DNA from: Syntrophomonadaceae bacterium | GTDB lineage: Bacteria; Bacillota; Syntrophomonadia; Syntrophomonadales; DTU052 | Direction of reading: 5' to 3' | DNA: 64,000 nucleotides | Assembly (NCBI GenBank): GCA_012729505.1 | Contig: JAAYDA010000037.1 | Coordinates: forward strand, 1-64,000 | Shown here: piece by piece, positions 1-64,000 of the stretch | Layout of the letters: every line of letters begins with the position of its first letter | Numbering within the stretch: position 1 is the stretch's first letter | The notes under the pieces: generated by a model | Seen by the model: the letters and a program-made list of their open reading frames with translations, nothing else | What the model was told of the DNA's origin: nothing | The model's database searches: none | Made by a program: the position numbers and the translations under genes

Positions 1-1601
1 GGCAATTGATCTCTAAATTCAATTGTGCGCGGATATTTGTATACAGACATCTGTTCTCTGGCCCAGGCTACAAGTTCTTCTTCAGTAACTTTTCCTATCC
101 AATCAGGTTTTAAAACCACGAAGGCCTTGACGTCCTCTCCCCGGTATTCGTGGGGCAAGCCAATGACACAACATTCTAAAATAGCGGGATGCTGGTAAAG
201 ATAAGTCTCGACTTCAGCCGGAAACACACTATATCCTGAAGCTTTGATCAATTCTTTTAACCTGCCGTTAAGGATGACATACCCGTCTTCATCCAGTGTG
301 GCAATATCTCCTGTTCGGATCCATCCTTCAGGGAAGCATTCCGCCGTTTCTTCCGGGTTATTCCAATAACCGACAGCTACTGAAGGACCCCTAAGCCATA
401 ATTCGCCTTGTTCTCCCTGTTCAACATTTTTATCGATGTCGGTCATATCCGCAACGCGCACCTCAACCTGCGGGATTGGAGGACCTACGGTCCCCTGCTT
501 AATATTTTCGACCGGGTTCCAGGTCATGGTGGCGGTCGTTTCGCTCATTCCGTATCCTTCCGCCAGCTTGATCCCTATATCTTCAAATTTCTGTTGGATG
601 GCCGGGGGTAACGGCGCTCCTCCCATGGTCATGCGGCGAATCGAAGATACATCATAGTTTATGAATTTGGGATGGGTTATTAAAGCAATGTCCATAGTCG
701 TAATAGAGCACATGAAAGTTACCCGATATCTTTCGATGGTGGCAAGAACAATTTCCGGATCAAAGCGAACCATGATGCAGACAGTGCATCCCGTAAAAAT
801 AGGACAAAGCAGATGATTGCTCATACCAGTGATGTGAAATAGCGGTAACACCGCCAGGTGAATATCCTCATGGCTGTCGTTGCGCAACTGGGAATCCAGA
901 ATCGCCCTGTGTTTAATATTGCCGTGGGTTAACATTGCTCCTTTAGGATGGCCGGTAGTGCCCGAGGTGTATTGCAGCAGAGCAATGTCATGAATGGTCA
1001 CGTCAGCCAATTCCGTAATTGGGGCATTATTTATAAATTCCTGCCAGCTTGTGCGGTCTGAACCTGGTTCACCGACAGCCAGAATGCTTGATGGGAATTG
1101 GGGATAGGGCTCTTCCGGCAAGTATTCGGCCAAAGATGTTACGATTACAGCTTCAACCGATTTCAGGTCATTGCGAATGCTTTTGAATATCGGGAAAAGC
1201 TCTTCTTCAAGGATAAGCACTTTAGCTCCTGAATCATTGAGAACATAAGTCATTTCACCGCCTTTGAACATTGGACTGCCGGGAACGACAATTGCGCCCA
1301 GGCAATGAGCGGCAAAATAAGCTATTACGAATTGCGGACAGTTTTGGAGTCCGAGATAAACGCGGTCCCCTTTGCATACTCCCAATTTTTGCAGTCCTCC
1401 CGCAGCACGAAAGACCAAGTCTTTCAGCTCCATCCAGCTAATAAATCGACCGTAAAAAATAATAGCGGGCTTATTGTGAAAGCGGTGGGCATTATCGTAT
1501 AAGATCTTGAATAATGGATCACTTCCAGTCGAAACGCCTGCTCTGGGCCAACTTTCCGGCCAGCTTTTTTCCCAAAAAGGGTCCATTGCTTTAAATCTCA
1601 A
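1..1601 (-). CDS. AMP-forming acyl-CoA synthetase, 3' end beyond window
   Basis: Predicted to activate a carboxylic acid to its acyl-CoA through an acyl-adenylate. About 533 codons are visible; the last roughly 25 residues lie off the left edge. Near the edge the reverse strand reads GRLKELIKASGYSVFPAEVE, the hinge of the ANL superfamily, followed by the C-terminal subdomain. It closely parallels the ligase at 20259-21935, including the N-terminal pattern (RFKAMDPFWE here, EYKAMDRFWE there). A TTG start at 1601 is preferred: AGGAG (1611-1615) lies 9 nt upstream, whereas the in-frame ATG at 1586 is 24 nt away, and the TTG start matches the paralogue's N-terminus. A sigma-54-type promoter and dyad lie upstream. 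Substrate unknown; a fatty or aromatic acid is plausible. Confidence 0.88.
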   Translation of the reverse strand, partial: MRFKAMDPFWEKSWPESWPRAGVSTGSDPLFKILYDNAHRFHNKPAIIFYGRFISWMELKDLVFRAAGGLQKLGVCKGDRVYLGLQNCPQFVIAYFAAHCLGAIVVPGSPMFKGGEMTYVLNDSGAKVLILEEELFPIFKSIRNDLKSVEAVIVTSLAEYLPEEPYPQFPSSILAVGEPGSDRTSWQEFINNAPITELADVTIHDIALLQYTSGTTGHPKGAMLTHGNIKHRAILDSQLRNDSHEDIHLAVLPLFHITGMSNHLLCPIFTGCTVCIMVRFDPEIVLATIERYRVTFMCSITTMDIALITHPKFINYDVSSIRRMTMGGAPLPPAIQQKFEDIGIKLAEGYGMSETTATMTWNPVENIKQGTVGPPIPQVEVRVADMTDIDKNVEQGEQGELWLRGPSVAVGYWNNPEETAECFPEGWIRTGDIATLDEDGYVILNGRLKELIKASGYSVFPAEVETYLYQHPAILECCVIGLPHEYRGEDVKAFVVLKPDWIGKVTEEELVAWAREQMSVYKYPRTIEFRDQL

Positions 1602-1717
1602 TATTAATCGCTCCTTTTAATAAATTCAAAAATTGCTATTAAAGAAGAAATCCTTTACGTTTTTTCTGACATTTACCTCCTTTCGTGCAAAAAAGCACAT
1701 TTCGAATTATTTGGATT

Positions 1718-1733
1718 TGCAAAAATCATGCCA
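1718..1733 (-). promoter_or_regulatory. sigma-54 promoter of the ligase at 1-1601
   Basis: The reverse strand reads TGGCATGATTTTTGCA, matching the sigma-54 consensus TGGCAC-N5-TTGCA at the invariant GG and GC with correct spacing. It lies 117 bp upstream of the TTG start and differs by one base in the -24 box from the promoters at 17834 and 20194. Confidence 0.8.
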
Positions 1734-1808
1734 ATAAAAATAAAATTGTGACGATTACCCGTGTTTAGGGCCATGCGGTTTGGGGAATCTCTGTCTGTAT
1801 ATTATTTC

Positions 1809-1825
1809 TGTCCTGTTTCAGGACG
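1809..1825. promoter_or_regulatory. Putative activator-binding dyad (UAS)
   Basis: TGTCC-N7-GGACG lies 76 bp upstream of the sigma-54 promoter at 1718-1733. The same half-sites with the same 7-nt spacer occur upstream of the two other strong sigma-54 promoters (17709-17725 and 20071-20087). It could also serve the divergent aldehyde dehydrogenase gene. Binding by the activator encoded at 15628-17586 is inferred. Confidence 0.6.
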
Positions 1826-2284
1826 CTATTACATGCCTGTGTGTCCCGTTTGGCACATATTGCCTTTGGTGCATCCGTAAGAGATAGCAAATCTGCTCTG
1901 TGGGGCCTCGTGCCAGAGAAAGCAAAAGGAAGGATGGGGCTGTTGCAAAGATCTACTATATTGAAATAATAGCTCAAACAAGCAAAGCTAGAATCAACAA
2001 CATCATTAATAAGGATTTGTTTGACTTTTCGAGGCAGACATGGTAATTTTCAGGCAACAGGCACTTGTGCCAAGCATCTTCCATTTTTTCTGTCGGCCCA
2101 CTTAAGATTATTTTTCCATTCGAAGCGTAATCAGACATACCTTTTAATGAAATCATGCAACATTTGCCATAAATTATCTGACTTCTTTTAAGCCGAACAG
2201 TCGATAGAAAAAGCGGCTTAATTAAATAAAAAGGAGGGATGCCCGTTAGTGATGCTATCTTTGCCTTTAATTATACCTGTGGAT
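1826..2284. other. Intergenic stretch without a recognised gene
   Basis: About 460 bp between the dyad and the aldehyde dehydrogenase promoter candidate. Short reverse-strand open frames exist (70 and 60 codons), but they lack convincing ribosome binding sites and recognisable domains. No terminator or repeat was recognised. Confidence 0.4.
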
Positions 2285-2300
2285 TGGGAGCATTGATGCA
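2285..2300 (+). promoter_or_regulatory. Possible weak sigma-54 promoter of aldehyde dehydrogenase
   Basis: TGGGAGCATTGATGCA keeps the essential GG and GC at sigma-54 spacing but mismatches the consensus at three positions. It lies 48 bp upstream of the ATG at 2348. A short hairpin (GCAAGAA/TTCTTGC) follows. No TGTCC-N7-GGACA dyad was found at the usual distance; the nearest is at 1809. Confidence 0.35.
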
Positions 2301-2347
2301 AGAAAGCATTGTCCCTTCTTGCGTCAAGGTTAAGGGGGGATTAAATA

Positions 2348-3868
2348 ATGAGTAATATAATGGAATACCAAATGTTTATTAATGGTCAGTGGACCCCTGG
2401 ATTATCGGGCGAAACGATGGAGGTCATCAATCCGGCCACGAGAGAAGTAGTGGCGACAGTACCCCGAGGGTGCCGTGAAGACGTGGATCGAGCTCTGAAC
2501 TCGGCACGCAGCAGTTTTGAATCGGGAATCTGGGCTAATAAATCGGTAGAGGAAAGAGCCAAGGTTCTCATGGACGCTGCTATGTTGGTAGTGGCCAACA
2601 AAGAACGGCTGGCACAGCTTGAATCTTTGACTTCCGGCGCGACTATTCGCCGGTCAACTACTGTGGACATAGCTGAGGTAGCAGGAACTCTTCTTTTAAC
2701 GGCTATGATTGCCAAAGAAATGCCTAAGGTGGAGCACACTTTCTTTTCACCACCTTGGATAGCCCCTATGCACAGCTTCTGGAAACGGGAGCCGATCGGA
2801 GTATGTGCAGGCATAACTCCTTGGAATTTTCCCCTTATTTTGGCGATCTTTAAGATCGCTCCCGCCCTGGCAATGGGAAACAGTATCGTTATGAAACCTG
2901 CCAGCATTACTCCGGTAACTACCCTGGAATTAGCCAAAATTCTATCTGATGCCGGTGTTCCTCCGGGAGTTTTTAATGTTATTACCGGTCCGGGATCATC
3001 TATGGGCAATTACCTGGCCGGGCATCCGGAGGTTGATAAAATTGCTTTTACCGGATCCACCGAAGTGGGCAAGCAAATTGCCGGCCAGGCAGCAGAAACC
3101 ATCAAACGGGTAACCCTGGAACTGGGCGGCAAATCTCCCATATTGGTATTGGATGATGCTGATATGGAAGTGGCGGCCAACATGTGCCTTTTAGGGTTCT
3201 TGTTCCATTCCGGTCAGGTATGTGAATCGGGAACCCGTTTATTCGTACCTAGCTCCAAACAAGATGAGCTGGTAGAGCGCATGATAGCTAAGATCAAGAA
3301 GATGGTCATCGGCAACCAAATGGATATTGAGACTGACTTAGGCCCGGTGGTCAGTCAGAATCAGCTGGATACCATCGGCCGCTATGTCAAGGTGGGCCGG
3401 GAGGAAGGTGCTCAGTTAGCTTATGGGGGGCGCCAGCTTACGGATGGTATATATGAAAAAGGCTTCTATTATGAACCCACCATTTTTGTGAACTGCCATA
3501 ATAAGATGACTCAGGTGCGGGAAGAGATTTTCGGACCGGTTCAGTGTGTAATTCCCTATGATGATGTGGATGAGGCAGTGGCTATGGCTAACGACAGTAT
3601 CTATGGCCTGGGTGGAGGCATCTGCAGCACCAATGCCAGCCGTGCCCAGAAGCTGGCTGCCCGGCTCCGTACCGGAACTGTATGGATCAATACCTGGCAT
3701 GTATTGAGGCCGGATGCACCTTTTGGCGGATACAAGCAGAGCGGTTACGGGCGCGAGTGTTCCTATCACTCTTTGATGGCCTACAGTGAGGTTAAACACA
3801 TCTGCCAGGATCTGACCCCGGATGGTAATGATAAGCTGATGAGCCTGTTAATAGGTTCTAACCGCTAG
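2348..3868 (+). CDS. NAD(P)-dependent aldehyde dehydrogenase
   Basis: Cytoplasmic ALDH-superfamily enzyme of 506 residues, a normal length, predicted to oxidise an aldehyde to the carboxylic acid. The catalytic residues are visible: nucleophile Cys292 in GQVCESG, general base Glu258 in LELGG, Asn160 in TPWNFP, the MKPAS cofactor segment and FTGSTEVG in the Rossmann fold. The ATG at 2348 follows a purine-rich AAGGGGGG. The iron alcohol dehydrogenase begins 24 nt downstream, so the pair can take an alcohol through the aldehyde to the acid, which neighbouring acyl-CoA ligases could then activate. Substrate range cannot be read from the sequence. Confidence 0.93.
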   Translation: MSNIMEYQMFINGQWTPGLSGETMEVINPATREVVATVPRGCREDVDRALNSARSSFESGIWANKSVEERAKVLMDAAMLVVANKERLAQLESLTSGATIRRSTTVDIAEVAGTLLLTAMIAKEMPKVEHTFFSPPWIAPMHSFWKREPIGVCAGITPWNFPLILAIFKIAPALAMGNSIVMKPASITPVTTLELAKILSDAGVPPGVFNVITGPGSSMGNYLAGHPEVDKIAFTGSTEVGKQIAGQAAETIKRVTLELGGKSPILVLDDADMEVAANMCLLGFLFHSGQVCESGTRLFVPSSKQDELVERMIAKIKKMVIGNQMDIETDLGPVVSQNQLDTIGRYVKVGREEGAQLAYGGRQLTDGIYEKGFYYEPTIFVNCHNKMTQVREEIFGPVQCVIPYDDVDEAVAMANDSIYGLGGGICSTNASRAQKLAARLRTGTVWINTWHVLRPDAPFGGYKQSGYGRECSYHSLMAYSEVKHICQDLTPDGNDKLMSLLIGSNR

Positions 3869-3892
3869 GTCATAGGAGAGGAGGTTTTATAG

Positions 3893-5077
3893 ATGGCTGT
3901 GCCAAAATATTTTTTGTGGGATTATCGCAGTATAGTGGAAGTAGGTTCCGGTTGCCGCACTTTTATTCCTCAGCGGTTTGCTGATATGGGATGCAAACGC
4001 ATTGGTCTTATAACTGACGAAGGCCTGGTTAAGGCAGGTGTAGTTGACCAGGTTCTGGATATATTTACAGCCCAGGGAGAGCCCAAAATAGTGGGTATAT
4101 ATGACAACATAGAGCCTGATGCAGTTATGAGGGTAATAAATGATTGTGCCCGCTGGTGCCGGGAGTTGGCGGTGGATGGTCTGCTGGCAGTAGGCGGCGG
4201 CAGTGTACTGGATTCGGTCAAGGGAGTCAAAGCCCTGATGGGAATGGGAGAAGTAGATATCAAGGAAATTATGCCGGGTAATATCGGCCCCTATATGCGG
4301 CCGATGGGCCAGCCTTTAAACATACCCCATATTGCGGTTCCTACCACGGCAGGAACCGGTTCGGAATCTTCGCCGGTAGCGGTTATTTACAATGAAGAGG
4401 TCAGAGTGAAAGGTGATCTGCTTCATCCGTATTTACCGGCTGATTATGCCTTCCTGGATCCGGACTTCACACTGGGTTTGCCTGCCAAAATGACAGCTGA
4501 CACCGGATTTGATGCGCTTTCTCATGCGGTTGAAGCTATAAGCTCGCCTGGTTCCAACTGTATGATCGACGCTTTATCTATTCAAGCGGTCAGGCTTATT
4601 CGTAAATATCTGCCCATTGCTGTGGAGGATGGGAGGAATCTGGAGGCTCGCACTAAAATGCTGGTGGCCAGCAATATGTCCATCATGTCCTTTGCCATGT
4701 CCGGCTTATTCTATCCCATCCATAATGTAGCCCACGCGGCGGGGGGGCAGCTGCGCATACCACATGGGGAGGCTAATGGCGTACTGATACCCATATTGAT
4801 GGAGCAATATCCTAAGCACTATCTGGCTAATGCCGAAGTGCTGGCAGAAGCTTTTGGGGTAGATGGTGAGGGAATGACCCAAGAAGAAATGGTGGCCGCA
4901 TCTGTTCAGAAGGTACGAGAGCTACAGCAGAAATGCGGAGTAAACCCGAAGTTCTCCCAGTCGCTTGCTGCTGATATACAGGAACTGATGTACTGGGCGA
5001 TCAAATTCGACCCAGCCGGAATTTTCTATCCTCTGCCCGATGAAGTCATACGCGGCTGCATTGCTGCTGCTTTTTAA
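3893..5077 (+). CDS. Iron-containing alcohol dehydrogenase
   Basis: Group III, Fe2+-dependent alcohol dehydrogenase of 394 residues, interconverting an alcohol and aldehyde with NAD(P)H. The nucleotide-binding GGGS is at 101-104 and the TGSESS segment near 155. Metal ligands match the family: Asp207 and His211 in DALSHAVE, His277 in HNVAH and His291 in PHGEANG. The start follows GGAGAGGAGG. It is probably co-transcribed with the aldehyde dehydrogenase just upstream. Methanol, ethanol and 1,3-propanediol dehydrogenases share this fold, so the exact alcohol is open. Confidence 0.92.
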   Translation: MAVPKYFLWDYRSIVEVGSGCRTFIPQRFADMGCKRIGLITDEGLVKAGVVDQVLDIFTAQGEPKIVGIYDNIEPDAVMRVINDCARWCRELAVDGLLAVGGGSVLDSVKGVKALMGMGEVDIKEIMPGNIGPYMRPMGQPLNIPHIAVPTTAGTGSESSPVAVIYNEEVRVKGDLLHPYLPADYAFLDPDFTLGLPAKMTADTGFDALSHAVEAISSPGSNCMIDALSIQAVRLIRKYLPIAVEDGRNLEARTKMLVASNMSIMSFAMSGLFYPIHNVAHAAGGQLRIPHGEANGVLIPILMEQYPKHYLANAEVLAEAFGVDGEGMTQEEMVAASVQKVRELQQKCGVNPKFSQSLAADIQELMYWAIKFDPAGIFYPLPDEVIRGCIAAAF

Positions 5078-5089
5078 GCATAAAGCTTG

Positions 5090-5121
5090 ACAGATAAAGG
5101 AACGGGGTTCTTTTTATCTGG
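5090..5121 (+). terminator. Hairpin after alcohol dehydrogenase
   Basis: An AGATAAA...TTTATCT stem with an inner GAAC/GTTC pairing lies about 13 bp after the stop codon. The T-run is inside the 3' arm rather than after it, so termination efficiency is uncertain. Confidence 0.4.
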
Positions 5122-5157
5122 CCACGCTTTACTATAAGATAATTATATTAATAGTAT

Positions 5158-5282
5158 ATTGTCCTTAAGCTACCAGAGGGGAGAGCTATACGTAATTACG
5201 CGACGGTCCAAGGGGAATGCTCAAGGGATTATTCGGTAGTCAGGACGGAAGCCAAGGATGAGATCAGCCTTCAGGTTTGTGT
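5158..5282. other. Intergenic block of unknown role
   Basis: A G-rich stretch including the palindrome CGTAATTACG and several GGGG/GGA runs, unlike the AT-rich flanks. It contains no open frame with a ribosome binding site. It ends at the extended -10 promoter preceding the ABC-F leader, so it lies mostly outside that transcript. It could be a remnant of a structured RNA or mobile intron; nothing diagnostic was recognised. Confidence 0.25.
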
Positions 5283-5288
5283 TATAAT
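5280..5288 (+). promoter_or_regulatory. Extended -10 promoter for the ABC-F leader
   Basis: TGTTATAAT is an extended -10 element (TGnTATAAT) about 250 bp before the ABC-F start. No good -35 box was seen, which is usual for extended -10 promoters. It would give a long leader carrying the attenuator at 5480-5521. Confidence 0.5.
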
Positions 5289-5455
5289 ACATTTGTATTT
5301 TTCAAGATTGGAGTTGGGAGGATGCGCTAGTTTTCCTGCTGATAAAAAACACGATAGAACAGGTAAATCAGTATTGCATAATGCTTGTTTTGTTGTGTCC
5401 GTGCGGGAAAGTTGATGCATCTGAAAACTCATGGCTTACGTTGATTGCTATTAAC

Positions 5456-5488
5456 ATGGTGCTTGATGTTGGTGCTGTTATGAGATGA
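5456..5488 (+). CDS. Candidate 10-residue leader peptide
   Basis: ATG to TGA encoding MVLDVGAVMR, with its stop codon inside the 5' arm of the terminator hairpin at 5480-5521. A second mini-ORF, 5431-5454 (MAYVDCY), ends just before it. Neither has a strong ribosome binding site. The overlap of a tiny ORF with an attenuator is typical of ribosome-mediated attenuation of antibiotic-resistance ABC-F genes, where stalling on the leader opens the terminator. Translation is unproven. Confidence 0.35.
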   Translation: MVLDVGAVMR

Positions 5489-5521
5489 AGGGATTAGCTT
5501 TCCTGTATCTCATATTTTTTT
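5480..5521 (+). terminator. Attenuator hairpin before ABC-F gene
   Basis: ATGAGAT (5480-5486) pairs with ATCTCAT (5507-5513), extended internally by AGG/CCT, and is followed by seven T (5515-5521). It sits only 5 bp before the gene's AGGAGG, so it looks like a regulatory terminator of this gene rather than the end of an upstream operon. Confidence 0.65.
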
Positions 5522-5540
5522 GCACAGGAGGAAAGACACC

Positions 5541-7016
5541 ATGCCACTTATAAATGTTACCAATCTTACCTTTAGTTACGATGGTGGTTTTGAAGACATC
5601 TTTGAGAATATCAGTTTTCAGATCGATACTGACTGGAAGCTTGGTTTTACCGGAAGAAATGGCCGTGGGAAAACCACCTTTTTGAATCTTTTGATGGGCA
5701 AATTCGATTATAGCGGCAGTATATCAGCCGACGTGTCCTTTGAATATTTCCCTTACGAAGTGAAGGATGAGCGGATGGATACGGCCGAAGTCATTGATAC
5801 TATTATTGACGGCTATCAGGATTGGCAGCTTATCAGAGAGCTTAATCTGCTGGAAGTGTCCAACGATGTACTTTACCGTCCGTTTTACACACTTTCTAAC
5901 GGCGAGCAGAACAAGGTGCTGCTTGCGGCTTTGTTTCTAAAGGAAAATGGATTTTTGCTGATTGACGAGCCTACCAATCATCTGGATATGAACGGTCGAA
6001 GGATTGTAAGTGAATACCTGCGGGGCAAGCGTGGGTTCATACTGGTTTCTCACGATCGGGCATTTCTGGACAATTGCATAGATCATATCCTATCCATCAA
6101 TCGAACTAATATCGAGATTCGAAAAGGGAATTTCTCTTCATGGTGGCACAATAAAGGGCTCCAGGACAATCAGGAAATCGCCAGAAATGACGCCTTAAAA
6201 AAGGATATCAATAGACTGGATAAATCCGCCCGGCGGACTTCTGATTGGTCTGACCGGGTGGAAAAATCCAAAAGCGGGCGAATTTCCGGAGTTAAGCCTG
6301 ACAAAGGCTACGTTGGGCATAAATCAGCCAAAATGATGAAGCGCTCCAAGGTGCTTGAAACCAGGTTGCATGATGCCATTGAGGAAAAATCGGCGTTGCT
6401 GAAAAACATTGAAACAGCTTCATCCTTGAAGATCCATCCTTTGAGATATCATACCAATCGAATGGCAGAACTGGAGAATATCAGCATAATTTTCGAAGAA
6501 TGTCCAATATGTGAAGGGGTCAGTTTCAGTATTGAATCAGGAGACCGGATTGCTTTGGGCGGAGGAAATGGCTCTGGCAAATCAAGTATTATCAAGCTTA
6601 TCCTGGGTGAAACCATTCCATATCAAGGGATAATAAGAAAAGGAAGCAGGCTGAAGATTTCTTATATCAGTCAGACCGTTTCTGATCTGACAGGCCACCT
6701 GACTGATTATGCCAGGGATTCAGGCATTGATCAGACGCTGTTCAAAACCATACTGCGCAAGCTGGACTTTTCAAGAGGTATGTTCGACATAGATATGAAA
6801 AATTTCAGCGATGGACAGAAGAAAAAGGTTATGCTTGCAAGAAGTCTTTGCGAATCAGCCCATCTATATATCTGGGATGAACCACTCAACTATGTTGATG
6901 TCATATCCAGGATGCAGATCGAGGAACTTATCAGATATTATGAGCCGACTCTCCTGTTTGTTGAACATGACCGCGCTTTTTGTGATAATATTGCAACAAA
7001 AAAGATATTGATATAA
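5541..7016 (+). CDS. ABC-F ribosomal protection protein, Lsa-like
   Basis: Soluble ATPase of 491 residues with two ABC domains and no membrane segments. Domain 1 has Walker A GRNGRGKTT, signature LSNGEQ and Walker B LLIDEPTNHLD. A long basic linker follows (about residues 195-300). Domain 2 has GGNGSGKSS, FSDGQK and LYIWDEPLNYVD. Such proteins bind the ribosomal E site and displace lincosamide, streptogramin A or pleuromutilin antibiotics. The ATG at 5541 is preceded by AGGAGG (5526-5531); an in-frame TTG at 5520 is excluded because it lies before the ribosome binding site. The attenuator leader suggests antibiotic-responsive expression. The exact drug spectrum is not readable. Confidence 0.85.
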   Translation: MPLINVTNLTFSYDGGFEDIFENISFQIDTDWKLGFTGRNGRGKTTFLNLLMGKFDYSGSISADVSFEYFPYEVKDERMDTAEVIDTIIDGYQDWQLIRELNLLEVSNDVLYRPFYTLSNGEQNKVLLAALFLKENGFLLIDEPTNHLDMNGRRIVSEYLRGKRGFILVSHDRAFLDNCIDHILSINRTNIEIRKGNFSSWWHNKGLQDNQEIARNDALKKDINRLDKSARRTSDWSDRVEKSKSGRISGVKPDKGYVGHKSAKMMKRSKVLETRLHDAIEEKSALLKNIETASSLKIHPLRYHTNRMAELENISIIFEECPICEGVSFSIESGDRIALGGGNGSGKSSIIKLILGETIPYQGIIRKGSRLKISYISQTVSDLTGHLTDYARDSGIDQTLFKTILRKLDFSRGMFDIDMKNFSDGQKKKVMLARSLCESAHLYIWDEPLNYVDVISRMQIEELIRYYEPTLLFVEHDRAFCDNIATKKILI

Positions 7017-7281
7017 AAAAGGCTCCCTCTCTTGGTGAGATTATGAATTTCAGCAACAAAATATCGTGAAAACATGCCTCGTGATCATATAGATTGACGG
7101 GGCTTCATATGCTCATGATTGACGAAATTGTAGCAACAATCCCATATCCCGACGCCTCTGTCTTAATATAAAATATAATTAAAACAATCCTGAGAAATGG
7201 AGTGATTGTTCCGATACTGATTTTGCAGGCAAAGCCGGCATTTTTAGAATCTGGTGATTAAAAAAGGGGAGGAAAGCAGTT

Positions 7282-8187
7282 ATGACTTTTTGTGGTGATT
7301 GCGGTAATCAGATACAGGAGGGGGTTAAATTCTGTCCCGCTTGTGGCAGACCGGCTCAGCCGGGAGATGGAAAACCAGTGCGGAGGAAGCGGGCGGACGA
7401 GGTGGAATTCAAGATATATGGCGGGGATCTCCAGTTTGTAGAAATAATGCTTGATCCCGGCGAGACGGTTGTGGCTGAAGCGGGCGGCATGATGTATATG
7501 GACAGCGCCATCCGAATGGACACAATTTTTGGAGATGGCTCCGGTCGTGACGAGGGTAAAGGGTTAATGGATAAGCTGGTCTCGGCCGGCAAGCGTGTAA
7601 TCACAGGTGAAAGCCTGTTCATGACTTCCTTCACAAACGGCGGGCGTGAAAAGAAATGCGTATCCTTCGCTGCTCCCTATCCTGGACATGTGATTCCCCT
7701 TGATTTGGCCGAAATGGGAGGAACGCTTATTTGTCAGAAGGATTCCTTTTTGTGCGCGGCAAAAGGCGTATCTGTCGGCATAGCATTTCAAAAAAAGATC
7801 GGCGTGGGTTTATTCGGTGGTGAGGGATTTATCATGCAGAAGCTGGAAGGCGACGGTCTTGTCTTCATGCACGCCGGTGGTGCCATCATCAAGAAAGAAC
7901 TGGCATCCGGGGAGACACTGAAGCTTGATACCGGCTGCCTGGTGGCGCTAACCAAGACGGTGAATTACGATGTTCAGTTTTCCGGCGATGTCAAGACCGC
8001 ACTGTTCGGCGGTGAGGGCTTGGTGTTGGCCACTCTGACAGGGCCGGGGACGGTCTGGCTGCAATCATTACCCTTTTCCCGTATGGCCGACCGGATCATT
8101 TCTGCCGGTCAAAAAGGAGGCAGGGGAAAAGAAGAAAGTAGTATACTGGGAAGCAAGGGTATAGGAACTTTCTTTAGCAACGACTAG
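7282..8187 (+). CDS. Zinc-ribbon AIM24/TIGR00266-family protein
   Basis: 301 residues. An N-terminal zinc ribbon (CGDCGNQ...CPACGRP, residues 5-25) is joined to an AIM24-like domain (about 45-275) rich in beta strands and glycine repeats such as GLFGGEGF and ALFGGEGL. The family is widespread in Firmicutes; its biochemical role is not established. No membrane segment is evident. The start follows GGGGAGG. It stands alone between the ABC-F gene and the CO dehydrogenase region, with no visible functional link to either. Confidence 0.8.
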   Translation: MTFCGDCGNQIQEGVKFCPACGRPAQPGDGKPVRRKRADEVEFKIYGGDLQFVEIMLDPGETVVAEAGGMMYMDSAIRMDTIFGDGSGRDEGKGLMDKLVSAGKRVITGESLFMTSFTNGGREKKCVSFAAPYPGHVIPLDLAEMGGTLICQKDSFLCAAKGVSVGIAFQKKIGVGLFGGEGFIMQKLEGDGLVFMHAGGAIIKKELASGETLKLDTGCLVALTKTVNYDVQFSGDVKTALFGGEGLVLATLTGPGTVWLQSLPFSRMADRIISAGQKGGRGKEESSILGSKGIGTFFSND

Positions 8188-8429
8188 GTTTTGAGGCTGG
8201 ACCCATACTAGGGTGTTTTCTCCCCGATACGGATATCTGGGGGACCCGGCCACCGGATCAGGTAATAGCGCTTTTGGGCTACTATCAGACCGGCATGTAA
8301 AAACGGAAAATGTAACCATCCATACAGAAACAGGAAGCCATTGCAGGCGGATTCATGTATGAAGACGATTTTGACTGAAACAGTACATTCATCAATCACG
8401 GCATACAGTGATGGAAGGGAGAAAAAAGC

Positions 8430-9575
8430 ATGGCAGATCTATATGATTTAGTATTGGAGAAATTAGACACACTGGGTAAAGGATATCCACGCACTGAAAC
8501 AGGTGCCGAACGCCATTTTATCGAAAAAGTGTTCACCGATGAAGATGCGGAATTTTTCCTTAAAATGAAGATGGGCAACTATACCATCCAGGAAACTGCT
8601 GATTATATTGGTGTTTCTTACGAGGAAGCCAAAGAAAATTTAGAACGTATGGCCAAACATAACCTGCTTTTTTGGCAGTATGGCCCCTACGATACGGAGA
8701 AGCGGTATCGTTTGGTTCCTTTCATTCACGGTATTTGGGAATACAATGTAGATCGCATTGATATCAAAGACGCCAAAAACATGGGCTATTATTACATGAA
8801 CGGTATGGGCGAATCTTTGTTCGATTACCGTTTGCCCATTTCGCGCGTGGTACCCATTAGTAAAGACGCCGTGAAGGACGGCAAAATTTTGCCCATGGAC
8901 GACATGGAGGCAGTTATAAAAAAACAGTATTTGATTGTTATTACCGACTGCGCCTGTCGCAAGGTGGCCCGTTTCGGCAAGCCCTGCAATTGCGGAGAAA
9001 CCTTAAACCGCTGCATGTTCTTTGGCGACTCCGCCCGTTTCTATCTAGATCAGAACATTGGCAACACCAAGGTTATCACCACCGAAGAAGCACTGAATAT
9101 TGTTAAAGAAAATGATGAGTTAGGGCTGTACCTGATGGCCGGCCACTCCAACGAGCCCAGCGCCATGTGCTCTTGTGCAGGTTGCCATTGTGGTATTTTG
9201 ATGGCTGCCAAAATTTCGGTTCGCAGCGGATCTAAGCCCGGCAAGCAAACCTTTGACCGCTGGGGCAACTACAAATGTGTAAAAGATATGGACAAATGTA
9301 TACAGTGCGGCATTTGCATTACCCGTTGCCCCATGCGCGCTCACAAGAAGAATACGGAAGACGAGAGCAAAGTGGAATTCAATCCCGCGCTGTGCATTGG
9401 CTGCGGCCTGTGCGTAACCCGTTGTGCCCAGGACGCTCTGATTTTGGAGCGTAAACCCGACAGCGAGCTGAGTATTCCTGAAGACCGCCTGTCCTATGAC
9501 ACCTTTGACCGTATGGCAATTGAAAAAGCGGAAGTGGACGCCATGCGTGCTGCCATGGCGCAGAATGATGAGTAG
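8430..9575 (+). CDS. Cysteine-rich 4Fe-4S protein of the CODH region
   Basis: 381 residues. The first ~110 contain a stretch resembling a helix-turn-helix or winged helix (YTIQETADYIGVSYEEA). A middle segment has clustered cysteines (DCACRK, PCNCGE, CSCAGCHC). The C-terminus holds a two-cluster ferredoxin domain (CIQCGICITRCP, CIGCGLCVTRCA). The protein is probably cytoplasmic and redox active. Its stop lies 2 nt before hypA, so it is presumably translated with the nickel-insertion genes. A role in electron delivery or metal-cluster maturation of CO dehydrogenase is inferred from position only; the middle cysteine module was not assigned to a named family. Confidence 0.75.
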   Translation: MADLYDLVLEKLDTLGKGYPRTETGAERHFIEKVFTDEDAEFFLKMKMGNYTIQETADYIGVSYEEAKENLERMAKHNLLFWQYGPYDTEKRYRLVPFIHGIWEYNVDRIDIKDAKNMGYYYMNGMGESLFDYRLPISRVVPISKDAVKDGKILPMDDMEAVIKKQYLIVITDCACRKVARFGKPCNCGETLNRCMFFGDSARFYLDQNIGNTKVITTEEALNIVKENDELGLYLMAGHSNEPSAMCSCAGCHCGILMAAKISVRSGSKPGKQTFDRWGNYKCVKDMDKCIQCGICITRCPMRAHKKNTEDESKVEFNPALCIGCGLCVTRCAQDALILERKPDSELSIPEDRLSYDTFDRMAIEKAEVDAMRAAMAQNDE

Positions 9576-9577
9576 TT

Positions 9578-9937
9578 ATGCATGAACTCCCGTTCACTAA
9601 AAACATTTTGTCGATTGCATTAAAATTTGCCGAGAAAAACAAGGCAAAAAAGGTTAAGGCTATTTATTTGCGCATTGGTGTGCTGCGCGATATGCAAGAG
9701 GACTGGCTTCGCCGTTACTTTGCCTATATCAGCAAGGATACCATTGCCGAAGAAGCCAGGTTGTATGTGATGCCGGAACCTTTAATTTTGGTGTGCAACA
9801 ACTGCGGGGAACAGTTTGGGATTGATTTGCAAGAATTTGTAGACGCTGACGAAATTGCATGTCCCGCCTGCAAGCAAAGTGATTACTACATGGAGTCCGG
9901 AACGGAGTTCATCATTCAAAGCATCGAGATTGAGTGA
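9578..9937 (+). CDS. hypA: HypA-like nickel metallochaperone
   Basis: 119 residues, the usual HypA length. It begins MHE, the N-terminal Met-His-Glu that binds Ni(II) in HypA. Two CxxC pairs (CNNCGEQ and CPACKQS) form the structural zinc site. In hydrogenase systems HypA passes nickel with HypB to the large subunit. No hydrogenase gene is in this window, whereas CooC and CooS follow, so delivery to the nickel site of CO dehydrogenase is the more economical guess. It lies 2 nt after the preceding gene and 67 nt before hypB. Confidence 0.85.
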   Translation: MHELPFTKNILSIALKFAEKNKAKKVKAIYLRIGVLRDMQEDWLRRYFAYISKDTIAEEARLYVMPEPLILVCNNCGEQFGIDLQEFVDADEIACPACKQSDYYMESGTEFIIQSIEIE

Positions 9938-10004
9938 CAAATTGGTTGCGGGCCCTTGGGACTGCGACCTAAGCACTAAAATTAAAATATGGGAGATACC
10001 GACA

Positions 10005-10673
10005 ATGAAAGATATTCATTTGATTGATATCCGTCAGGCTATTTTGTCCGACAACGACAATGAGGCCGATAAAATTCGTGCCGGGCTGAAGGAACACAAA
10101 ACTTTTATGCTTAATTTGATGGCATCGCCCGGTGCCGGAAAAACCAGCCTGGTCATGGCCATCATCAAGGCCCTGTCACCCTGTTTCAAAATCGGTGTCA
10201 TTGAAGGTGACATCGACTCGATTGTTGATGCAGAAAAGGTGAGCGAACAGGGTGTGCCGGTTGTGCAATTGCGTACCGGCGGCGCTTGCCATTTGGATGC
10301 GCCAATGATTGCCGCTTCTTTGGAGAAGCTGAACTGGAAAGAATTAGATTTGGTTATCATTGAGAACATTGGTAATTTGGTGTGCCCTGCCGAGTTTGAC
10401 ACCGGCGCCAATGTGCGTGTGATGATGACAAGTGTGCCCGAGGGCGACGACAAGGTGCTGAAGTACCCGCTGATGTTTTCAGTGTGCGAAGCTCTAGTCA
10501 TCAACAAAATCGATTACCTTCCCGACCCGGGCTTCGATATTGAAACCTTAAAAAAGAGGGTACGCAACCTGAACAAGGCCATTGAGATGTTCCCGCTCTC
10601 TTGCCGAAAAGGCGAAGGAGTGCAGGTGTTCACCGATTGGTTGGCCGTGCAAATTGAGGAAGTAAAAGCTTGA
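10005..10673 (+). CDS. hypB: HypB-like GTPase for nickel insertion
   Basis: 222-residue SIMIBI-class GTPase. Walker A is SPGAGKTS near residue 42, followed by EGDIDS, the family segment ENIGNLVCP and the guanine-specificity NKIDY. The poly-histidine and N-terminal CxxCGC nickel motifs of some HypB proteins are absent, so it is a minimal GTPase form. The ATG at 10005 has GGGAGA about 8 nt upstream; an in-frame earlier start inside hypA would add an unrelated extension. Probably works with HypA to load nickel into CooS. Confidence 0.85.
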   Translation: MKDIHLIDIRQAILSDNDNEADKIRAGLKEHKTFMLNLMASPGAGKTSLVMAIIKALSPCFKIGVIEGDIDSIVDAEKVSEQGVPVVQLRTGGACHLDAPMIAASLEKLNWKELDLVIIENIGNLVCPAEFDTGANVRVMMTSVPEGDDKVLKYPLMFSVCEALVINKIDYLPDPGFDIETLKKRVRNLNKAIEMFPLSCRKGEGVQVFTDWLAVQIEEVKA

Positions 10674-10701
10674 GTAAAAATTGCTATTGGAGGGTTTCTT
10701 T

Positions 10702-10857
10702 ATGCTAACCAAAGTAAGCTTACACCATGGGTCTGTTATTTATCCCGAAACAGTAAAAAGGGGTGATGAAAACGGGTTAAAAGATTTGATTACTTCCGAG
10801 GGGATTAAAGAGGCTGAAGAGCCTGAAACAGCAGAGAATTGTGATCTTTTAAAATAA
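10702..10857 (+). CDS. Small 51-residue protein, unrecognised
   Basis: ATG to TAA with a good GGAGGG 8 nt upstream, lying 28 bp after hypB. The product is acidic toward its C-terminus (repeated Glu), has one cysteine near the end and a His-His pair at positions 8-9. No family recognised. Position between nickel-insertion genes and cooC suggests an accessory role; the spacing and ribosome binding site argue that it is translated. Confidence 0.55.
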   Translation: MLTKVSLHHGSVIYPETVKRGDENGLKDLITSEGIKEAEEPETAENCDLLK

Positions 10858-10901
10858 TCTAAAATTGTGTGCAAGCAATTGTTCAACCAATATATTTATA
10901 T

Positions 10902-10913
10902 CTGCTGTATAAT
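10902..10913 (+). promoter_or_regulatory. Possible -10 region before cooC
   Basis: CTGCTGTATAAT contains a perfect TATAAT (10908-10913), 33 bp before the cooC start, in an AT-rich gap. No matching -35 at 16-18 bp was found, so support is limited. Confidence 0.35.
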
Positions 10914-10946
10914 TAAATTAGTAAAACTCAGAAAAGGATCTTGGGT

Positions 10947-11723
10947 ATGAAAATCGCTGTCTCGGGAAAAGGTGGTGTGGGCAAATCAACTATCGCGGGT
11001 GTGCTGGCTTTGATGCTGGCTGAAGAAGGGATCAGGGTAATTGCGCTGGATGCTGATCCGGATGCCAATCTGGCCTACGCCTTGGGTATACCCCAGGCAC
11101 GGCAAAAAGAGATTGTTTCCATCGCCCACAGAATCGATCTCATAGAAGAGCGCATCGGTGCTAAACTCGGCAGATATGGACAGATATTTAAGCTCAATCC
11201 TGAGGTTTCCGATCTGCCCAATCGTTTTGCATTCGAGCATCGCGGCGTATCCCTGCTGGTGTTGGGTGCCGCTCAAAAAGGCGGAAGTGGTTGCGCATGT
11301 CCGGAAAACACCTTCATCCAAGCCTTTGTTAACGATCTGGTTTTGCATAGGAATGAAACCCTTATCATGGACATGGAAGCGGGTATCGAACATCTGGGAC
11401 GAGCTACTGCCCAAGGTGTTGATTTGATGTTGGTAGTGGTGGAGCCGGGGCAGCGCTCCATAGAATGTGCATATCAGGTGAAGAGAATGTGCGGGGAACT
11501 GGGCCTGACCAACCTGCTTTACATAGGTAATAAGATTACCGGCGATGCCGATAAAGAATTTATTCAAGCCGCCCTTCCTGGGCAGGAACTGATCGCCTTC
11601 CTGCCCTACCGCTACAGTATTCGTTCCGCGGATCGCGACGGAGTCTGTGTCTATGATTGCCTTGACCCGGAGGCCCTCCGGTGCTACCGGAAGATCACTG
11701 AACGGATTATTCCCACGGCTTAG
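10947..11723 (+). CDS. cooC: CO dehydrogenase maturation ATPase CooC
   Basis: 258-residue MinD/ParA-like P-loop ATPase with deviant Walker A GKGGVGKST at residues 8-16. The CooC hallmark is the CACPENTF segment, where the cysteine pair binds Ni or Zn at the dimer interface. ALDADPDANLA and MDMEAGIEHLGRA match the switch regions. It promotes ATP-dependent nickel insertion into the C-cluster of CooS. The ATG at 10947 follows AAAGGAT with good spacing; the upstream in-frame TTG at 10941 is too close to it. Followed by an intrinsic terminator, then cooF and cooS. Confidence 0.92.
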   Translation: MKIAVSGKGGVGKSTIAGVLALMLAEEGIRVIALDADPDANLAYALGIPQARQKEIVSIAHRIDLIEERIGAKLGRYGQIFKLNPEVSDLPNRFAFEHRGVSLLVLGAAQKGGSGCACPENTFIQAFVNDLVLHRNETLIMDMEAGIEHLGRATAQGVDLMLVVVEPGQRSIECAYQVKRMCGELGLTNLLYIGNKITGDADKEFIQAALPGQELIAFLPYRYSIRSADRDGVCVYDCLDPEALRCYRKITERIIPTA

Positions 11724-11743
11724 TTTCGGCTAAGCCTTTTTTT
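11717..11743 (+). terminator. Intrinsic terminator of cooC
   Basis: GGCTTAG (11717-11723) pairs with CTAAGCC (11730-11736), loop TTTCGG, followed by seven T. The cooC stop codon TAG is part of the stem. It separates the maturation genes from cooF-cooS, so the catalytic genes may depend on read-through or their own promoter. Confidence 0.85.
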
Positions 11744-11781
11744 ATTTTCGTTGATAATTATTCAGAGGGGAGTGAAGAGGA

Positions 11782-12285
11782 ATGAAACGGGTTTTGGTTC
11801 GTTTGGAGAGATGTCTCGGATGTCATACCTGCGAATTGGCCTGCGCCGTCGCCCACAGCAAGGCAGGGACCTTGCCGGGCGCAGTATTGGGTGGTGAGAG
11901 ACCGCCCATTTACATCAAGGTGGAGCAAGGCGGCAATTTGCGTTTCCCGGCTCAATGCCGCCATTGCACCGATGCGGCTTGCATCCATGCCTGCATGAGC
12001 GGTGCCCTTCATCGTAATGAAGAAAGTGGCGTGGTCCTTTGCGACCAAAACAAATGTGTCGGCTGCTGGATGTGTGTGATGACCTGTCCTTTTGGTGCGA
12101 TCAGCGAGAGCCTCACTCATAAGGCTGCCAAATGTGATCTATGCTACGATATTGGCGATCCCCGCTGTGCGGCGGCCTGTCCTACAGGAGCCCTCAGCTA
12201 CGAAGAAGTGGGCTCCTATGATCAAACCAGGAGGAAAGAATTTATCGTGAACTATCTTATAAGTGAAATGAAGGGGGCGATGTAA
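11782..12285 (+). CDS. cooF: CooF-like ferredoxin subunit
   Basis: 167-residue polyferredoxin of the CooF/HycB/DmsB type with four cysteine clusters (CLGCHTCELAC, CRHCTDAAC, CVGCWMCVMTC, CDLCYDIGDPRC). It accepts electrons from the D-cluster of CooS and passes them on, here most likely to the FAD/NAD oxidoreductase encoded after cooS. The ATG follows GAGGGGAGTGAAGAGG; its stop is 1 nt before the cooS start. Cytoplasmic, with no signal peptide. Confidence 0.88.
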   Translation: MKRVLVRLERCLGCHTCELACAVAHSKAGTLPGAVLGGERPPIYIKVEQGGNLRFPAQCRHCTDAACIHACMSGALHRNEESGVVLCDQNKCVGCWMCVMTCPFGAISESLTHKAAKCDLCYDIGDPRCAAACPTGALSYEEVGSYDQTRRKEFIVNYLISEMKGAM

Positions 12286-12286
12286 G

Positions 12287-14188
12287 ATGAATAACCGCGA
12301 GAAATCTATAGACCCGGCCTCATTAAAAATGATTGCCAAAGCCTATTCGGAAAATGTCGAGATATGCTGGGATCGTTATGAGGCGCAGCAACCTCAATGC
12401 GGTTTTGGCGAGTTGGGAACCTGCTGCCGCAACTGTCTGCAAGGGCCCTGTCGGATCAATCCCTTCGGTGAGCCCAAAACTGGTATTTGCGGTGCCAGCG
12501 CAGATACCATCGTAGCCCGCAATCTATTGCGCAGCGTAACCGGAGGCGCGGCCACCCACGTTGATCATGCCTTTGAGGCTGTTGAAATCTTGCAAATGGC
12601 GGCCGAAGGCAGTGTCCCTTATGATATCAAGGATGAAGTAAAGCTCTATGCGATAGCCGCCCAACTGGGTATTGACGGAGACGGAAAGGACAAATATGCC
12701 CTGGCTAAAGAATTGACGCAAGTTATTTTTGCCGATTTTGGACCGAGCGGCGGGGAAACCATGAAATATTTGCTGGCTATGGCTCCGGCCGAGCGGGTCG
12801 AAGCTTGGCGCAGCCTGGGAATCCTCCCTAAAAGTCCGGATCAGGAAATTCGCCGCTCTCTGCATGAATCGACTATGGGTGTGGATGCTGATCCGGTAAA
12901 CTTACTGTTGAACACTGCTAAGATGGGACTGGTGGATTGCTATTCCGGCCTCAAACTGGGTACCGATATACAGGATATCGTCTTCGGCACTCCCGCGCCG
13001 GTTAAATCTGAAGCTAATCTGGGCGTGCTGGAACGGGATAAGGTCAATATTGTAGTTCATGGACATGTACCCTTTCTTTCGGAGAAAATCGTTGAGTGGG
13101 CGCGCAGGCTGGAGCCGGAGGCAATTGCAGCCGGCGCTGCCGGTATACAGCTGGCCGGTCTCTGCTGTACCGGCAATGAAGTGCTGATGCGCCAGGGCGT
13201 AGCCCCGGCCGGTAATTACCTCTCCCAGGAATTAGCCTTGATTTCCGGGGCGACCGATCTGATAGTGGTCGATGTCCAATGCATCATGCCCTCCCTGCCC
13301 CAGGTGGCTTCCTGCTACCATACCAGGGTAGTCACTACCCATGCCATCGGTAAAATCCCGGGTGCGGAACATATACCTTTTGAGCCGGAAACGGCAGATG
13401 AAGATGCGGCCCGCATTGTGCGTATGGGGATAGAAGCCTTTGCCCGGCGCGATAAGGCTAAAATCGACATCCCCAGTGATAAGAGCGAGATCTGGGGCGG
13501 TTTCAGTGTGGAAGCTATTGTAGGGGCTCTGGCAACTCTGGATGCCGACAATCCCCTCAAGCCCTTGGTTGATAATATCGCAGCCGGGAATATCTTGGGC
13601 GCGGTAGGTATAGTAGGCTGCAATAACACCCGCTTCACTCAGGATAAAGTAATTGTGGGCTTGGCAAAAGAGTTGCTCCGGCAAAATGTGCTGCTGGTTG
13701 TCACCGGCTGTGCGGCTCATGCTCTGGGCAAGGCCGGATTGATGAATCCCGATGGCGCCAAAAAATATGCGGGACACGGCCTTTCGGCAGTGCTGACCGC
13801 CGTAGGCGAGGCCGCTGGTTTGGGCGGACCGCTGCCTCCGGTATTGCATATGGGCAGTTGTGTTGATAATGCCCGCATCGGCGATTTGCTGGCGGCCTTG
13901 GCCGATTATCTTGGCGTGGCGATTAAAGACTTGCCGGCGGCGGCGTCGGCGCCCGAATTGAATCATGAAAAGGCCCTGTCTATCGGCACCTGGGCTGTGG
14001 ATTTGGGTTTGCTCACTCATATTGGCATGGCGCCCAACGTGCTGGGCAGCCCGCTTGTGACCAAGGTGCTCACTGAGGATCTCGAATCGCTGGTCGGCGG
14101 AAAATTCTACGTCGAGCCCGATCCGGTCCAGGCGGCGGAGGTCATAGTATCCCATATCAAAGCGAAACGGGCCGCTTTGGGGATATAG
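12287..14188 (+). CDS. cooS: Ni-carbon monoxide dehydrogenase catalytic subunit
   Basis: 633 residues, the normal length for monofunctional CooS. It oxidises CO with water to CO2, two electrons and two protons. D-cluster cysteines Cys38 and Cys46 and B-cluster cysteines Cys47, Cys50, Cys55 and Cys68 are all present. The six C-cluster ligands can be placed: His in VVHGHVPF and cysteines in CCTGNE, DVQCIMP, GCNNTR, TGCAAH and GSCVDN. No acetyl-CoA synthase gene is in the window. With cooF upstream and an FAD/NAD oxidoreductase downstream, electrons probably go to NAD(P)+ or a related carrier rather than to an energy-converting hydrogenase. Start supported by AAGGGGG 9 nt upstream. Confidence 0.96.
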   Translation: MNNREKSIDPASLKMIAKAYSENVEICWDRYEAQQPQCGFGELGTCCRNCLQGPCRINPFGEPKTGICGASADTIVARNLLRSVTGGAATHVDHAFEAVEILQMAAEGSVPYDIKDEVKLYAIAAQLGIDGDGKDKYALAKELTQVIFADFGPSGGETMKYLLAMAPAERVEAWRSLGILPKSPDQEIRRSLHESTMGVDADPVNLLLNTAKMGLVDCYSGLKLGTDIQDIVFGTPAPVKSEANLGVLERDKVNIVVHGHVPFLSEKIVEWARRLEPEAIAAGAAGIQLAGLCCTGNEVLMRQGVAPAGNYLSQELALISGATDLIVVDVQCIMPSLPQVASCYHTRVVTTHAIGKIPGAEHIPFEPETADEDAARIVRMGIEAFARRDKAKIDIPSDKSEIWGGFSVEAIVGALATLDADNPLKPLVDNIAAGNILGAVGIVGCNNTRFTQDKVIVGLAKELLRQNVLLVVTGCAAHALGKAGLMNPDGAKKYAGHGLSAVLTAVGEAAGLGGPLPPVLHMGSCVDNARIGDLLAALADYLGVAIKDLPAAASAPELNHEKALSIGTWAVDLGLLTHIGMAPNVLGSPLVTKVLTEDLESLVGGKFYVEPDPVQAAEVIVSHIKAKRAALGI

Positions 14189-14191
14189 GTT

Positions 14192-15430
14192 ATGGTTTAT
14201 CTGATTATCGGCAACAGTGCGGCAGGAATATTTGCGGCCGATGCCATCCGCAAATATGACCGGCAGGGAGAGATAGTTATCCTCAGCACGGAGGAGGAAA
14301 ACGCCTATTCCCGTTGCCTGACCACCTATTATGTTTCCGGCCAAATTGAAAAAAGCGGTATGTTTATCCGTCCGGATCAATATTATGCCGCCCGGAACAT
14401 TAATTTTCGGGGCGGTGTGCGGGTGACCGGCATCCAGGTTGCCGAAAACCAAGTAGAGCTGGAGGACGGTTCCACATTAGGCTATGATAAGCTGCTGATC
14501 GCCAGCGGAGCCGGTGCTGCCCGGGCACCTATTGCGGGAGCGGGTGAGGAGGAAATCCATGTGATGCGTACCCTGGCAGATGCCGATAAAATATTGGCTG
14601 CCCTGAAGAGCGGCCGGAAGCGGGTAGCGGTATTGGGCGGCGGGCTGGTCAGTCTCAAAACCGCCGGAGCTTTAGCCGAACATGGAGTTCCTGTTACTAT
14701 TATCGTCACCTCACGGCATATCCTTTCTCAGCAATTCGATAAGCCGGGCGCCGATTTGATTATGAACCGGCTGGCTCGTAACGGGGTTCGTTTCGTCATG
14801 GGGGCTTCTGCGGCGGAACTGCTCCATGACCGGGACGGAGCCTGCTCGGGATTAAGGCTGGATACCGGCGAGATCGTCGATTGCGATCTGGTATTTATGG
14901 GCAAGGGAGTGACACCCAACAGTGACTTCATTCCGCCGGAAATCGAAATGAGGGGTAAATTCGTCAAGGTTGATAAGTCCATGGTGACGACGGTTCCTAA
15001 TATCTATGCCGCCGGTGATGTGGCCATGAGCTATGATAAAGTTAGCGGGAGACCGGCAGCTTATGCTATCTGGCCGAATGCAGCCGAGCAGGGCGCCATT
15101 GCCGGAGCCAATATGGCCGGCCGGCAGCTGCAATATGGAGGAGCGGTTTCCATGAACAGCCTCCATTTTTTCGGCTTAAACGCCATATGCGGCGGTGATA
15201 GCAGGGGCAAGGGGCCAGGGTCCATCGAGGAATGCGTTTATTGGCCCACCCGCAGCCTCTATCAAAAATGTGTCTTTGCAGAAGGACGTCTGACCGGCTT
15301 TATTCTCGTGGGCAAGACCGCCAACGCCGGGGTTTTGATGGCCCATCTCGGCCTTCGGCTCAATTTCGAGAAGTGTCTGGATATCCTGGATCGGGGGCTT
15401 GTCGCTGCGGTTTTCCCAAATACGGAGTGA
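14192..15430 (+). CDS. FAD/NAD(P)-dependent oxidoreductase of CODH cluster
   Basis: 412-residue class-I pyridine-nucleotide-disulfide-type flavoprotein. FAD binding: IIGNSAAGIFAADAI at the N-terminus; NAD(P)-binding VLGGGLVSLKTA near residue 150; second FAD motif YAAGDVA near residue 272. It lacks a CxxxxC redox disulfide, resembling rubredoxin/ferredoxin or NADH oxidase-type reductases. It starts 3 nt after cooS and so is translationally linked. In many Clostridia the cooF-cooS-reductase trio couples CO oxidation to NAD(P)H formation; that role is inferred here. Confidence 0.85.
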   Translation: MVYLIIGNSAAGIFAADAIRKYDRQGEIVILSTEEENAYSRCLTTYYVSGQIEKSGMFIRPDQYYAARNINFRGGVRVTGIQVAENQVELEDGSTLGYDKLLIASGAGAARAPIAGAGEEEIHVMRTLADADKILAALKSGRKRVAVLGGGLVSLKTAGALAEHGVPVTIIVTSRHILSQQFDKPGADLIMNRLARNGVRFVMGASAAELLHDRDGACSGLRLDTGEIVDCDLVFMGKGVTPNSDFIPPEIEMRGKFVKVDKSMVTTVPNIYAAGDVAMSYDKVSGRPAAYAIWPNAAEQGAIAGANMAGRQLQYGGAVSMNSLHFFGLNAICGGDSRGKGPGSIEECVYWPTRSLYQKCVFAEGRLTGFILVGKTANAGVLMAHLGLRLNFEKCLDILDRGLVAAVFPNTE

Positions 15431-15456
15431 TATTTAAAATTTGGTGTAGTCATAAT

Positions 15457-15605
15457 GAGGCTGTCCCAAAAGTCCGAAGAGAAAAAATCTTGCCCCACTT
15501 ATAGTATGAAAAACACGTTAAATAGCTAAGCCCGTACCACTTTTCAATGATACGGGCTTGTTTTTTGGGAATCGGTTTTTGGATAGATACTTTTGAGTCA
15601 GCCTC
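15457..15605. mobile_element. 149-bp MITE-like element with terminal inverted repeats
   Basis: The left end GAGGCTGTCCCAAAAGT (15457-15473) and the right end, read on the other strand, GAGGCTGACTCAAAAGT (15589-15605) match at 15 of 17 bases. There is no coding sequence inside. The ends resemble those of IS1182/IS4-type transposons, so it is probably a non-autonomous derivative or an internally deleted relic. No clear target duplication was seen. It carries a strong terminator hairpin and lies between two convergent genes. Confidence 0.65.
15521..15560 (+). terminator. Terminator hairpin inside the MITE-like element
   Basis: AAGCCCGTA pairs perfectly with TACGGGCTT and is followed by GTTTTTT. 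It can end transcription of the CODH operon and may also act on the convergent activator gene. Confidence 0.75.
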
Positions 15606-15627
15606 CGTTATTGCAGGCTTTTTTTAA

Positions 15628-17586
15628 TCAGGAAAGGGAGTATTTGTCCAGTTTGCGATATAGACTGCTGCGGGCGATTCCAAGTTCTTTAGCCACGCGA
15701 GTTTTATTTCCGTGGTACTTCTTGAGGTAGGTCCGAATCATGACTTCTTCCACGTTATCCATCGGCTTTGATTGAGCGCCGGCCACAAAGGAATCCTCAT
15801 CATACTGCATAATATCTGGTTCCAGGTTCTCAAATTTTAAAACAGAACCCTGAGTCAAAGTGATAGCCCGTTCAATGACATTGCTGAGTTCTCGGACATT
15901 GCCCGGCCAATTGTAGGATAATAGCTTGTTCACAGCCCGGTCTTCAATACTGTCCACATCCTTGTTTAATTTACGAGAAAATGCTTTTATGAAGTGCTCA
16001 ACCAAATCAGGAATGTCTTCCTTTCTGTTTTTCAAAGGCGGAATCTCAATCATCAGAACTCCCAGGCGATAGAAGAGGTCTGCCCGGAACTTGCCCTTTT
16101 TGACTTCCTCACTAAGATTCTTATTGGTAGCGGCAATTACTCGAACATTTACCGGTGTAAGTTCCCTGCCTCCAAGCCGTATTAGAGATCCTTCCTCTAA
16201 CACCCGTAATAATACGGCCTGAATATCCAGTGGCATTTCACCGATTTCATCGAGGAAAAGGGTCCCTTGATCTGCCAATTCAAATTTCCCCGGGTTGCCG
16301 CCTCGCCTGGCCCCGGTAAAGGCACCCTCTTCATATCCGAATAATTCGCTGGAAACCAGTTCGCGCGGCAGTGCAGCACAGTTTATGGCGAAGAATGGCT
16401 CCTGCGAACGATTGCTATTTTTATGGATTGCCTGGGCAAACATTTCCTTGCCTACCCCGCTTTCTCCCTGGAGCAGAACATTGGAGTCAGAGTAGGCGGC
16501 AACTTTGGCACGTTCAATTGCTCCGTTCAGACTCTGGCTGCCTCCGATAATATGTTCAAATCCGATTGTCGCACTTGCGCCCATTGCTCTTTTAAGCATT
16601 TGGCGGTATTGCTTCATTGCCTGCAGTATGATTACCTTGCCCAGCACTCGCCCATCACCGGCAGTCAGGGGAGTAGAGCTTACTGCTACTTTGGAGATAT
16701 CTTTGTAACGCTTTATTATAAAGGGCTCGTTCCACAACTTTTTATTATCGGCTATTCCTGATATAAAATACTCATTACCAGAAGGCAGCAGTTCTTTAAG
16801 ATGCTTACCTTTCGCAATATTATTATCAAAGCCCAGGAATTTACCGGCCAACCCATTGGCGTGAGTCACTCTCAGTTCATGATCCAGAGTCAGAATACCG
16901 TCCGAAACGGAATCCATAATAATATTTTTGTACATGTTTTCCGTTTCACTCTGCTGATAGGAATCAAATAAAATCAATTGTCGCTCAATAGAACGCGTAG
17001 CGGCAACCACCATACCCAGGGTATGATGATTAGCCAGGTTATATGGCCCTGTAATGTCCAATATTCCAAGCAGATTTTGATTGGAATCAAAAATCGGGGA
17101 AGCCGAACAAGTCGTAAAAAAAGAACCCGCGCAATAGTGTTCATAAGCGAAAACCTGAATCGGTTGACGTTCAATCAAGGCAGTTCCTATGGCGTTGGTA
17201 CCCATGATATCTTCTGTCCATTTACCCCCTTCGACGAAATTAACAGTGCTTACAAACTCCAATACATCCTCATCTCCCAGTCTTTTCAGGATATAGCCTT
17301 CCTTGTCGGTAAGAACCAATACGAAGCCGGTCCGCCGGGTGAATCTATACAGGTCCTTCATGCTGGCCATTGCTTGCTCGACCAGTATTATGTTCTCCCG
17401 TATTCTTTCCTCCAATTGGTCGGGGCTTAGGATCTTGTTGCAGTGAATTTTCATGGGATCCAGGTTCAACTGCCGACATCGCTCCCAGGAGCTGCTGATT
17501 ATGGTCGGAACATTAATTCCCTCACACTCACCATTTTTTCGGAGCGCTTTCCAGATACGTGTAATTTCGCTTCGCTCAGGGTACAT
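15628..17586 (-). CDS. Sigma-54-dependent transcriptional activator (AcoR-type)
   Basis: 652-residue enhancer-binding protein. The N-terminal part has the AcoR-like SSWERC segment and a GAF-type sensor (about 75-205), then a PAS domain (about 225-320). The AAA+ core carries Walker A GESGVGKE, the sigma-54 contact loop GAFTGA and Walker B LFLDEIGE. A Fis-type helix-turn-helix ends the protein (TRVAKELGIARSSLYRKL). The ATG at 17586 has GGAG 11 nt upstream. Its gene lies divergently beside a perfect dyad and sigma-54 promoter (17702-17849), and similar sites precede two other ligases, so these are its likely targets. The effector, perhaps an acid, aldehyde or acyl-CoA, is unknown. Confidence 0.93.
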   Translation of the reverse strand: MYPERSEITRIWKALRKNGECEGINVPTIISSSWERCRQLNLDPMKIHCNKILSPDQLEERIRENIILVEQAMASMKDLYRFTRRTGFVLVLTDKEGYILKRLGDEDVLEFVSTVNFVEGGKWTEDIMGTNAIGTALIERQPIQVFAYEHYCAGSFFTTCSASPIFDSNQNLLGILDITGPYNLANHHTLGMVVAATRSIERQLILFDSYQQSETENMYKNIIMDSVSDGILTLDHELRVTHANGLAGKFLGFDNNIAKGKHLKELLPSGNEYFISGIADNKKLWNEPFIIKRYKDISKVAVSSTPLTAGDGRVLGKVIILQAMKQYRQMLKRAMGASATIGFEHIIGGSQSLNGAIERAKVAAYSDSNVLLQGESGVGKEMFAQAIHKNSNRSQEPFFAINCAALPRELVSSELFGYEEGAFTGARRGGNPGKFELADQGTLFLDEIGEMPLDIQAVLLRVLEEGSLIRLGGRELTPVNVRVIAATNKNLSEEVKKGKFRADLFYRLGVLMIEIPPLKNRKEDIPDLVEHFIKAFSRKLNKDVDSIEDRAVNKLLSYNWPGNVRELSNVIERAITLTQGSVLKFENLEPDIMQYDEDSFVAGAQSKPMDNVEEVMIRTYLKKYHGNKTRVAKELGIARSSLYRKLDKYSLS

Positions 17587-17701
17587 CAAAACTCACTCTC
17601 CAATACATATCGATTCAGCAAGTAGTTGGATTATTTTGCTACAAGTTTAGCCCATTAGATTAGTCGTGGATAAATTCCGGACAAGATTTCGTGCTGATCA
17701 C

Positions 17702-17732
17702 CCGGTATTGTCCGGTTATCGGACAATACCGG
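17702..17732. promoter_or_regulatory. Perfect 13-bp-arm dyad, activator site
   Basis: CCGGTATTGTCCG, spacer GTTAT, then CGGACAATACCGG: a perfect inverted repeat. It contains the core TGTCC-N7-GGACA shared with 1809 and 20071 and lies about 100 bp upstream of the sigma-54 promoter, the usual enhancer distance. A further half-site, TTCCGGAC, lies at 17675-17682. Its position beside the activator gene also suits autoregulation. Confidence 0.75.
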
Positions 17733-17833
17733 TAAAATAAGCGTATCAATATCGGACGTAAAAGGCAATGATGCAGAGATCAGGTGACTCCCCGAGAAGC
17801 GGAACCATGGGTATTTGCCAGATAGTACTGGAA

Positions 17834-17849
17834 TGGCACGATTATTGCA
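17834..17849 (+). promoter_or_regulatory. Sigma-54 promoter upstream of ligase relic and 18280 ligase
   Basis: TGGCACGATTATTGCA is an exact consensus sigma-54 -24/-12 element, identical to that at 20194-20209. The nearest intact gene is the ligase at 18280, about 430 bp downstream, with a ligase fragment in between. Confidence 0.88.
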
Positions 17850-17959
17850 ATTAAGAATTTTCAGACGCTTACTAACCCGGGCTGTACAGCTGATCAAAAG
17901 GGAGGTGAGTTTTTCCTCAGCCGGGTATACGGCATGAACCCGAAAGCTGGCCGAAGATA

Positions 17960-17979
17960 TTATCTATTCATGGAATCAC
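17960..17979 (+). repeat. 20-bp direct repeat, copy 1
   Basis: TTATCTATTCATGGAATCAC, repeated exactly at 19986-20005. Here it lies downstream of the sigma-54 promoter; the second copy lies upstream of the next dyad. It suggests that the ligase region arose by tandem duplication and rearrangement. Confidence 0.7.
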
Positions 17980-18058
17980 ACGGTTTATCCATAGAGAGGA
18001 GCTGTTGAATTAATGGATTCAGAAATACTGCAAGCCATTTATTCAGTTGCATGAAGGT

Positions 18059-18226
18059 ATGGAATCCACCACAGAGGAAATTATAGCCTTCTGCCGGGAA
18101 TCATTAGCTGCTTACAAGGTGCCCAAGATAATCGAATTCAGAAAGGTATTGCCTCGAAATTCGGTAGGCAAACCCTTGCGCATAAAGCTTCGTGAAGAAG
18201 AACTTGACAAAGCCAGAATGAAATAG
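18059..18226 (+). pseudogene. C-terminal relic of an acyl-CoA ligase
   Basis: An open frame of 55 residues corresponds to the very end of an AMP-forming ligase: FCRESLAAYKVPKIIEFRKV followed by NSVGKPLRIKLREEEL. The A10-like lysine region (VGKPLR) is retained, but the adenylation domain is absent and the sequence before it does not continue the frame. It sits between a consensus sigma-54 promoter and the intact ligase at 18280, so a third ligase gene was probably lost by deletion. Confidence 0.8.
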
Positions 18227-18279
18227 AATTTTGAACAAGACTGTCATCTATAAATAATTCATAAATAGGAGGATTCACC

Positions 18280-19923
18280 ATGGATAAAATAGGTTACTAT
18301 TATCAGCTGACTTTAAAGATGTTTCTGGAGCAAGGTATGAGTTTTGCGCCGAATCAAATCATAAAGTACCGGGATCAATTGCAGTTTACCTATACTGAGC
18401 ACTACAACCGGGTTAAAAAACTATCGAATGCTCTCAAAAGCTTGGGAGTGAGACCGGGAGAAGCTGTGGGAATGCTGGATTGGGATACCCACCGCTATCT
18501 GGAGGCCCATTGGGCCATTCCTCTTTACGGAAGCCTGTTTCATACCGTCAACGTGAGAATGTCCCCGGAACAAATCAAATTCTGCATCAATCATGCTGAA
18601 GATGTGGTTCTCTTTGTTAATGAAGAGTTTATTCCCCTTCTGGAAAGCATTCAAGACGAGCTGACGACCGTCAAGACATTTGTTCTCATGACAGATACCC
18701 CGGGCCATGTGCCATCGACAACATTACCCAACACCATCGAGTATGAACAGCTGCTGAGTCAGCAATCCACAGCTTATGAATTCCCCGAAATCTCAGAAGA
18801 CACTCGGGCTACCCTGTGTTATACATCAGGAACTACTGGGAACCCGAAGGGTGTTGTATTTACCCAGCGTGACTTGGTTATGCACGCCATCTCCGTGTTG
18901 ATATCTTTTTCATGCTACCCCCAGGGCATGAATGTTCAGGCTAACCAGGTCTATATGCCGTTAACTCCCATGTTCCATGTTCAGGCTTGGACAGTTCCAT
19001 ACTTTGCTTTTATGCTGGGAAACAAATTTATTCTTCCCGGCAAATATGAACCATCTCTAATCCTTAAGTGGTTGAGCGAAGAGAAAGTAAACCATAGCCA
19101 TTGCGTGACCACGATCCTGCATATGCTGTTGTTCCATCCCGATGTGGAAAAATACGATTTAAGTCACTGGAGGGTTGATCTGGGCGGCGCCAAGCTCACC
19201 CGGCAGCTGGCAGAAAGAGCTTGGGAATTAGGCGTTTTTACTCTTTCCAGTTACGGTATGACTGAAACTTGTCCGGCCATGACCATATGCAATATTAAGC
19301 CCGAACACTACGACCTGCCCGTGGAGGATCAGATTGCCTATCGCATTAAAAGCGGCATCCCTTATACCTGGGGTCAGATTAAGGTTGTGGATGAAGACTA
19401 TAATGAAATGCCTAAAGACGGAAAATCAGTTGGCAATGTAATATTCCGATCTCCCTGGTGTACCCATGAATACTTCCACGATCCCGAAAAGACCAAGGAA
19501 TTATGGAGAAATGATTGGCTCAACACCGGGGATGTAGGTTATATGGATCTCGAAGGTTACCTGGTGATCACTGATCGCAACAAAGATGCTATAAAATCCG
19601 GCGGTGAGTGGATTTCCACCTTGACCCTTGAAGATGCCATAAGCCAGTTTCCGCCCATACTGGAATGTGCTGTTATAGGGATTCCTCATCCTCGTTGGGA
19701 TGAACGCCCCTGCGTATTTATAGCTCTCAAGCCTGGTCAAAACGCGAGTGCGGAAGACGTAAGAAATCACCTGTTGAAGTTTGCGGATGCCGGTAAGATC
19801 GAAAAATGGTGGATACCCGACTTGCCCGATGGATACGTGTTTATAGATGCAATTCCTCATAACTATATCGGCAAGATTGAAAAAGTGACTTTGCGTAAAA
19901 TGTATGCCGAGGGCAAAAAATAA
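18280..19923 (+). CDS. AMP-forming acyl-CoA synthetase (fatty-acyl-CoA ligase type)
   Basis: 547-residue ANL-superfamily enzyme that makes acyl-CoA from a fatty acid, ATP and CoA. The P-loop-like A3 motif is YTSGTTGNPKGV near residue 181; A5 is SSYGMTETCP; A7 is NTGDVGYMD; the hinge is DRNKDAIKSGGEWIS. It resembles medium/long-chain ligases of the AlkK type rather than its neighbours at 1 and 20259. Start supported by AGGAGG 8 nt upstream. The sigma-54 promoter at 17834 probably drives it across the ligase relic. Ends at a strong palindrome. Confidence 0.9.
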   Translation: MDKIGYYYQLTLKMFLEQGMSFAPNQIIKYRDQLQFTYTEHYNRVKKLSNALKSLGVRPGEAVGMLDWDTHRYLEAHWAIPLYGSLFHTVNVRMSPEQIKFCINHAEDVVLFVNEEFIPLLESIQDELTTVKTFVLMTDTPGHVPSTTLPNTIEYEQLLSQQSTAYEFPEISEDTRATLCYTSGTTGNPKGVVFTQRDLVMHAISVLISFSCYPQGMNVQANQVYMPLTPMFHVQAWTVPYFAFMLGNKFILPGKYEPSLILKWLSEEKVNHSHCVTTILHMLLFHPDVEKYDLSHWRVDLGGAKLTRQLAERAWELGVFTLSSYGMTETCPAMTICNIKPEHYDLPVEDQIAYRIKSGIPYTWGQIKVVDEDYNEMPKDGKSVGNVIFRSPWCTHEYFHDPEKTKELWRNDWLNTGDVGYMDLEGYLVITDRNKDAIKSGGEWISTLTLEDAISQFPPILECAVIGIPHPRWDERPCVFIALKPGQNASAEDVRNHLLKFADAGKIEKWWIPDLPDGYVFIDAIPHNYIGKIEKVTLRKMYAEGKK

Positions 19924-19928
19924 AAGTT

Positions 19929-19974
19929 AATCTCACTGAGCCGGGCCAGACATCAGGCCAGGCTCAGTGAGATT
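19929..19974 (+). terminator. Palindrome after the 18280 ligase
   Basis: AATCTCACTGAGCC (19929-19942) pairs perfectly with GGCTCAGTGAGATT (19961-19974), with an inner GGCC/GGCC pairing. The T-run is short (TTT), so it may act as a terminator or RNA-stabilising hairpin. Confidence 0.6.
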
Positions 19975-19985
19975 TGGCGGAGTCC

Positions 19986-20005
19986 TTATCTATTCATGGA
20001 ATCAC
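19986..20005 (+). repeat. 20-bp direct repeat, copy 2
   Basis: Exact copy of 17960-17979, lying between the terminator palindrome of the previous ligase and the dyad of the next one. Confidence 0.7.
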
Positions 20006-20070
20006 GGTTATTGAATAGATAATACCACATTATGGGTAACTTCCGGACGGGAGCACGTTCTGATCACAAC

Positions 20071-20087
20071 TGTCCCATAATTGGACA
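20071..20087. promoter_or_regulatory. Activator-binding dyad TGTCC-N7-GGACA
   Basis: TGTCC-CATAATT-GGACA, 107 bp upstream of the sigma-54 promoter at 20194. The core and spacing match 17709-17725, and a TTCCGGAC half-site lies 30 bp upstream (20041-20048), as in the 17.7-kb region. Only the 5-bp arms are conserved here. Confidence 0.68.
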
Positions 20088-20193
20088 ATTTAGAACAGAA
20101 AGTGTACCGGTATCGATACAAAGACAATGATGCGGGAGCACGGCGGATATCTCGAAAGCGGATTTAACGGGCATTCACCCAATGGCTTCTAAA

Positions 20194-20209
20194 TGGCACG
20201 ATTATTGCA
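20194..20209 (+). promoter_or_regulatory. Sigma-54 promoter of the 20259 ligase
   Basis: TGGCACGATTATTGCA, identical to the promoter at 17834 and 50 bp before the start codon. An in-frame ATG at 20193 lies inside this promoter and therefore cannot be the translation start. Confidence 0.9.
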
Positions 20210-20258
20210 ATTTAAAATCTTCAAGCAGCATTTGAGCTCTATTAAAAGGAGGCATAAT

Positions 20259-21935
20259 ATGGAATACAAAGCAATGGACAGATTCTGGGAAAACAATTAT
20301 TCGGGCCAGTGGATTAAGGAAGGTTATCTGCACGGCGGGGACCCCCTCTTCCGTCAAGTCTACAACAATTCAATGCGTTTACGGTACCGCCCGGCTTTAA
20401 ACTATTATGGCCGGATCATTACCTGGGATGAACTGAGAAATCTGATATTGAAGGCGGCCGGCGGCCTGAGAAAATTAGGGGTAAAAAAAGGTGATCGCGT
20501 CTATCTGGGCCTGGCCAACTGCCCGCAGTTCGTAATTTCCTATTATGCTGCCCATTCTCTGGGGGCGGTGATAATGTCCATATCTCCGGCTTATAAAGCC
20601 GGTGAGGTCAGTTATGTAGTAAACGACGCCCAAGTTAAGGTTATGATCATCGAAGAATCGGTAATGCCCGTGTATGAGCAGATTAAAAACAATATACCCA
20701 CGGTGGAACATGTGGTAGTGACGGCGTTAGATGAATATATCCCGGAAGATCCTTATCCTGCGTTCCCTGCTGATTTGAAGGCCGGGGGAGCTGATTATCC
20801 CGGCACCGTAGCCTGGAAAGATTTGATGGCCGCGGATCCGATCAACCAATTCGAAGATGTTAGCGGTGACGACCTGGCCTTGCTCCAATACACATCAGGC
20901 ACCACCGGACGTCCCAAAGGGGCTATGCTTACTCATAAAGGCCTGGTTAACGGGGCCTGGATCAACTCTCATATCTGTTCGCTTACGGTAGAAGATCGAT
21001 TTATTGTAGTTTTGCCGATGTTTCATATAACCGCTATGAATGATTTGCTCAACAATCCAATGTATACCGGCGGCGAATTGATTATCCTGGCCCGTTTTGA
21101 CGTGGAGGCATTTTTACAGGCGGTGGAGCGCTATAAACCCACCTATACGGTTATTGCCACTCCTATCGTAATTATGATGGCTAACCATCCTGCTTTCCCG
21201 AAATACGACATTTCCAGTATGAGAATAGTTGGTATTGGTGGTGCGGCTCTGCCGGTCAACGTAGCCAACAAGTATCAGGAACTGGGGATCAATCTCTTTG
21301 AAGGCTACGGAATGAGCGAAACTACTGCCACCACTACATCCAACACGACTGATGTCAACCTCTTTGGCAGCATCGGGATGTTATGTCCCAATATGGACAT
21401 GAGGATCGCCGATGTAAAGGATTTAAGCAGAGATGTAGAGATCGGCGAGGAGGGAGAATTGTGGGTAAGGGGGGACAGTAACGGAATCGGCTATTGGGGC
21501 AACCCGGAAGCTTCCGCGGAAACCTTCCTTCCCGGCGGTTGGGTCCGCACCGGAGATATTGTCAAGATAGATGAGAAGGGATTCCTCTATATCTGCGGCC
21601 GCCTGAAAGAGATGATCAAGGTATCCGCTTACAGCGTCTTCCCGGCAGAAGTTGAGGAATATATGTATGCCCATCCCTCCATCATGGAATGCTGCGCCAT
21701 TGGGGTGCCTCATGATACTAAAGGTGAAGAGGTCAAATTGTTTGTGGTATTAAAACCTGATTATGTGGGCAAGGTTACTGAGCAAGAACTAATCGATTGG
21801 TCCAAGGATCAAATGGCACCTTATAAATACCCTCGGATAATTGAATTCCGTGATAGCCTGCCCAAAGGGAATACCGGGAAGGTGCAGCGGAAAGACCTGG
21901 TGGAGGAGGAAAAAGCCAGACGCGCCAATGGTTAA
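20259..21935 (+). CDS. AMP-forming acyl-CoA synthetase
   Basis: 558 residues, paralogue of the ligase at 1-1601. A3 motif YTSGTTGRPKGA near residue 213, A5 EGYGMSETTA, A7 RTGDIVKID, hinge GRLKEMIKVSAYSVFPAEVE and the C-terminal catalytic lysine in PKGNTGKVQRKDL. Start at ATG 20259 because AAAGGAGG lies 8 nt upstream and the upstream in-frame ATG overlaps the sigma-54 promoter. The acid activated is unknown; the regulatory context ties it to the alcohol/aldehyde oxidation genes. Confidence 0.92.
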   Translation: MEYKAMDRFWENNYSGQWIKEGYLHGGDPLFRQVYNNSMRLRYRPALNYYGRIITWDELRNLILKAAGGLRKLGVKKGDRVYLGLANCPQFVISYYAAHSLGAVIMSISPAYKAGEVSYVVNDAQVKVMIIEESVMPVYEQIKNNIPTVEHVVVTALDEYIPEDPYPAFPADLKAGGADYPGTVAWKDLMAADPINQFEDVSGDDLALLQYTSGTTGRPKGAMLTHKGLVNGAWINSHICSLTVEDRFIVVLPMFHITAMNDLLNNPMYTGGELIILARFDVEAFLQAVERYKPTYTVIATPIVIMMANHPAFPKYDISSMRIVGIGGAALPVNVANKYQELGINLFEGYGMSETTATTTSNTTDVNLFGSIGMLCPNMDMRIADVKDLSRDVEIGEEGELWVRGDSNGIGYWGNPEASAETFLPGGWVRTGDIVKIDEKGFLYICGRLKEMIKVSAYSVFPAEVEEYMYAHPSIMECCAIGVPHDTKGEEVKLFVVLKPDYVGKVTEQELIDWSKDQMAPYKYPRIIEFRDSLPKGNTGKVQRKDLVEEEKARRANG

Positions 21936-22092
21936 CAGAGCAAATTATACTCCAAAATAATTGTTATTGTTTGAACTTCCACATCATTTCCGTCGGCAGA
22001 AAAAAAGGTGAAGGAAAGAGTCGGGCAGCCCATTAGGATACATGGGCGCAGGAGCTATTCTTCACACAAACATTATATAAAAGTCCTGGAGC

Positions 22093-22123
22093 GCAAGCAG
22101 CTGCAGTTTTTGCAGCTGCTTGC
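22093..22123 (+). terminator. Perfect hairpin between ligase and peroxiredoxin
   Basis: GCAAGCAGCTGCA (22093-22105) pairs perfectly with TGCAGCTGCTTGC (22111-22123) around loop GTTTT. It is followed by AAAATTTT rather than a pure T-run. Likely ends the ligase transcript, 157 bp after its stop codon. Confidence 0.6.
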
Positions 22124-22145
22124 AAAATTTTAAGGAGAAATTTTC

Positions 22146-22173
22146 TTGCAAATTGTTACTAAAAAAGTATAGT
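22146..22173 (+). promoter_or_regulatory. SigA-type promoter of the selenoperoxiredoxin
   Basis: TTGCAA (22146-22151), 16-bp spacer, TATAGT (22168-22173). A 15-bp inverted repeat, ATAAC-TAAAA-GTTAT (22186-22200), just downstream could be an operator; it only loosely resembles a PerR box. Confidence 0.5.
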
Positions 22174-22257
22174 TTATGCTGGCATATAACTAAAAGTTAT
22201 GGTAAATTTGTAAGCAGAGATCTGAAAATATTCCTTAATAGGAAGGAGGCTAGGTTC

Positions 22258-22971
22258 ATGGCGGAAGAGTTTAAACCAGGATGTCAGCGTCCCCCAATTG
22301 TTAAACCAGCTCCTGCGGCCGATGTAATCGAAACTTCCGTAATGAAGGAGGCGAGCAAACCTATGATAAAAGTCGGCAAACCAGCGCCGGATTTTACCGC
22401 ACCCGCATTTTTTAAAGGCAAATTTGTGAATGTATCCTTGTCAGAGTTCAAAGGTAAATGGGTAGTACTCTGTTTCTATCCGGGTGACTTCACCTTCGTC
22501 TGAGCTACGGAGGTAGCAGCGGTCGCTGCAGAATATCCGGAGTATCAGAAATTAGGTGTGGAAGTGCTTTCAATCAGCGTAGATAGTGTCTTCGTCCACA
22601 AGATGTGGAATGATCATGAGATATCCAAGATGATTGGTCATGATGTTCCTTTCATGATGTGTTCTGATCAGGATGGAGGTATAGGTAAGTCCTACGGAAT
22701 ATATGATGAAGACAGTGGGGTAGAGACCCGCGGAAGATTTATTATCGATCCTGATGGAAATGTCCAGGCCTTTGAGGTCTTGACTCCTCCGGTAGGCCGG
22801 AATGTTAAAGAAACCATGCGCCAAATTCAGGCCTTTCAGCTAGTCAGGGCTTCTGGCGGTACAGAGGCTACTCCTGCCGGTTGGAGGCCGGGTAAACAGG
22901 TATTGCAGCCAGGACCAGAGTTGGTCGGGAATATTTGGCAGGTGTGGAAGGTAGAACAAGCCTTCGATTAG
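22258..22971 (+). CDS. Selenocysteine-containing peroxiredoxin
   Basis: 237 residues when the in-frame TGA at 22501-22503 is read as selenocysteine (residue 82). The TGA falls exactly at the peroxidatic position of the AhpC/Prx family: [13 protein letters not shown], where classical members have TFVCPTE. A SECIS-like hairpin follows (22516-22529). The thioredoxin-fold features continue past the TGA ([19 protein letters not shown]). The usual resolving cysteine before PAGW is replaced: EATPAGW. Remaining cysteines are Cys9, Cys72 and Cys135. It should reduce peroxides using thioredoxin- or glutaredoxin-like partners. The ATG at 22258 has GGAAGGAGG 8 nt upstream; a second in-frame ATG at 22363 also has AAGGAGG, so a shorter form is possible. 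Confidence 0.9.
22501..22529 (+). promoter_or_regulatory. UGA selenocysteine codon with SECIS-like hairpin (Prx)
   Basis: TGA at 22501-22503 is followed after 12 nt by GCAGC-GGTC-GCTGC (22516-22529). The loop GGUC matches the apical loop of the Escherichia coli fdhF SECIS. Distance and loop suit SelB binding. Confidence 0.75.
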
Positions 22972-23003
22972 ATAGACTAAACAAATTTAAGCTTGAAATA
23001 AAT

Positions 23004-23040
23004 GAAGCTGATCAAAAACAATTTGTTTTTGATCAGCTTC
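23004..23040 (+). terminator. Long hairpin after selenoperoxiredoxin
   Basis: 18-bp perfect arms (23004-23021 with 23023-23040), extended outward by TGAAATA/TATTTCA. AT-rich, without a terminal T-run; it probably ends or stabilises the peroxiredoxin transcript. Confidence 0.55.
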
Positions 23041-23202
23041 TATATTTCAGGAAGCATGCTTTCGCCAGATAAAATTGGGAGTTAGCATTTTTCTGAAATA
23101 CGGTGGGCAGTTCTGGGAAAAATCGAGCGGGCTAATGATTATGTCCCTGCCGGCTTATATAATATAATGTAGGAGGGCAGTAAATACAGAGGGAGAATCT
23201 AC

Positions 23203-24102
23203 ATGTACGAAAATATTATCGATGTCATTGGGCATACCCCTATGGTTAGGATAAATAATTTGAATCCAAAATCTCATATTCCGCTTTACGCCAAATGGGA
23301 GGGTTATAATCCAACCGGAAGCATCAAAGACCGTATTGCCATGAAAATGATTGAACAGGCAGAAGAAAGTGGTGCATTGACTAAGGGCAAAACCATAATA
23401 GAGCCTACCTCCGGCAATACCGGTATCGGCCTGGCGATGATAGGGGCCGTAAAAGGATATATGGTTGAAATAGTCATGAGTGAAGCGGTTTCCGTTGAGC
23501 GTCGCAAGATGATCGAGGCTTTCGGTGCCAGGACTACCCTTACCGATGCTGCTCAAGGTACAGATGGGGCCATCAGGAAAGCCTGGGAACTTTGCCGCAG
23601 TTATCCTGATAAATATTTTATGCCTAATCAGTTTTCCAATGAATATAATAAGCTGGCCCATTACGAAACTACTGCCCATGAAATATGGGAGGACACCGGA
23701 GGCAAGGTTACCCATTTCGTTTCTGCTATCGGCACATCGGGAACCATTATGGGGGTAGGAATGGGTTTAAAGGCTAAAAATCCGGAGATAAAGATAGTTG
23801 AGGCTCACCCGGTTATGGGTCATTATATCCAGGGACTCAAAAATATGCAGGAGGCCATAGTACCGGGAATTTACGACCCGGAACAGATCGATGTAAGAGT
23901 TATGGTTGAATCCGAGGCTGCTTTTGCTATGGCTCGAACTATTGTGGCCCGGGAAGGCATCTTTGTGGGTATGAGCAGCGGCGCAGCTATGATTGCGGCC
24001 CTGGAATGCATTAAAGACCTGGAAGAAGGCTTTGTGGTAGTGATCTTCCCCGACCGGGGCGAAAAATATTTGAGCACCGGTTTATTCCAGCTGACCTCCT
24101 GA
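23203..24102 (+). CDS. cysK: Cysteine synthase (O-acetylserine sulfhydrylase)
   Basis: 299-residue fold-type II PLP enzyme that makes cysteine from O-acetylserine and sulfide. The PLP lysine lies in TGSIKDR near residue 43, the substrate loop is PTSGNTG, and the phosphate-binding loop GTSGTIMG is near residue 178. The C-terminal SSGAAM binds the cofactor. The ATG at 23203 has GAGGGAG upstream. Its terminator at 24122-24168 shows that it forms its own unit. CysK, CysM and cystathionine beta-synthase-like forms are hard to separate by eye; CysK is the best guess. Confidence 0.88.
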   Translation: MYENIIDVIGHTPMVRINNLNPKSHIPLYAKWEGYNPTGSIKDRIAMKMIEQAEESGALTKGKTIIEPTSGNTGIGLAMIGAVKGYMVEIVMSEAVSVERRKMIEAFGARTTLTDAAQGTDGAIRKAWELCRSYPDKYFMPNQFSNEYNKLAHYETTAHEIWEDTGGKVTHFVSAIGTSGTIMGVGMGLKAKNPEIKIVEAHPVMGHYIQGLKNMQEAIVPGIYDPEQIDVRVMVESEAAFAMARTIVAREGIFVGMSSGAAMIAALECIKDLEEGFVVVIFPDRGEKYLSTGLFQLTS

Positions 24103-24121
24103 TATATGTCCTGACAAAAAG

Positions 24122-24168
24122 ACACACTCCCTTGTCAATCTTTCAAAACTTAAGGGAGTGTGTTTTTT
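24122..24168 (+). terminator. Intrinsic terminator of cysK
   Basis: ACACACTCCCTT (24122-24133) pairs with AAGGGAGTGTGT (24152-24163), followed by TTTTT. Confidence 0.85.
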
Positions 24169-24185
24169 ATTGACCAAAAAATATC

Positions 24186-24240
24186 TTGACAAAAACCAAA
24201 TGCTAATTAATAATAAACATGAGATTGACAATCATTATCA
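24186..24240 (+). promoter_or_regulatory. Feo promoter with Fur-type box
   Basis: TTGACA (24186-24191), 17-bp spacer, AATAAT (24209-24214). Just downstream, TGACAATCATTATCA (24226-24240) matches the 7-1-7 Fur box TGATAAT-N-ATTATCA with a single mismatch. Iron-bound Fur would block transcription of the ferrous-iron uptake operon from here. Confidence 0.75.
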
Positions 24241-24282
24241 ATTAGACGCTGGAATTAATTTGGCCTTAAGGGGGGCGAAAAA

Positions 24283-24435
24283 ATGGATCAAATAATTGTT
24301 GGCTTATTAATAGCTTGTGCAGCTGTTTATATACTTAGGCGTATTTACAAAACCATTACCAGGCCTGGATGTGATAGTTGCGGTGGTGGATGTGAAGGGT
24401 GCAAAATTCATATGGAAGAAAATAATTTGAAATAA
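24283..24435 (+). CDS. FeoB-associated Cys-rich membrane protein
   Basis: 50 residues: one N-terminal membrane helix (about 4-22), then a cysteine-rich tail with CDSCGGGCEGC. This is the pattern of the small FeoB-associated family found in Firmicutes feo operons. The ATG follows AAGGGGGG. It is the first gene of the operon after the Fur-type box, 45 nt before feoA. A role in assembling or regulating FeoB at the membrane is assumed for the family, not proven. Confidence 0.8.
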   Translation: MDQIIVGLLIACAAVYILRRIYKTITRPGCDSCGGGCEGCKIHMEENNLK

Positions 24436-24480
24436 ATATTAAATATGGGCATTAAAAAATTATTGTTTTAGGAGGCATAT

Positions 24481-24720
24481 ATGAATTTATCATTAAAGCA
24501 GTTATCACCCGGTGACCGGGCTGTGGTAAAGCAAGTAACAGCTAAAGGACAGATCAGACGCAGAATTGTTGACATGGGAGTAGTTCCTGGTGTTGAGGTG
24601 GAGATGGAACGCAGTGCTCCCTTGGGTGACCCGGTGGAAATCAAAATAGATTCATATCACCTGGCGTTGCGCAAGGAAGAGGCCGACGCCATTACAGTCG
24701 AACTCCTGAGTGTGGTATAG
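24481..24720 (+). CDS. feoA: Ferrous iron transport protein FeoA
   Basis: 79-residue SH3-like cytoplasmic protein (LSPGDRAVVKQV...RIVDMGVVPGVEVEMER...LALRKEEA). Works with FeoB in Fe2+ uptake. AGGAGG lies 8 nt before the ATG. It ends 4 nt before the preferred feoB start, and an alternative feoB GTG start would overlap it. Confidence 0.92.
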   Translation: MNLSLKQLSPGDRAVVKQVTAKGQIRRRIVDMGVVPGVEVEMERSAPLGDPVEIKIDSYHLALRKEEADAITVELLSVV

Positions 24721-24724
24721 GGTT

Positions 24725-26851
24725 ATGAAGAAAAACACTTTGACCATCGCCCTTGCCGGTAATCCTAATTCCGGAAAGACAACCGTATTTAATAATCTGA
24801 CCGGCTCCAATCAACATGTAGGCAACTACCCTGGAGTAACGGTGGAAAAAAAAGAAGGGCGCTTAAAATACAAAGGATATGATATTAAAGTTATTGATCT
24901 GCCGGGAACTTATAGTCTGACTGCCTATTCTCCTGATGAGATTGTGGCCCGTAATGTTATTATTGAGGAAAAACCGGATTTGCTGGTTAATGTGGTGGAT
25001 GCCAGCAATCTTAATAGAAATCTATATCTTACCATGCAGCTCAAAGAGCTGGAAGTCCCCATGATAATGGTCCTTAATATGGCGGATGTGGCGGAACAAA
25101 GCGGAATGATCATTGATTATCATCTTCTCTCAACCTTGTTGGGGATGCCGGCTCTGAGGATGGTAGGGACTCGCAAAGAAGGCATTCAGGAATTGCTTGA
25201 CCTGCTGGTTGGCAGCATCGAGGGTTCTATTAAAAAGGATGTTCGCAGAGTGGGTTATCCGGCAGTATTGGAAGCGGAAATACAGAAATTAGTAGAGATT
25301 CTGCCATCAGAAGATGGGGATATAGGTGGTTCGGGCAGTGTGGTCGCAGGACCTAACGGAATAAAGTATCCATCCCGCTGGGTCGCCATTAAGTTGCTGG
25401 AAAACGATTCTGAAGTAATCAAAAAAGCAGATGCTTTATCCGGAAGTCAAAAAATAATGAAGCAATTGGAGCTTTCCCAGGGAATTGTCAAGAAAGCTTT
25501 GAACCACGATTCGGAGATGGCTATTGTGGAGGGGCGTTATGCTTTTATTCGCGGTGCCACCCGCGAAGCGGTAAGGATTGAAAAGACCGATGGCGTTCCG
25601 GTTACGGAAAAAGTAGATAAGATATTGCTGAATCGGGTATTCGGACTGCCTATATTCCTGGGGATTATGTGGCTGTTGTTTCAGTTGACTTTTACTTTGG
25701 GCACCCCTCTTATGGAAATAATAGAAGCCGGCTTTATGCAGCTGGGCAGTTGGGCCGATCACCAAATGGCCGAGGGTTTATTGAAGTCACTGCTTATTGA
25801 CGGAATCATTGGCGGGGTAGGAGGCGTAGTTGTATTTCTCCCTAATATTGTTTTGCTTTTCATGGGCATTGCCTTTTTGGAAGGGACCGGATATATGGCG
25901 CGGGCCGCATTTGTAATGGATAACATCATGCATCGGATAGGTCTGCATGGGAAATCTTTTGTTCCTATGTTGATTGGCTTTGGCTGTTCCATCCCGGCCA
26001 TCATGGCTACCAGAACTCTTGAGAACCCCAAAGACCGGCTGGTGACTATGCTGGTAACACCGCTGATGAGCTGCGGTGCCAAGCTGCCGGTATACACTTT
26101 ATTGATTGGAGCGTTTTTTGCGCCTCAGGTTGCGGGGAATGTTCTGTTTTCCATCTATTTAATAGGTATTAGCTTGGCTTTGATCATGGCCAAGGTTTTT
26201 CGAACCTGGCTGTTGCCGGGTGAATCCGAACCCTTTGTAATGGAATTGCCCAGCTATAAAATGCCTACACTCAAAGCCATACTCTTGCATATGTGGGAGA
26301 GAGCCTGGCTGTATCTGAGAAAGGCGGGAACCATTATCCTGGCCGCCTCCATTTTGATCTGGACTTTGTTAACCTTCCCGATGGTGGATAGCCAGGGGCA
26401 TGAATATGCCAATGCTCAGCTGCAGTTGGAAAACAGTTATGCCGGCAGAATCGGACGGGTAATTGAACCCGTAATCAGCCCCTTGGGTTTTGATTGGAAA
26501 ACAGGTACCGCACTTATCGCCGGTGTTGCGGCTAAGGAAGTGGTTGTAAGCACCTTAGGCACTTTGTACAGCATTGAAGATGCCGATGCACTGGCGGAGG
26601 AAGAAGCGGGCACAGTTAAGACTTTTGCTGAGCGGGCCCGTGAGCAATCAGGCTTTACGCCCTTTACAGCTTATATATTGATGCTTTTCACCCTGATCTA
26701 TGTACCTTGTATGGCGGCCATAGCTGTTATTAAGCGCGAAACCAATGGCTGGAAATGGCCGGCTTTCACCATAGCATATACTTGTACTCTGGCGTGGGTA
26801 ATTTGCTTTGTTGTATATCAGGGAGGCAAGGCCCTGGGTTTGGGTGTATAG
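24725..26851 (+). CDS. feoB: Ferrous iron transporter FeoB
   Basis: 708 residues. The N-terminal G domain has G1 GNPNSGKT, G3 DLPGTYSL and G4 NMAD; a helical GDP-dissociation domain and a C-terminal permease with Gate motifs follow (GFGCSIPA and SCGAKLPVY), with about 8-10 membrane segments. It imports Fe2+ across the cytoplasmic membrane. ATG at 24725 chosen because it directly precedes the conserved N-terminus; a GTG at 24710 would add five residues and overlap feoA. Ends at a terminator hairpin. Confidence 0.95.
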   Translation: MKKNTLTIALAGNPNSGKTTVFNNLTGSNQHVGNYPGVTVEKKEGRLKYKGYDIKVIDLPGTYSLTAYSPDEIVARNVIIEEKPDLLVNVVDASNLNRNLYLTMQLKELEVPMIMVLNMADVAEQSGMIIDYHLLSTLLGMPALRMVGTRKEGIQELLDLLVGSIEGSIKKDVRRVGYPAVLEAEIQKLVEILPSEDGDIGGSGSVVAGPNGIKYPSRWVAIKLLENDSEVIKKADALSGSQKIMKQLELSQGIVKKALNHDSEMAIVEGRYAFIRGATREAVRIEKTDGVPVTEKVDKILLNRVFGLPIFLGIMWLLFQLTFTLGTPLMEIIEAGFMQLGSWADHQMAEGLLKSLLIDGIIGGVGGVVVFLPNIVLLFMGIAFLEGTGYMARAAFVMDNIMHRIGLHGKSFVPMLIGFGCSIPAIMATRTLENPKDRLVTMLVTPLMSCGAKLPVYTLLIGAFFAPQVAGNVLFSIYLIGISLALIMAKVFRTWLLPGESEPFVMELPSYKMPTLKAILLHMWERAWLYLRKAGTIILAASILIWTLLTFPMVDSQGHEYANAQLQLENSYAGRIGRVIEPVISPLGFDWKTGTALIAGVAAKEVVVSTLGTLYSIEDADALAEEEAGTVKTFAERAREQSGFTPFTAYILMLFTLIYVPCMAAIAVIKRETNGWKWPAFTIAYTCTLAWVICFVVYQGGKALGLGV

Positions 26852-26904
26852 ATATAGATGGCGGTAAACTGATTAAAATGAGCCGATGTATTTTAGAAGT
26901 CTGA

Positions 26905-26943
26905 AAAGTCCTGTGTGGGCAATGCCTGCACAGGACTTTTTAC
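26905..26943 (+). terminator. Terminator of the feo operon
   Basis: AAAGTCCTGTG (26905-26915) pairs with CACAGGACTTT (26929-26939), followed by TTT. It lies 53 bp past feoB and also faces the convergent VTT-domain gene. Confidence 0.75.
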
Positions 26944-26981
26944 AGGTGCAGTTGGATTTATCAGGCGGCTTGAGGGCCCGG

Positions 26982-27602
26982 CTATTCTTTCAAATACCTT
27001 TTTCCTATCCACCAAAAGATGCCGGCAATGGTCAGGGAAAGGAAAAAAGATGCGACTGAGGTTTTGAGATCGATGGCCATGGCACCGGACAGACTGTAAA
27101 TAATGGCAATTGGCAGGAGGCCCAAAAAAGATGAAAGCAGTGTCTGCCGACAGGATAATGATGTCCCGGCCACAATGGACATGGTTTCAGCCAAAATAGG
27201 AATTGGTCTGGTGATAATGATTCCTATGCTTCCCCACTCTACCAGGAAACTTTGGGACTGTTCCCATTCTTCCTGAGAAAACCAGCTTTGAACCAGGGGG
27301 GTCATCCACCTGCCCAGAGAAAATCCTATTAATGTAGCGCCAAGCCCTCCCAGCAGAGAGATTACAGCCCCCAGCCAGATGCCAAACAAAGCTCCGTTAA
27401 CCGTCATAATAATACAGGAGGGGACTGGAATTACCACGTCTGCAGACAGGAGCAGAAAGGCCAGGAATGCTGTCCAGGGACTTTGTTTATTAAACCAGGA
27501 TGCAGGGTCAGCCAGAAAACTGATTTGGGAGTACTCGGCTATAACAGAGGTTACCAAAAGCATGGTCATAATTATGCCAATAACGGCTAAGAAACGCTTC
27601 AC
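26982..27602 (-). CDS. TVP38/TMEM64-type VTT-domain membrane protein
   Basis: 206 residues with about six hydrophobic segments and the VTT/SNARE-associated core (FGIWLGAVISLLGGLGATLIGF; RPIPILAETMSIVAG). The family (TVP38, DedA-related) is involved in membrane lipid or ion homeostasis; the substrate is not known here. A GTG start at 27602 is chosen because GGGGAGG (27610-27616) lies 7 nt upstream; longer in-frame starts exist up to 27743 but without such a site. Convergent with the feo operon. Confidence 0.78.
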   Translation of the reverse strand: MKRFLAVIGIIMTMLLVTSVIAEYSQISFLADPASWFNKQSPWTAFLAFLLLSADVVIPVPSCIIMTVNGALFGIWLGAVISLLGGLGATLIGFSLGRWMTPLVQSWFSQEEWEQSQSFLVEWGSIGIIITRPIPILAETMSIVAGTSLSCRQTLLSSFLGLLPIAIIYSLSGAMAIDLKTSVASFFLSLTIAGIFWWIGKRYLKE

Positions 27603-28046
27603 TTTAATTCCTCCCCAAAGCATGGTGGACAGGCAAACCAATAGGCAAATGTAATTATAAGCCCCATATTCAACCCATCGGTGGTGTTCATAGCTTATCC
27701 TCCCAAAAATACACATTCTTATCTCAATATACTTGGAATACATACGAAACGTTACATTGCTGTTTATTTAGGGTGAGAAGGAACATAAGGGGGTAGCAAA
27801 TTGGGTCAGATAATTACGAATTTGACATTAATTACCATTAGATTACCGCCGATCAGAGCAGCAAAATAAAATACCTATTGCAGGAGTTTAAACAGTAATA
27901 TAGAATATCTATGCTTAAGAATTGGAGTAGTGAAACGCTCTGATTATATGCCCTTGGTGTTAGAATGAGGCGTTTTTGCTTATTTAGTTAAGCGCATAAG
28001 ATATACCAAAACACCAAGACAGATAAAAGGGGAAGGAGAGATTGGG
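27603..28046. other. Divergent intergenic region before formate dehydrogenase
   Basis: Contains the upstream regions of the VTT-domain gene and the formate dehydrogenase operon. A possible attenuator-like hairpin, AAACGCTC...GAGGCGTTTTT (27933-27977), lies about 70 bp before the operon start. No molybdenum-cofactor riboswitch consensus was recognised. Confidence 0.35.
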
Positions 28047-31000
28047 ATGGAAGTAACTCGCCGTGGTTTTCTGAAACTGGTGGGCGGCATATCCGTTGTT
28101 ACATTTGCAACAGGATTGGGAATTGACGCAGCAGCAGCAGAAACCAAAGGGTACGCATTGAAGCTTGAAGGTTGCATAAAGATACCTAGTATCTGTCACT
28201 TTTGTTCAGGCGGATGTAGCTTACTCTTGTACATTAAGAACGGAAAACTGGTTCATCTTGAAGGGGATCCTGATAGTCCAATCAATGAAGGGACATTATG
28301 TTCAAAAGCTTCCAGTTTGGAACAGGTAGCTTATGCTGAACATAGACCGAAGACCCCTCTGTATCGGGCTCCTGGATCTGACCAGTGGGAATCTATTACT
28401 TGGGAAGATGCATATGAGCGTATTGCCAGGAAAACCAAAGAAGTACGGGATAAAACCTGGGTTAGCACTGAAGAGGTAACCGGCGCGGATGGAATTAAAA
28501 AAACAGTGACAGTCAACCGTGCGGAAGGAATCGGTGTTATTGGGTCGGCTGAAATAGATAATGAAGAATCCTATTTGCTTTCAAAATTTAGCCGTTTGAT
28601 CGGCACTCCTTATCACGAACATCAGGCCCGTATTTGACACGCGCCCACGGTGGCAAGTCTGTCACCTTCATTTGGACGCGGTGCCATGACCAACTCCTGG
28701 CAGGATATGCAAAATACTGCATGTTTTTTGATTGCCGGCAGCAACTGTGCCGAGAATCATCCCATTGCAATGAAATGGATTAATAAGGCGAGAGCTAAAG
28801 GCGCTAAAGTGATAGTAGTTGATCCGCGGTTTACGCGTACAGCTTCTCAGGCAGACATTTTTGCGCAAATACGTCCAGGGACTGATATAGCCTATTTAGG
28901 CGCAATGATCAAATATATTATTGATAACCGCGAATATGATGAAAAATATCTCAAGAATTTTACCAATGCTTATTACAAGGTCAGTAAGGATTATAAATTT
29001 GAAGATGGTTTCTTCTCAGGCTTTAATGAAGAAACCCGGAAATATGATACTTCAACCTGGGGATACCAGCTGGGTGCGGACAGAAAGCCGATAATAGCTG
29101 ACAATCTGGAAGATCCGGATACCGTGTTCTCAAAACTAAAAGAGCATTATTCCAGATATACCATGGAGCTGGCGGAAAAGATTACCGGAATGCCTGTTGA
29201 GAAGATTTTGGAAATAACTGAAACCTTCTGCAGAATCAGACCGGGAAGCTTTCTCTATGCTTTGGGAATGACCCAGCATACAACTGCTGTGCAGGGGATC
29301 CGTGCTTATGCTATTATTCAATTGCTGTTAGGGAATATAGGCAAAGCCGGAGGCAGTGTCCAGGCATTGCGCGGTGAGCCCAATGTTCAGGGATCTACCG
29401 ACATGGCCAATCTTATTTCTAATTTACCGGGATATATTCCTTATCCTACTAACGCCCAAAATACTTTGGCGGATTTTCAGCTTAAACATGGATCTGCTCA
29501 GTATAAACCAATGGTCGCACTTCTTAAAGCTTGGTTTGGTGATAATGCCACCGCTGCCAATGACTATTGCTATGATTTGATCCCCAAAACGAACCCAGCA
29601 AATAGTCCTACATTTGTGCAAATGTATAAGAAAATGGGCGAACAGTTCAAGCTGATGTTTAGTGTTGGTTCCAACTCTTTGATTTCCATTCCCGATTGTT
29701 CAGTGGTGGGACCTGCTTACGACAAGCTGGAAATGATGGTGGTTGTGGATATATTCGAAACCGAGACTGCTCAGTTCTGGCGCAGACCGGGGATGAGCCC
29801 TGCGGATTGCCCTACAGAAGTGATTTTTCTGCCGGCAGCCTTCGTGTATGAAAAGGCCGGCAGCATGACCAACTCCTCCCGTTTGATTCAATGGAAAGAA
29901 GCAGCACTGGAACCTCTTAATGGTTGTATGCCTGATCTGGATATTATTGATGAAGTATTTAGAAAAGTAAGGGATTTGTATGCCGGAAGTACAGATCCCA
30001 AAGATGCAGCTATTTTAAAGTCCCGCTGGGATTATGGCCATGTAGCCGATCCGCTAAAAGTGCTGCAGGAGCTTAACGGTTATGATGAAACTACCGGACA
30101 GCTTCTTCCCAACTTAGCTGGTTATTTGAATGGGGCTATCGGTACGGTTTCCACCGGATGCTGGCAATATGCCGGTGTAACCGGCGCCGGGACCAACTTT
30201 GCCGCCCGCCGCGGTGATGCTGATGACTCAGGCCTTCGCCTGGATCGTAATTTCGCCTATGCCTGGCCGGGGAATATACGGGTTTTATATAACCGTGCCT
30301 CTTGTGATGAAAACGGCCAGCCCCTTGATCCTGAACGGGCCTTGATCTGGTGGGATCCTGTACTGGGAGAATGGACAGGAAATGATGGTCCCGACGTGGT
30401 CGATAAAACCAAAGGACCTGATACTCCGGAAGGTAAGCAGGCTTTCCGCTTTAATCCGGAAGGAGCAGGACGCTTATTTACCGCCGCTTATACCAGTTAT
30501 CCTGATGCTGCTGCGGTTATTCCAACCCGTTCGGCAGGCATGACTGTGGATGGACCAATGCCGGAGTTTTTTGAACCGACGGAAAGCCCAACTGAAAACA
30601 TCTTGCATCCCAAAGTATCCAAGAATCCTGTTGCACCGGTAATATCGGAAATAATCGGTTCTTCAGAGGAGTATCCTTATGTGCTGACAACCTATGGCGT
30701 AACCGAGCACTTCTGTGCCGGCGGAATCACTCGCAATATTCCTTATTTGAATGAAATTATGCCCCAGCCTTTTGCAGAAATCAGCACTAAGCTGGCTTAT
30801 AAGCTGGGAATCAAAGAAGGGGATAAGGTAGAAGTATCCTCTGCCCGAGGAAAAGTGGTAGTGCATGCGATGGTTACCGAGCGTATCCAGTCTTATAAGG
30901 TGAATGGCAAGGATGCGGAAACCATTGGGATGCCATGGAGCTGGGGGTTTGCCGGTTTAAGTCCTGGCCCGAGTACGAATAATCTGACAATGTCATCATT

Positions 31001-31061
31001 GGATCCGGGAGCGGGAACTCCTGAATATAAATGTTGCCTTGTCAACATAAGGAGGGCTTAA
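28047..31061 (+). CDS. fdnG: Selenocysteine formate dehydrogenase, catalytic subunit, TAT-exported
   Basis: 1004 residues with the in-frame TGA at 28635-28637 read as selenocysteine (residue 197). A twin-arginine signal (TRRGFLKLVGG) and hydrophobic stretch place it outside the membrane. The 4Fe-4S site uses Cys50, Cys53, Cys57 and Cys85. Selenocysteine in the context ARI-U-HAPTVA ligates Mo or W carried by a bis-pyranopterin cofactor. The C-terminal molybdopterin-dinucleotide-binding domain is present (about 880-1000). It oxidises formate to CO2, or the reverse. Followed by FeS and cytochrome b subunits, FdhE and MoeA. Reading it as two broken genes would be wrong: flanking frames are continuous and the residue is at the family's Sec/Cys position. 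Confidence 0.95.
28635..28666 (+). promoter_or_regulatory. UGA selenocysteine codon with SECIS hairpin (fdnG)
   Basis: TGA at 28635-28637, then 11 nt, then GGTGGC-AAGTCT-GTCACC (28649-28666), a 6-bp stem including one G-U pair, with GU in the loop as in bacterial SECIS elements. Confidence 0.8.
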
Positions 31062-31063
31062 CA

Positions 31064-31879
31064 ATGACGACAAGAAAATTGGTGTTTACAGATACTTCAT
31101 TGTGTACGGGTTGTAAAGCCTGTTCTGTAGCTTGTAAAGCCTGGAACGATCTGCCGCCGGAAAAGACCGATTTTGTTACCAGCTATCAGGTACAAAAAGA
31201 AACTACTGCGAAAACATGGACGTATATCAGCTTTCATGAAAAATTCGCTAATGGCAAAATGACTATGCGGATGTTTAAACATCAGTGTTATCATTGTGCT
31301 GATCCTTCTTGTATGAAAGCTTGTTCTTCTGATGCAATTTATAAAACAGAATCGGGATATACTTTAATTGACCATGATAAGTGTATTGGTTGTGGTTATT
31401 GTGTTTCAAGCTGCCCTTGGGAAGTACCCATGGTCGATCCTGAAACCAAGAAGAGTTATAAATGTACCGGCTGTATTGACCGGGTCGAAAACGGAATGCT
31501 GCCGGCTTGTGCCTTTACTTGTCAGCCAGGGGCAATTCAATTTGGCGAATATAATGAAATGATTAAAAAAGCCAGAATTCGCCTGGCGGAAGTGCTGGAA
31601 TTCTACCCTAATGCTAATCTCTACGGTGAGAAGCTAATGGGCGGGACGAATTATGTCTATCTGCTGTTAGATAAACCCGACACTTATGGTCTGCCTAAGA
31701 ATCCTTCTACTCCGTGGTCTTTGACACTCTGGAAGAGTGTTATCCATCCTTTAGGCGGTGTAGCTATTGGTGCCGCTGCATTGGCTGTAATTGCCGGAGT
31801 CGCTTCTAACGCTGCTTTGGGAAATTATAGAGCGAAAAAAGAAAACGCTGAAAACTCCCATATGGAAGGAGGCGAATAG
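31064..31879 (+). CDS. fdnH: Formate dehydrogenase iron-sulfur subunit
   Basis: 271 residues with four 4Fe-4S cysteine groups (CTGCKACSVAC, CYHCADPSC, CIGCGYCVSSC, CTGCIDRVENGMLPAC) and a C-terminal membrane anchor (about 225-255). It carries electrons from the catalytic subunit to the cytochrome b. ATG at 31064 with AAGGAGGG 8 nt upstream, 3 nt after the fdnG stop. No own signal peptide; probably co-exported with FdnG through the TAT system, as known for this enzyme class. Confidence 0.92.
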   Translation: MTTRKLVFTDTSLCTGCKACSVACKAWNDLPPEKTDFVTSYQVQKETTAKTWTYISFHEKFANGKMTMRMFKHQCYHCADPSCMKACSSDAIYKTESGYTLIDHDKCIGCGYCVSSCPWEVPMVDPETKKSYKCTGCIDRVENGMLPACAFTCQPGAIQFGEYNEMIKKARIRLAEVLEFYPNANLYGEKLMGGTNYVYLLLDKPDTYGLPKNPSTPWSLTLWKSVIHPLGGVAIGAAALAVIAGVASNAALGNYRAKKENAENSHMEGGE

Positions 31880-31881
31880 GA

Positions 31882-32592
31882 ATGGAACCGACATTTAAAA
31901 AATCTGATAAAATATTTCGTTTTACTGTAGGAGAACGAGTAGCTCATTGGTCCCATGCCATTTCATTCTTCATATTACTGTTTACAGGCTTAGGCATGAT
32001 TTCCATGTTCTTTAGACCGGCCGTAGGTATAGTCGGCGGGATTGACGTTGCTCGTAATATTCATCGGGTTGTAGCTGTATTATTTGTGGTCGTGTTTGTA
32101 GTTAACCTCTTTATCGGTGAAGGCGGACGTAATGTTCGCGCGTGGGTTAGAGAGATCCTGGCTTTTGACAAAAAAGATTTAGCCCACTTCATGATTTTCC
32201 CCTTTGAATTCTTTGGTTTGCATAGGCCATATCCTCCGCAGGGGAAGTTCAATGGGGGGGAAAAGTTTAACTCCGCACTCATGATTACAGGTATGGTTTG
32301 CCTGGTCATAACCGGATTTATGATGTGGTTTCCCACAGCTATTCCGCGTGTCATTCTGCAATGGGCTTACCCGGCACATGCAGGCTTTGCCTTATTGCTG
32401 ACTGCGGTATTACTGGCTCATTTGTATCTCAGTCTGCTGCATCCTGATTCAAATCAGGCGCTAAAGGGCATGTTTAATGGGTATGTACCGGCTAAATTTG
32501 CTTATGAGCATTATGAGAAATGGTATTATAAAGTGAAAAGTGAAGAAAATGTGAAGGAACAAGCGAAAAGGGAGATTGCTGCTGATGGATAG
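31882..32592 (+). CDS. fdnI: Formate dehydrogenase cytochrome b subunit
   Basis: 236-residue membrane protein with about four helices and histidines suited to haem b binding (RVAHWSHAISFF, NIHRVVAV, AHLYLSLLHPD). It passes electrons to the menaquinone pool or another membrane carrier. It begins 3 nt after fdnH and overlaps the fdhE start by 8 nt. Confidence 0.9.
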   Translation: MEPTFKKSDKIFRFTVGERVAHWSHAISFFILLFTGLGMISMFFRPAVGIVGGIDVARNIHRVVAVLFVVVFVVNLFIGEGGRNVRAWVREILAFDKKDLAHFMIFPFEFFGLHRPYPPQGKFNGGEKFNSALMITGMVCLVITGFMMWFPTAIPRVILQWAYPAHAGFALLLTAVLLAHLYLSLLHPDSNQALKGMFNGYVPAKFAYEHYEKWYYKVKSEENVKEQAKREIAADG

Positions 32593-33325
32593 CAATAAAA
32601 GCAAATTTGTCGATGATGAAAATATGAAACAGGCTTATCAAAAGTATGAACTTCTGAAAAATGAAGTAGAACAATGGCAGCAGGAGCGAGGCTCATATTG
32701 GTCTGCGCAGATTAGTTTAGCCGAGCAACCGCCGTATTTATCTATTGTGGATTTACCTTCAGAAGCGATTATCGAGCTTTGGCAGCGATTAAATCTCGTT
32801 GCCAAAGCAGAGATTTCGGAGTCTGCTCTTAAAGAGATGTTGGAACAATTTAATAGCGGACAAAACCCCATGGATGCTGAAATGACCACCCGTGTTCAAA
32901 TGGCAGTAAGCGGGGTAGCAAAGCTTGCCAGCTTGATGGCTGATAATAAAACTATAATCAAACTTCAGAGCAATACCGTGTGCCCGGTTTGCGGAGAACA
33001 GTCAATGCTGGCTGCTATAACACCGCCCAACGGGAAAAGAATGATGCAATGCACCCTCTGTGGGTTTGAATGGGCCGTAAAGCGGGTAGGATGTTTGTTC
33101 TGCGAAAGTGAAGATGCAAAACAACAAATTTATCTCCAAAACGAAGCATTTCCAAATGTTGAAATGGTAGTATGCCAGACCTGCGGACAGTACTTCAAGG
33201 AGATTGATGCCAGGGAATTGGCTGACAAGGATTATCTGTGGGAAGATTTAAAATCCCTTCAACTGAATTTTGCAACAAAACTCTGGCTGAAAGAACAGGG
33301 CAAGAATCCCAAACTTGTTAATTAG
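32585..33325 (+). CDS. fdhE: Formate dehydrogenase accessory protein FdhE
   Basis: 246 residues. The C-terminal half has four CxxC pairs (CPVCGEQ, CTLCGFE, CLFCESE, CQTCGQY), the rubredoxin-like metal site of FdhE. Needed in other bacteria for activity of respiratory formate dehydrogenases. The ATG overlaps the fdnI stop (ATGGATAG), with AGGGAG 10 nt upstream. Confidence 0.85.
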   Translation: MDSNKSKFVDDENMKQAYQKYELLKNEVEQWQQERGSYWSAQISLAEQPPYLSIVDLPSEAIIELWQRLNLVAKAEISESALKEMLEQFNSGQNPMDAEMTTRVQMAVSGVAKLASLMADNKTIIKLQSNTVCPVCGEQSMLAAITPPNGKRMMQCTLCGFEWAVKRVGCLFCESEDAKQQIYLQNEAFPNVEMVVCQTCGQYFKEIDARELADKDYLWEDLKSLQLNFATKLWLKEQGKNPKLVN

Positions 33326-33353
33326 TCTAAAAGGAATGTAGAATTGAAGCAGT

Positions 33354-33489
33354 TTTATCCGATGACTAATCTGCCCTAGGCCCCCCGCCTCTATAGGCGG
33401 CGGGTGCCCAAGGGCAGTTAAGTCCTTGGATCCGTGCGACTAAGATTCAGACGGAGTCAAGACTCCACCTGAATCAAGTCTTACTTTAT
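33354..33489 (+). repeat. Two-hairpin interspersed element, copy 1
   Basis: About 136 bp from TTTATCCGATGACTAA to CTTACTTTAT. Hairpin A: CTGCCCT...AGGGCAG outer stem with inner CCCGCC/GGCGGCGGG. Hairpin B: GATTCAG...CTGAATC with inner GGAGTC/GACTCC, perfectly paired in this copy. Other copies: 44484, 56350, 60760 and a shortened inverted one at 58014. It lies after fdhE. Confidence 0.85.
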
Positions 33490-33491
33490 AG

Positions 33492-33530
33492 TGAGCACGA
33501 AATAAGCTCTTTGCGGCTATTTCGTGCTCA
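33492..33530. terminator. Bidirectional hairpin between fdhE and moeA
   Basis: TGAGCACGAAATA (33492-33504) pairs perfectly with TATTTCGTGCTCA (33518-33530). It lies between convergent fdhE and moeA, directly after repeat copy 1. Confidence 0.7.
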
Positions 33531-33549
33531 TTCATTTTCATGTTACCGG

Positions 33550-34770
33550 TTAAATATTTATCAGATAGGATTTGATCTTCGCACCTGCTTCCAGAGGCGG
33601 GCTTCCGGGAGACAATTCACCCAGCAGATCAAAATTTACCAGGGGAGATGGAAGAAGATTACGTTTCCCTTCATCCTGAACAAAATACGCTATACCGCTC
33701 ACTATCTCAAGTTTGCCCCGCAATAATCTTAACATAGTGTTTTTTCTCTTTATCGGCTCTCTCAACACAGTTTCAATTGCGGGGAGAAAGGTATCGGATA
33801 TTCCGCATAGTTTTCTGATATAAGGCAGGGCTATTCTAAGCAGGCCGACCACTGCAGCTTCCGGGTTTCCCGAAAGGCCAAGAATCAGCTTACCGTTTAA
33901 TACTGCCGCCGTTATTGCCCCGCCAGGCTTCATAGCGATTTTCCAAAACAAGATATCCGCACCTAGCAATGCAGACGCTTTTACTGTCCAATCATAATCG
34001 CTCCCGCAAACACCGCCGGTAGTGATGACCATATCAGAATTATCCAGTGCTGTCTGTAGACGGTCTGCAGTCATATCGGGATTATCGGGTACAATTCCTC
34101 CGTTTAGTGGAATTGCGCCTATGTTTCTCAAATAACTGCTGATGGTATAAAAATTACAGTTATATATTTGGGCAGGGGAAAGAGGGTTCCCCAGTTCAAC
34201 CAATTCAGTGCCGGTATTGATTACAGTGATAAGAGGTTTTTTAACAACGTTTACCTTGGTCATGCCCTGTTCGGCCAATAAACCCATTATAGGAGCTGTA
34301 ATGATGGTGCCTGCACATGCAATCAGCTCACCAATGCCGATTTTATCACCGACGTTAATTATATTAGTTCCTGGCTTTACAGGTGCAAATATTTTCACCT
34401 CGGAGTCTGTGAATTCCGTATCCTCATATTTAATTGTGGTATTAGCGCCTGCGGGCATGGGTGCGCCCGTCAATATCTTTGCTGCCAGTCCCGGCTTTAT
34501 TTCCTTTAAAGATACTTGTCCGGCAGGTATTTCCTCGGTGATAGATAAAATAACCGGTTTTTCAGATTCTGCATCTGCGGTATCCTCTCCGCGAAAAGCG
34601 TAGCCATCGTAGGGGGAACGGTCAAACGGAGGGACCATCTGTACTGAATAAATATCTTCTGAAGTTACACGCCCCAATGAATCCAACAGTGAGATTGATT
34701 CTGCATATAAATTAACCGGTAAAGCCAACAACATATTCTGGCCTTCGTCCGGTTCGATTCCTATCAGCAT
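33550..34770 (-). CDS. moeA: Molybdopterin molybdotransferase MoeA
   Basis: 406 residues, the usual MoeA length. It inserts molybdate into adenylylated molybdopterin. Characteristic segments: DRSPYDGYAF near residue 50, MPAGANTTIKYED, INTGTELVELG, TTGGVCGSDYDW (active-site TGG...DYD) and LSGNPEAAVVGL. It supplies cofactor for the adjacent formate dehydrogenase, though it is on the opposite strand and separately transcribed. Confidence 0.93.
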   Translation of the reverse strand: MLIGIEPDEGQNMLLALPVNLYAESISLLDSLGRVTSEDIYSVQMVPPFDRSPYDGYAFRGEDTADAESEKPVILSITEEIPAGQVSLKEIKPGLAAKILTGAPMPAGANTTIKYEDTEFTDSEVKIFAPVKPGTNIINVGDKIGIGELIACAGTIITAPIMGLLAEQGMTKVNVVKKPLITVINTGTELVELGNPLSPAQIYNCNFYTISSYLRNIGAIPLNGGIVPDNPDMTADRLQTALDNSDMVITTGGVCGSDYDWTVKASALLGADILFWKIAMKPGGAITAAVLNGKLILGLSGNPEAAVVGLLRIALPYIRKLCGISDTFLPAIETVLREPIKRKNTMLRLLRGKLEIVSGIAYFVQDEGKRNLLPSPLVNFDLLGELSPGSPPLEAGAKIKSYLINI

Positions 34771-35107
34771 ACATTAACACTCACTTTCAGTTAATTGGGG
34801 TTTTAGGCAGCTTGTCAGCTAATCATAGTTTGCTTAAATTATATTCGTTTCGGGAAACTTCGGCAAATTTCAGGAATGAGGGGTATTGTTGATTTGCGAT
34901 AATGTCATGGCATAAGTCATCGGGGAAAAGCCATATTCCATAATTAGGAAACAAGGAAAGGCGGCTGGGGCAAATGATTCAGGATTGATTGTGAAGCAGC
35001 CCTGCAGGTATATAAAAGTGCTTAAAACCGGATTATCAGGCGGCCATTCCAACAGATTCATAAAAGAATGGCCGCCTGTTTTATTCATATATATTGGTCG
35101 GTTAGTG
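34771..35107. other. Intergenic region between moeA and OFA transporter
   Basis: 337 bp upstream of moeA and downstream of the transporter gene. It holds one strong hairpin, AGGCGGCCATTC (35038-35049) with GAATGGCCGCCT (35066-35077). The T-rich side (TGTTTTATT) is on the plus strand, although the transporter is transcribed on the minus strand. Nothing else recognised. Confidence 0.5.
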
Positions 35108-36313
35108 CTAAACAACCTTTTCCTGCTGAGGCTGTTTGAGGAATTTGGCCATTACTGCCGCTATCACCAATATGACCGCGGCGGCCAGGTACGCATAGCT
35201 GTAAGAGCCGGTAATATCAACGATTTTCCCGGCTGTCAGCGGTCCGATTATACCTGCTGCCCCAAAAGCAGTAAATACCAGGCCGTAATTGGTACCACTG
35301 TTCTTCAAGCCAAAAAAGTCATAGGTCAGGGCCGGGAAAATTCCCAGCAGTGATCCGTAGGCAAGGCCTGTAATGCATACACCGATGGTTAAAGAAGTCA
35401 TGCTGGTATAATTGCTGAACATAATCATATTAACGGCTTGAAGGAGAAACATCAGAATTAATGTCTGGTTACGCCCGATTCGGTCCGATAAGAAACCACC
35501 TACGACTCGGCCGCTGGAATTGAAAACCGCCAGAATTGCTACCAACGCAAAGCCCCACTTGAGTTGAGCCTGAATATCGGCAATTATAGATATATGTCCT
35601 ATTACCATGAGGCCGGCAATCGCACCAAAACAGTACATTAACCAAATTTGCCAGAACTGGGCGGTACCCATCATTGCAGAAGGTGAAAAATCTTTTTTGC
35701 CTGATGCTTCACCGGCAGCCGGTGCCGGTGTTCCCGGCGGTACATATTCAGCCGGAGGCACAGCCAGGAACTGAGCAAATAAGATCACCAGGCTCCCAAA
35801 TACAATTCCAATGATCAGGAAGGTTTGCCTAACCCCCACGGCATTAATTATGAGCTGAGCGAGAGGTGCCGCATATGCAGCCGCCAGGCCAAGACCGGCC
35901 ACAACTAAGCCGGAGGCCAAACCGCGTTTAGCAGGTGGAAACCACTTGACTGCTGAAGGAATTGTAACTCCGTAGGCTATACCCGATCCGGCCCCTACAA
36001 CAACTCCAAAGAACACTACAAAGCCTGGTATGGTGGTCTGCAGAGATGTCAAGGCCATACCAATAATCAATAATACCCCGCCGGCGGTAGCAACAACACG
36101 GGGGCCGTATTTGTCAAACAGCTTGCCGCCCGGCACCATCATAACGGCCAGCATGGCCAGGGCCACGGTATAAGGAAGCATAGCCTGGGTCTTGGTAAAT
36201 CCCAGTTCCTGTATGAGGGCGGCTGCATATACGCTCCAGGCATATAAAAAACCACTGGCCAGATTAAGGAGAACAGCTGCTATTGTGACGCGCCAACCAA
36301 TATTCTTTACCAA
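35108..36313 (-). CDS. MFS transporter, oxalate/formate antiporter (OFA) family
   Basis: 401-residue, 12-helix major facilitator. The OFA-type N-terminus (LNLASGFLYAWSVYAAAL) and the loop KLFDKYGPR are visible. Members exchange oxalate, formate or other small monocarboxylates; the position near formate dehydrogenase makes formate or a related acid attractive but unproven. The TTG start at 36313 is chosen because AAAGGGG lies 8 nt upstream. A longer frame opening with GTG at 36382 would run through a terminator-like hairpin and lacks a ribosome binding site. Confidence 0.78.
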   Translation of the reverse strand: MVKNIGWRVTIAAVLLNLASGFLYAWSVYAAALIQELGFTKTQAMLPYTVALAMLAVMMVPGGKLFDKYGPRVVATAGGVLLIIGMALTSLQTTIPGFVVFFGVVVGAGSGIAYGVTIPSAVKWFPPAKRGLASGLVVAGLGLAAAYAAPLAQLIINAVGVRQTFLIIGIVFGSLVILFAQFLAVPPAEYVPPGTPAPAAGEASGKKDFSPSAMMGTAQFWQIWLMYCFGAIAGLMVIGHISIIADIQAQLKWGFALVAILAVFNSSGRVVGGFLSDRIGRNQTLILMFLLQAVNMIMFSNYTSMTSLTIGVCITGLAYGSLLGIFPALTYDFFGLKNSGTNYGLVFTAFGAAGIIGPLTAGKIVDITGSYSYAYLAAAVILVIAAVMAKFLKQPQQEKVV

Positions 36314-36345
36314 AACAAACACCCCTTTAATAGTTTTACCCAACA

Positions 36346-36366
36346 AAAAAACTCCCGCAGGAGCAA
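36346..36366 (-). terminator. Terminator-like hairpin in the OFA gene leader
   Basis: On the minus strand CTCC-TGCG-GGAG is followed by seven T, about 35 nt before the TTG start. The stem is short, so attenuation is only a possibility. Confidence 0.4.
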
Positions 36367-36783
36367 GTGCATGTACAGACACAATAACATACTTGTGCCT
36401 GACTATTTGTCTGCCATGCTAACCTTCCTACTCTTTTGTGAACCGATTTTCTACCATACAACCAAACCCTACCAGACTATAATAACAAATTATTAACTCA
36501 CTGCATATAGTTTATATGGCTAATCAGCTTATTCCAGATTAATTGTTTTGCAAATTCGCAAATATCCTGGAAATCATCTCATAAAAAAATAGCTGAATGA
36601 TATAATCAACACATGTCGTCTGGCCAACAGTCTAAAAACCCGCCCACCCATGAAATAAGCCGGATATACAGCAATGTAATGTAAGATAATCGGCTTTCTC
36701 GTTTCTTAAGATCAATCGCAGACTTACAAAGCCGAATAGTATTCGACGGAATGCCGGAGTATAATGGGCATGAGGTGAAGAGT
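36367..36783. other. Intergenic region before GIY-YIG gene
   Basis: AT-rich, about 415 bp. Includes a TATAAT at 36600-36605 without a good -35, and the small inverted repeat TTTGC-AAATTC-GCAAA near 36547. No gene, repeat or RNA recognised. Confidence 0.35.
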
Positions 36784-37128
36784 GTGGATACGCAAAGAAA
36801 AAAAGAACTTATCGCGGAATACAAGAATAGAAAACCGGAAATGGGAGTGATCTCTTTTCGGTGCCAGGCCACCGATGAATCCTTCCTGGGCATTTCCAAG
36901 GATACAAAGGCGGATTTTAACAGTAACAGCGCTAAACTAGGGGCAAATTGCCACCCTAACAAGCGTTTACAGGAGCTATGGAATGAATATGGCAGGAATG
37001 GGTTTGAGCTTGGGGTGGTAAAAAGCTTGGAATATGAAGATCCCAATGAGAATTACACAGCCAAATTGGAAAAATTGCGTGAAGAGTGTTTATCTCAGGA
37101 TAAACTAGCCAAAAAGATCTGGAGATAA
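36784..37128 (+). CDS. GIY-YIG nuclease family protein
   Basis: 114 residues resembling the small GIY-YIG-like proteins of Clostridia (start DTQRKKELIAEYKNRKPEMG; then LGANCHPNKRLQELWNEYG and a charged tail). The canonical GIY and YIG tripeptides are degenerate (GVISF and FLGIS), so nuclease activity is doubtful. The GTG at 36784 is preferred for its GAGGTG 6 nt upstream and the family's usual N-terminus; an ATG at 36751 would add 11 residues. Confidence 0.65.
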   Translation: MDTQRKKELIAEYKNRKPEMGVISFRCQATDESFLGISKDTKADFNSNSAKLGANCHPNKRLQELWNEYGRNGFELGVVKSLEYEDPNENYTAKLEKLREECLSQDKLAKKIWR

Positions 37129-37170
37129 GGATAAGGGCGCACGTAAAGAAATTCGGCGCCGAACCAATCA

Positions 37171-37203
37171 GAAGCACGAACCTCTTAGGAAGATTCGTGC
37201 TTC
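37171..37203. terminator. Hairpin between GIY-YIG gene and katA
   Basis: GAAGCACGAA (37171-37180) pairs with TTCGTGCTTC (37194-37203). Lies between convergent genes; no long T-run on either side. Confidence 0.55.
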
Positions 37204-37236
37204 CATCTGACATCAGCTTGATTAATATAAGGCCTT

Positions 37237-38700
37237 TTATTTAACCTGGTTTATATCTATACCCAGGGCCTTGGCCACGCCTTGGCCATAAGCAGGGTCG
37301 GCCTTCAGACAGTTGCCGATATGTCTTATTTTTATGAAGTCGGGGGCGTCATCCATGGCCCGGGCGGTATTATCGAACAATGCCTGTTGCTGTTCGGCGT
37401 TCATTAACCTGAACAGTTTTCCGGGCTGGGTATAATAATCATCGTCATCCTCCCGGAAGTTCCAATTATCTGCAGGGCCGTACAAAGCCAACGGGGGTTC
37501 TTTATACTCCGGTTGCTCCTGCCATTCCCCAAAGCTATTGGGTTCATAGGGAAGAGTGCTGCCCGCATTATTGTTTACCCTCATCTGACCATCCCGGTGA
37601 TAGCTGTTAACGGGGCACCGTGGAGCATTTACCGGGATTTGGTGGTGGTTGACCCCCAAGCGGTAACGCTGGGTGTCTCCGTAAGAGAAGAGCCGGCCCT
37701 GCAGCATTTTATCCGGCGAAAAGCCTATGCCGGGGACGATGTTGACAGGGTTGAAGGCCGCCTGCTCAACCTCCGCAAACCAGTTGTCCGGATTACGGTT
37801 GAGTTCGAAATAACCTGCCTCTATTAAGGGGAAATCCGCATGATACCATACCTTGGTCAGGTCAAAAGGATTATAGGGCATATTTTGAGCCTGTTCCTCA
37901 GTCATTACTTGGATGTACATGGTCCAGCGCGGGAAGTCGCCTTTTTCGATGCTTTCAAACAAATCTCTCATATGGCTTTCACGGTCTTTGGCAATAACAG
38001 CTTCGGCTTCGGCGTCGGTCAAATTTTTAATGCCCTGCTGGGTTTTAAGATGGAACTTGACCCAAACTCTTTCATTTTGGGCATTAATCATGCTGAAGGT
38101 ATGGCTGCCGAATCCATCCATATGTCTGAAAGTAGCAGGCAGTCCCCGGTCACTCATTACAACTGTAATCTGGTGCAGAGCTTCGGGAAGAGAAGTCCAG
38201 AAGTCCCAGTTGTTAGTGGCGCTTCTCATGCCGGTGCGGGGATCTCGTTTAATAGCGTGATTTAAATCAGGGAATTTCAGTGGATCCCGCAGGAAAAAGA
38301 CTGCAGTGTTGTTACCCACCAGATCCCAGTTGCCTTCCTCTGTATAGAACTTCATAGCAAAGCCGCGGATATCACGTTCGGCATCAGCGGCACCGCGTTC
38401 GCCGGCAACAGTTGAGAATCGCACGAACATATCGGTCTTTTTGCCTATTTCAGAGAAAACCTTGGCTTTGGTGTATTGGGTTATATCGTGAGTTACGGTA
38501 AAGGTTCCATAAGCTCCCGAACCTTTGGCGTGCATCCTTCTTTCGGGTATAACCTCCCGGTCAAAATGAGCCAGCTTCTCTAGGAACCATACATCCTGCA
38601 GGAGAGCAGGGCCTCTGGGGCCGGCAGTCATCGTGTTCTGATTGTCCACCACCGGAGCCCCGGCAACAGTAGTCATTTTCTTCTTATTATTTTCATCCAT
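37237..38700 (-). CDS. katA: Haem catalase
   Basis: 487-residue monofunctional small-subunit catalase, converting hydrogen peroxide to water and oxygen. Distal His57 (RMHAKG), Asn130 in VGNNTAVFF and the haem-ligating Tyr340 ([11 protein letters not shown]) are present. AGGAGG precedes the start. It follows perR by 21 bp on the same strand, so both should be controlled by the PerR box at 39193. It indicates that this anaerobe handles oxygen exposure and can supply haem. Confidence 0.95.
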
Positions 38701-38721
38701 GCTGTAACCTCCTTCTTTAAA

Positions 38722-39162
38722 TTAGTCAGTATTAACCAGTTTTATATCTAAAAGGCATTTAGGACAGATGCCTTTCAAATAAACATTTTTCGAATTAACC
38801 AGATAGCCTTCTAAACCGCCTTTTTTCAAACCATCGTCAATGTTGATGGGGAAATCATAGACATTATGGCAGGATTCACATTTGAAATGCCCATGCTCTT
38901 CCTTTGTGATGTCATACCTGGTCTCATGCTCATCTATGCCGATTTCTTTTACTATTCCTGCCTGTACCAGAGCCTTCATGGTATTGTACACAGTTGTTTT
39001 AGAAAGTGTCGGCAAATCCGGATGCAGTTCATGGTAAATCTGATCAACAGTTTGATGGTGGCGGTTATGAACAAGATATTCCAAGATTTTAAGTCTTTGT
39101 TTTGAGATGCGCAGCCGATGCTTTTTCATCACATCAATTAAATCATCGAACAATGGTTTCAC
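38722..39162 (-). CDS. perR: Peroxide-responsive Fur-family repressor PerR
   Basis: 146-residue Fur-family regulator: winged helix (RISKQRLKILEYL...TLSKTTVYNTMKAL) and dimerisation domain with metal ligands HGHFKCESC and the second zinc pair CPKC. Linkage to katA and the TTGTAAT-N-ATTACAA box argues for PerR rather than Fur. It starts with GTG at 39162 with AGGAAG about 10 nt upstream. Metal-catalysed histidine oxidation would release repression. Confidence 0.88.
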   Translation of the reverse strand: MKPLFDDLIDVMKKHRLRISKQRLKILEYLVHNRHHQTVDQIYHELHPDLPTLSKTTVYNTMKALVQAGIVKEIGIDEHETRYDITKEEHGHFKCESCHNVYDFPINIDDGLKKGGLEGYLVNSKNVYLKGICPKCLLDIKLVNTD

Positions 39163-39192
39163 AACTACACCACTTCCTTAACGAAGTATAAG

Positions 39193-39240
39193 TTGTAATG
39201 ATTACAAGTTAACTATACATGACAATTGCGGTAATAACAA
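39193..39240 (-). promoter_or_regulatory. perR-katA promoter and PerR box
   Basis: On the minus strand TTGTTA (39240-39235), 17-bp spacer, TATAGT (39217-39212). Immediately downstream lies the perfect 7-1-7 palindrome TTGTAAT-G-ATTACAA (39193-39207), close to the PerR consensus TTATAAT-N-ATTATAA. Repressor bound here would block the promoter, giving autoregulation. Confidence 0.82.
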
Positions 39241-39354
39241 TATAGTTTATATTGGAGATTTTTATTTATGGAATAAATGGTTAAGGAAAAATTTATAAAG
39301 GCAAAACTAATTGTCTTCTTCATTAGTCTAAGAAAATGTAAGGGAGGATGGTGT

Positions 39355-39849
39355 ATGCACAAAAAACAGCTGTTTGAAACCTATATAATGCAAAACATTG
39401 ATAGCGCTTATCGTTTTGCATATACATATGCCAAAAATCGTGAGGATGCGGAAGATATCGTAAATGAAAGTGTTCTAAAGGCAATAAAATCAATTAACTA
39501 TTTGCAGAAGTCCGAGCATATCAAACCTTGGTTTTACAGGATAATTGTTAACACGGCATTTACATATCTGAAACGAAGATCCAAAATTACGTATCTGGAT
39601 TATGAAAAAAGCTTTGCGGAAACAGACGGGACCGAAGATGATTACTCCGAACTTACATTAAACAGTATGATTGAAAAATTAGAGCCAAAGTACAAAAGTA
39701 TAATCGTACTTCGATTTTTGGAAGATATGTCGCTAAAGGAGATAGGGCAGATTCTGGATATTAATGAGAACACGGTTAAAACCAGGCTTTACAGGGCGCT
39801 TAAATTATTAAAAATCGATATGGAGGGAGAGGTACATGAAAAGATTTGA
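39355..39849 (+). CDS. ECF sigma factor, SigV-like
   Basis: 164-residue extracytoplasmic-function sigma factor. Region 2 (AYTYAKNREDAEDIVNESVLKAI) and region 4 (LSLKEIGQILDINENTVKTRLYRALKLL) are clear. ATG at 39355 has AAGGGAGG 7 nt upstream; an upstream in-frame ATG at 39277 lacks one and would add an atypical extension. It overlaps its anti-sigma gene by 14 bp, so the pair is translationally coupled. Confidence 0.9.
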   Translation: MHKKQLFETYIMQNIDSAYRFAYTYAKNREDAEDIVNESVLKAIKSINYLQKSEHIKPWFYRIIVNTAFTYLKRRSKITYLDYEKSFAETDGTEDDYSELTLNSMIEKLEPKYKSIIVLRFLEDMSLKEIGQILDINENTVKTRLYRALKLLKIDMEGEVHEKI

Positions 39850-40699
39850 CGATTTAAAGACTGAATATGAAAATATTAAAGCATCAGATGAATTGAAAGG
39901 GAGGGTTAAAAATACCATGACAAGAGAAGATGGGAAAAGAAATGGGCTGAAGATCGGTCTGGGCCTGGCGGCAAGCCTGGCAATTACGGCAATGCTGGTG
40001 GTTAATTTCGTTCCCAGCCTGGCATATGCCATGTCGGACATACCTGCATTTGCACCTATTATAAAAGTAATAACCTTCGGAAAATACGAGAATGTTGATA
40101 AGGGATATAGTGCCAAGGTGGTTACTCCCAAAATAGAAGGGCTGTTGGATAAAGAACTGGAAAAAAGACTGAATGATGAATTGAAGGAGAATGCCAATGC
40201 TATTATTCTGGCATATGAGCAGGATATCAGGGAGTTAAAAGAGGTGTTTGGCGAAGAAACAATTCATATGGGAGTTGAATCGGATTATATTATTAAAACC
40301 GACAACGAAGATATATTGGCCTTAGACGTATATATACTCAATGTCGCAGGCTCATCCTCAACCAAGCATACTTTTTATACCCTGGATAAAAAGACGGGAG
40401 AGCTTCTGAACCTGAAGGGATTGTTCAAGGATAATGCTGACTATGTAACAGTTTTAAGCGATTATATTAAAACGGAAATGATCAGGCGCAACAATGAGGA
40501 AGAAGGGATGTTCTGGGTAGAAAGTGACCCCGAAATGTATCTTGAGGCTTTTCAACAGATTAAAACCGACCAAAACTTCTATATAGACGAGGATGGCAGG
40601 ATCGTTATATGCTTTGATAAGTATGATGTGGCTGCCGGTGCTCAGGGCAGTCCCGAATTTGTTATTCCCGATAACATAGTAAAAGCCATACTAAAATAG
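39836..40699 (+). CDS. RsiV-like transmembrane anti-sigma factor
   Basis: 287 residues: short cytoplasmic N-terminus, one membrane helix (about 43-62, GLGLAASLAITAMLVVNFV) and an extracytoplasmic part with a DUF4163-like region and a C-terminal DUF3298 domain (near residues 200-285), as in RsiV of Bacillus subtilis and Clostridioides. RsiV binds lysozyme and is then cleaved to release SigV. Whether this protein senses lysozyme or another envelope stress is unknown. Ends at a strong terminator. Confidence 0.85.
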   Translation: MKRFDDLKTEYENIKASDELKGRVKNTMTREDGKRNGLKIGLGLAASLAITAMLVVNFVPSLAYAMSDIPAFAPIIKVITFGKYENVDKGYSAKVVTPKIEGLLDKELEKRLNDELKENANAIILAYEQDIRELKEVFGEETIHMGVESDYIIKTDNEDILALDVYILNVAGSSSTKHTFYTLDKKTGELLNLKGLFKDNADYVTVLSDYIKTEMIRRNNEEEGMFWVESDPEMYLEAFQQIKTDQNFYIDEDGRIVICFDKYDVAAGAQGSPEFVIPDNIVKAILK

Positions 40700-40724
40700 T
40701 ATATCGGACATAATCGGCTTTCGG

Positions 40725-40752
40725 CGGCAGCATGGGCTGCCGTTTCTTTTTT
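40725..40752 (+). terminator. Terminator of the sigma/anti-sigma operon
   Basis: CGGCAGC (40725-40731) pairs with GCTGCCG (40736-40742), loop ATGG, followed by TTTCTTTTTT. Confidence 0.85.
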
Positions 40753-40895
40753 GGCAGGGACTTTTTATCACAAGCTGTTTAAATATTTCAAGTTATTCTA
40801 TAATAGTTAAGTAACATTTTACATGGTTAAAAACTGGTGACGGCAGTAGTGTGAAATCTATTTTTGTCGGCGCCATGGGGAATGGAGGAGCAGTA

Positions 40896-41435
40896 TTGTT
40901 AGAACTCCGGATCAATGGATTTGGTGGGCAGGGGTCTGTTACCCTGGCTCACTTGTTGGCCCAGGCGGCTTTGGAAAATGGTGAACAGGGACAGGCCTTA
41001 CCTTTTTTTGGGGTGGAACGGCGGGGGGCACCGGTGCGAGCGGCAGTGCGAATGTCACCTGCCACTATCTATGCCCACAGCCAATGCGAGCTTCCGGATT
41101 ATGTCATAGTGATGAGTGAAAAGCTTACTGAAGCGGCGGTTAGTGAAGGGATTAATAAGAACGGTACCGTAATCATCAATGCCCCCTACCCTTTGAAGGT
41201 GGAGAAATATCCTACCTGGCAGGTGGATGCTGACGGCATTGCAGGTGAAAAAGGATTATTTTCCGCTGACGGACTCTTTATTAATGTTCCATTATTTGGA
41301 GCGGCGTGCCGGGTGCTGAATATCCCGGGGAAAGTTATGGAACAGACTATCTTGAATAAATGGCCGGGCAACGGCGGAAGCAATCTGGATGCTGCCAGAG
41401 AGGCTTTTAAAGCTGTAAGGCTTATTGGTACATAA
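40896..41435 (+). CDS. porG: 2-oxoacid:ferredoxin oxidoreductase, gamma subunit
   Basis: 179 residues of the KOR gamma family (LRINGFGGQGSVTLAHLLA...FFGVERRGAPVRAAVRMS). A TTG start at 40896 is chosen: GGAGG lies 7 nt upstream and it directly precedes the conserved LELRINGFGGQG. First gene of a gamma-delta-alpha-beta operon, the order of four-subunit pyruvate:ferredoxin oxidoreductases. Confidence 0.88.
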   Translation: MLELRINGFGGQGSVTLAHLLAQAALENGEQGQALPFFGVERRGAPVRAAVRMSPATIYAHSQCELPDYVIVMSEKLTEAAVSEGINKNGTVIINAPYPLKVEKYPTWQVDADGIAGEKGLFSADGLFINVPLFGAACRVLNIPGKVMEQTILNKWPGNGGSNLDAAREAFKAVRLIGT

Positions 41436-41473
41436 CACACTATATTGCGGATCAGAGAAAGGATTAGAATTCT

Positions 41474-41731
41474 ATGAAATCAGTTACGAAAGCCTACCGG
41501 CCTATTTCCTGGCCGATGAAGGGTGCCGGCGGCGAAACCGGTACCTGGCGGGGACATCGTCCGGTAGTTAATTCACAGATATGCACCAAATGCCAATTCT
41601 GTTGGGTATATTGTCCGGAAGCAGTCATTGACCGCTATGAGATTACTATTGATTACCGCTATTGCAAGGGCTGTGGGGTGTGTGCCGCAGAATGCCCCAC
41701 CGGTGCCATAAGTATGGAAAAGGAGGAGTAG
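41474..41731 (+). CDS. porD: 2-oxoacid:ferredoxin oxidoreductase, delta (ferredoxin) subunit
   Basis: 85-residue two-cluster ferredoxin (CTKCQFCWVYCP and CKGCGVCAAECP). It passes electrons from the thiamine diphosphate site to free ferredoxin. It lies 38 nt after porG and 4 nt before porA. Confidence 0.92.
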   Translation: MKSVTKAYRPISWPMKGAGGETGTWRGHRPVVNSQICTKCQFCWVYCPEAVIDRYEITIDYRYCKGCGVCAAECPTGAISMEKEE

Positions 41732-41735
41732 CAGC

Positions 41736-42866
41736 ATGAGAACAGCCCAAGTTATTATGGAGACTGGTGCCCATGCCGCTGCACTGGCTGTAAAATGTGC
41801 CCGGGTAGATGTGATTCCGGGCTATCCTATTACTCCTCAGACCAGCATCATGGAAGCATTGTCTGCCATGGTTGAGAAGGGGGAGCTGGACGCCCGATTC
41901 ATTCCGGTGGAAGGTGAGCACAGTGCTTTGGCCGCAGCTGTGGCAGCGTCTGCTGCCGGTGCCCGAGTTTTTACCGCCACCTCGTCTAATGGTCTGTTGT
42001 ATATGCACGAAGTATTGCATATGGCCTCAGGTGGACGTTTACCGGTGGTAATGTGCAATGTTAACCGGGGGATTTTTGCTCCCTGGACCCTGTGGGCCGA
42101 TCATCAGGACTCATTTGCCCAGCGGGATACAGGCTGGATTCAATTTCATTGTTCCTCTAACCAGGAGGTTTTCAATACGGTTTTGCAGGCCTTCCGGGTG
42201 GCCGAGCAGATTAATATTCCGGTGATGGTCAACTTTGACGGTTTTGTTATCTCCCATTGTTTTATGCCCCTCAATGTACCGGCCCAAGAAGATATCGACC
42301 GTTTCCTGCCCTTGCATGAACCGGAATGGCGGCTGGACCCGGCTCATCCCTCATCCTTCAGCAATGTTACCAATGCGGCCGAATACGCATCCTTCCGCCA
42401 GATGCTGTCCCAGGATATTATGGCGTCTATTCCATTGGTAAAGGAAGCGGCCCAAAGCTATAAGGATATTACCGGCATGTGGGACGGCGACACCATTGAC
42501 ACTTATCGGATGGAAGACGCTGAAGTTGTGGTTTTGGCTGTCAACAGTATGGCGGCAGAATTAAGGCTTTCCGTTGATATCCTGCGGGAACAGGGCATCA
42601 GAGCCGGCCTGCTCAGACCGCGTCTTATTCTGCCCTTTCCGGCCCAGGATATAATCGATGCACTGCCGCAGAATGCCCAAGTGATGGTATTGGATCGCAA
42701 CTATAACTTTGGTCATCACGGGGGTATTTTAGCTTCGGAACTGAAAAGCGTACTTTTCGGCCGACGCCACGATATTACGGTTAAGAACCGGGTAATGGGT
42801 ATTGGCGGCGTTGATTTGACCCGCCGCTTCATGGCCGATGAGATTCGTGCCATGTTGGATGAATAG
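41736..42866 (+). CDS. porA: 2-oxoacid:ferredoxin oxidoreductase, alpha subunit
   Basis: 376 residues with pyruvate-ferredoxin alpha-family segments (IPGYPITPQTSIMEAL, EGEHSALAAAVAASAAGARVFTATSS cut at natural breaks, NRGIFAPWTLWADHQDS). Together with beta it forms the catalytic heterodimer that cleaves a 2-oxoacid to acyl-CoA, CO2 and reduced ferredoxin. Pyruvate is the likeliest substrate from the four-gene order; branched-chain or indolepyruvate cannot be excluded. Confidence 0.9.
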   Translation: MRTAQVIMETGAHAAALAVKCARVDVIPGYPITPQTSIMEALSAMVEKGELDARFIPVEGEHSALAAAVAASAAGARVFTATSSNGLLYMHEVLHMASGGRLPVVMCNVNRGIFAPWTLWADHQDSFAQRDTGWIQFHCSSNQEVFNTVLQAFRVAEQINIPVMVNFDGFVISHCFMPLNVPAQEDIDRFLPLHEPEWRLDPAHPSSFSNVTNAAEYASFRQMLSQDIMASIPLVKEAAQSYKDITGMWDGDTIDTYRMEDAEVVVLAVNSMAAELRLSVDILREQGIRAGLLRPRLILPFPAQDIIDALPQNAQVMVLDRNYNFGHHGGILASELKSVLFGRRHDITVKNRVMGIGGVDLTRRFMADEIRAMLDE

Positions 42867-42898
42867 AAAGCAGAGACCATGAAAGGAATGGATGGGAT

Positions 42899-43837
42899 AT
42901 GACCACCAGTATTAAAAAATTACCGGATACGGAGCAGGTTTTAAGTGGCAATGGCGCCTGTGGCGGATGCCCGGCTACAATGGCTCTGCGCATGGTTGGC
43001 AAAGCTTTGGGGACTAATGCAATTATGCTTTTGACTCCCGCCTGTTCGGTGGCCAGCATGGGCATGACTCCTAAACTGGGCTACAATTGGCCTTGTATTA
43101 ATATTTGCTTTGCGACTGCCGGAGCTTCGGCCTCCGGTATTACCCACGCTATTGAAATAATGAAGGAAAAGGGCCGTCTCCAGGGGGAACTGCCCACCGT
43201 ATTTAGTTGGGTGGGCGACGGGGGGACTTATGATATTGGCTTTCAAGCCCTTTCGGCCGCAGCCGAACGCAACGAAAACATTATCCACTTTTGTTATAAT
43301 AACGAAGCTTACAGCAACACCGGCGTGCAGCGCAGCGGTGCCACTCCCCGGGGCAGCTTCACCACCACCACTCCCACCGGCAAGGTCCAACCGAAAAAGA
43401 ATATGCCTATGCTGATGCTGGAGCACAATATTCCCTACGTGGCTACGGCTACGGTGGCTTATCCCGGCGACTTGTACGACAAGGTGGTAAAGGCTAAAAA
43501 TATATCCGGCATGAAATACATTGAAATATTGGCGCCCTGCTATTTGGGCTGGCAGTTTGATATGGCTGACACTGTGCAGATGAGCCGGATGGCGGTGCGC
43601 AGCGGGGCCTGGCTTTTATGGGAAGCGGAAAATGGCAAGATCAGCTTTAATAGCCCCAGTTCGCATATCATTAACGGCAAAAGAGACGCCGACCCGGTTA
43701 ATGAATATGTAATGAAACAAGGGCGCTTCAACCGTCTGCTCAATGGTGCTGACGCTGCCCGGCGCATAGCGGAGATTCAAGGGGACGTGGACCGGGAGAT
43801 CGCCTTTATGCGGGAAAGGGCTAAAATAATGATTTAG
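42899..43837 (+). CDS. porB: 2-oxoacid:ferredoxin oxidoreductase, beta (TPP) subunit
   Basis: 312 residues. The thiamine diphosphate motif GDGGTYDIGFQAL...NNEAYSNTG is clear, and the proximal-cluster cysteines (NGACGGCPA near residue 20, plus a later Cys in FCYNNE or APCYLG) fit PorB. Closes the operon; an AT-rich hairpin follows at 43869. Confidence 0.92.
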   Translation: MTTSIKKLPDTEQVLSGNGACGGCPATMALRMVGKALGTNAIMLLTPACSVASMGMTPKLGYNWPCINICFATAGASASGITHAIEIMKEKGRLQGELPTVFSWVGDGGTYDIGFQALSAAAERNENIIHFCYNNEAYSNTGVQRSGATPRGSFTTTTPTGKVQPKKNMPMLMLEHNIPYVATATVAYPGDLYDKVVKAKNISGMKYIEILAPCYLGWQFDMADTVQMSRMAVRSGAWLLWEAENGKISFNSPSSHIINGKRDADPVNEYVMKQGRFNRLLNGADAARRIAEIQGDVDREIAFMRERAKIMI

Positions 43838-43868
43838 TTTTCGCCGTTTCCGGTGGCAGACACCTGAC

Positions 43869-43905
43869 CAGATAACAAGAATTATTTTAATTCTGTTTTT
43901 ATCTG
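43869..43905 (+). terminator. AT-rich hairpin after porB
   Basis: CAGATAA (43869-43875) pairs with TTATCTG (43899-43905), with inner AGAATT/AATTCT. No following T-run. Confidence 0.5.
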
Positions 43906-44023
43906 TCGAGTAAAAAGGTAATTGAAGCTGATTGGGGAATAAATATATAGACCTTTGCCTATCCGGAGGCAGCATGATAACTGTTTGAACTAATTAGTGG
44001 CGTAATAAGAAAGGAGAATGTAT

Positions 44024-44482
44024 ATGCCGGAATATGTTTCTTTGGAAAGTTTTAAAAAAATGGTTGGGCAGGATAATGGCACAACCGAGTGGATAACCAT
44101 TGACCAGGATAGAATTAACAAATTCGCTGATGTAACCGAGGACTGGCAGTGGATTCACGTTGATGTGGAAAAAGCGAAGGATGGTCCCTTTGGAAAGACT
44201 ATCGGCCACGGTTTTTTAACTTTGAGCCTTCTTTCAACCTTTTCCTATCAGGCTAAATATACGCCTGAAGGCTGCAAGATGAGTGTCAATTATGGTCTTA
44301 ACAAGGTGCGGTTCCTATCACCGGTTCCGGTAGGTTCTCGGGTTCGGTCCCACATGGTAATTTCCTCCCTTGAAGAAAAAGGGCCTAACGCATTGCTGAT
44401 GACCATCACCCATACCGTTGAGATTGAAGGCCAGGACAAACCGGCTTGTATAGCCGACGCACTGGGCTTGATGTACTTTTAA
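44024..44482 (+). CDS. MaoC-family (R)-specific enoyl-CoA hydratase/acyl dehydratase
   Basis: 152-residue hot-dog protein. The hydratase-2 motif is visible: DVTEDWQWIHVDVEKAKDGPFG then TIGHGFLTLSLL, with catalytic Asp and His in the WIHVD and IGHG parts. It hydrates a trans-2-enoyl-CoA or related acyl thioester, fitting the acyl-CoA ligases and crotonase elsewhere. ATG at 44024 gives an 8-nt gap from AAGGAG; ATG at 44018 would leave only 2-3 nt. Repeat copy 2 starts 1 nt after its stop codon. Confidence 0.85.
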   Translation: MPEYVSLESFKKMVGQDNGTTEWITIDQDRINKFADVTEDWQWIHVDVEKAKDGPFGKTIGHGFLTLSLLSTFSYQAKYTPEGCKMSVNYGLNKVRFLSPVPVGSRVRSHMVISSLEEKGPNALLMTITHTVEIEGQDKPACIADALGLMYF

Positions 44483-44483
44483 C

Positions 44484-44612
44484 CCGATGACTAATCTGCC
44501 CTAAGACTCCCGCCTCATAGGCGGCGGGTGCCAAGGGCAGTTAAGTCCCTGGCTCTGTGCGGCTAAAATTCAGATGAAGTCAAAACTCACCTGGATCAAG
44601 TCTTACTTTATT
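44484..44612 (+). repeat. Two-hairpin interspersed element, copy 2 (diverged)
   Basis: Starts directly after the MaoC stop codon. The outline is kept (CTGCCCT...AGGGCAG; CTTACTTTATT end), but hairpin B is damaged (GATGAAGT...ACTCACCTGG), making this the most decayed of the five copies. Confidence 0.8.
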
Positions 44613-44719
44613 GCGGATAACTGGCTTGAGGCCGTTATACTTAGGTATTTCGGCCTCAAACATCAGTTTCGCTATGCAGTTTTCCGATAGATCCTTAAGA
44701 GATACAGTCAAGCAGAGTA

Positions 44720-45319
44720 TTAACATTTCCTGATTAGATTGCCTTCCAGGATAGTTGGACCTGTGGGAGTAGTAATACCAGGTGAAGACTCCGGAGTCAC
44801 CAGCACGCGGTCAAATTCCGGCGGGGGATGGTTGTTATCTTCCGCTATCCAAACATCATCTGCGATCTGGCACATATCAAGCCTGAAGCGGCTGAAGGTA
44901 CGGGATTCAATAAACCAGGCCTTGAACGTATCGAATTCATCACCGAAGCTGCAAGGCTCGGGAAGATTAAAGCCCACTACCGCCGACCAGCCGGGATCAC
45001 CGGGTTTAACCAGAGCAAAACCAACCCCATCGGGTGCTAGATCAGTTCCCTCCAACAAAGCAAATCTCCAGCAGGAAGATTCTTCTTCCGGTTTCTCATC
45101 AGGACATGGTTCCCAGTGGGGAATACAGATCTTTTGACCGGGCTTGATGACATCCGGGTTCTCGATTTGGGGATTAGCCGCAATCAACTTTTCCAGTGGA
45201 ACATTCTTGCGGCGGGAGATCTCAAACAAGGTGTCTCCCATCCTGACTCGGTATAGCTCACCATCACAACTTATCGGATTCTCAGATCCGATTTTGTAAG
45301 ACAATGTGAATTTGGCCAA
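44720..45319 (-). CDS. LysM-domain protein with unrecognised C-terminus
   Basis: 199 residues. One LysM domain (about 20-66: YRVRMGDTLFEISRRKNVPLEKLIAANP cut here as YRVRMGDTLFEIS and PGQKICIP) that can bind peptidoglycan or chitin-like polymers. The rest (about 75-199) is acidic, with WSAVVGFNLPEPCSFGDEFD and a Pro/Thr-rich end; no family recognised. No signal peptide. A TTG start at 45319 is supported by GGAGG 7 nt upstream. A spore-coat or cell-surface role is possible but not shown. Confidence 0.65.
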   Translation of the reverse strand: MAKFTLSYKIGSENPISCDGELYRVRMGDTLFEISRRKNVPLEKLIAANPQIENPDVIKPGQKICIPHWEPCPDEKPEEESSCWRFALLEGTDLAPDGVGFALVKPGDPGWSAVVGFNLPEPCSFGDEFDTFKAWFIESRTFSRFRLDMCQIADDVWIAEDNNHPPPEFDRVLVTPESSPGITTPTGPTILEGNLIRKC

Positions 45320-45453
45320 TGCCACACCTCCTTTTGTATACCATATTATGAAAAGCACCTCTGCAATGTGAGGGTTTAAGATAATATGGTAGTATTAAAG
45401 AACGGCTGGCTTAATGAGAGCCGGATTTTGTAAAAGAGCAAGGAGCTATGTTT

Positions 45454-46851
45454 ATGAAAAGATTTGCAAAACTAATAGCATTAGTTGTACTGATATCGGC
45501 CACGTTTTTTGTTGCGGATGTGGATGCCTTCCCCGAAAATATTATGAGCCAGCAGATTTCTGGTGAGAATGATGAATTTTCTTTTGTTCAAAGAAATTTA
45601 ATATATAAAAATCAAGGACATTTTTACGTAAGGAAAGTCGATTCTAAGGCAAGTAATCAGGTTTATCAAACCTCTTTTTATGTTCCGGGTGCAGCCGGAA
45701 CGATTAAGTATTTTAACGCTAATAAGGAGATGGTGGAAGAACCTTTAAGAGACGGTCTGTTGCCTTCAGAAGCGGTGATTCATATTCAGACAGATAAATA
45801 CAGCATGATTATTGGACAAGGTTATACTTATAGGGATCAGGGACAGGGTACTATAGAAAGTGTAGACAGCAAACCTATCAAGATAAAGCGAGAGCAGGAC
45901 AAATGGCTGGTTACTTATACTTTTACTATGGAAAAGGACACCTTTGGTATTCTTTGGGGAGTTGGGTCACAGGAGCAATTGGTTGATCTTGAAGATGCCA
46001 ATCAAAGAAGAATATGGAGCGTATATGACCTGGACAGATCCGCCAGGCTTAGTTTTGATGGTTATCACTACAAATCACCCTCGTCCTATGTACCCTATTC
46101 CGAAAATTCCTATTGGAGGATTCCCAGTTCATATATTACCAATTCCCTGGTTAAGACAGGAGGGAGCCCGGCTGCGGAGATAATGGGAAATGCCCTGCTA
46201 ATAATAGCTGAAGAATCAATAAATGAGCAGGGGTATATTCCTACCCTTCCCGAGAGTGCTTGGTTATCCGCCGATTATAAGATTGGCCCCGGTTTTTTTG
46301 ATACCAGATTTAATGCTGATACTATTGAGACATATCTGGTCGCTTATAAGAAATATGGAAATCCATTATTTCGGGAAGCATATTTAAGAATGGCCGACTA
46401 TTATCTGCGGCACGGAGAGAACAATCATTTTTCTCTTTATAATATGCAGGGAACAGAAGGCTGGCTGGTGGAAGATTATTCGTATAATGACGATTCGTAT
46501 ATGCAAACGCATGTTTCTTTAAACCACCAATTACAGGCGATCCATGTTTTCTTATTGCTATATGAACAAGAAGATGACCAAAACTACTTGGACTTTGCCG
46601 ACAAGATGCTGATGGGCATAAAAAACACCAGAGATAATTGGATTATGGAAGATAATAATCTGGAGTATGCTTATTTGGGTCAAGGGGAAATGGGATTAAC
46701 AGATTATGATTATTTAACTTATAACGATTTGTTTAATGTCCAGGCTGATCTGGTACGAATCAGAGGTAGCAGAGATGCTGATCTGGATATACTGATGGCA
46801 GCCAAAAAAAGTTGGATGGATGCCAAAGGAATAACAGATTACCGGAAGTAA
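45454..46851 (+). CDS. Exported protein with possible alpha/alpha-toroid domain
   Basis: 465 residues with an N-terminal signal peptide (MKRFAKLIALVVLISATFF, cleavage near VDA). The first half looks beta-rich; the second half has aromatic and helical repeats (YLVAYKKYG, YLRMADYYLRHG, FADKMLMGIKNT) of the kind found in six-hairpin carbohydrate-active enzymes and glucuronyl epimerase-like proteins. No catalytic motif could be assigned, so the function is open. ATG at 45454 is preferred over 45448 by spacing from AAGGAG. It is divergent from the LysM gene. Confidence 0.6.
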   Translation: MKRFAKLIALVVLISATFFVADVDAFPENIMSQQISGENDEFSFVQRNLIYKNQGHFYVRKVDSKASNQVYQTSFYVPGAAGTIKYFNANKEMVEEPLRDGLLPSEAVIHIQTDKYSMIIGQGYTYRDQGQGTIESVDSKPIKIKREQDKWLVTYTFTMEKDTFGILWGVGSQEQLVDLEDANQRRIWSVYDLDRSARLSFDGYHYKSPSSYVPYSENSYWRIPSSYITNSLVKTGGSPAAEIMGNALLIIAEESINEQGYIPTLPESAWLSADYKIGPGFFDTRFNADTIETYLVAYKKYGNPLFREAYLRMADYYLRHGENNHFSLYNMQGTEGWLVEDYSYNDDSYMQTHVSLNHQLQAIHVFLLLYEQEDDQNYLDFADKMLMGIKNTRDNWIMEDNNLEYAYLGQGEMGLTDYDYLTYNDLFNVQADLVRIRGSRDADLDILMAAKKSWMDAKGITDYRK

Positions 46852-46972
46852 AAGCCATCCATAGGCTATGGCGGCCAAGGAAGGGTATGCTTATATTTAT
46901 ATGGAGATTTCAGGTTAGCCCAAGTCTTAGTAATGATTAAGTAATTATAGTATTAGAAGATGGAGACAGTTG

Positions 46973-47893
46973 ATGAATATCAGTAAAGCAAACTTTTTGC
47001 TCTTGCTAACTGCAGCCATTTGGGGACTGGCTTTCGTAGCCCAGCGGGTGGGAGCAGAATTGGTGCCCCCTTTCACATTTAACGGGCTGCGTTTTCTCTT
47101 AGGGGCAATATCGTTAATACCGCTAATATGGTTTTTCGGTCGCAATTCTCAGAGCATGGGAGCAGAATGCAAGGATGCAGCTGTGCCAGGACTTGTGGCA
47201 GGTATTGTGCTGTTTATTGCGGCTTCTTTGCAGCAGATAGGCATTTTTTACACCACGGCCGGAAAGGCAGCTTTCATAACTGCAATGTATATTGTTCTGG
47301 TGCCGATTATTGGCATATTCGTGCGGCAATCGGCGAGTAAGGGGACCTGGCTGGGTTCTATTTTGGCCCTGATCGGACTTTACCTGCTGAGCATCAGAGG
47401 GGCTATCATAATCAATTATGGAGACATCCTGCAATTGATCGGGGCCTTATTCTGGGCCATCCACATTTTAGTAATTGGGTATTATTCTATTAGAGTGGAT
47501 GTGCTGAAGCTGTCATGTTTTCAGTTTTTGACCTGTGCTGCCCTGAGCCTTATGACGGCGGCAATTACTGAGACTGCCACCATTGCTGATCTGTCAGCGG
47601 CTGCAGTACCTCTACTATATGGAGGAATTGCCTCGGTGGGAATCGCCTATACCCTTCAGGCTATAGGACAGAAATACGCACCGCCGGCCCATGTGGCCAT
47701 AATTCTCAGTATGGAAGCGGTGTTTGCCGCAATAGGCGGTTTTTTCCTGCTGCAAGAAAGGTTAGGGGGACAGGAGTTGATTGGATGCGCTTTGATGTTA
47801 TCCGGTATGCTGGTGTCCCAGCTTTTGGGACTGCGGAATGCTAAAGGCGAATCACCCCAGGTGTTAAACAAGGGTGTGCCAAGCTCTAATTGA
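46973..47893 (+). CDS. DMT-superfamily (EamA) transporter
   Basis: 306-residue membrane protein with ten hydrophobic segments and two EamA repeats (about 8-140 and 150-290). The N-terminus LLTAAIWGLAFVAQRVGAEL and the C-terminal half AYTLQAIGQKYAPPAHVAII are typical. Such carriers export amino acids or other metabolites; the substrate is unknown. ATG at 46973 with TGGAGA upstream. Confidence 0.85.
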   Translation: MNISKANFLLLLTAAIWGLAFVAQRVGAELVPPFTFNGLRFLLGAISLIPLIWFFGRNSQSMGAECKDAAVPGLVAGIVLFIAASLQQIGIFYTTAGKAAFITAMYIVLVPIIGIFVRQSASKGTWLGSILALIGLYLLSIRGAIIINYGDILQLIGALFWAIHILVIGYYSIRVDVLKLSCFQFLTCAALSLMTAAITETATIADLSAAAVPLLYGGIASVGIAYTLQAIGQKYAPPAHVAIILSMEAVFAAIGGFFLLQERLGGQELIGCALMLSGMLVSQLLGLRNAKGESPQVLNKGVPSSN

Positions 47894-47912
47894 TCAACAA
47901 ACGGTAAAAAAA

Positions 47913-47940
47913 GAGCCATCGGTCTTCTTTCCGATGGCTC
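47913..47940 (-). terminator. Terminator of the SDR gene
   Basis: GAGCCATCGG (47913-47922) pairs with CCGATGGCTC (47931-47940). On the minus strand it is followed by seven T, so it chiefly ends the SDR gene at 48046; it also faces the DMT gene. Confidence 0.8.
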
Positions 47941-48045
47941 CCCAACCGATGACAAAAGGAGATCCCTGCAGGTATGCCTCAATAGCGAAATTTTCTTGCG
48001 CCCCGATCCTCACTTCCGTCACCATTTTGCTGACCTTTGTGCTTT

Positions 48046-48819
48046 TTAGCCCGCTGTCATTCCACCGTCGATGATGTAGGTTTGTCCGGTAATAAAGTCG
48101 GAAGCAGGAGAGGCCAGAAGCAAAGTCAAGCCTTTGATGTCATGGTCGCGGCCGAATCTGTGAAGAGGTATCCGAGGCAATACTTTGTCCTTAGTCATTT
48201 CTAAGAGACCGCTGCTCATGTGGGTCGGAAAGTAACCGGGTGCTATGGCATTGACATTAATTCCATACCGGGCCCATTTAACGGCCAGGTCTTTGGTAAT
48301 GATGACTACTGCTCCTTTGCTGGCCTGGTAAGCTATGGTATCCTGGAGCTCGGGCTCACTCCCCAGGAAGGAAGCGATTGACGCAATATTGATGATTTTT
48401 CCGCCGCCGTTTTCTTTCATGACCTTGGCGGCCATAACTGAAAGCTCATATAAACCCCTGACATTAACATTGAAAACCTTGTCCCATTTGTCCATGGGAT
48501 AATTGAGGGAATCGGCCGCCCAGGTTATCCCGGCATTATTTACCAGTATGTCCACTTTACCGAATTCTTTTACAGTCAGGTCGATCAGATTCTGACAGTC
48601 TTCAGTCTTGCCAACATCACATGCGGCAGGCAAAGCCCTGACACCCAGTTTCTCCAGTTCGCTGCATAATGCAACACAGCGTTCAACTTTGCGGGCGGCT
48701 ACCACCACGTCGGCGCCGGCTTCCGCCAAGGCGGTGGCCATCTGTGCTCCCAGACCGATGGATCCACCGGTAATGACTGCGGTTTTCCCTTTCAGACTCA
48801 GCAATTCAAAAACGTTCAT
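48046..48819 (-). CDS. Short-chain dehydrogenase/reductase
   Basis: 257-residue classical SDR. NAD(P) motif TGGSIGLGAQMA near residue 17, NNAG near 93, catalytic Ser near 145, Tyr and Lys in YQASKGA near 163. The C-terminal ITGQTYIIDGGMTAG is typical of 3-oxoacyl reductases and gluconate 5-dehydrogenases. The substrate is undetermined; beta-ketoacyl or hydroxyacyl reduction would fit the acyl-CoA theme. Confidence 0.88.
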   Translation of the reverse strand: MNVFELLSLKGKTAVITGGSIGLGAQMATALAEAGADVVVAARKVERCVALCSELEKLGVRALPAACDVGKTEDCQNLIDLTVKEFGKVDILVNNAGITWAADSLNYPMDKWDKVFNVNVRGLYELSVMAAKVMKENGGGKIINIASIASFLGSEPELQDTIAYQASKGAVVIITKDLAVKWARYGINVNAIAPGYFPTHMSSGLLEMTKDKVLPRIPLHRFGRDHDIKGLTLLLASPASDFITGQTYIIDGGMTAG

Positions 48820-48904
48820 TTTTAACAGCTCCTTATAATTATTATTGTATCCCTTTATATTTTGGTTGGATGGACCCTTGAATTAGTGGAACCTGGAAAA
48901 GAGA

Positions 48905-50002
48905 CTAAGATTCAGTTTGAATGTTCTCAAAAAAAATCTTGGTACTAGGATATACTACCGACACTCCTTCGAGCTCCAAAATTTTTAATATTTTCATATT
49001 CACATCTTCTTTTACATGAAGGAATCTCTCCCAATTAGTTGTTATTGTAAAGAAATACAGGAGAATATTGAGGCTGCCATCCCCGAAGGAGTCGAAATTG
49101 ACAAAAATGGTTTGGGGATGAATCTCGCTATGATTTTGCAGCATGGTTCTAATTTCAGTAATGCATTTATTCAGTTTTTCCCGGGAAGTGCTGTAAGGGA
49201 TTTTCAGATGAAATGTTATTTGTCTCTTACCCATGCGGGTCCAGTTGGTAATGGGCTCATTGGCCAGGGTGGAATTAGGCACCGTTACTAATGCATCAGC
49301 AAAGGTGCGTAATTTGGTGCTGCGAAAATTCATATCCTCAACAACTCCCTCCACACTGGGCGTCAGAATCCAATCTCCCAAGGAAAAGGGTTTGTCGGTA
49401 ATTATTACGATACCACCAAACATGTTAGCCAGTGTTTGTTGAGCGGCAAGTGCAAAAGCAAGACCACCTAACCCCAGCCCGGCAATAAAACCATTAATGT
49501 CATAGTTCCATTCCTGGAGAACGATGATTAAAGCCAACAGTACTATAATCACTTTCACAACTCTGTTCAGAAAGGGCACCAGAGTTTTGTCAACCTTGAC
49601 ATTGGTCCGGCCGGCGGCCTCCTCAAGGAAAACGCTGTAACACCCGATGAAATTCCAGATGCCCATAGATACCAGAATTACTATAGCCGAACGAAACAAT
49701 CTGGATACAAAAACATTAGTTTCCGCATTCAGAGGAAGATACACGGCGGCCAGATAAAGGCCGGTGGCTACAAAAAATAACCTGAGAGGCGTTTCCAGGG
49801 CTGATAATAAAAAGTCATCAAGGGTAGTGCTGGTCTTGCTTGCTATTTTTTTTAGCAAGGACATTATAAGATGAGTAAAAATCTTTCTTAGCAGATAAAT
49901 AGCCAGAAAGATACCAATAGCAACCCCGATTGCATTGAGCCAGGGACTCAGCAATACATTGCTGAAAAAAGTTTCTATATATCTTAATAAATTATCTGTC
50001 AA
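48905..50002 (-). CDS. MscS-family mechanosensitive ion channel
   Basis: 365 residues with several N-terminal membrane helices, the pore-lining helix and following beta domain (GLGLGGLAFALAAQQTLANMF, cut to GLGLGGLAFALAAQQ, then FGGIVIITDKPFSLGDWI). Opens on membrane tension to relieve osmotic down-shock. Longer at the N-terminus than E. coli MscS. Stands alone on the minus strand. Confidence 0.9.
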   Translation of the reverse strand: MTDNLLRYIETFFSNVLLSPWLNAIGVAIGIFLAIYLLRKIFTHLIMSLLKKIASKTSTTLDDFLLSALETPLRLFFVATGLYLAAVYLPLNAETNVFVSRLFRSAIVILVSMGIWNFIGCYSVFLEEAAGRTNVKVDKTLVPFLNRVVKVIIVLLALIIVLQEWNYDINGFIAGLGLGGLAFALAAQQTLANMFGGIVIITDKPFSLGDWILTPSVEGVVEDMNFRSTKLRTFADALVTVPNSTLANEPITNWTRMGKRQITFHLKIPYSTSREKLNKCITEIRTMLQNHSEIHPQTIFVNFDSFGDGSLNILLYFFTITTNWERFLHVKEDVNMKILKILELEGVSVVYPSTKIFFENIQTES

Positions 50003-50210
50003 GATGAATCACCTCTCCTATTTTCCCACATCCGCCGGGAAAAATGAAGATTGTTTTGAATGAGTTGGGATAAGCGGGGTAATAAGCTGCAGTCAGCATT
50101 GTATGAGACGGCTTAAGACCTGATTATCAGATTAAGAATCCGGATTTGCTCACCGAAAAAGGGGAAAATACTATTTTAAGGCCAATAGATAATTAAGGGA
50201 GGTGACATCA

Positions 50211-50936
50211 ATGTCCCTTGAATCTGTAACTGAGTTTATTGACAGCATAAGACAGGATAGTAAAGGATGGGATCAAAGGTGGTTCAGAGGACAATCCAGA
50301 ACATGGGGACTGGTCCCTTCTGTTTTGCGTGGGGATTATAATGAGCACACTCTTCTAACCTGGTTTCAGCTTAGAGCTCCGGCCATGGGAGCAACCCCTA
50401 ATCTTGCCAGTCTTTCCGAGTGGATGTTTTTAATGCAGCACCACCAGGTTCCCACGCGGCTTCTTGATTGGACGGAGAGTGCTTTAATAGCTCTCTTTTT
50501 TGCAGTCTATAACAAAAACACCTGTATACATCCTTGTGTTTGGATGTTGGATCCATTCGCCCTGAATGAGCTTACCACTGAGCAAAGAGCGGTTCATCAG
50601 CCCTGGTCGCGAACGGCCGAGGAATATTTCGCTAATGCTGTTGATCCCAAGCCTTCCTTCAAAAATAATTTGCCTCTGGCAATTTGCGCTCTGCACCGCC
50701 ATAGAAGAATGAGCTCCCAGCAAAGCTGTTTTACTATTCATGGATTGGATTCGGCTTCCATCGAAGAGCAGACCAGAAAAACCTTGGTCGCCAATGGCAG
50801 GCTGATTAAATATGAGTTTAACCCGGAAGCAAGAGCGGATATTATTTTAGATTTGAAAGTACTGGGGATTACCTATTCTGTTTTATTTCCTGATCTTGAT
50901 GGCCTGGCTCGGGATATCAGAGCGGAATACGAATAG
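50211..50936 (+). CDS. FRG-domain protein
   Basis: 241 residues. The FRG signature is clear: WFRGQSRTWGLVPSVLRG at the start, LMQHHQVPTRLLDWTESAL in the middle, and a later YSVLFPDLDGLARDI. Catalytic function of FRG proteins is not established; some sit in defence or toxin loci. Here it is solitary, with no partner gene visible. ATG at 50211 with AAGGGAGG 7 nt upstream. Confidence 0.82.
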   Translation: MSLESVTEFIDSIRQDSKGWDQRWFRGQSRTWGLVPSVLRGDYNEHTLLTWFQLRAPAMGATPNLASLSEWMFLMQHHQVPTRLLDWTESALIALFFAVYNKNTCIHPCVWMLDPFALNELTTEQRAVHQPWSRTAEEYFANAVDPKPSFKNNLPLAICALHRHRRMSSQQSCFTIHGLDSASIEEQTRKTLVANGRLIKYEFNPEARADIILDLKVLGITYSVLFPDLDGLARDIRAEYE

Positions 50937-51037
50937 ACAGTTTTTTGGCCTGCGGCCAGACGCACATGGGTCGATTCATGATATAATTCCTCTTAAGACC
51001 CGCCGAGTCGGAAAATGATGAGGAAAGAGAGATTAAC

Positions 51038-51970
51038 ATGAAAAGAATAATTATTTGTGTGCTGGCCCTGACCATAGGGCTTGGCTTAACTGGCTGCGGC
51101 AATGAACAGAAAGATTCGCAGAAGACTATAGTTATTGGAATTATGCCTGATGTTGAGTCGGTACCTTTTGTCATCGCTGAAAGAAATGGATATTTTGATA
51201 AAGAGGGAGTTCAAGTAAAACTTGAGCATTTCAAGAGTGCCAAAGATAGGGACAGTGCTTTGCAGGGCGGGAAATTAGACGGGGTTGTTACTGATGTTGT
51301 CGCCGTTGTCTTTTCCAATGAGGGAGGCGTCAACTTGAAAATGATATCCGAAAGTGCCGGCGACATCAAGCTGATATCAGGCAAGGACTCCGGCATTAAT
51401 TCGGTAGAGGAGCTTAAGGGCAAAAGTATTGGTATTTCCAGCAATACTATTATGGAGTACACCGTTGATAGAATGCTGGAATTCGCCGGACTTACGGCTG
51501 AGGAGGTAAGTAAAGTAGCGATTCCACAGCTGCCGACTCGATTAGAAATGCTTCAGGGTGGAAAAATCCAGGGAGCTATTTTACCGGATCCCCTGGCAAG
51601 CCTGGGTGTGGGAAACGGGGGCAAAGTCTTGATCAGTACCGACGAATTGGGGCAAAAAGCCGGTGCGGTAGCTTTTACCGCCCAGAGTTTGGATGAATAC
51701 CCGGAGGAGATAAAAGCCGTTTTCAGAGCTTATAATGCTGGAGTAGCGTATCTGCAAACAGAACCGGTGGATAGTTATGCTGATTATATTGTTGAAGCCC
51801 AAGGCTTTCCTGCCGGGACACAGGATTCGCTGGAGCTTCCCGCATATAAAGAGGCTCAGCCGCCGGAAACTCGGATTGTAGCCGATGTTCTGGAGTGGAT
51901 GAAGGGTAAAGGGCTGATCGAAGGGAATTATGAATACAAAGACCTGGTGGATGATAAAGTATTGAGGTAG
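51038..51970 (+). CDS. ABC transporter substrate-binding lipoprotein (NMT1/SsuA type)
   Basis: 310 residues with a lipoprotein signal (LGLTGC, lipidated Cys20). The periplasmic-binding fold of the nitrate/sulfonate/taurine/thiamine-precursor family is seen in VPFVIAERNGYFDKEGVQV and GKSIGISSNTIMEY. It captures a small ligand outside the membrane; the ligand is unknown. First gene of a three-gene importer operon. Confidence 0.88.
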   Translation: MKRIIICVLALTIGLGLTGCGNEQKDSQKTIVIGIMPDVESVPFVIAERNGYFDKEGVQVKLEHFKSAKDRDSALQGGKLDGVVTDVVAVVFSNEGGVNLKMISESAGDIKLISGKDSGINSVEELKGKSIGISSNTIMEYTVDRMLEFAGLTAEEVSKVAIPQLPTRLEMLQGGKIQGAILPDPLASLGVGNGGKVLISTDELGQKAGAVAFTAQSLDEYPEEIKAVFRAYNAGVAYLQTEPVDSYADYIVEAQGFPAGTQDSLELPAYKEAQPPETRIVADVLEWMKGKGLIEGNYEYKDLVDDKVLR

Positions 51971-51975
51971 CTATA

Positions 51976-52716
51976 GTGATTGCAGTTAAGGATTTATCTG
52001 TTAAGTATCGGAGTAATAACGGAGATGTTCTGGCTCTGGATAAGGTCAATATAAGCATGGAAACAGGTGATATTCGTACGTTTATCGGGCCCTCCGGCTG
52101 TGGCAAATCCACATTGCTCTATGCTTTATCTGGTGTGCTGACGGAGTATGAAGGCAGTGTGCTGATTGACGGACTGCCGGTGGACCCCAGCACCCAGCGT
52201 ATAGGCTTGATTCTGCAAAACTATGGATTGCTGCCCTGGAAAAACGTTTATCAAAATGTAATGTTGGGGCTGAAGATTAAACACGGACGGCAGGTTTTAG
52301 ACGAATATGGGCACACCCTTCTTAAACAGTTGGGCATTGATAACCTGTTGGACCGGTACCCAAAAGAATTAAGTGGCGGACAACAACAGAGAGTTGCTAT
52401 TGCGCGTGCCTTCATTTTGCAGCCTGATTTACTGTTGATGGATGAGCCGTTTTCCGCTCTGGATGCTATTACCCGGGAAGAGATTCAAGAGCTTTTTCTT
52501 GAAACCTGGAAACAGAACAGTGTTACCACATTGTTTATTACTCACAGTGTTGAAGAGGCCCTGTATTTGGGCCGGGAAATTGCAGTGTTTTCCTCTTCTC
52601 CGGGACGAATACTGGAGGTTGTGGAAAACCCCTGTTTCCAACATGACAATAATTGTTTCAGGGATGATTACTACGAAATGGCTATGCGTTTGCGCAACAT
52701 ACTGAACAAAGGATGA
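51976..52716 (+). CDS. ABC transporter ATPase (SsuB/TauB type)
   Basis: 246-residue ATPase: Walker A GPSGCGKST, Q-loop LILQNYGLLPW, signature LSGGQQQR, Walker B LLLMDEPFSALD, H-loop FITHSVEEA. It powers the importer with the flanking genes. It starts with GTG 5 nt after the binding-protein gene, with GAGG nearby; its stop overlaps the permease start (ATGA). Confidence 0.92.
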   Translation: MIAVKDLSVKYRSNNGDVLALDKVNISMETGDIRTFIGPSGCGKSTLLYALSGVLTEYEGSVLIDGLPVDPSTQRIGLILQNYGLLPWKNVYQNVMLGLKIKHGRQVLDEYGHTLLKQLGIDNLLDRYPKELSGGQQQRVAIARAFILQPDLLLMDEPFSALDAITREEIQELFLETWKQNSVTTLFITHSVEEALYLGREIAVFSSSPGRILEVVENPCFQHDNNCFRDDYYEMAMRLRNILNKG

Positions 52717-53462
52717 TTTCAGTGCTGTCAAAAGAGAACTGGCGGGGTGCATTTTACAGCCTGGTGGTAGTGGTCACCGTCTGGTGGATTGTGTCCTGGC
52801 TTTTGAAAATGCCGATAGTTCCTTCCCCAGGTGCGGTATTAATAAATATTACGCAGATATTTTTCACCAAAATGGATGCCCATGCTCTGGCCAGCCTGGG
52901 GAGAATTGTGGGAGGGATAATAATATCTCTCCTGATCGGGGTTCCTCTGGGCTATTTGATGGGGGCATCTGAAAAGATCAACCGATTTCTGGCCCCCCTG
53001 GTGTACTTTACTTATCCGGTTCCCAAGCTGGCCCTTCTTCCTATTGTTATGCTGCTGTTCGGCTTGGGAGAAGCATCGAAGCTGATCATGATCGTATTAA
53101 TAATTGTCTTTCAGATTATTATTACCGCCCGGGATGCGGTTATTAATATTCCCCAGGAGATATTTCGCTCTCTGAAATCATTGGGTGCCGGAAAGCTGCA
53201 AATTTTTGCTGAGATAATATTCCCGGCTTCCCTTTCGGAGGTTTTGACTGCTACTCGCTTAGCTCTGGGGACTGCGGTCTCTATATTATTCTTTACTGAA
53301 ACTTTCGGAACAGAATATGGAATGGGCTATTTTATAATGGATGCCTGGATGCGGGTAAACTATCTGGATATGTATGCCGGGATAGTGGTTTTGAGCTTTA
53401 TGGGGTTTTGTTTGTTTACTGCTCTCGATTTGATAGATAATCGTCTTAGTTCTTGGCGTTAA
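52713..53462 (+). CDS. ABC transporter permease (SsuC/TauC type)
   Basis: 249 residues with about six membrane helices and the EAA loop (SLGAGKLQIFAEIIFPASLSE, quoted here as two parts SLGAGKLQIF and PASLSE). Partner of the ATPase just upstream, whose stop it overlaps. The first copy of a 20-bp direct repeat includes its stop codon. Confidence 0.9.
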   Translation: MISVLSKENWRGAFYSLVVVVTVWWIVSWLLKMPIVPSPGAVLINITQIFFTKMDAHALASLGRIVGGIIISLLIGVPLGYLMGASEKINRFLAPLVYFTYPVPKLALLPIVMLLFGLGEASKLIMIVLIIVFQIIITARDAVINIPQEIFRSLKSLGAGKLQIFAEIIFPASLSEVLTATRLALGTAVSILFFTETFGTEYGMGYFIMDAWMRVNYLDMYAGIVVLSFMGFCLFTALDLIDNRLSSWR

Positions 53463-53476
53463 GTGATGATCTGCTT
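53457..53476 (+). repeat. 20-bp direct repeat flanking a 370-bp insert, copy 1
   Basis: CGTTAAGTGATGATCTGCTT, repeated exactly at 53846-53865. Includes the TAA stop of the permease. Confidence 0.85.
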
Positions 53477-53845
53477 GCCATTGGTCAGGGAAAATGTCAT
53501 GTTAGTACTAGTGAAAGACACAAATACTTTAGCAGAGATTTGATTCCCGGATTCGACCTGGATTGAATTCCACTTGCTCCCGGAATGAGAACCGGCAAAT
53601 ACAACTGCTCAGTTTCGGCCTCCGAGCAGCACACCGCCAATTCGCCCTCCGTGGCTCAGGAGGCGGACTCAGGACCTCCTGTCCTTCGGCTGCTCTTCTG
53701 CCTCACCTTTGCAGAGGTTTGCTCGGTTCTCATCCCCACGGTCGCTAAGCTGGAATTCATCCCGTGTTTCCTCATTCAACTTCTGAGTTGTTGGGATGAC
53801 ATTTTTCCTGGCGACTTATACCATGACATTATCGCTGATCAACAA
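53477..53845. mobile_element. Imperfectly palindromic non-coding insert between direct repeats
   Basis: 369 bp between the 20-bp repeats. Arms around 53571-53600 (TTGAATTCCA-CTT; ATGAGAACCGGCAAA) are matched in inverted order around 53711-53764 (TTTGCTCGGTTCTCAT; AAGCTGGAATTCATC). Further in, GAGCAGC (near 53625) faces GCTGCTC (near 53690), and the centre has AGGAGG/CCTCCT. No convincing coding frame is present. It looks like a decayed palindromic element inserted or duplicated after the ABC operon. Confidence 0.5.
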
Positions 53846-53865
53846 CGTTAAGTGATGATCTGCTT
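53846..53865 (+). repeat. 20-bp direct repeat flanking a 370-bp insert, copy 2
   Basis: CGTTAAGTGATGATCTGCTT, identical to 53457-53476; lies 52 bp before the FMN reductase start. Confidence 0.85.
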
Positions 53866-53917
53866 TGTAACCGTTGTTAGTGCTGTTGTAGAATGGTGAA
53901 TAAAAGGAGGCATGTAA

Positions 53918-54475
53918 ATGGAAATGATTAAAATCCTGGGTTTTACTGGAAGCCTGCGCCGCGATTCATACAACAAGGCGGCCTTGCGTGCTGCCGGTGA
54001 ATTATTACCGGATGGTGCAATTCTGGAGATCGTTGACCTGGCCCCCATTCCTTTTTTTAATGAGGACCTGGAGGCAGAAGGGGTGCCTCAGGCGGTAGTG
54101 GATTTCAAAGACAAAATCGTGGCGGCGGATGCCTTGCTGATATGCACACCGGAATATAATTATTCGATTCCTCCGGTGTTAAAAAATGCTCTTGATTGGG
54201 CTTCCCGGGGGAAGGACAGCCCTTTGAACGGTAAGCCTGCGGCGATAATGAGCGCTTCCCAAGGGTTGTTTGGAGGGGCCCGGGCACAGTATCACTTGCG
54301 GCAGGTGGCGGTGGTCCTTAATCTTATGCTGCTGAATCGTCCGGAAGTATTCATAATGAGTGCCGCCGGCAAATTTGATCAGGATGGCAAGCTGATCGAT
54401 GATTACAGTCGCAGAGCTATCAGCAATCTTCTTGTGGCCATGGTTGACTGGACCCGGTTATTAAAAAAGAAATAA
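53918..54475 (+). CDS. NADPH-dependent FMN reductase
   Basis: 185-residue flavodoxin-like protein of the ChrR/azoreductase group. FMN phosphate loop GSLRRDSYN at residues 9-17 and the isoalloxazine loop TPEYNYSIPPVLKNALDW near 79. Reduces quinones, chromate, azo dyes or FMN in related proteins. AAAGGAGG precedes; ATG 53918 and 53924 are both usable. Confidence 0.9.
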   Translation: MEMIKILGFTGSLRRDSYNKAALRAAGELLPDGAILEIVDLAPIPFFNEDLEAEGVPQAVVDFKDKIVAADALLICTPEYNYSIPPVLKNALDWASRGKDSPLNGKPAAIMSASQGLFGGARAQYHLRQVAVVLNLMLLNRPEVFIMSAAGKFDQDGKLIDDYSRRAISNLLVAMVDWTRLLKKK

Positions 54476-54550
54476 TCAGCAATAATGGAGTTGGATCGGC
54501 TTGTGTTTTCTGGATTTGATGTTTTTTGATTAACTAACTTGGAGGTATGT

Positions 54551-55261
54551 ATGAACGAACAAATTATTATTGAACAGCGCTTTTGTGGGCCTCCCGAGTC
54601 CGGGAATGGAGGCTACTCATGTGGTATGCTGGCCAATTTCGTAGGTGATTCGGCTGAAGTTAAGCTGATTAGCCCTCCTCCTCTGGATACTCCTTTAACC
54701 GTGGAGAGCAGAGAGGGGCGGTATACTCTGTTAAACGGTGACACTGTTGTGGCTGCGGCGGAAGCGGCAGTGGTGGATATTGAGGTGCCCGCCCCACCTA
54801 CCCTGGCTCAGGCGAGGGAGACAATGGCCGGAGCGGAGATCTTTGAAAAACATAAGTTTCCCACCTGCTTTGTATGCGGCCCCCATCGGGCTGAATGTGA
54901 CGGGCTGAGAATTTTCCCGGGGGCGGTGCAAGGCCGGAACTATGTGGCAACAGAGTGGATTCCTGATGATTCTTTGACTGATGATACTGGATTGGTCAGA
55001 AATGAGATAATTTGGGCGGCTCTGGACTGTCCCGGCGCCTGGGCAGTTTTTGCCGGAAGGACCCGGGCTATTGTTCTGGGAAAATTGGCGGTTCAGATTA
55101 TGTCGAGGATGAAAGCCCATGAGCCTTGTATAGTATTAGGCTGGCAAATCGGTGAAGAAGGCCGGAAATTAATGTGTGGTACTGCTTTGTTCTCGGAAAC
55201 CGGTGAATTGTATGCCCGAGCCCGGGCCACCTGGATTGAGCTGAAAAAAGAATCTCAATAG
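54551..55261 (+). CDS. Hot-dog-like thioesterase-related protein
   Basis: 236 residues. The opening FCGPPESGNGGYSCGML and the central HKFPTCFVCGPHRAECDGLRIFPG resemble acyl-CoA thioesterase-like proteins with two hot-dog halves; catalytic residues could not be assigned confidently. A cytoplasmic acyl-thioester role fits the acyl-CoA genes nearby. ATG at 54551 with TTGGAGG 7 nt upstream. A GGCACATCC/GGATGTGCT hairpin follows at about 55305-55340. Confidence 0.6.
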   Translation: MNEQIIIEQRFCGPPESGNGGYSCGMLANFVGDSAEVKLISPPPLDTPLTVESREGRYTLLNGDTVVAAAEAAVVDIEVPAPPTLAQARETMAGAEIFEKHKFPTCFVCGPHRAECDGLRIFPGAVQGRNYVATEWIPDDSLTDDTGLVRNEIIWAALDCPGAWAVFAGRTRAIVLGKLAVQIMSRMKAHEPCIVLGWQIGEEGRKLMCGTALFSETGELYARARATWIELKKESQ

Positions 55262-55508
55262 GACGAATGAAAAAGCCGGAATGTCATGCCAAGAAGATGG
55301 TTGTAGGCACATCCATTAATAGAACCAGCTGGATGTGCTTACTGTTTCTTCGACTTGTTGTGATAAGAATCCCCAGAGATATTAATTTTGTGTTAATATT
55401 AAACAATGGCATTCGCGCTCCATAGTGGTTGGTTTCGTGGCTGACTCTTATGGACAAGATGCAATCGGAAATAATCAAATATTTATTTTAGTGGAGGGGA
55501 TATCTGTA

Positions 55509-56339
55509 ATGAAAAGAATGTTGACGTTAGCATTATGTGCAGCCCTTTCGGTGGGATTGCTCATAACCGCTGCAGGCTGCGGCCAAGCACCCCAGGAAAA
55601 GCAAACCTTTAAAGTAGGCCTCGAATGTGGTTATGCTCCATTCAACTGGACTCAGGTAGATGACAGCAACGGCGCGGTACCCATTTCCGGCACCAACCAA
55701 TTTGCCGGTGGCTATGATGTTGAAATAGCTAAGATTGTTGCCGAAGGTCTGGGCAGGGAACTGGTTATTGTGAAGACAGCCTGGGATGGTCTGCCACCAG
55801 CAGTGCAGTCCGGCAGTGTTGACGCAATTATTGCAGGTATGTCCCCGACGGCGGAGCGCAAGGAATCCATTGATTTTTCTGATCATTACTATAAATCCGA
55901 TCTGGTAATGGTGGTAAAAAACGGATCGGCCTATGAAAACGCCACCAGCATTCAGGACTTTTCCGGGGCAAAAATAACTGCCCAGCTCAACACTTTCCAT
56001 TACTCAGTCATTCCTCAAATCGACGGGGTAATCCAGCAGACGGCCATGGATGATTTTCCCGCCATGCGCGTGGCCCTGGAATCTGGTATTATTGATGGGT
56101 ATGTATCCGAAAGACCTGAAGGAATTTCGGCTTCGGCGGCCAACGCTAATTTTGTTATGGTTGAATTCGATGAAGGACAAGGGTTTGTAGCATCAGATGA
56201 TGATGTTGCCATAGCAGTTGGTCTTAAAAAAGGCAACCCGGATGTAACTGAGATAAATGAGATTTTAGCCGGAATATCTGAAGCTCAGAGAGTAGAAATG
56301 ATGGATGCTGCCATCAGAAACCAACCAGCTGCCCAATAA
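55509..56339 (+). CDS. Polar amino acid ABC transporter substrate-binding lipoprotein
   Basis: 276-residue family-3 solute-binding protein with lipobox TAAGC (Cys24) and segments FKVGLECGYAPFNW, GYDVEIAKIVAEGLG and GMSPTAERKESIDFS. It binds a polar amino acid outside the membrane. ATG at 55509 with GGAGGGG 8 nt upstream. It is separated from its permease gene by repeat copy 3. Confidence 0.92.
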   Translation: MKRMLTLALCAALSVGLLITAAGCGQAPQEKQTFKVGLECGYAPFNWTQVDDSNGAVPISGTNQFAGGYDVEIAKIVAEGLGRELVIVKTAWDGLPPAVQSGSVDAIIAGMSPTAERKESIDFSDHYYKSDLVMVVKNGSAYENATSIQDFSGAKITAQLNTFHYSVIPQIDGVIQQTAMDDFPAMRVALESGIIDGYVSERPEGISASAANANFVMVEFDEGQGFVASDDDVAIAVGLKKGNPDVTEINEILAGISEAQRVEMMDAAIRNQPAAQ

Positions 56340-56349
56340 TCATCGCTGC

Positions 56350-56486
56350 TTTATCCGATGACTAATCTGCCCTAAGACCCCCGCCGCCTATAGGCAGCGT
56401 GTGCCCAAGGGCAGTTAAGTCCCTGGATCCGTGCGACTAAGATTCAGATGGAGTTAAAACTCCACCTGAACCAAGTCTTACTTTAT
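56350..56486 (+). repeat. Two-hairpin interspersed element, copy 3, inside an operon
   Basis: Begins 11 bp after the binding-protein stop and ends just before the GGAG of the permease. Hairpin A is altered (GCC-TATA-GGC core); hairpin B has GGAGTT/AACTCC, a paired U-A where copy 1 has C-G. The position suggests it affects the binding-protein to permease expression ratio. Confidence 0.85.
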
Positions 56487-56503
56487 TGGAGTGTAATCAA
56501 TAA

Positions 56504-57277
56504 GTGGAAAGAACCTTCTTGGAATGGGTAATATTAATTTGGAACAGCAACTGGTCCCTATTTCTTATAGGGGCCAGAAATACTCTATTTATTGCTTTGA
56601 CCGGTACAATTATTGGATTTGCCATTGGTATTGTGATTGGAATAATCCGGACTATTCCCATCGATGACAACACCCATCCAGTGGCCAGGATCGCCTATAA
56701 GATTATCAACTTCCTATTATTGTGTTATATCGAAGTATTCCGTGGCACTCCCATGATTGTTCAAGCCATGGTGGTATTTTATGGCGCCGCCTGGATATAT
56801 AATATTCATTTGTCTCCAATCACAGCGGGAATTTTTATTGTCTCTATCAATACCGGAGCGTATATGGCTGAGATAGTCAGAGGCGGTATTCTTTCCGTGG
56901 ATAAAGGCCAGTTTGAAGCAGCTCATTCCATCGGTATGACCCACTTCCAAACTATGGCCAACATTGTTCTGCCTCAGGCTATACGTAATATTTTGCCGGC
57001 AACCAGTAATGAGTTTGTAATCAATATAAAGGACACCTCGGTGCTGAGCGTTATCTCGGTTACGGAGCTGTTCTTCCTGTCTAAATCGGCGGCGGGGGTA
57101 AACTTTGCGTTCTTCCAGACCATGTCGATTACCTGTGTTATCTATTTTATTATGACTTTTACCGTCACCCGAATACTAAGGTATATTGAAATAAAGATGG
57201 ATGGACCGTCAGTATTCACCATCCATGGTTCCCAATCGGTTCCTGAAGCACAAATCAGGATTGTCAACAGGGAGTAA
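56504..57277 (+). CDS. Polar amino acid ABC transporter permease
   Basis: 257-residue HisM/GlnP-type permease with about five helices. EAA-loop region EAAHSIGMTHFQTMANIVLPQ (seen as EAAHSIGMTHFQ and NIVLPQA) and the N-terminal GARNTLFIALTGT. Begins with GTG at 56504; GGAG at 56488-56491 is about 12 nt upstream, a somewhat long spacing. Coupled to the ATPase gene 3 nt downstream. Confidence 0.9.
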   Translation: MERTFLEWVILIWNSNWSLFLIGARNTLFIALTGTIIGFAIGIVIGIIRTIPIDDNTHPVARIAYKIINFLLLCYIEVFRGTPMIVQAMVVFYGAAWIYNIHLSPITAGIFIVSINTGAYMAEIVRGGILSVDKGQFEAAHSIGMTHFQTMANIVLPQAIRNILPATSNEFVINIKDTSVLSVISVTELFFLSKSAAGVNFAFFQTMSITCVIYFIMTFTVTRILRYIEIKMDGPSVFTIHGSQSVPEAQIRIVNRE

Positions 57278-57280
57278 GAT

Positions 57281-58018
57281 ATGGACAAGATTATTGAAAT
57301 CAGACATCTGCAAAAATCATTTGGCACGAATGTAGTTTTAAGAGATATTAATTTTTCTGTCAGTAAAGGTGAAGTGGTTTGTATCATCGGTTCCAGCGGT
57401 TCCGGAAAGTCTACTCTGCTCCGCTGTCTGAATCTGCTGGAATATCCTTCCGGCGGCGAAATACTATATCACGGCAATAACATTCTGGAACAGGAAATGA
57501 GCAATGCAGTTTACAGAGCGAAGATGGGCATGGTTTTTCAGCAATTCAACCTTTTCAACAATCTGAATGTCCTTGATAATTGTATGGTGGGACAGATCAA
57601 AGTGTTGAAAAAGGATCCGGCCTCGGCCAAAGAAAAGGCTATGGAATATCTGGAGCTGGTAGGTATGTCACAGTTTATCACGGCCAAACCCAACCAGATC
57701 TCCGGTGGACAGAAGCAGCGGGTGGCCATAGCCCGGGCACTGTCTATGGAGCCGGAGGCGTTGCTGTTCGATGAACCCACCAGCGCCCTGGATCCTGAAC
57801 TGGTTGGCGAAGTATTGAAGGTTATGAAAAAACTGGCCAGAAGCGGACTTACCATGTTGGTGGTTACTCATGAGATGGGTTTTGCCCGGGATGTTGCTAA
57901 TCGGGTTGTATTTATGGACAGCGGCGTTATTGTGGAAGATGATGTGCCTGAGGTAATATTTAATAACCCCAATAACGAAAGAACCCGGGAATTTTTAAGG
58001 CGGACCCTCGAAGAATAA
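57281..58018 (+). CDS. glnQ: Polar amino acid ABC transporter ATPase
   Basis: 245-residue ATPase: Walker [11 protein letters not shown]-loop MVFQQFNLF, signature ISGGQKQR, Walker [16 protein letters not shown]-loop VVTHEMGFA. Drives uptake with the two genes upstream. Its stop codon lies inside the shortened repeat copy 5. Confidence 0.93.
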
Positions 58019-58075
58019 AGTAAGACTTGATTCAGCTGGAGTTTTGACTCCATCTGAATCTTAGTCATCGGATAA
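58014..58075 (-). repeat. Two-hairpin element, copy 5, inverted and shortened
   Basis: The reverse strand reads TTATCCGATGACTAAGATTCAG and continues through hairpin B to AAGTCTTACTTTATT. Hairpin A is missing: 74 bp between the two GACTAA motifs of a full copy have been lost, leaving one GACTAA. It overlaps the end of glnQ. Confidence 0.82.
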
Positions 58076-58091
58076 TCGATGAGATTATGAA

Positions 58092-58129
58092 AAAAGCCCT
58101 GCCGGGCCAGTTGAATCGGCAGGGCTTTT
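58092..58129 (+). terminator. Terminator between glnQ and the GGDEF gene
   Basis: AAAAGCCCTGCCG (58092-58104) pairs with CGGCAGGGCTTTT (58117-58129). The A- and T-rich ends make it usable in both directions. Confidence 0.8.
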
Positions 58130-58150
58130 GCGTATGACGGGCAAGACTGT

Positions 58151-59086
58151 TTAACGAGTGCCTATAGAGGAAGATATTCCGGTCAATCGCTGGACAATTC
58201 GGTTTCGACCTGCTTTCTTGGCAGTAAACAAAGCTTCATCAGCTCTCTTGATTAATTCCTCCGAACATTCTCCACCTCGCGGGATCATGGTGGCTACTCC
58301 CAGACTGATAGTGATCAGAGGAATGACCGGTGAACTCTCATGAGGAATTGCCAGTATCGATATTTTATGTTTAAACCTCTCAGCCAGGAGCATAGCCCCG
58401 GTTGCATCAGTCTGAGGCATTAGGGCCACAAACTCATCACCGCCCCACCTGCCCAAAAAGTCGCCGGGTCTGCGCAAAGTGTTGCTCAATTGACAGGCAA
58501 CCTTCTTGAGACAGGAATCTCCCGCCAGATGTCCGTAAGCGTCATTGTACTCTTTGAAGTGGTCAATATCGACTATTATAAAGGAGAGCGGGTCGCCGGA
58601 ACGGAAAGATCGTCTCCACTCCTGAGCTAAGGTTTCGTCGAACCGTTTGCGATTGGGAAGTCCGGTCAGACCATCCACCAGACTGCTTTCCATCAGCCGA
58701 TCATAATACAGCTTCATACAGATATGATTCTTCACTCTTGCTTTCATCAGGGATGGGTTAAATGGAATAGTAATATAGTCAGCCGCTCCCAGTTCCAGGC
58801 CACATGCTTCATCAGCTTCACTGTTTAATGAGGTCAAGAAAATAACAGGAATATCCTTCCATTCGTTGGTGGCCTTGATTTCTTTACAGACCTCAAAACC
58901 ATTCATTTCGGGCATGACCACATCCAGCATAACCAATTGCGGCAGAGGATGGGAGGCCAGGATTTGCAGAGCTTCCGGGCCGCATTTGGCGGTAATAACG
59001 TTGTAATCTTCCCCAAGTACGTCGCAGATAATTGCAAGATTCAGAACATTATCATCCACAACTAATACAGTGGGTGGATCTCCCAT
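58151..59086 (-). CDS. Response regulator with diguanylate cyclase domain
   Basis: 311 residues: N-terminal receiver domain (VLVVDDN; phosphoacceptor Asp in LVMLDVVMPEMNG; Lys position replaced in YITIPFNP, where most receivers have KPF) and a C-terminal GGDEF domain with intact active site RWGGDEFVAL. An intact GGDEF should make cyclic di-GMP. An RxxD inhibitory site was not evident. ATG at 59086 lies 10 nt after TGGAGG; an upstream TTG is too close to it. No partner kinase in the window. Confidence 0.9.
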   Translation of the reverse strand: MGDPPTVLVVDDNVLNLAIICDVLGEDYNVITAKCGPEALQILASHPLPQLVMLDVVMPEMNGFEVCKEIKATNEWKDIPVIFLTSLNSEADEACGLELGAADYITIPFNPSLMKARVKNHICMKLYYDRLMESSLVDGLTGLPNRKRFDETLAQEWRRSFRSGDPLSFIIVDIDHFKEYNDAYGHLAGDSCLKKVACQLSNTLRRPGDFLGRWGGDEFVALMPQTDATGAMLLAERFKHKISILAIPHESSPVIPLITISLGVATMIPRGGECSEELIKRADEALFTAKKAGRNRIVQRLTGISSSIGTR

Positions 59087-59267
59087 AGCTAACAAGCCTC
59101 CAATAAACCGGCCAGGCCGGTATTCGTGATGATGGAAATTATTAACGGATTAGTCGATTACACTATTAATTTTGTACGTCATGCCTATTCCCTATAATAA
59201 ACCAAAACCATCAGGGGAAGTACACTTTCTTAATATATTTCTTAAACATATTATGATAAAAAAATGT

Positions 59268-59295
59268 CACCATCCGGCGCGAAAGCCGGATGGTG
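59268..59295 (-). terminator. Terminator of the stalk-domain gene
   Basis: CACCATCCGGC (59268-59278) pairs with GCCGGATGGTG (59285-59295), loop GCGAAA. On the minus strand it is followed by a T-run (ATTTTTTT), so it ends the gene at 59317. Confidence 0.85.
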
Positions 59296-59316
59296 TTACT
59301 CTGAACAAACCTTTCG

Positions 59317-60597
59317 TTATAACGGTTGTTGCAGGGACTCTTCTATAGGCATGATATTTTGTATATCTGCGGCATCGCTTACATCGGGGAAGGTGATGGG
59401 TTCGCCCATATCATACATTTCAAAGAAGGCATCTACCTGAATTGACATATTGATGGCATTGGATGTGACGCCATCAATAGTGACAGGCGGCAGATTAAAA
59501 TCAACCTGGGCGGCTATATCCATATAATCAGTGATCATTGTGGACTTATTAATCCAAGAAGCGTAAGTCATATCAGCTTGAATGTTGTCGAAAAGAGTCT
59601 GTATCATGGCATCTGCCTCGGGAATGCCGGTATCATACATTGCGGGCATTTGACCCATTAAGCTCTGAAACAGTTTTTCAAAGCTGTCAGGGGTAAGGGT
59701 GATATTAACCACCCAGTACTCTTGATCTTCCTTGTTTTGATCGTTGCCTAAATTAATTATGGCTCCAAAATCTTTCATCATTTCCATTGATTTTATGGGG
59801 TCGTTGGCATCAGCGGATGCCTCCATCAAGGCTTGAATATCCAGGCCCTGAAGGTCCATCTTAAACCAGCCTTCCTGCCCGGGGACAGTCATATACATGC
59901 CATCCTGGTTCATGAATGTTTCGGATATCATAGCTGTGGGCATATCAGAAACGCCCTCAATTGGAGGCATATCAACTGTAGTCTTGACGTAAATCAACAC
60001 TGGCTCCTGCTGCATGGCCATATCCATGACCATATTCATATCCATGCTTTGCGGTGTGCCCTCCGGTGCGGACTCTATTCCCATGCTAAGTTTCATGTCA
60101 GTATTAACTTTATATGTATTGTATTCAAGCATAGCTTCAGTGGATTTCAGCATAAGTTCATCTGCTGTCATTCCCTGCCGCTGTTCGGAATAGGAAACGG
60201 ATACGGTTTTACTTTCCTGCTGCCAGCCAACGGAGGTGCCAAAGGCTTCATAAACAGATCGAAGTGGAACCAGTATTTCTCCATTAACCAGTTCAGGGGC
60301 TTTGGATAAAGTAAGCTGTTGATCATTGAAAACAGCCAAGTTGCTTCCCAGTGTAAGTGTCAGGGTATCTGAGTTTTCCGTAATGATAATTATATCATTA
60401 TCCACGGTTATGTCGGCACCCAGTACTTTGTCTACCATATCCAGCGGAACCATTGTGATACCATCAGCTAATTGCAGGGTGCTACTGGGGACGTATGGTT
60501 TGTCGTTGATGGTAAAATTAACGTTAGCCATAGCCGGACTGGCGACGACAAATACAAAGAGGAACGTGAAAAAAGCAACAAGTTTCTTCTTAAGCAT
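59317..60597 (-). CDS. Exported protein with copper-amine-oxidase-type stalk domain
   Basis: 426 residues with a signal peptide ending near MANVNF. The stalk domain (about 28-130: NDKPYVPSSTLQLADGITMVPL...EILVPLRSVYEAFG) is a common surface module in Clostridia. The C-terminal 290 residues resemble the LppX/LolA-like DUF6612 group that may bind lipids. Methionine-rich stretches (MDMNMVMDMAMQQ) are notable. ATG at 60597 with GGGAGG upstream; ends at a terminator. Confidence 0.7.
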   Translation of the reverse strand: MLKKKLVAFFTFLFVFVVASPAMANVNFTINDKPYVPSSTLQLADGITMVPLDMVDKVLGADITVDNDIIIITENSDTLTLTLGSNLAVFNDQQLTLSKAPELVNGEILVPLRSVYEAFGTSVGWQQESKTVSVSYSEQRQGMTADELMLKSTEAMLEYNTYKVNTDMKLSMGIESAPEGTPQSMDMNMVMDMAMQQEPVLIYVKTTVDMPPIEGVSDMPTAMISETFMNQDGMYMTVPGQEGWFKMDLQGLDIQALMEASADANDPIKSMEMMKDFGAIINLGNDQNKEDQEYWVVNITLTPDSFEKLFQSLMGQMPAMYDTGIPEADAMIQTLFDNIQADMTYASWINKSTMITDYMDIAAQVDFNLPPVTIDGVTSNAINMSIQVDAFFEMYDMGEPITFPDVSDAADIQNIMPIEESLQQPL

Positions 60598-60934
60598 AAG
60601 CAGACCTCCCATTAATAAATCTCCTAATTATTATAACGTAATATCCGTCAATATAAAACTTACATTTCTTAGTGTTATCCCGACCCCCCCTGTAACACTG
60701 GAAACTTTAGAAAAAAACGTGTATTTTAGTATTAATAATTTATGATTATTATTCGATGTTTTATCCGATGACTAATCTGCCCTAAGACCCCCGCCTCTAT
60801 AGGCGGCGGGTGCCCAAGGGCAGTTAAGTCCCTGGATCTGTGCGACTAAGATTCAGATGGAGTCAAAACTCCACCTGAATCAAGTCTTACTTTATTATGC
60901 ACATTGTTAAAGAAATGTTGGGGAGGGTTCTGGA
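60598..60934. other. Divergent promoter region containing repeat copy 4
   Basis: 337 bp between two divergent surface-protein genes. More than a third is repeat copy 4; the remainder is AT-rich with a run of C at 60681-60689. No clear promoter boxes picked. Confidence 0.4.
60760..60896 (+). repeat. Two-hairpin interspersed element, copy 4 (closest to consensus)
   Basis: 137 bp, intact hairpins A and B and both GACTAA motifs (60770-60775, 60844-60849). Unlike the other copies it lies upstream of a gene, in a divergent intergenic region. Confidence 0.87.
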
Positions 60935-62296
60935 ATGTTGTCAAGCAGAGTATTTCGCATAATCGCCTTAATGACGGTATTTCTTTTATGTATGGCTAAT
61001 CAGGCTCAGGCCAGTCAAGGGGTCAGTCTTTTTATTGACGGACAGGAAGTATTAAGTGATATTAAGCCGGACCCAATTATTATCGAAGGCAGAACCATGG
61101 TGCCGATTCGGGTCATCAGTGAGGAATTGGGGATGCAGGTGGAATGGATAAACGAAAAGCAGTTAGTATTAATATATTCGGAGGATAATCCTGACATTAT
61201 TATTCCCCCGGTCAACCATGTGGACAGAAGTTTTCCATACATATTTATTGATAATGTGCAGCTGATTAGTGATGTTAATCCGGTGATTATTGAGGGCAGA
61301 ACAATGGTGCCTATTCGCGCTGTTGGTGAAGGCCTGGGCATGGAGGTTGATTGGGATCCGGCTACATATCAGGTGCATCTGAGCAAGCCGGCTCTTCCGG
61401 TAGAAGAGCCGGTTGCCGAGGAACCGCCTCTCCCTCAGATTCCGGAGCCAGGAGCTATCGAATCCCCTGATCCTGGTGTTCAGTATTTGGGAATATCCAT
61501 AATGGGCGAATCCAAAGCTAATGCCGGTGAAATCAGCCGGGTGGCGTTTGATGCAGTCGCTTCTATAATCTATCCACGGATCACTTCGGCAGAGGCTGAG
61601 GGCTACATTGCCAGGGCCAAGCAGGAGGCAGAGGGCCGGAATGGGGTTGCCAGCGAAGATATCTGTCTTTTAACTGCAGAGCTTTCCGGGGCCAAGCAAG
61701 GAAGTGCCGACTATTCATTGGCTCGCCGGGATGAGGTGCTGAGTCATATAGCCAATACTTATTATAAATTGGCTGAAATCTATTTACAGCAGGGACAAAT
61801 ATATGGAATCAGGGGAGATATTGCTTTTTTCCAGGCCGCCCATGAGACGGGCTGGTGGAGATTCGGAGGATTGGTAACTCCGGATCAAAACAATTACTGT
61901 GGATTAAGTGCTACCGGACAGGCTGCATCTGCAGAGGAGTCTTTACGAGGCGCTGACCCGGCTCGGGTCTGGTTTGTGGAAGGGAAACACGGAGCGTTTT
62001 TTGATTGCCCGGAAGCCGGTGTGGAGGCTCAGCTTCAGCATTTATATGCCTATGCTACCGTTAACTCTTTGCCTGCCGGAGCAGAGCTGTTAAGCCCCCG
62101 GTTTCAGCTGATCAGAAAAGGGATTGCTCCCAACTGGGAGGATCTGGGGGGCAAGTGGGCTGTGCCGGGATATCCCCGGGGTGCTCCCGCTTTCTATGAG
62201 TCGATGCCGGATCCCTTTGCAGCCGCCTTTGCTGATGGCAAAACTTATGGGCAAACTATACTGAATTACTATTTCAGAACCGGTTATAAATCCTGA
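60935..62296 (+). CDS. Exported stalk-domain protein with glucosaminidase-like C-terminus
   Basis: 453 residues. Signal peptide, then two copper-amine-oxidase-type stalk repeats (each with IIEGRTMVPIR, near residues 48 and 117), a Pro/Glu linker (about 150-185), and a C-terminal domain with AAHETGWWRFGG...NNYCGLSATG, the pattern of the N-acetylglucosaminidase family that cuts peptidoglycan; the Glu of HET is the probable catalytic acid. It presumably acts in the cell wall. ATG with GGGGAGGG upstream. Ends at a GC-rich hairpin. Confidence 0.8.
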   Translation: MLSSRVFRIIALMTVFLLCMANQAQASQGVSLFIDGQEVLSDIKPDPIIIEGRTMVPIRVISEELGMQVEWINEKQLVLIYSEDNPDIIIPPVNHVDRSFPYIFIDNVQLISDVNPVIIEGRTMVPIRAVGEGLGMEVDWDPATYQVHLSKPALPVEEPVAEEPPLPQIPEPGAIESPDPGVQYLGISIMGESKANAGEISRVAFDAVASIIYPRITSAEAEGYIARAKQEAEGRNGVASEDICLLTAELSGAKQGSADYSLARRDEVLSHIANTYYKLAEIYLQQGQIYGIRGDIAFFQAAHETGWWRFGGLVTPDQNNYCGLSATGQAASAEESLRGADPARVWFVEGKHGAFFDCPEAGVEAQLQHLYAYATVNSLPAGAELLSPRFQLIRKGIAPNWEDLGGKWAVPGYPRGAPAFYESMPDPFAAAFADGKTYGQTILNYYFRTGYKS

Positions 62297-62306
62297 TTAT
62301 AACAAA

Positions 62307-62350
62307 GACGGGGTGTGTCAGAAGGTCCCGTCCCCGTGTCACACCCCGTC
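62307..62350. terminator. Hairpin between convergent genes
   Basis: GACGGGGTGTG (62307-62317) pairs with CACACCCCGTC (62340-62350). It serves the glucosaminidase-like gene and the enoyl-CoA hydratase gene; no long T-run. Confidence 0.65.
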
Positions 62351-62360
62351 CATTAAAGAA

Positions 62361-63143
62361 TTAGCGGCCTTTAAACTCGGGTTTCCGCTTTTCAAAGAAA
62401 GCACTGACCGCTTCCTTCATGTCATCAGTGCCACAGCAATAGACTGATTGGGCGCCTTCGAAAAGCAGACCGGCTCTGCGGCTGCTTTCTGCCGCCAGAT
62501 TGATGCCTTTCTTGCCCATATAAACCGCTACCGGAGGCATACCGGCAATCTTGTGAGCCATCTTCAGGGCCCGTTCCATAAGCTTCTCGGTTTCCACTAC
62601 AACTTCCACCAAGCCGATAGCTTTGGCTTCCTCGGCGTCAATTTCTTCACAGGCCAGGATCAGGCGTTTGGCTTGTCCGGGGCCTACCAGTTTAGGCAGA
62701 CGAGTGGTTCCGCCCATATCCGGAGCCAGGCCGAAGCGAACTTCAGGAATGGCGATACGGGCATTGGCGGCGGCGATCCGAATATCACAGGCTAAAATGA
62801 ATTCGGTTGCTCCGCCGTAGCAGATGCCTTGTACTGCTGCAATAACCGGTACCGGAAAGTCCTCCCACACCGTATATATTGATTGCAGCCAGTTGGCGTT
62901 TTTCATGATATGTTCTGAGCTGCCCTGGCTGAGGTAATTCACGTCCAGTCCGGCGGAAAAATTGTCTCCGGCAGCGTTGATGACAACGGCCCGGATGTCT
63001 CCCATTTCTTCAACGGCCCGGGCCGCATCATGTATTTCCTGCCACACCTCGTGGTTCAGGGTATTAAACTGTTTGGCACGGTTCAGCGTTACTATCGCCA
63101 CATTGTCTTCGCGATTAATGAGGAGATGCTTAAATTCAGCCAT
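62361..63143 (-). CDS. Enoyl-CoA hydratase/isomerase (crotonase) family
   Basis: 260 residues, the standard crotonase length. Oxyanion-hole segments GDNFSAGLDV near residue 63 and GICYGGATEFILACDIRI near 107, with PEVRFGLAPDMGGTTRLP further on. Beta-oxidation hydratase or isomerase on a CoA thioester; the second catalytic Glu of classical crotonase is not securely placed, so the substrate is open. The ATG at 63143 follows GGAGG with 10 nt spacing; in-frame extensions to 63236 lack a site. Confidence 0.88.
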   Translation of the reverse strand: MAEFKHLLINREDNVAIVTLNRAKQFNTLNHEVWQEIHDAARAVEEMGDIRAVVINAAGDNFSAGLDVNYLSQGSSEHIMKNANWLQSIYTVWEDFPVPVIAAVQGICYGGATEFILACDIRIAAANARIAIPEVRFGLAPDMGGTTRLPKLVGPGQAKRLILACEEIDAEEAKAIGLVEVVVETEKLMERALKMAHKIAGMPPVAVYMGKKGINLAAESSRRAGLLFEGAQSVYCCGTDDMKEAVSAFFEKRKPEFKGR

Positions 63144-63369
63144 TATAATCCAACCTCCTGTAATGTTTAATATTTCTGTTATTATTGTACCACTTGGAAT
63201 AAGAAGGGACCAACGATACGGTTTAGGAGATGTCATGGCACTTTCCGTTGCAAGGATTACAGGCGGAAGGAGGATTAGAACATGAAGGCGAAAGAGTCCT
63301 ATATAAAGCTTTATTTGTTTTCAAAAACAGGCTGAAAAAGCCTGGTGATTGTTGGAAGGAGATCGAATA

Positions 63370-64000
63370 GTGAAGGAATTGAGCTTTGTATCAGCAACCA
63401 AGTTAGCCGAGATGATCAGGAATAGAGAAGTGACCCCGGTGGAGGTTGTGGACCATTATTTGGGCCGGATCGATTCCATTAACCCCAGCATAAACGCATT
63501 TTGTACGGTGGTGGCGGAGCAGGCGCGGGAAGAAGCCAAGCGGGCCGAGAAAAAGGTTATTTCAGGGGAAAAGCTGGGCCCTCTCCACGGGGTGCCGGTG
63601 GCGATCAAGGATTTGACTCCGACTCAGGGCATTCTTACCACATTTGGATCATTGTTGTTTAAGGATTTCGTACCCCGGCGCGATGCCATAGTCGTCAGGA
63701 GAATCAAAGAGGCGGGGGCAATCATTTTGGGAAAGACCAATACTCCGGAATTTGGACACAAAGGTACCACCGACAACCTGCTGTTTGGCACCACCAAAAA
63801 CCCCTGGAATCCGGAGATGACCTCAGGCGGTTCCAGCGGAGGATCGGCAGCGGCGGTGGCCGCCGGTTTAGTGCCTCTGGCCGAGGGAAGTGACGGTGGG
63901 GGTTCCATAAGGATTCCAGCCAGCTTCTGCGGAGTTTTTGGGTTCAAACCCAGCTATGGAAGAATTCCTTATGACAGCAATCCTCGTAATATGTTTGCTT
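63370..64000 (+). CDS. Amidase-signature enzyme, 3' end beyond window
   Basis: 210 codons visible. The amidase signature is present: catalytic Lys in HGVPVAIKD (near residue 79), and GGSSGGSAAAVAAGLVPL with EGSDGGGSIRIPASFCG, giving the cis-Ser and nucleophilic Ser. Hydrolyses a carboxamide. It could be a stand-alone amidase or a GatA-like subunit; no gatC-like gene precedes it here. GTG start with AAGGAG 7 nt upstream. Confidence 0.88.
   Translation, partial: MKELSFVSATKLAEMIRNREVTPVEVVDHYLGRIDSINPSINAFCTVVAEQAREEAKRAEKKVISGEKLGPLHGVPVAIKDLTPTQGILTTFGSLLFKDFVPRRDAIVVRRIKEAGAIILGKTNTPEFGHKGTTDNLLFGTTKNPWNPEMTSGGSSGGSAAAVAAGLVPLAEGSDGGGSIRIPASFCGVFGFKPSYGRIPYDSNPRNMFA

Follow-up and report, generated by a model that had tools for sequence, protein, structure and literature searches.

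The closest described counterparts of the leader studied here precede ABC-F genes and sense drugs through very short upstream open reading frames (uORFs). In the vmlR and cplR leaders, retapamulin and lincomycin arrest the ribosome at the uORF start codon, and the arrest is read out by antiterminator switching (PMC9226507, PMC10201436). The B. subtilis vmlR leader (ARE2 subfamily) holds a three-codon uORF, MIN, within an anti-antiterminator, has a competing antiterminator and terminator, and combines transcription with translation attenuation; with a 30S ribosome bound to this uORF, the toeprint falls 16 nt past the A of its AUG (PMC9226507). The C. difficile cplR leader (ARE1) carries the uORF MR[I/M] and a terminator tied to the Shine-Dalgarno (SD) sequence of the gene (PMC10201436). 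In the Streptomyces are5sc leader, lincosamides, streptogramin A and pleuromutilins stall the ribosome at the start codon of the three-residue uORF MLV, in combination with an alternative terminator and antiterminator (PMC12421871).

We analysed a stretch of 64,000 nucleotides from a Syntrophomonadaceae bacterium (the window; all features given below lie on its forward strand). Its leader at 5295-5540 is very probably a ribosome-operated transcription attenuator of an Lsa-type ABC-F gene, freed by drug arrest at a start codon. The organization is that of vmlR, with a minute uORF inside an anti-antiterminator, and the uORF, the terminator tied to the SD sequence and the predicted inducers recall cplR; the ultra-short uORF and the alternative folds are also found in are5sc. 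The genes belong to different ABC-F subfamilies, however, and are5sc, an actinobacterial ARE5 gene, differs in leader sequence and uORF as well. The cplR terminator stem itself masks the SD sequence, unlike the one described here. Where vmlR has MIN, the window has Met-Arg-stop (MR*) and many of its relatives a bare AUG-stop, and our model of the leader matched, in a survey of the phylum, only before Lsa-type genes or their remnants. The uORF predicted for LsaA, MAGN (PMC10201436), differs from those found in the present leaders. Systems of this kind are known; in our best reading, the leader itself represents a new RNA family whose sensor ORF is exceptionally small.

The gene (5541-7016) encodes a protein of 491 aa, a predicted Lsa-type ribosomal protection protein according to NCBIfam models, structure and identity comparisons. 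It scores 462.5 bits with the NCBIfam model ribo_prot_ABC_F (cut-off 380), and its best family by far is ABCF_Lsa_all, with 733.9 bits just under the cut-off of 750; we therefore call this Lsa-like sequence Lsa-type rather than Lsa. The best solved relative is Lsa(A) (7nhk), and the plasmid-encoded Lsa(E) is 61.8% identical. The protein has two ABC domains with Walker A, signature and catalytic DEP motifs (GRNGRGKTT at 38, LSNGE at 118, DEPTN at 142, FSDGQ at 422 and DEPLN at 446, and, by inspection of the translation, GGGNGSGKSS in the second domain). The gene has its own SD sequence (AGGAGG, 5526-5531), and its start pairs with the anti-SD at -10.3 kcal/mol. We found no Cfr in the genome of the window: the sole match, presumably RlmN, has 270 bits where the cut-off is 550. 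Further downstream, at 8430-14188, the translations show a cluster of ferredoxin-like, HypA/HypB-like and CO-dehydrogenase-like (CooC/CooF/CooS-type) ORFs.

An earlier note on this DNA had proposed that an extended -10 promoter, two mini-ORFs and a terminator make up an antibiotic-inducible attenuator. The promoter element, TGTTATAAT, is present at 5280-5288 and predicts a transcription start near 5295; of 71 leaders checked, 54 have a -10-like hexamer in the 45 nt before the uORF SD, and in 35 of these it comes with TGn. The note had overlooked the elements that appear to operate the switch, namely a uORF with its own SD region and an antiterminator. The SD region, GGAGTTGGGAGG, spans 5310-5321, forms an anti-SD duplex of -10.4 kcal/mol and is conserved across an alignment of 66 leaders (A1); it is followed by the putative sensor uORF AUG CGC UAG (5322-5330), whose AUG is present within 8 columns in 66/66 leaders. 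The same MR* uORF, ending in UAA, occurs in L090 and L091, the two intact relatives closest to the window. Segment 1, TTTTCCTGC (5331-5339), is the 5' strand of the anti-antiterminator and ends at position 18 counted from the A of the AUG. In the fold of the window it is followed by a 17-bp apical hairpin (5349-5398; 5349-5365 with 5382-5398, corresponding to P2/P3 of the alignment) and by segment 2, GCGGGAAAGUUG (5403-5414). The 3' strand of an outer helix (5416-5430) closes over the SD and AUG of the uORF, pairing 5416-5422 with 5320-5326 and 5426-5430 with 5311-5315; the equivalent helix of the relatives, SD:CTTTTC..CTC, is 90-94% paired.

Between the promoter and the ABC-F gene lies an intrinsic terminator (5479-5521), with a stem-loop at 5479-5514 (5479-5487/5506-5514 and 5489-5493/5500-5504) and a U-tract at 5515-5521. 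A promoter and terminator scan had missed both the extended -10, which is without a -35, and this terminator, which has an internal mismatch. The 227-nt leader (5295-5521) folds at -71.3 kcal/mol against -52.2 ± 4.0 kcal/mol for shuffled sequences (z = -4.7; 0/200 shuffles as good), which, with the terminator at its end and the Lsa-type gene behind it, bears out the proposed attenuator. The switch has four parts. Pairing of the uORF region with GCGGGAAAG makes the anti-antiterminator, which the short SD-led uORF overlaps; pairing of GCGGGAAAG with the 3' arm of the terminator makes the antiterminator, which excludes both the former helix and the terminator. Segment 2 thus pairs with 5328-5339 in the off state, and in the on state 5401-5416 pairs with 5493-5508, which is the anti-terminator fold that the earlier note had said to look for. 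The switch segments of the window (UUUUCCUGC, GCGGGAAAG and CUUUCCUGU) retain pairing in both alternatives.

Protein searches yielded 80 loci from other genomes and seven from the same order, and a recognisable copy of the leader was found in 74 of the 80. The elements of A1 follow one order. The uORF SD and the AUG come first, then segment 1 (consensus UUUCUUGC) and a first hairpin; after these come segment 2 (GCAAGAAAGUUAC) and a strand that folds back onto the uORF SD. A second hairpin precedes the terminator, in which the loop and the 3' arm (GUAACUUUCUUGC) are complementary to segment 2. The off-state helices (anti-antiterminator, terminator and side helices; 55 pairs) are 89.7% paired in the 66 leaders, compared to a maximum of 53.1% when the partners are slid, a control that retains relatedness. 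Shuffled controls ignore relatedness, and the following comparisons are supportive rather than exact probabilities: 33 off-state pairs changed on both sides (21.7 ± 2.6 shuffled), with 129 double-change cells (48.9 ± 5.6); and 7 pairs of the antiterminator, which is 96.1% paired, changed on both sides (1.2 ± 1.0), with 12 double-change cells (1.3 ± 1.1). Complementarity of segment 2 to two different strands, as read from these sequences, is the signature of a switch. Run on the whole alignment, RNAalifold recovers no more than P1 and the terminator, probably because the alternative pairings compete.

The same alignment bears on the possibility that the leader mainly controls translation of the ABC-F gene, with helix P5 masking its SD and termination being secondary. 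A CTGTAT:ATACAG-like helix beside this SD is 81% paired, with 5/6 pairs changed on both sides, and control is combined in cplR and vmlR (PMC10201436, PMC9226507). However, no element is better conserved than the terminator helix (99.5% paired across the 66 leaders, with 7/9 pairs changed on both sides), which the U-tract follows, and P5 is weak in the window. We consider a mainly translational role unlikely.

Transcription attenuation by a ribosome held at the uORF start codon was modelled in silico. Leaders ending in the U-tract were folded either freely or with nucleotides -14 to +16 around the uORF AUG blocked. Free folds gave the terminator in 66/66 leaders and the antiterminator in none (0/66); blocking the start-codon footprint produced the antiterminator in 49/66, that is, in the window and 48 other leaders. 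This simple procedure failed to flip the remaining 17/66, among them L090 and L091, which are close relatives, and kinetics or other contacts must therefore matter there. When the block was slid along the window and six relatives, the antiterminator appeared solely with blocks close to segment 1, and for L082 and L091, two of the six relatives, it never appeared. The distance from the A of the AUG (position 1) to the last base of segment 1 is 15-21 in 78/78 classified leaders (29 at 16 and 29 at 18), and 15-19 in a second sample. This spacing is held although the uORF varies from 1 to 8 codons. Its match to the +16 toeprint on vmlR suggests a ribosome held at the start codon and not at a particular later codon.

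We propose that in the absence of drug ribosomes would initiate at the AUG at 5322, complete the two-codon uORF and depart. The uORF strand would then pair with segment 2 and keep it from the terminator, and RNA polymerase would halt at 5515-5521. A drug that blocks the first peptide bond would freeze the ribosome on the AUG; by analogy with vmlR and cplR, pleuromutilins, lincosamides and streptogramin A are the expected signals. The footprint of the frozen ribosome would cover segment 1, and the released segment 2 would pair with the 3' arm of the terminator, letting transcription proceed into the gene.

The uORFs themselves are of three sizes. A bare AUG-stop is found in 38 of the 78 leaders (20 UAA, 11 UGA and 7 UAG), six have two or three codons (MR*, MK*, ME* and MRK*), and 34 have five to eight codons, mostly MxxFSC* or MxxLSC*. 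These last motifs, conserved in many clostridial and negativicute leaders, would suit a sensor that arrests during elongation of a specific peptide, in the manner of macrolide leaders. Yet their codons overlap segment 1, so that RNA pairing alone can explain the conservation, and a uORF encoding Met only, or Met-Arg as in the window, leaves no room for a peptide motif. Peptide-specific arrest is improbable, and start-codon arrest remains our preferred reading. In a quick ABC-F tree the bare AUG-stops gather in a single region rich in Paenibacillaceae, where some have been lost; uORFs of two and three codons require at least four changes, and one stop has been exchanged for another at least 11 times. 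Bases two and three of the stop codon (helix P1b) also pair with UU of segment 2, and this pairing may help to keep purines there. The use of all three stops, their repeated exchange and the rarity of sense codons speak for selection of the bare AUG-stop; the exceptions UGG, UAC and GAU speak against it. AUG-stop elements would escape uORF4u, whose stated default sets a minimum ORF length of nine nucleotides (PMC10219788).

A ligand-binding riboswitch or a protein-binding attenuator, with the uORF incidental, would account for a long, conserved and structured leader with the extra helices P2-P5. It would leave unexplained why the AUG, the SD and the distance to segment 1 stay constant while the uORF varies in length and sequence, and the genes downstream, encoding ribosome-protecting ABC-F proteins and the 23S rRNA-methylating Cfr, are those that a signal read by the ribosome predicts. 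We regard this explanation as very improbable.

Ribosome-mediated attenuation, as the earlier note had it, has strong comparative support in the exclusive helices with compensatory changes, the conserved SD and AUG and the Lsa-type gene downstream; the part that fails is its operation through the mini-ORFs MAYVDCY (5431-5454, ATG..TAA) and MVLDVGAVMR (5456-5488, ATG..TGA). Both exist, and the UGA of the second does lie within the 5' arm of the terminator, but that stalling on either of them directly disrupts the terminator is scarcely credible, and we rejected both as sensors: they are without SD (-1.9 and -1.3 kcal/mol, compared to -10.4 for the AUG at 5322), only 7/66 and 10/66 aligned leaders have an ATG at about the same position, and their frames are absent from L090 and L091.

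At gathering score, Rfam 15 gave no match to the ~240-nt leader in the window or in 20 related loci; the sole match in the latter was an unrelated T-box outside the leader. A T-box leader (RF00230) lies downstream of the ABC-F gene in Clostridium chromiireducens (L048:3589-3887). A search of the accessible literature, which took in a minority of subscription papers and not the original Term-seq paper, returned no description of the leader, of its presence before cfr genes as well, or of a bacterial sensor consisting of AUG-stop.

The leader is found across Bacillota. Model R1 of the leader, run over 399 genomes of this phylum without regard to genes, found 22 matches besides that of the window. 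Twenty precede an Lsa-type ABC-F gene, and the other two (L106:1501-1749, 179 bits; L109:1501-1737, 172 bits) are intact leaders before a decayed N-terminus, where matches are limited to the first 15 and the first 49 residues, respectively. A weak match from the order-level search (L100, E 8e-4) was without ABC-F and was discarded. In one family the leader was found in 187/300 genomes, some with two or three copies. It also precedes plasmid-borne lsa(E) (L123, pJEG050; 95.9 bits, E 4.5e-18), where the RNA family and the segments are those of the window; the uORF is longer (MYNFSC*), and a second small ORF lies between the terminator and lsa(E). The ABC-F genes lsa(B) and those of Priestia, Enterococcus gilvus and a Latilactobacillus plasmid had no significant match to the leader.

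Among 20 further loci, five carry the leader before a Cfr-family 23S rRNA methyltransferase gene (L184, L185, L188, L189 and L195; 611-625 bits, cut-off 550), and in three more (L183, L187 and L192) it precedes a gene that looks cfr-like, by sequence only. Scraps of ABC-F remain between leader and cfr in L187, L188 and L192, and ABC-F and cfr-like genes stand in succession in L177, L182, L190 and L191. Most simply, an ancestral operon would have had the order leader-ABC-F-cfr, and deletion would have removed the ABC-F gene at some loci.

It is an even question, in our view, whether this one undescribed RNA family is a general sensor of initiation-arresting drugs (pleuromutilins, lincosamides and streptogramin A), governing across Bacillota two resistance mechanisms that are unrelated, Lsa-type ABC-F proteins and 23S rRNA methylation of the Cfr type, and moving with lsa(E) on plasmids, with a sensor ORF shrunk in Paenibacillaceae-like lineages to AUG-stop that would read arrest of the initiation complex, or blocked fMet release, without any peptide bond. 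Lsa-type genes of a large clade, together with lsa(E), which is mobile in the clinic and has the same leader, are likely to be drug-inducible, and resistance may stay silent before exposure. With bare AUG-stop uORFs, arrest at the start codon would be separable from effects of peptide sequence, a distinction unsettled for vmlR and cplR.

Further elements were observed around these leaders. In lsa(E)-like and Clostridium loci (L123 near 1381-1450, L112, L048, L061, L085 and L087), the stretch from the terminator to ABC-F holds a small M(I)DN(K)DT...-like ORF and a hairpin with complementarity to the SD region; lsa(B) (L197) and the Priestia locus (L196) seem to carry only this element. An orphan copy of the leader (L194:158-389, 155.6 bits) is followed by neither ABC-F nor cfr, and the first long ORF downstream looks nonribosomal peptide synthetase-like. 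Upstream of the cfr-like gene in L177, L179, L182-L185, L187-L193 and L195 is a second conserved leader peptide of 36-42 aa (e.g. MFEVVDVHVNRSLSVGTVHDQTKRMPEHYPSIDRCT-like), and beside it GCCGGAG/CTCCGGC-type complementarity near the cfr SD; this region looks like a separate translational attenuator.

Follow-up and report, generated by a model that had tools for sequence, protein, structure and literature searches.

The window analysed here, 64,000 nt of contig JAAYDA010000037.1 from a Syntrophomonadaceae bacterium, carries five copies of a ~137-bp element with two hairpins, and the question that it raises is whether such a short element is mobile, and by what means, or is a structured RNA. 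A preliminary description had likened it to palindromic elements derived from IS200/IS605 and had named the RNA as the alternative. Our covariance model recovers the five copies, four of full length and one short and inverted, and none further in the window (Table 1).

Table 1. Element copies in the window and parts of copy 1
Feature	Position	Strand	Description
Copy 1	33354..33489	+	Full-length, 136 nt; FdhE-like gene (+) on one side, MoeA-like gene (-) on the other
Copy 2	44479..44611	+	Full-length; 5' pentamer TTAAC overlaps stop codon of MaoC-like gene (44018-44482)
Copy 3	56350..56486	+	Full-length; in gene cluster of an amino-acid ABC transporter, flanked by genes for solute-binding protein and permease
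Short copy	58015..58076	-	Single hairpin, 62 nt
Copy 4	60760..60895	+	Full-length; flanked by two divergent genes
5' TTTAT pentamer (copy 1)	33354..33358	+	Target side; already present in relatives' empty sites
Hairpin A (copy 1)	33371..33417	+	Outer stem CTGCCC/GGGCAG and variable inner stem
Middle segment GGAT (copy 1)	33428..33431	+	Pairs with ATCC at 5' end; most relatives have GGATAA with TTATCC
Hairpin B (copy 1)	33438..33480	+	Basal stem GACT/AGTC, conserved core GGAGT-loop-ACTCC
3' TTTAT (copy 1)	33485..33489	+	Element-borne
Circle junction, predicted			...CTTACTTTATCCGATG...

Copies 3 and 4 match copy 1 at 92% (E 7e-51) and 96% (E 3e-59), respectively. The fixed ends TTTATCCGATGACTAA and CTTACTTTAT are as originally described, except that copy 2 starts with TTAACCCGATG instead. 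The short copy, whose TTTAT end provides the stop codon of an ABC ATPase gene (57281-58018), equals the full element minus everything between two GACTAA direct repeats. Internal direct repeats (GACTAA/GACTAA, CTAAG/CTAAG, ATCC/ATCC) likewise delimit the deletions in short copies of the source genome, and the short one-hairpin forms arise by internal deletion between such repeats. That all copies lie in the 33-61 kb part is true within the window but not of the 2.45 Mb source genome, in which the covariance model (with rough E-values, the model being home-made) finds about 43 full-length copies and about 16 that are shortened or truncated, some 60 in all on many contigs; as per-genome searches score the best candidates only, copy numbers here and below are lower bounds. 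Several contigs end within a copy, indicating that the assembly breaks on the repeat, and two copies stand in tandem with one TTTAT common to both. Two one-hairpin copies in genome G000 (C49:24962 and C71:35933) start with TTTATCCAGGGACTAAG, the first part of which is the reverse complement of the element's middle GTCCCTGGATAAA; they look like a separate short subfamily.

The family extends far beyond this genome. In a survey with model R1, 37 of the 399 phylum genomes, from 30 of 268 genera, gave matches, as did 30 of 301 Bacilli; most carriers are multicopy, while none of the four genomes from the family to which the source belongs had the element. Over 100 stretches of Firmicutes genomes contain the hairpin B core GRTGGAGTYAAAACTCCAYCT, among them stretches from Desulfosporosinus, Clostridium ragsdalei, C. 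ljungdahlii, Alkaliphilus, Tindallia, Anaerovibrio, Pelosinus, Sporomusa, Oceanobacillus and Syntrophomonas, and the loci inspected hold gene-less elements, some of them 5'-truncated. Clostridium copies measure ~128, 179, 230 and 281 nt, differing by extra 51-nt units, and some Bacilli members 150-160 nt. The family thus spans Clostridia, Negativicutes and Bacilli, patchily and in multiple copies. The window element had no match in IMG/VR or in phage or plasmid collections; one Bacilli-type member matches a Pseudalkalibacillus plasmid, and two Bacilli-type members used as queries found no plasmid of the B. cereus group.

Base pairing was evaluated on 27 diverse sequences over 31 pairs in five helices (5' end TTATCC with inter-hairpin GGATAA; GAC/GTC; the hairpin A outer stem; the basal stem; hairpin B), with shuffled and slid versions as controls. 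Pairing holds in 90.5% of cells, against 72.6 +/- 1.0 in shuffles and 30-47% in slid versions; both sides have changed in 23 of the 31 pairs, and there are 147 double-change cells compared with 51.6 in shuffles. The basal stem, for instance, is GACT/AGTC here and TTCT/AGAA in Clostridium. The two-hairpin pairing is thus shown to be conserved by covariation. The compensatory change first noted in hairpin B, C-G in copy 1 and U-A in copy 3, can be confirmed but is weak evidence, as most copies have C and A, unpaired, at this position; one hairpin B position is mostly mismatched in Clostridia-type copies (A-C in 9 and G-T in 4 of the 27 sequences overall). The strong covariation sits elsewhere in the structure and becomes visible once relatives are added. 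The covarying hairpins lie near the termini, as first described, and the termini themselves are not inverted repeats, TTTATCCGATGACTAA and CTTACTTTAT having only a weak imperfect match of the GACT type.

Two variants deserve mention for their hairpins. At G007:C23:48199-48331 hairpin A is kept and hairpin B is unrelated (CCGTTCAGCG...CGCTGAACG), which suggests that hairpin modules have been exchanged. In two genera, at L053 and L055 (G005) and L035 (G040), positions 1501-1540, a hairpin B with an altered but still paired stem (TTGAGATGGAGTCAAAACTCCACCTCAA) lies in a conserved intergenic stretch adjoining a small gene (MTMPEFPPQQ...), and may be a captured or related element.

Mobility was examined by joining the flanks of a filled site and searching for the joined sequence in sister species. 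This comparison, which the preliminary description had called for, gave eight exact empty sites in related genera, each with a single TTTAT at the junction and nothing else altered. Five came from C. ragsdalei against C. ljungdahlii, with elements of 128 to 229 nt, and three from Syntrophomonas G005 against G009 (G009 being S. wolfei subsp. methylbutyratica and G005 a close relative of it), which have the other seven loci in common. Elsewhere a copy interrupts a tnpB gene (L363, G066:C18 190512-190775) that has intact paralogues in the same genome, and another is nested in a different repeat whose other copies are uninterrupted; the latter repeat (L112 flank) is palindromic and ~200 nt long, and occurs dozens of times in C. 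ljungdahlii and C. ragsdalei (G042, G043). Insertion is thus shown to be precise and 3' of a single TTTAT-like pentamer, the element bringing its own 3' TTTAT and the target not being duplicated. Mobility of the window's own copies would follow by homology.

The two ends differ in a way that bears on the mechanism. Among 42 copies of the source genome, the pentamer deviates from TTTAT at the 5' end in 15 and at the 3' end in 4 (p=0.008), and in none of the 15 copies with a deviating end is the deviation common to both ends. From these unequal and never-matching deviations we infer that the 5' pentamer comes from the target, that the 3' TTTAT is carried by the element, and that a target-site duplication is unlikely; in other taxa, both ends deviate about equally (9/45 and 7/45). 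A miniature element of the DDE type with a fixed TTTAT target-site duplication would have TTTAT at both ends and one in the empty site, as seen, but the lack of terminal inverted repeats and the mismatch in 15 of 15 such copies, which already goes part of the way to refuting it, make it highly improbable. As to target choice, the middle GGATAA segment was considered as a programmable guide and rejected: it covaries with the 5' end but does not predict the target, Desulfosporosinus having its GGCTAA copies at TTTAT and its GGATAA copies at TTTAG, and the source genome favouring TTTAT although its middle segment is GGATC. A preference for terminator hairpins, hinted at by some S. wolfei copies, was rejected as well (in the source genome, 4/42 copies and 28/338 control sites, p=0.77).

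The exact empty sites also weigh heavily on the RNA alternative, that of a structured regulatory RNA or 3'-UTR element which duplication has spread and whose mobility is incidental. Its strong covariation, the intergenic location of the copies and the position of some of them directly at stop codons (44479 and 58015 in the window) are what such an RNA would lead one to expect; against it, copies occupy all four gene contexts in the source genome, nine of them between divergent genes, no Rfam model matches at the gathering score and nothing credible appears at permissive thresholds, and the wobble strand polarity is weak, G-T being mildly commoner than A-C in the stems (33 versus 19 cells). An RNA is therefore improbable as the primary nature of the element, while individual copies could still have an RNA role.

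The copies are not randomly oriented in the source genome, where the top strand of the element lies on the G-rich strand, i.e. with the sequence of the lagging-strand template, in 37 of 42 full copies (p=4e-7), replication direction being derived from local GC skew and genes from crude ORF calls. Gene direction does not explain this bias, since among the 15 copies flanked by divergent or convergent genes, a neutral setting in this respect, 14 are on the G-rich strand. The same holds for 9 of 10 S. wolfei loci. A universal strand bias is refuted by the Firmicutes tested outside Syntrophomonadales (39/80), and the orientation bias is therefore a lineage feature. IS200/IS605 elements prefer the lagging-strand template as target (PMC6006769, PMC7290912), and the IS605 of Halanaerobium is also without orientation bias (PMC7290912).

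We did not find Y1_Tnp or TnpB in the source genome, and copy-rich Desulfosporosinus sp. PR has only a 36-aa Y1 fragment. Y1 is present in 28 of 37 carriers of the phylum sample, being absent in nine, and in 193 of 362 non-carriers (p=0.009); the association is weak and might reflect genome size. At the carrier loci examined, a non-exhaustive search, no TnpA or TnpB element shares the ends of ours: the IS200-type genes have other hairpins alongside and the TnpB elements have other ends. RAYT-like Y1 genes of 250-300 aa (S. wolfei, G007 and Alkaliphilus; L183, L178, L176, L181, L194) are flanked by GGGGACGGTTC-type repeats, which are a separate REP-like family, and the one Alkaliphilus element near a Y1 gene is what chance predicts in a multicopy genome. 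Of what was first suggested, mobility, hairpins near termini that are not inverted repeats, and exact empty sites are all borne out, but derivation from IS200/IS605 is not, given a source genome without Y1 or TnpB and other ends at the Y1 and TnpB genes examined in carriers.

On balance, these are copies of a non-autonomous mobile element, probably mobilised in trans, while folded and single-stranded, by a putative enzyme that works like those of IS200/IS605 (HUH Y1). IS200/IS605 elements carry subterminal hairpins and enter, with no duplication, on the 3' side of a tetra- or pentanucleotide (PMC7290912, PMC6006769). A transposase acting in trans would recognise both hairpins on one single-stranded strand, which in Syntrophomonadales would become available as the lagging-strand template at the replication fork; the recognised strand would be excised and then inserted behind TTTAT. 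The copy number and distribution, eight empty sites, covariation, non-matching pentamers and orientation bias all point to this explanation, as do the copy inside tnpB, the nested copy and the tandem copies with one TTTAT. It is weakened by the missing Y1 in the source genome and in nine carriers of the phylum sample, the mere fragment in Desulfosporosinus sp. PR, the other ends in carriers, the lack of bias elsewhere and a middle segment that is not predictive of the target in Desulfosporosinus; moreover, site-specific recombination at a 5-bp core would give identical empty sites.

Such recombination, at a TTTAT core via a double-stranded circle and with a tyrosine or serine recombinase in trans, is in our opinion unlikely. 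One TTTAT in empty sites and two in filled ones are as it would predict, heterologous cores would yield unequal ends, the source genome is without Y1, and a mechanism resembling site-specific recombination has been proposed for bcr elements (PMC6542083). Alone, though, it leaves the orientation bias of Syntrophomonadales unexplained and does not account for conserved imperfect hairpins that require single strands, and a search that was not systematic has so far linked no recombinase gene to the element. We give slightly less credit still to a different single-strand enzyme outside the Y1 family. It would fit the structure and orientation of the element, and the many copies in complete-looking genomes without Y1 or TnpB (G000, G160, G184, G327, G061), but Y1 is somewhat enriched in carriers, and a burst could have been followed by loss of the enzyme.

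As a rule, mobile repeats that lack genes are known from a single species group. In this family a single structure is maintained through covariation in Clostridia, Negativicutes and Bacilli alike, and two culturable genera have exact empty sites. A hunt for the enzyme can start from its consensus structure and defined target, in the laboratory organisms Clostridium ljungdahlii and Syntrophomonas wolfei.

Compared with known systems, the element has in common with IS200/IS605 the pentanucleotide 5' of the insertion, the subterminal hairpins and, in Syntrophomonadales only, an apparent lagging-template bias, but it has no gene, and its 5' end finds its pairing partner 3' of hairpin A, unlike the known guide, which is located 5' of the foot of the hairpin (PMC6006769). 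Like REP/REPIN sequences (TnpA-REP, RAYT), it consists of intergenic multicopy hairpins in genomes where RAYT-like genes are common; unlike them, it does not flank those genes, which the GGGGACGGTTC-type repeats do, and the source genome has no such gene. Like PATEs, it is without terminal inverted repeats, has palindromes close to its ends, duplicates no target, is too short for a transposase and undergoes internal deletions mediated by repeats (PMC3119063). PATE palindromes match IS605-type transposons, while no IS605-type transposon with the element's ends was found at the loci examined.

The element also resembles repeats of the B. cereus group, bcr1 and group A, which are likewise short, multicopy and intergenic, with conserved secondary structure and no known transposase (PMC6542083, PMC3446304, PMC2267715). 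A TTTAT motif is tied to bcr1 mobility, our element has TTTAT at both ends, and the length of bcr1 is close to the 150-160 nt of some Bacilli members; bcr elements have been reported from the B. cereus group alone, whereas the family described here extends over three classes. Compared by description rather than by sequence, the two could plausibly belong to one superfamily. A bolder and rather doubtful extension is that of a modular hairpin superfamily across Bacillota, including bcr1, which would be moved as folded single-stranded DNA by an unrecognised enzyme outside the Y1 family.
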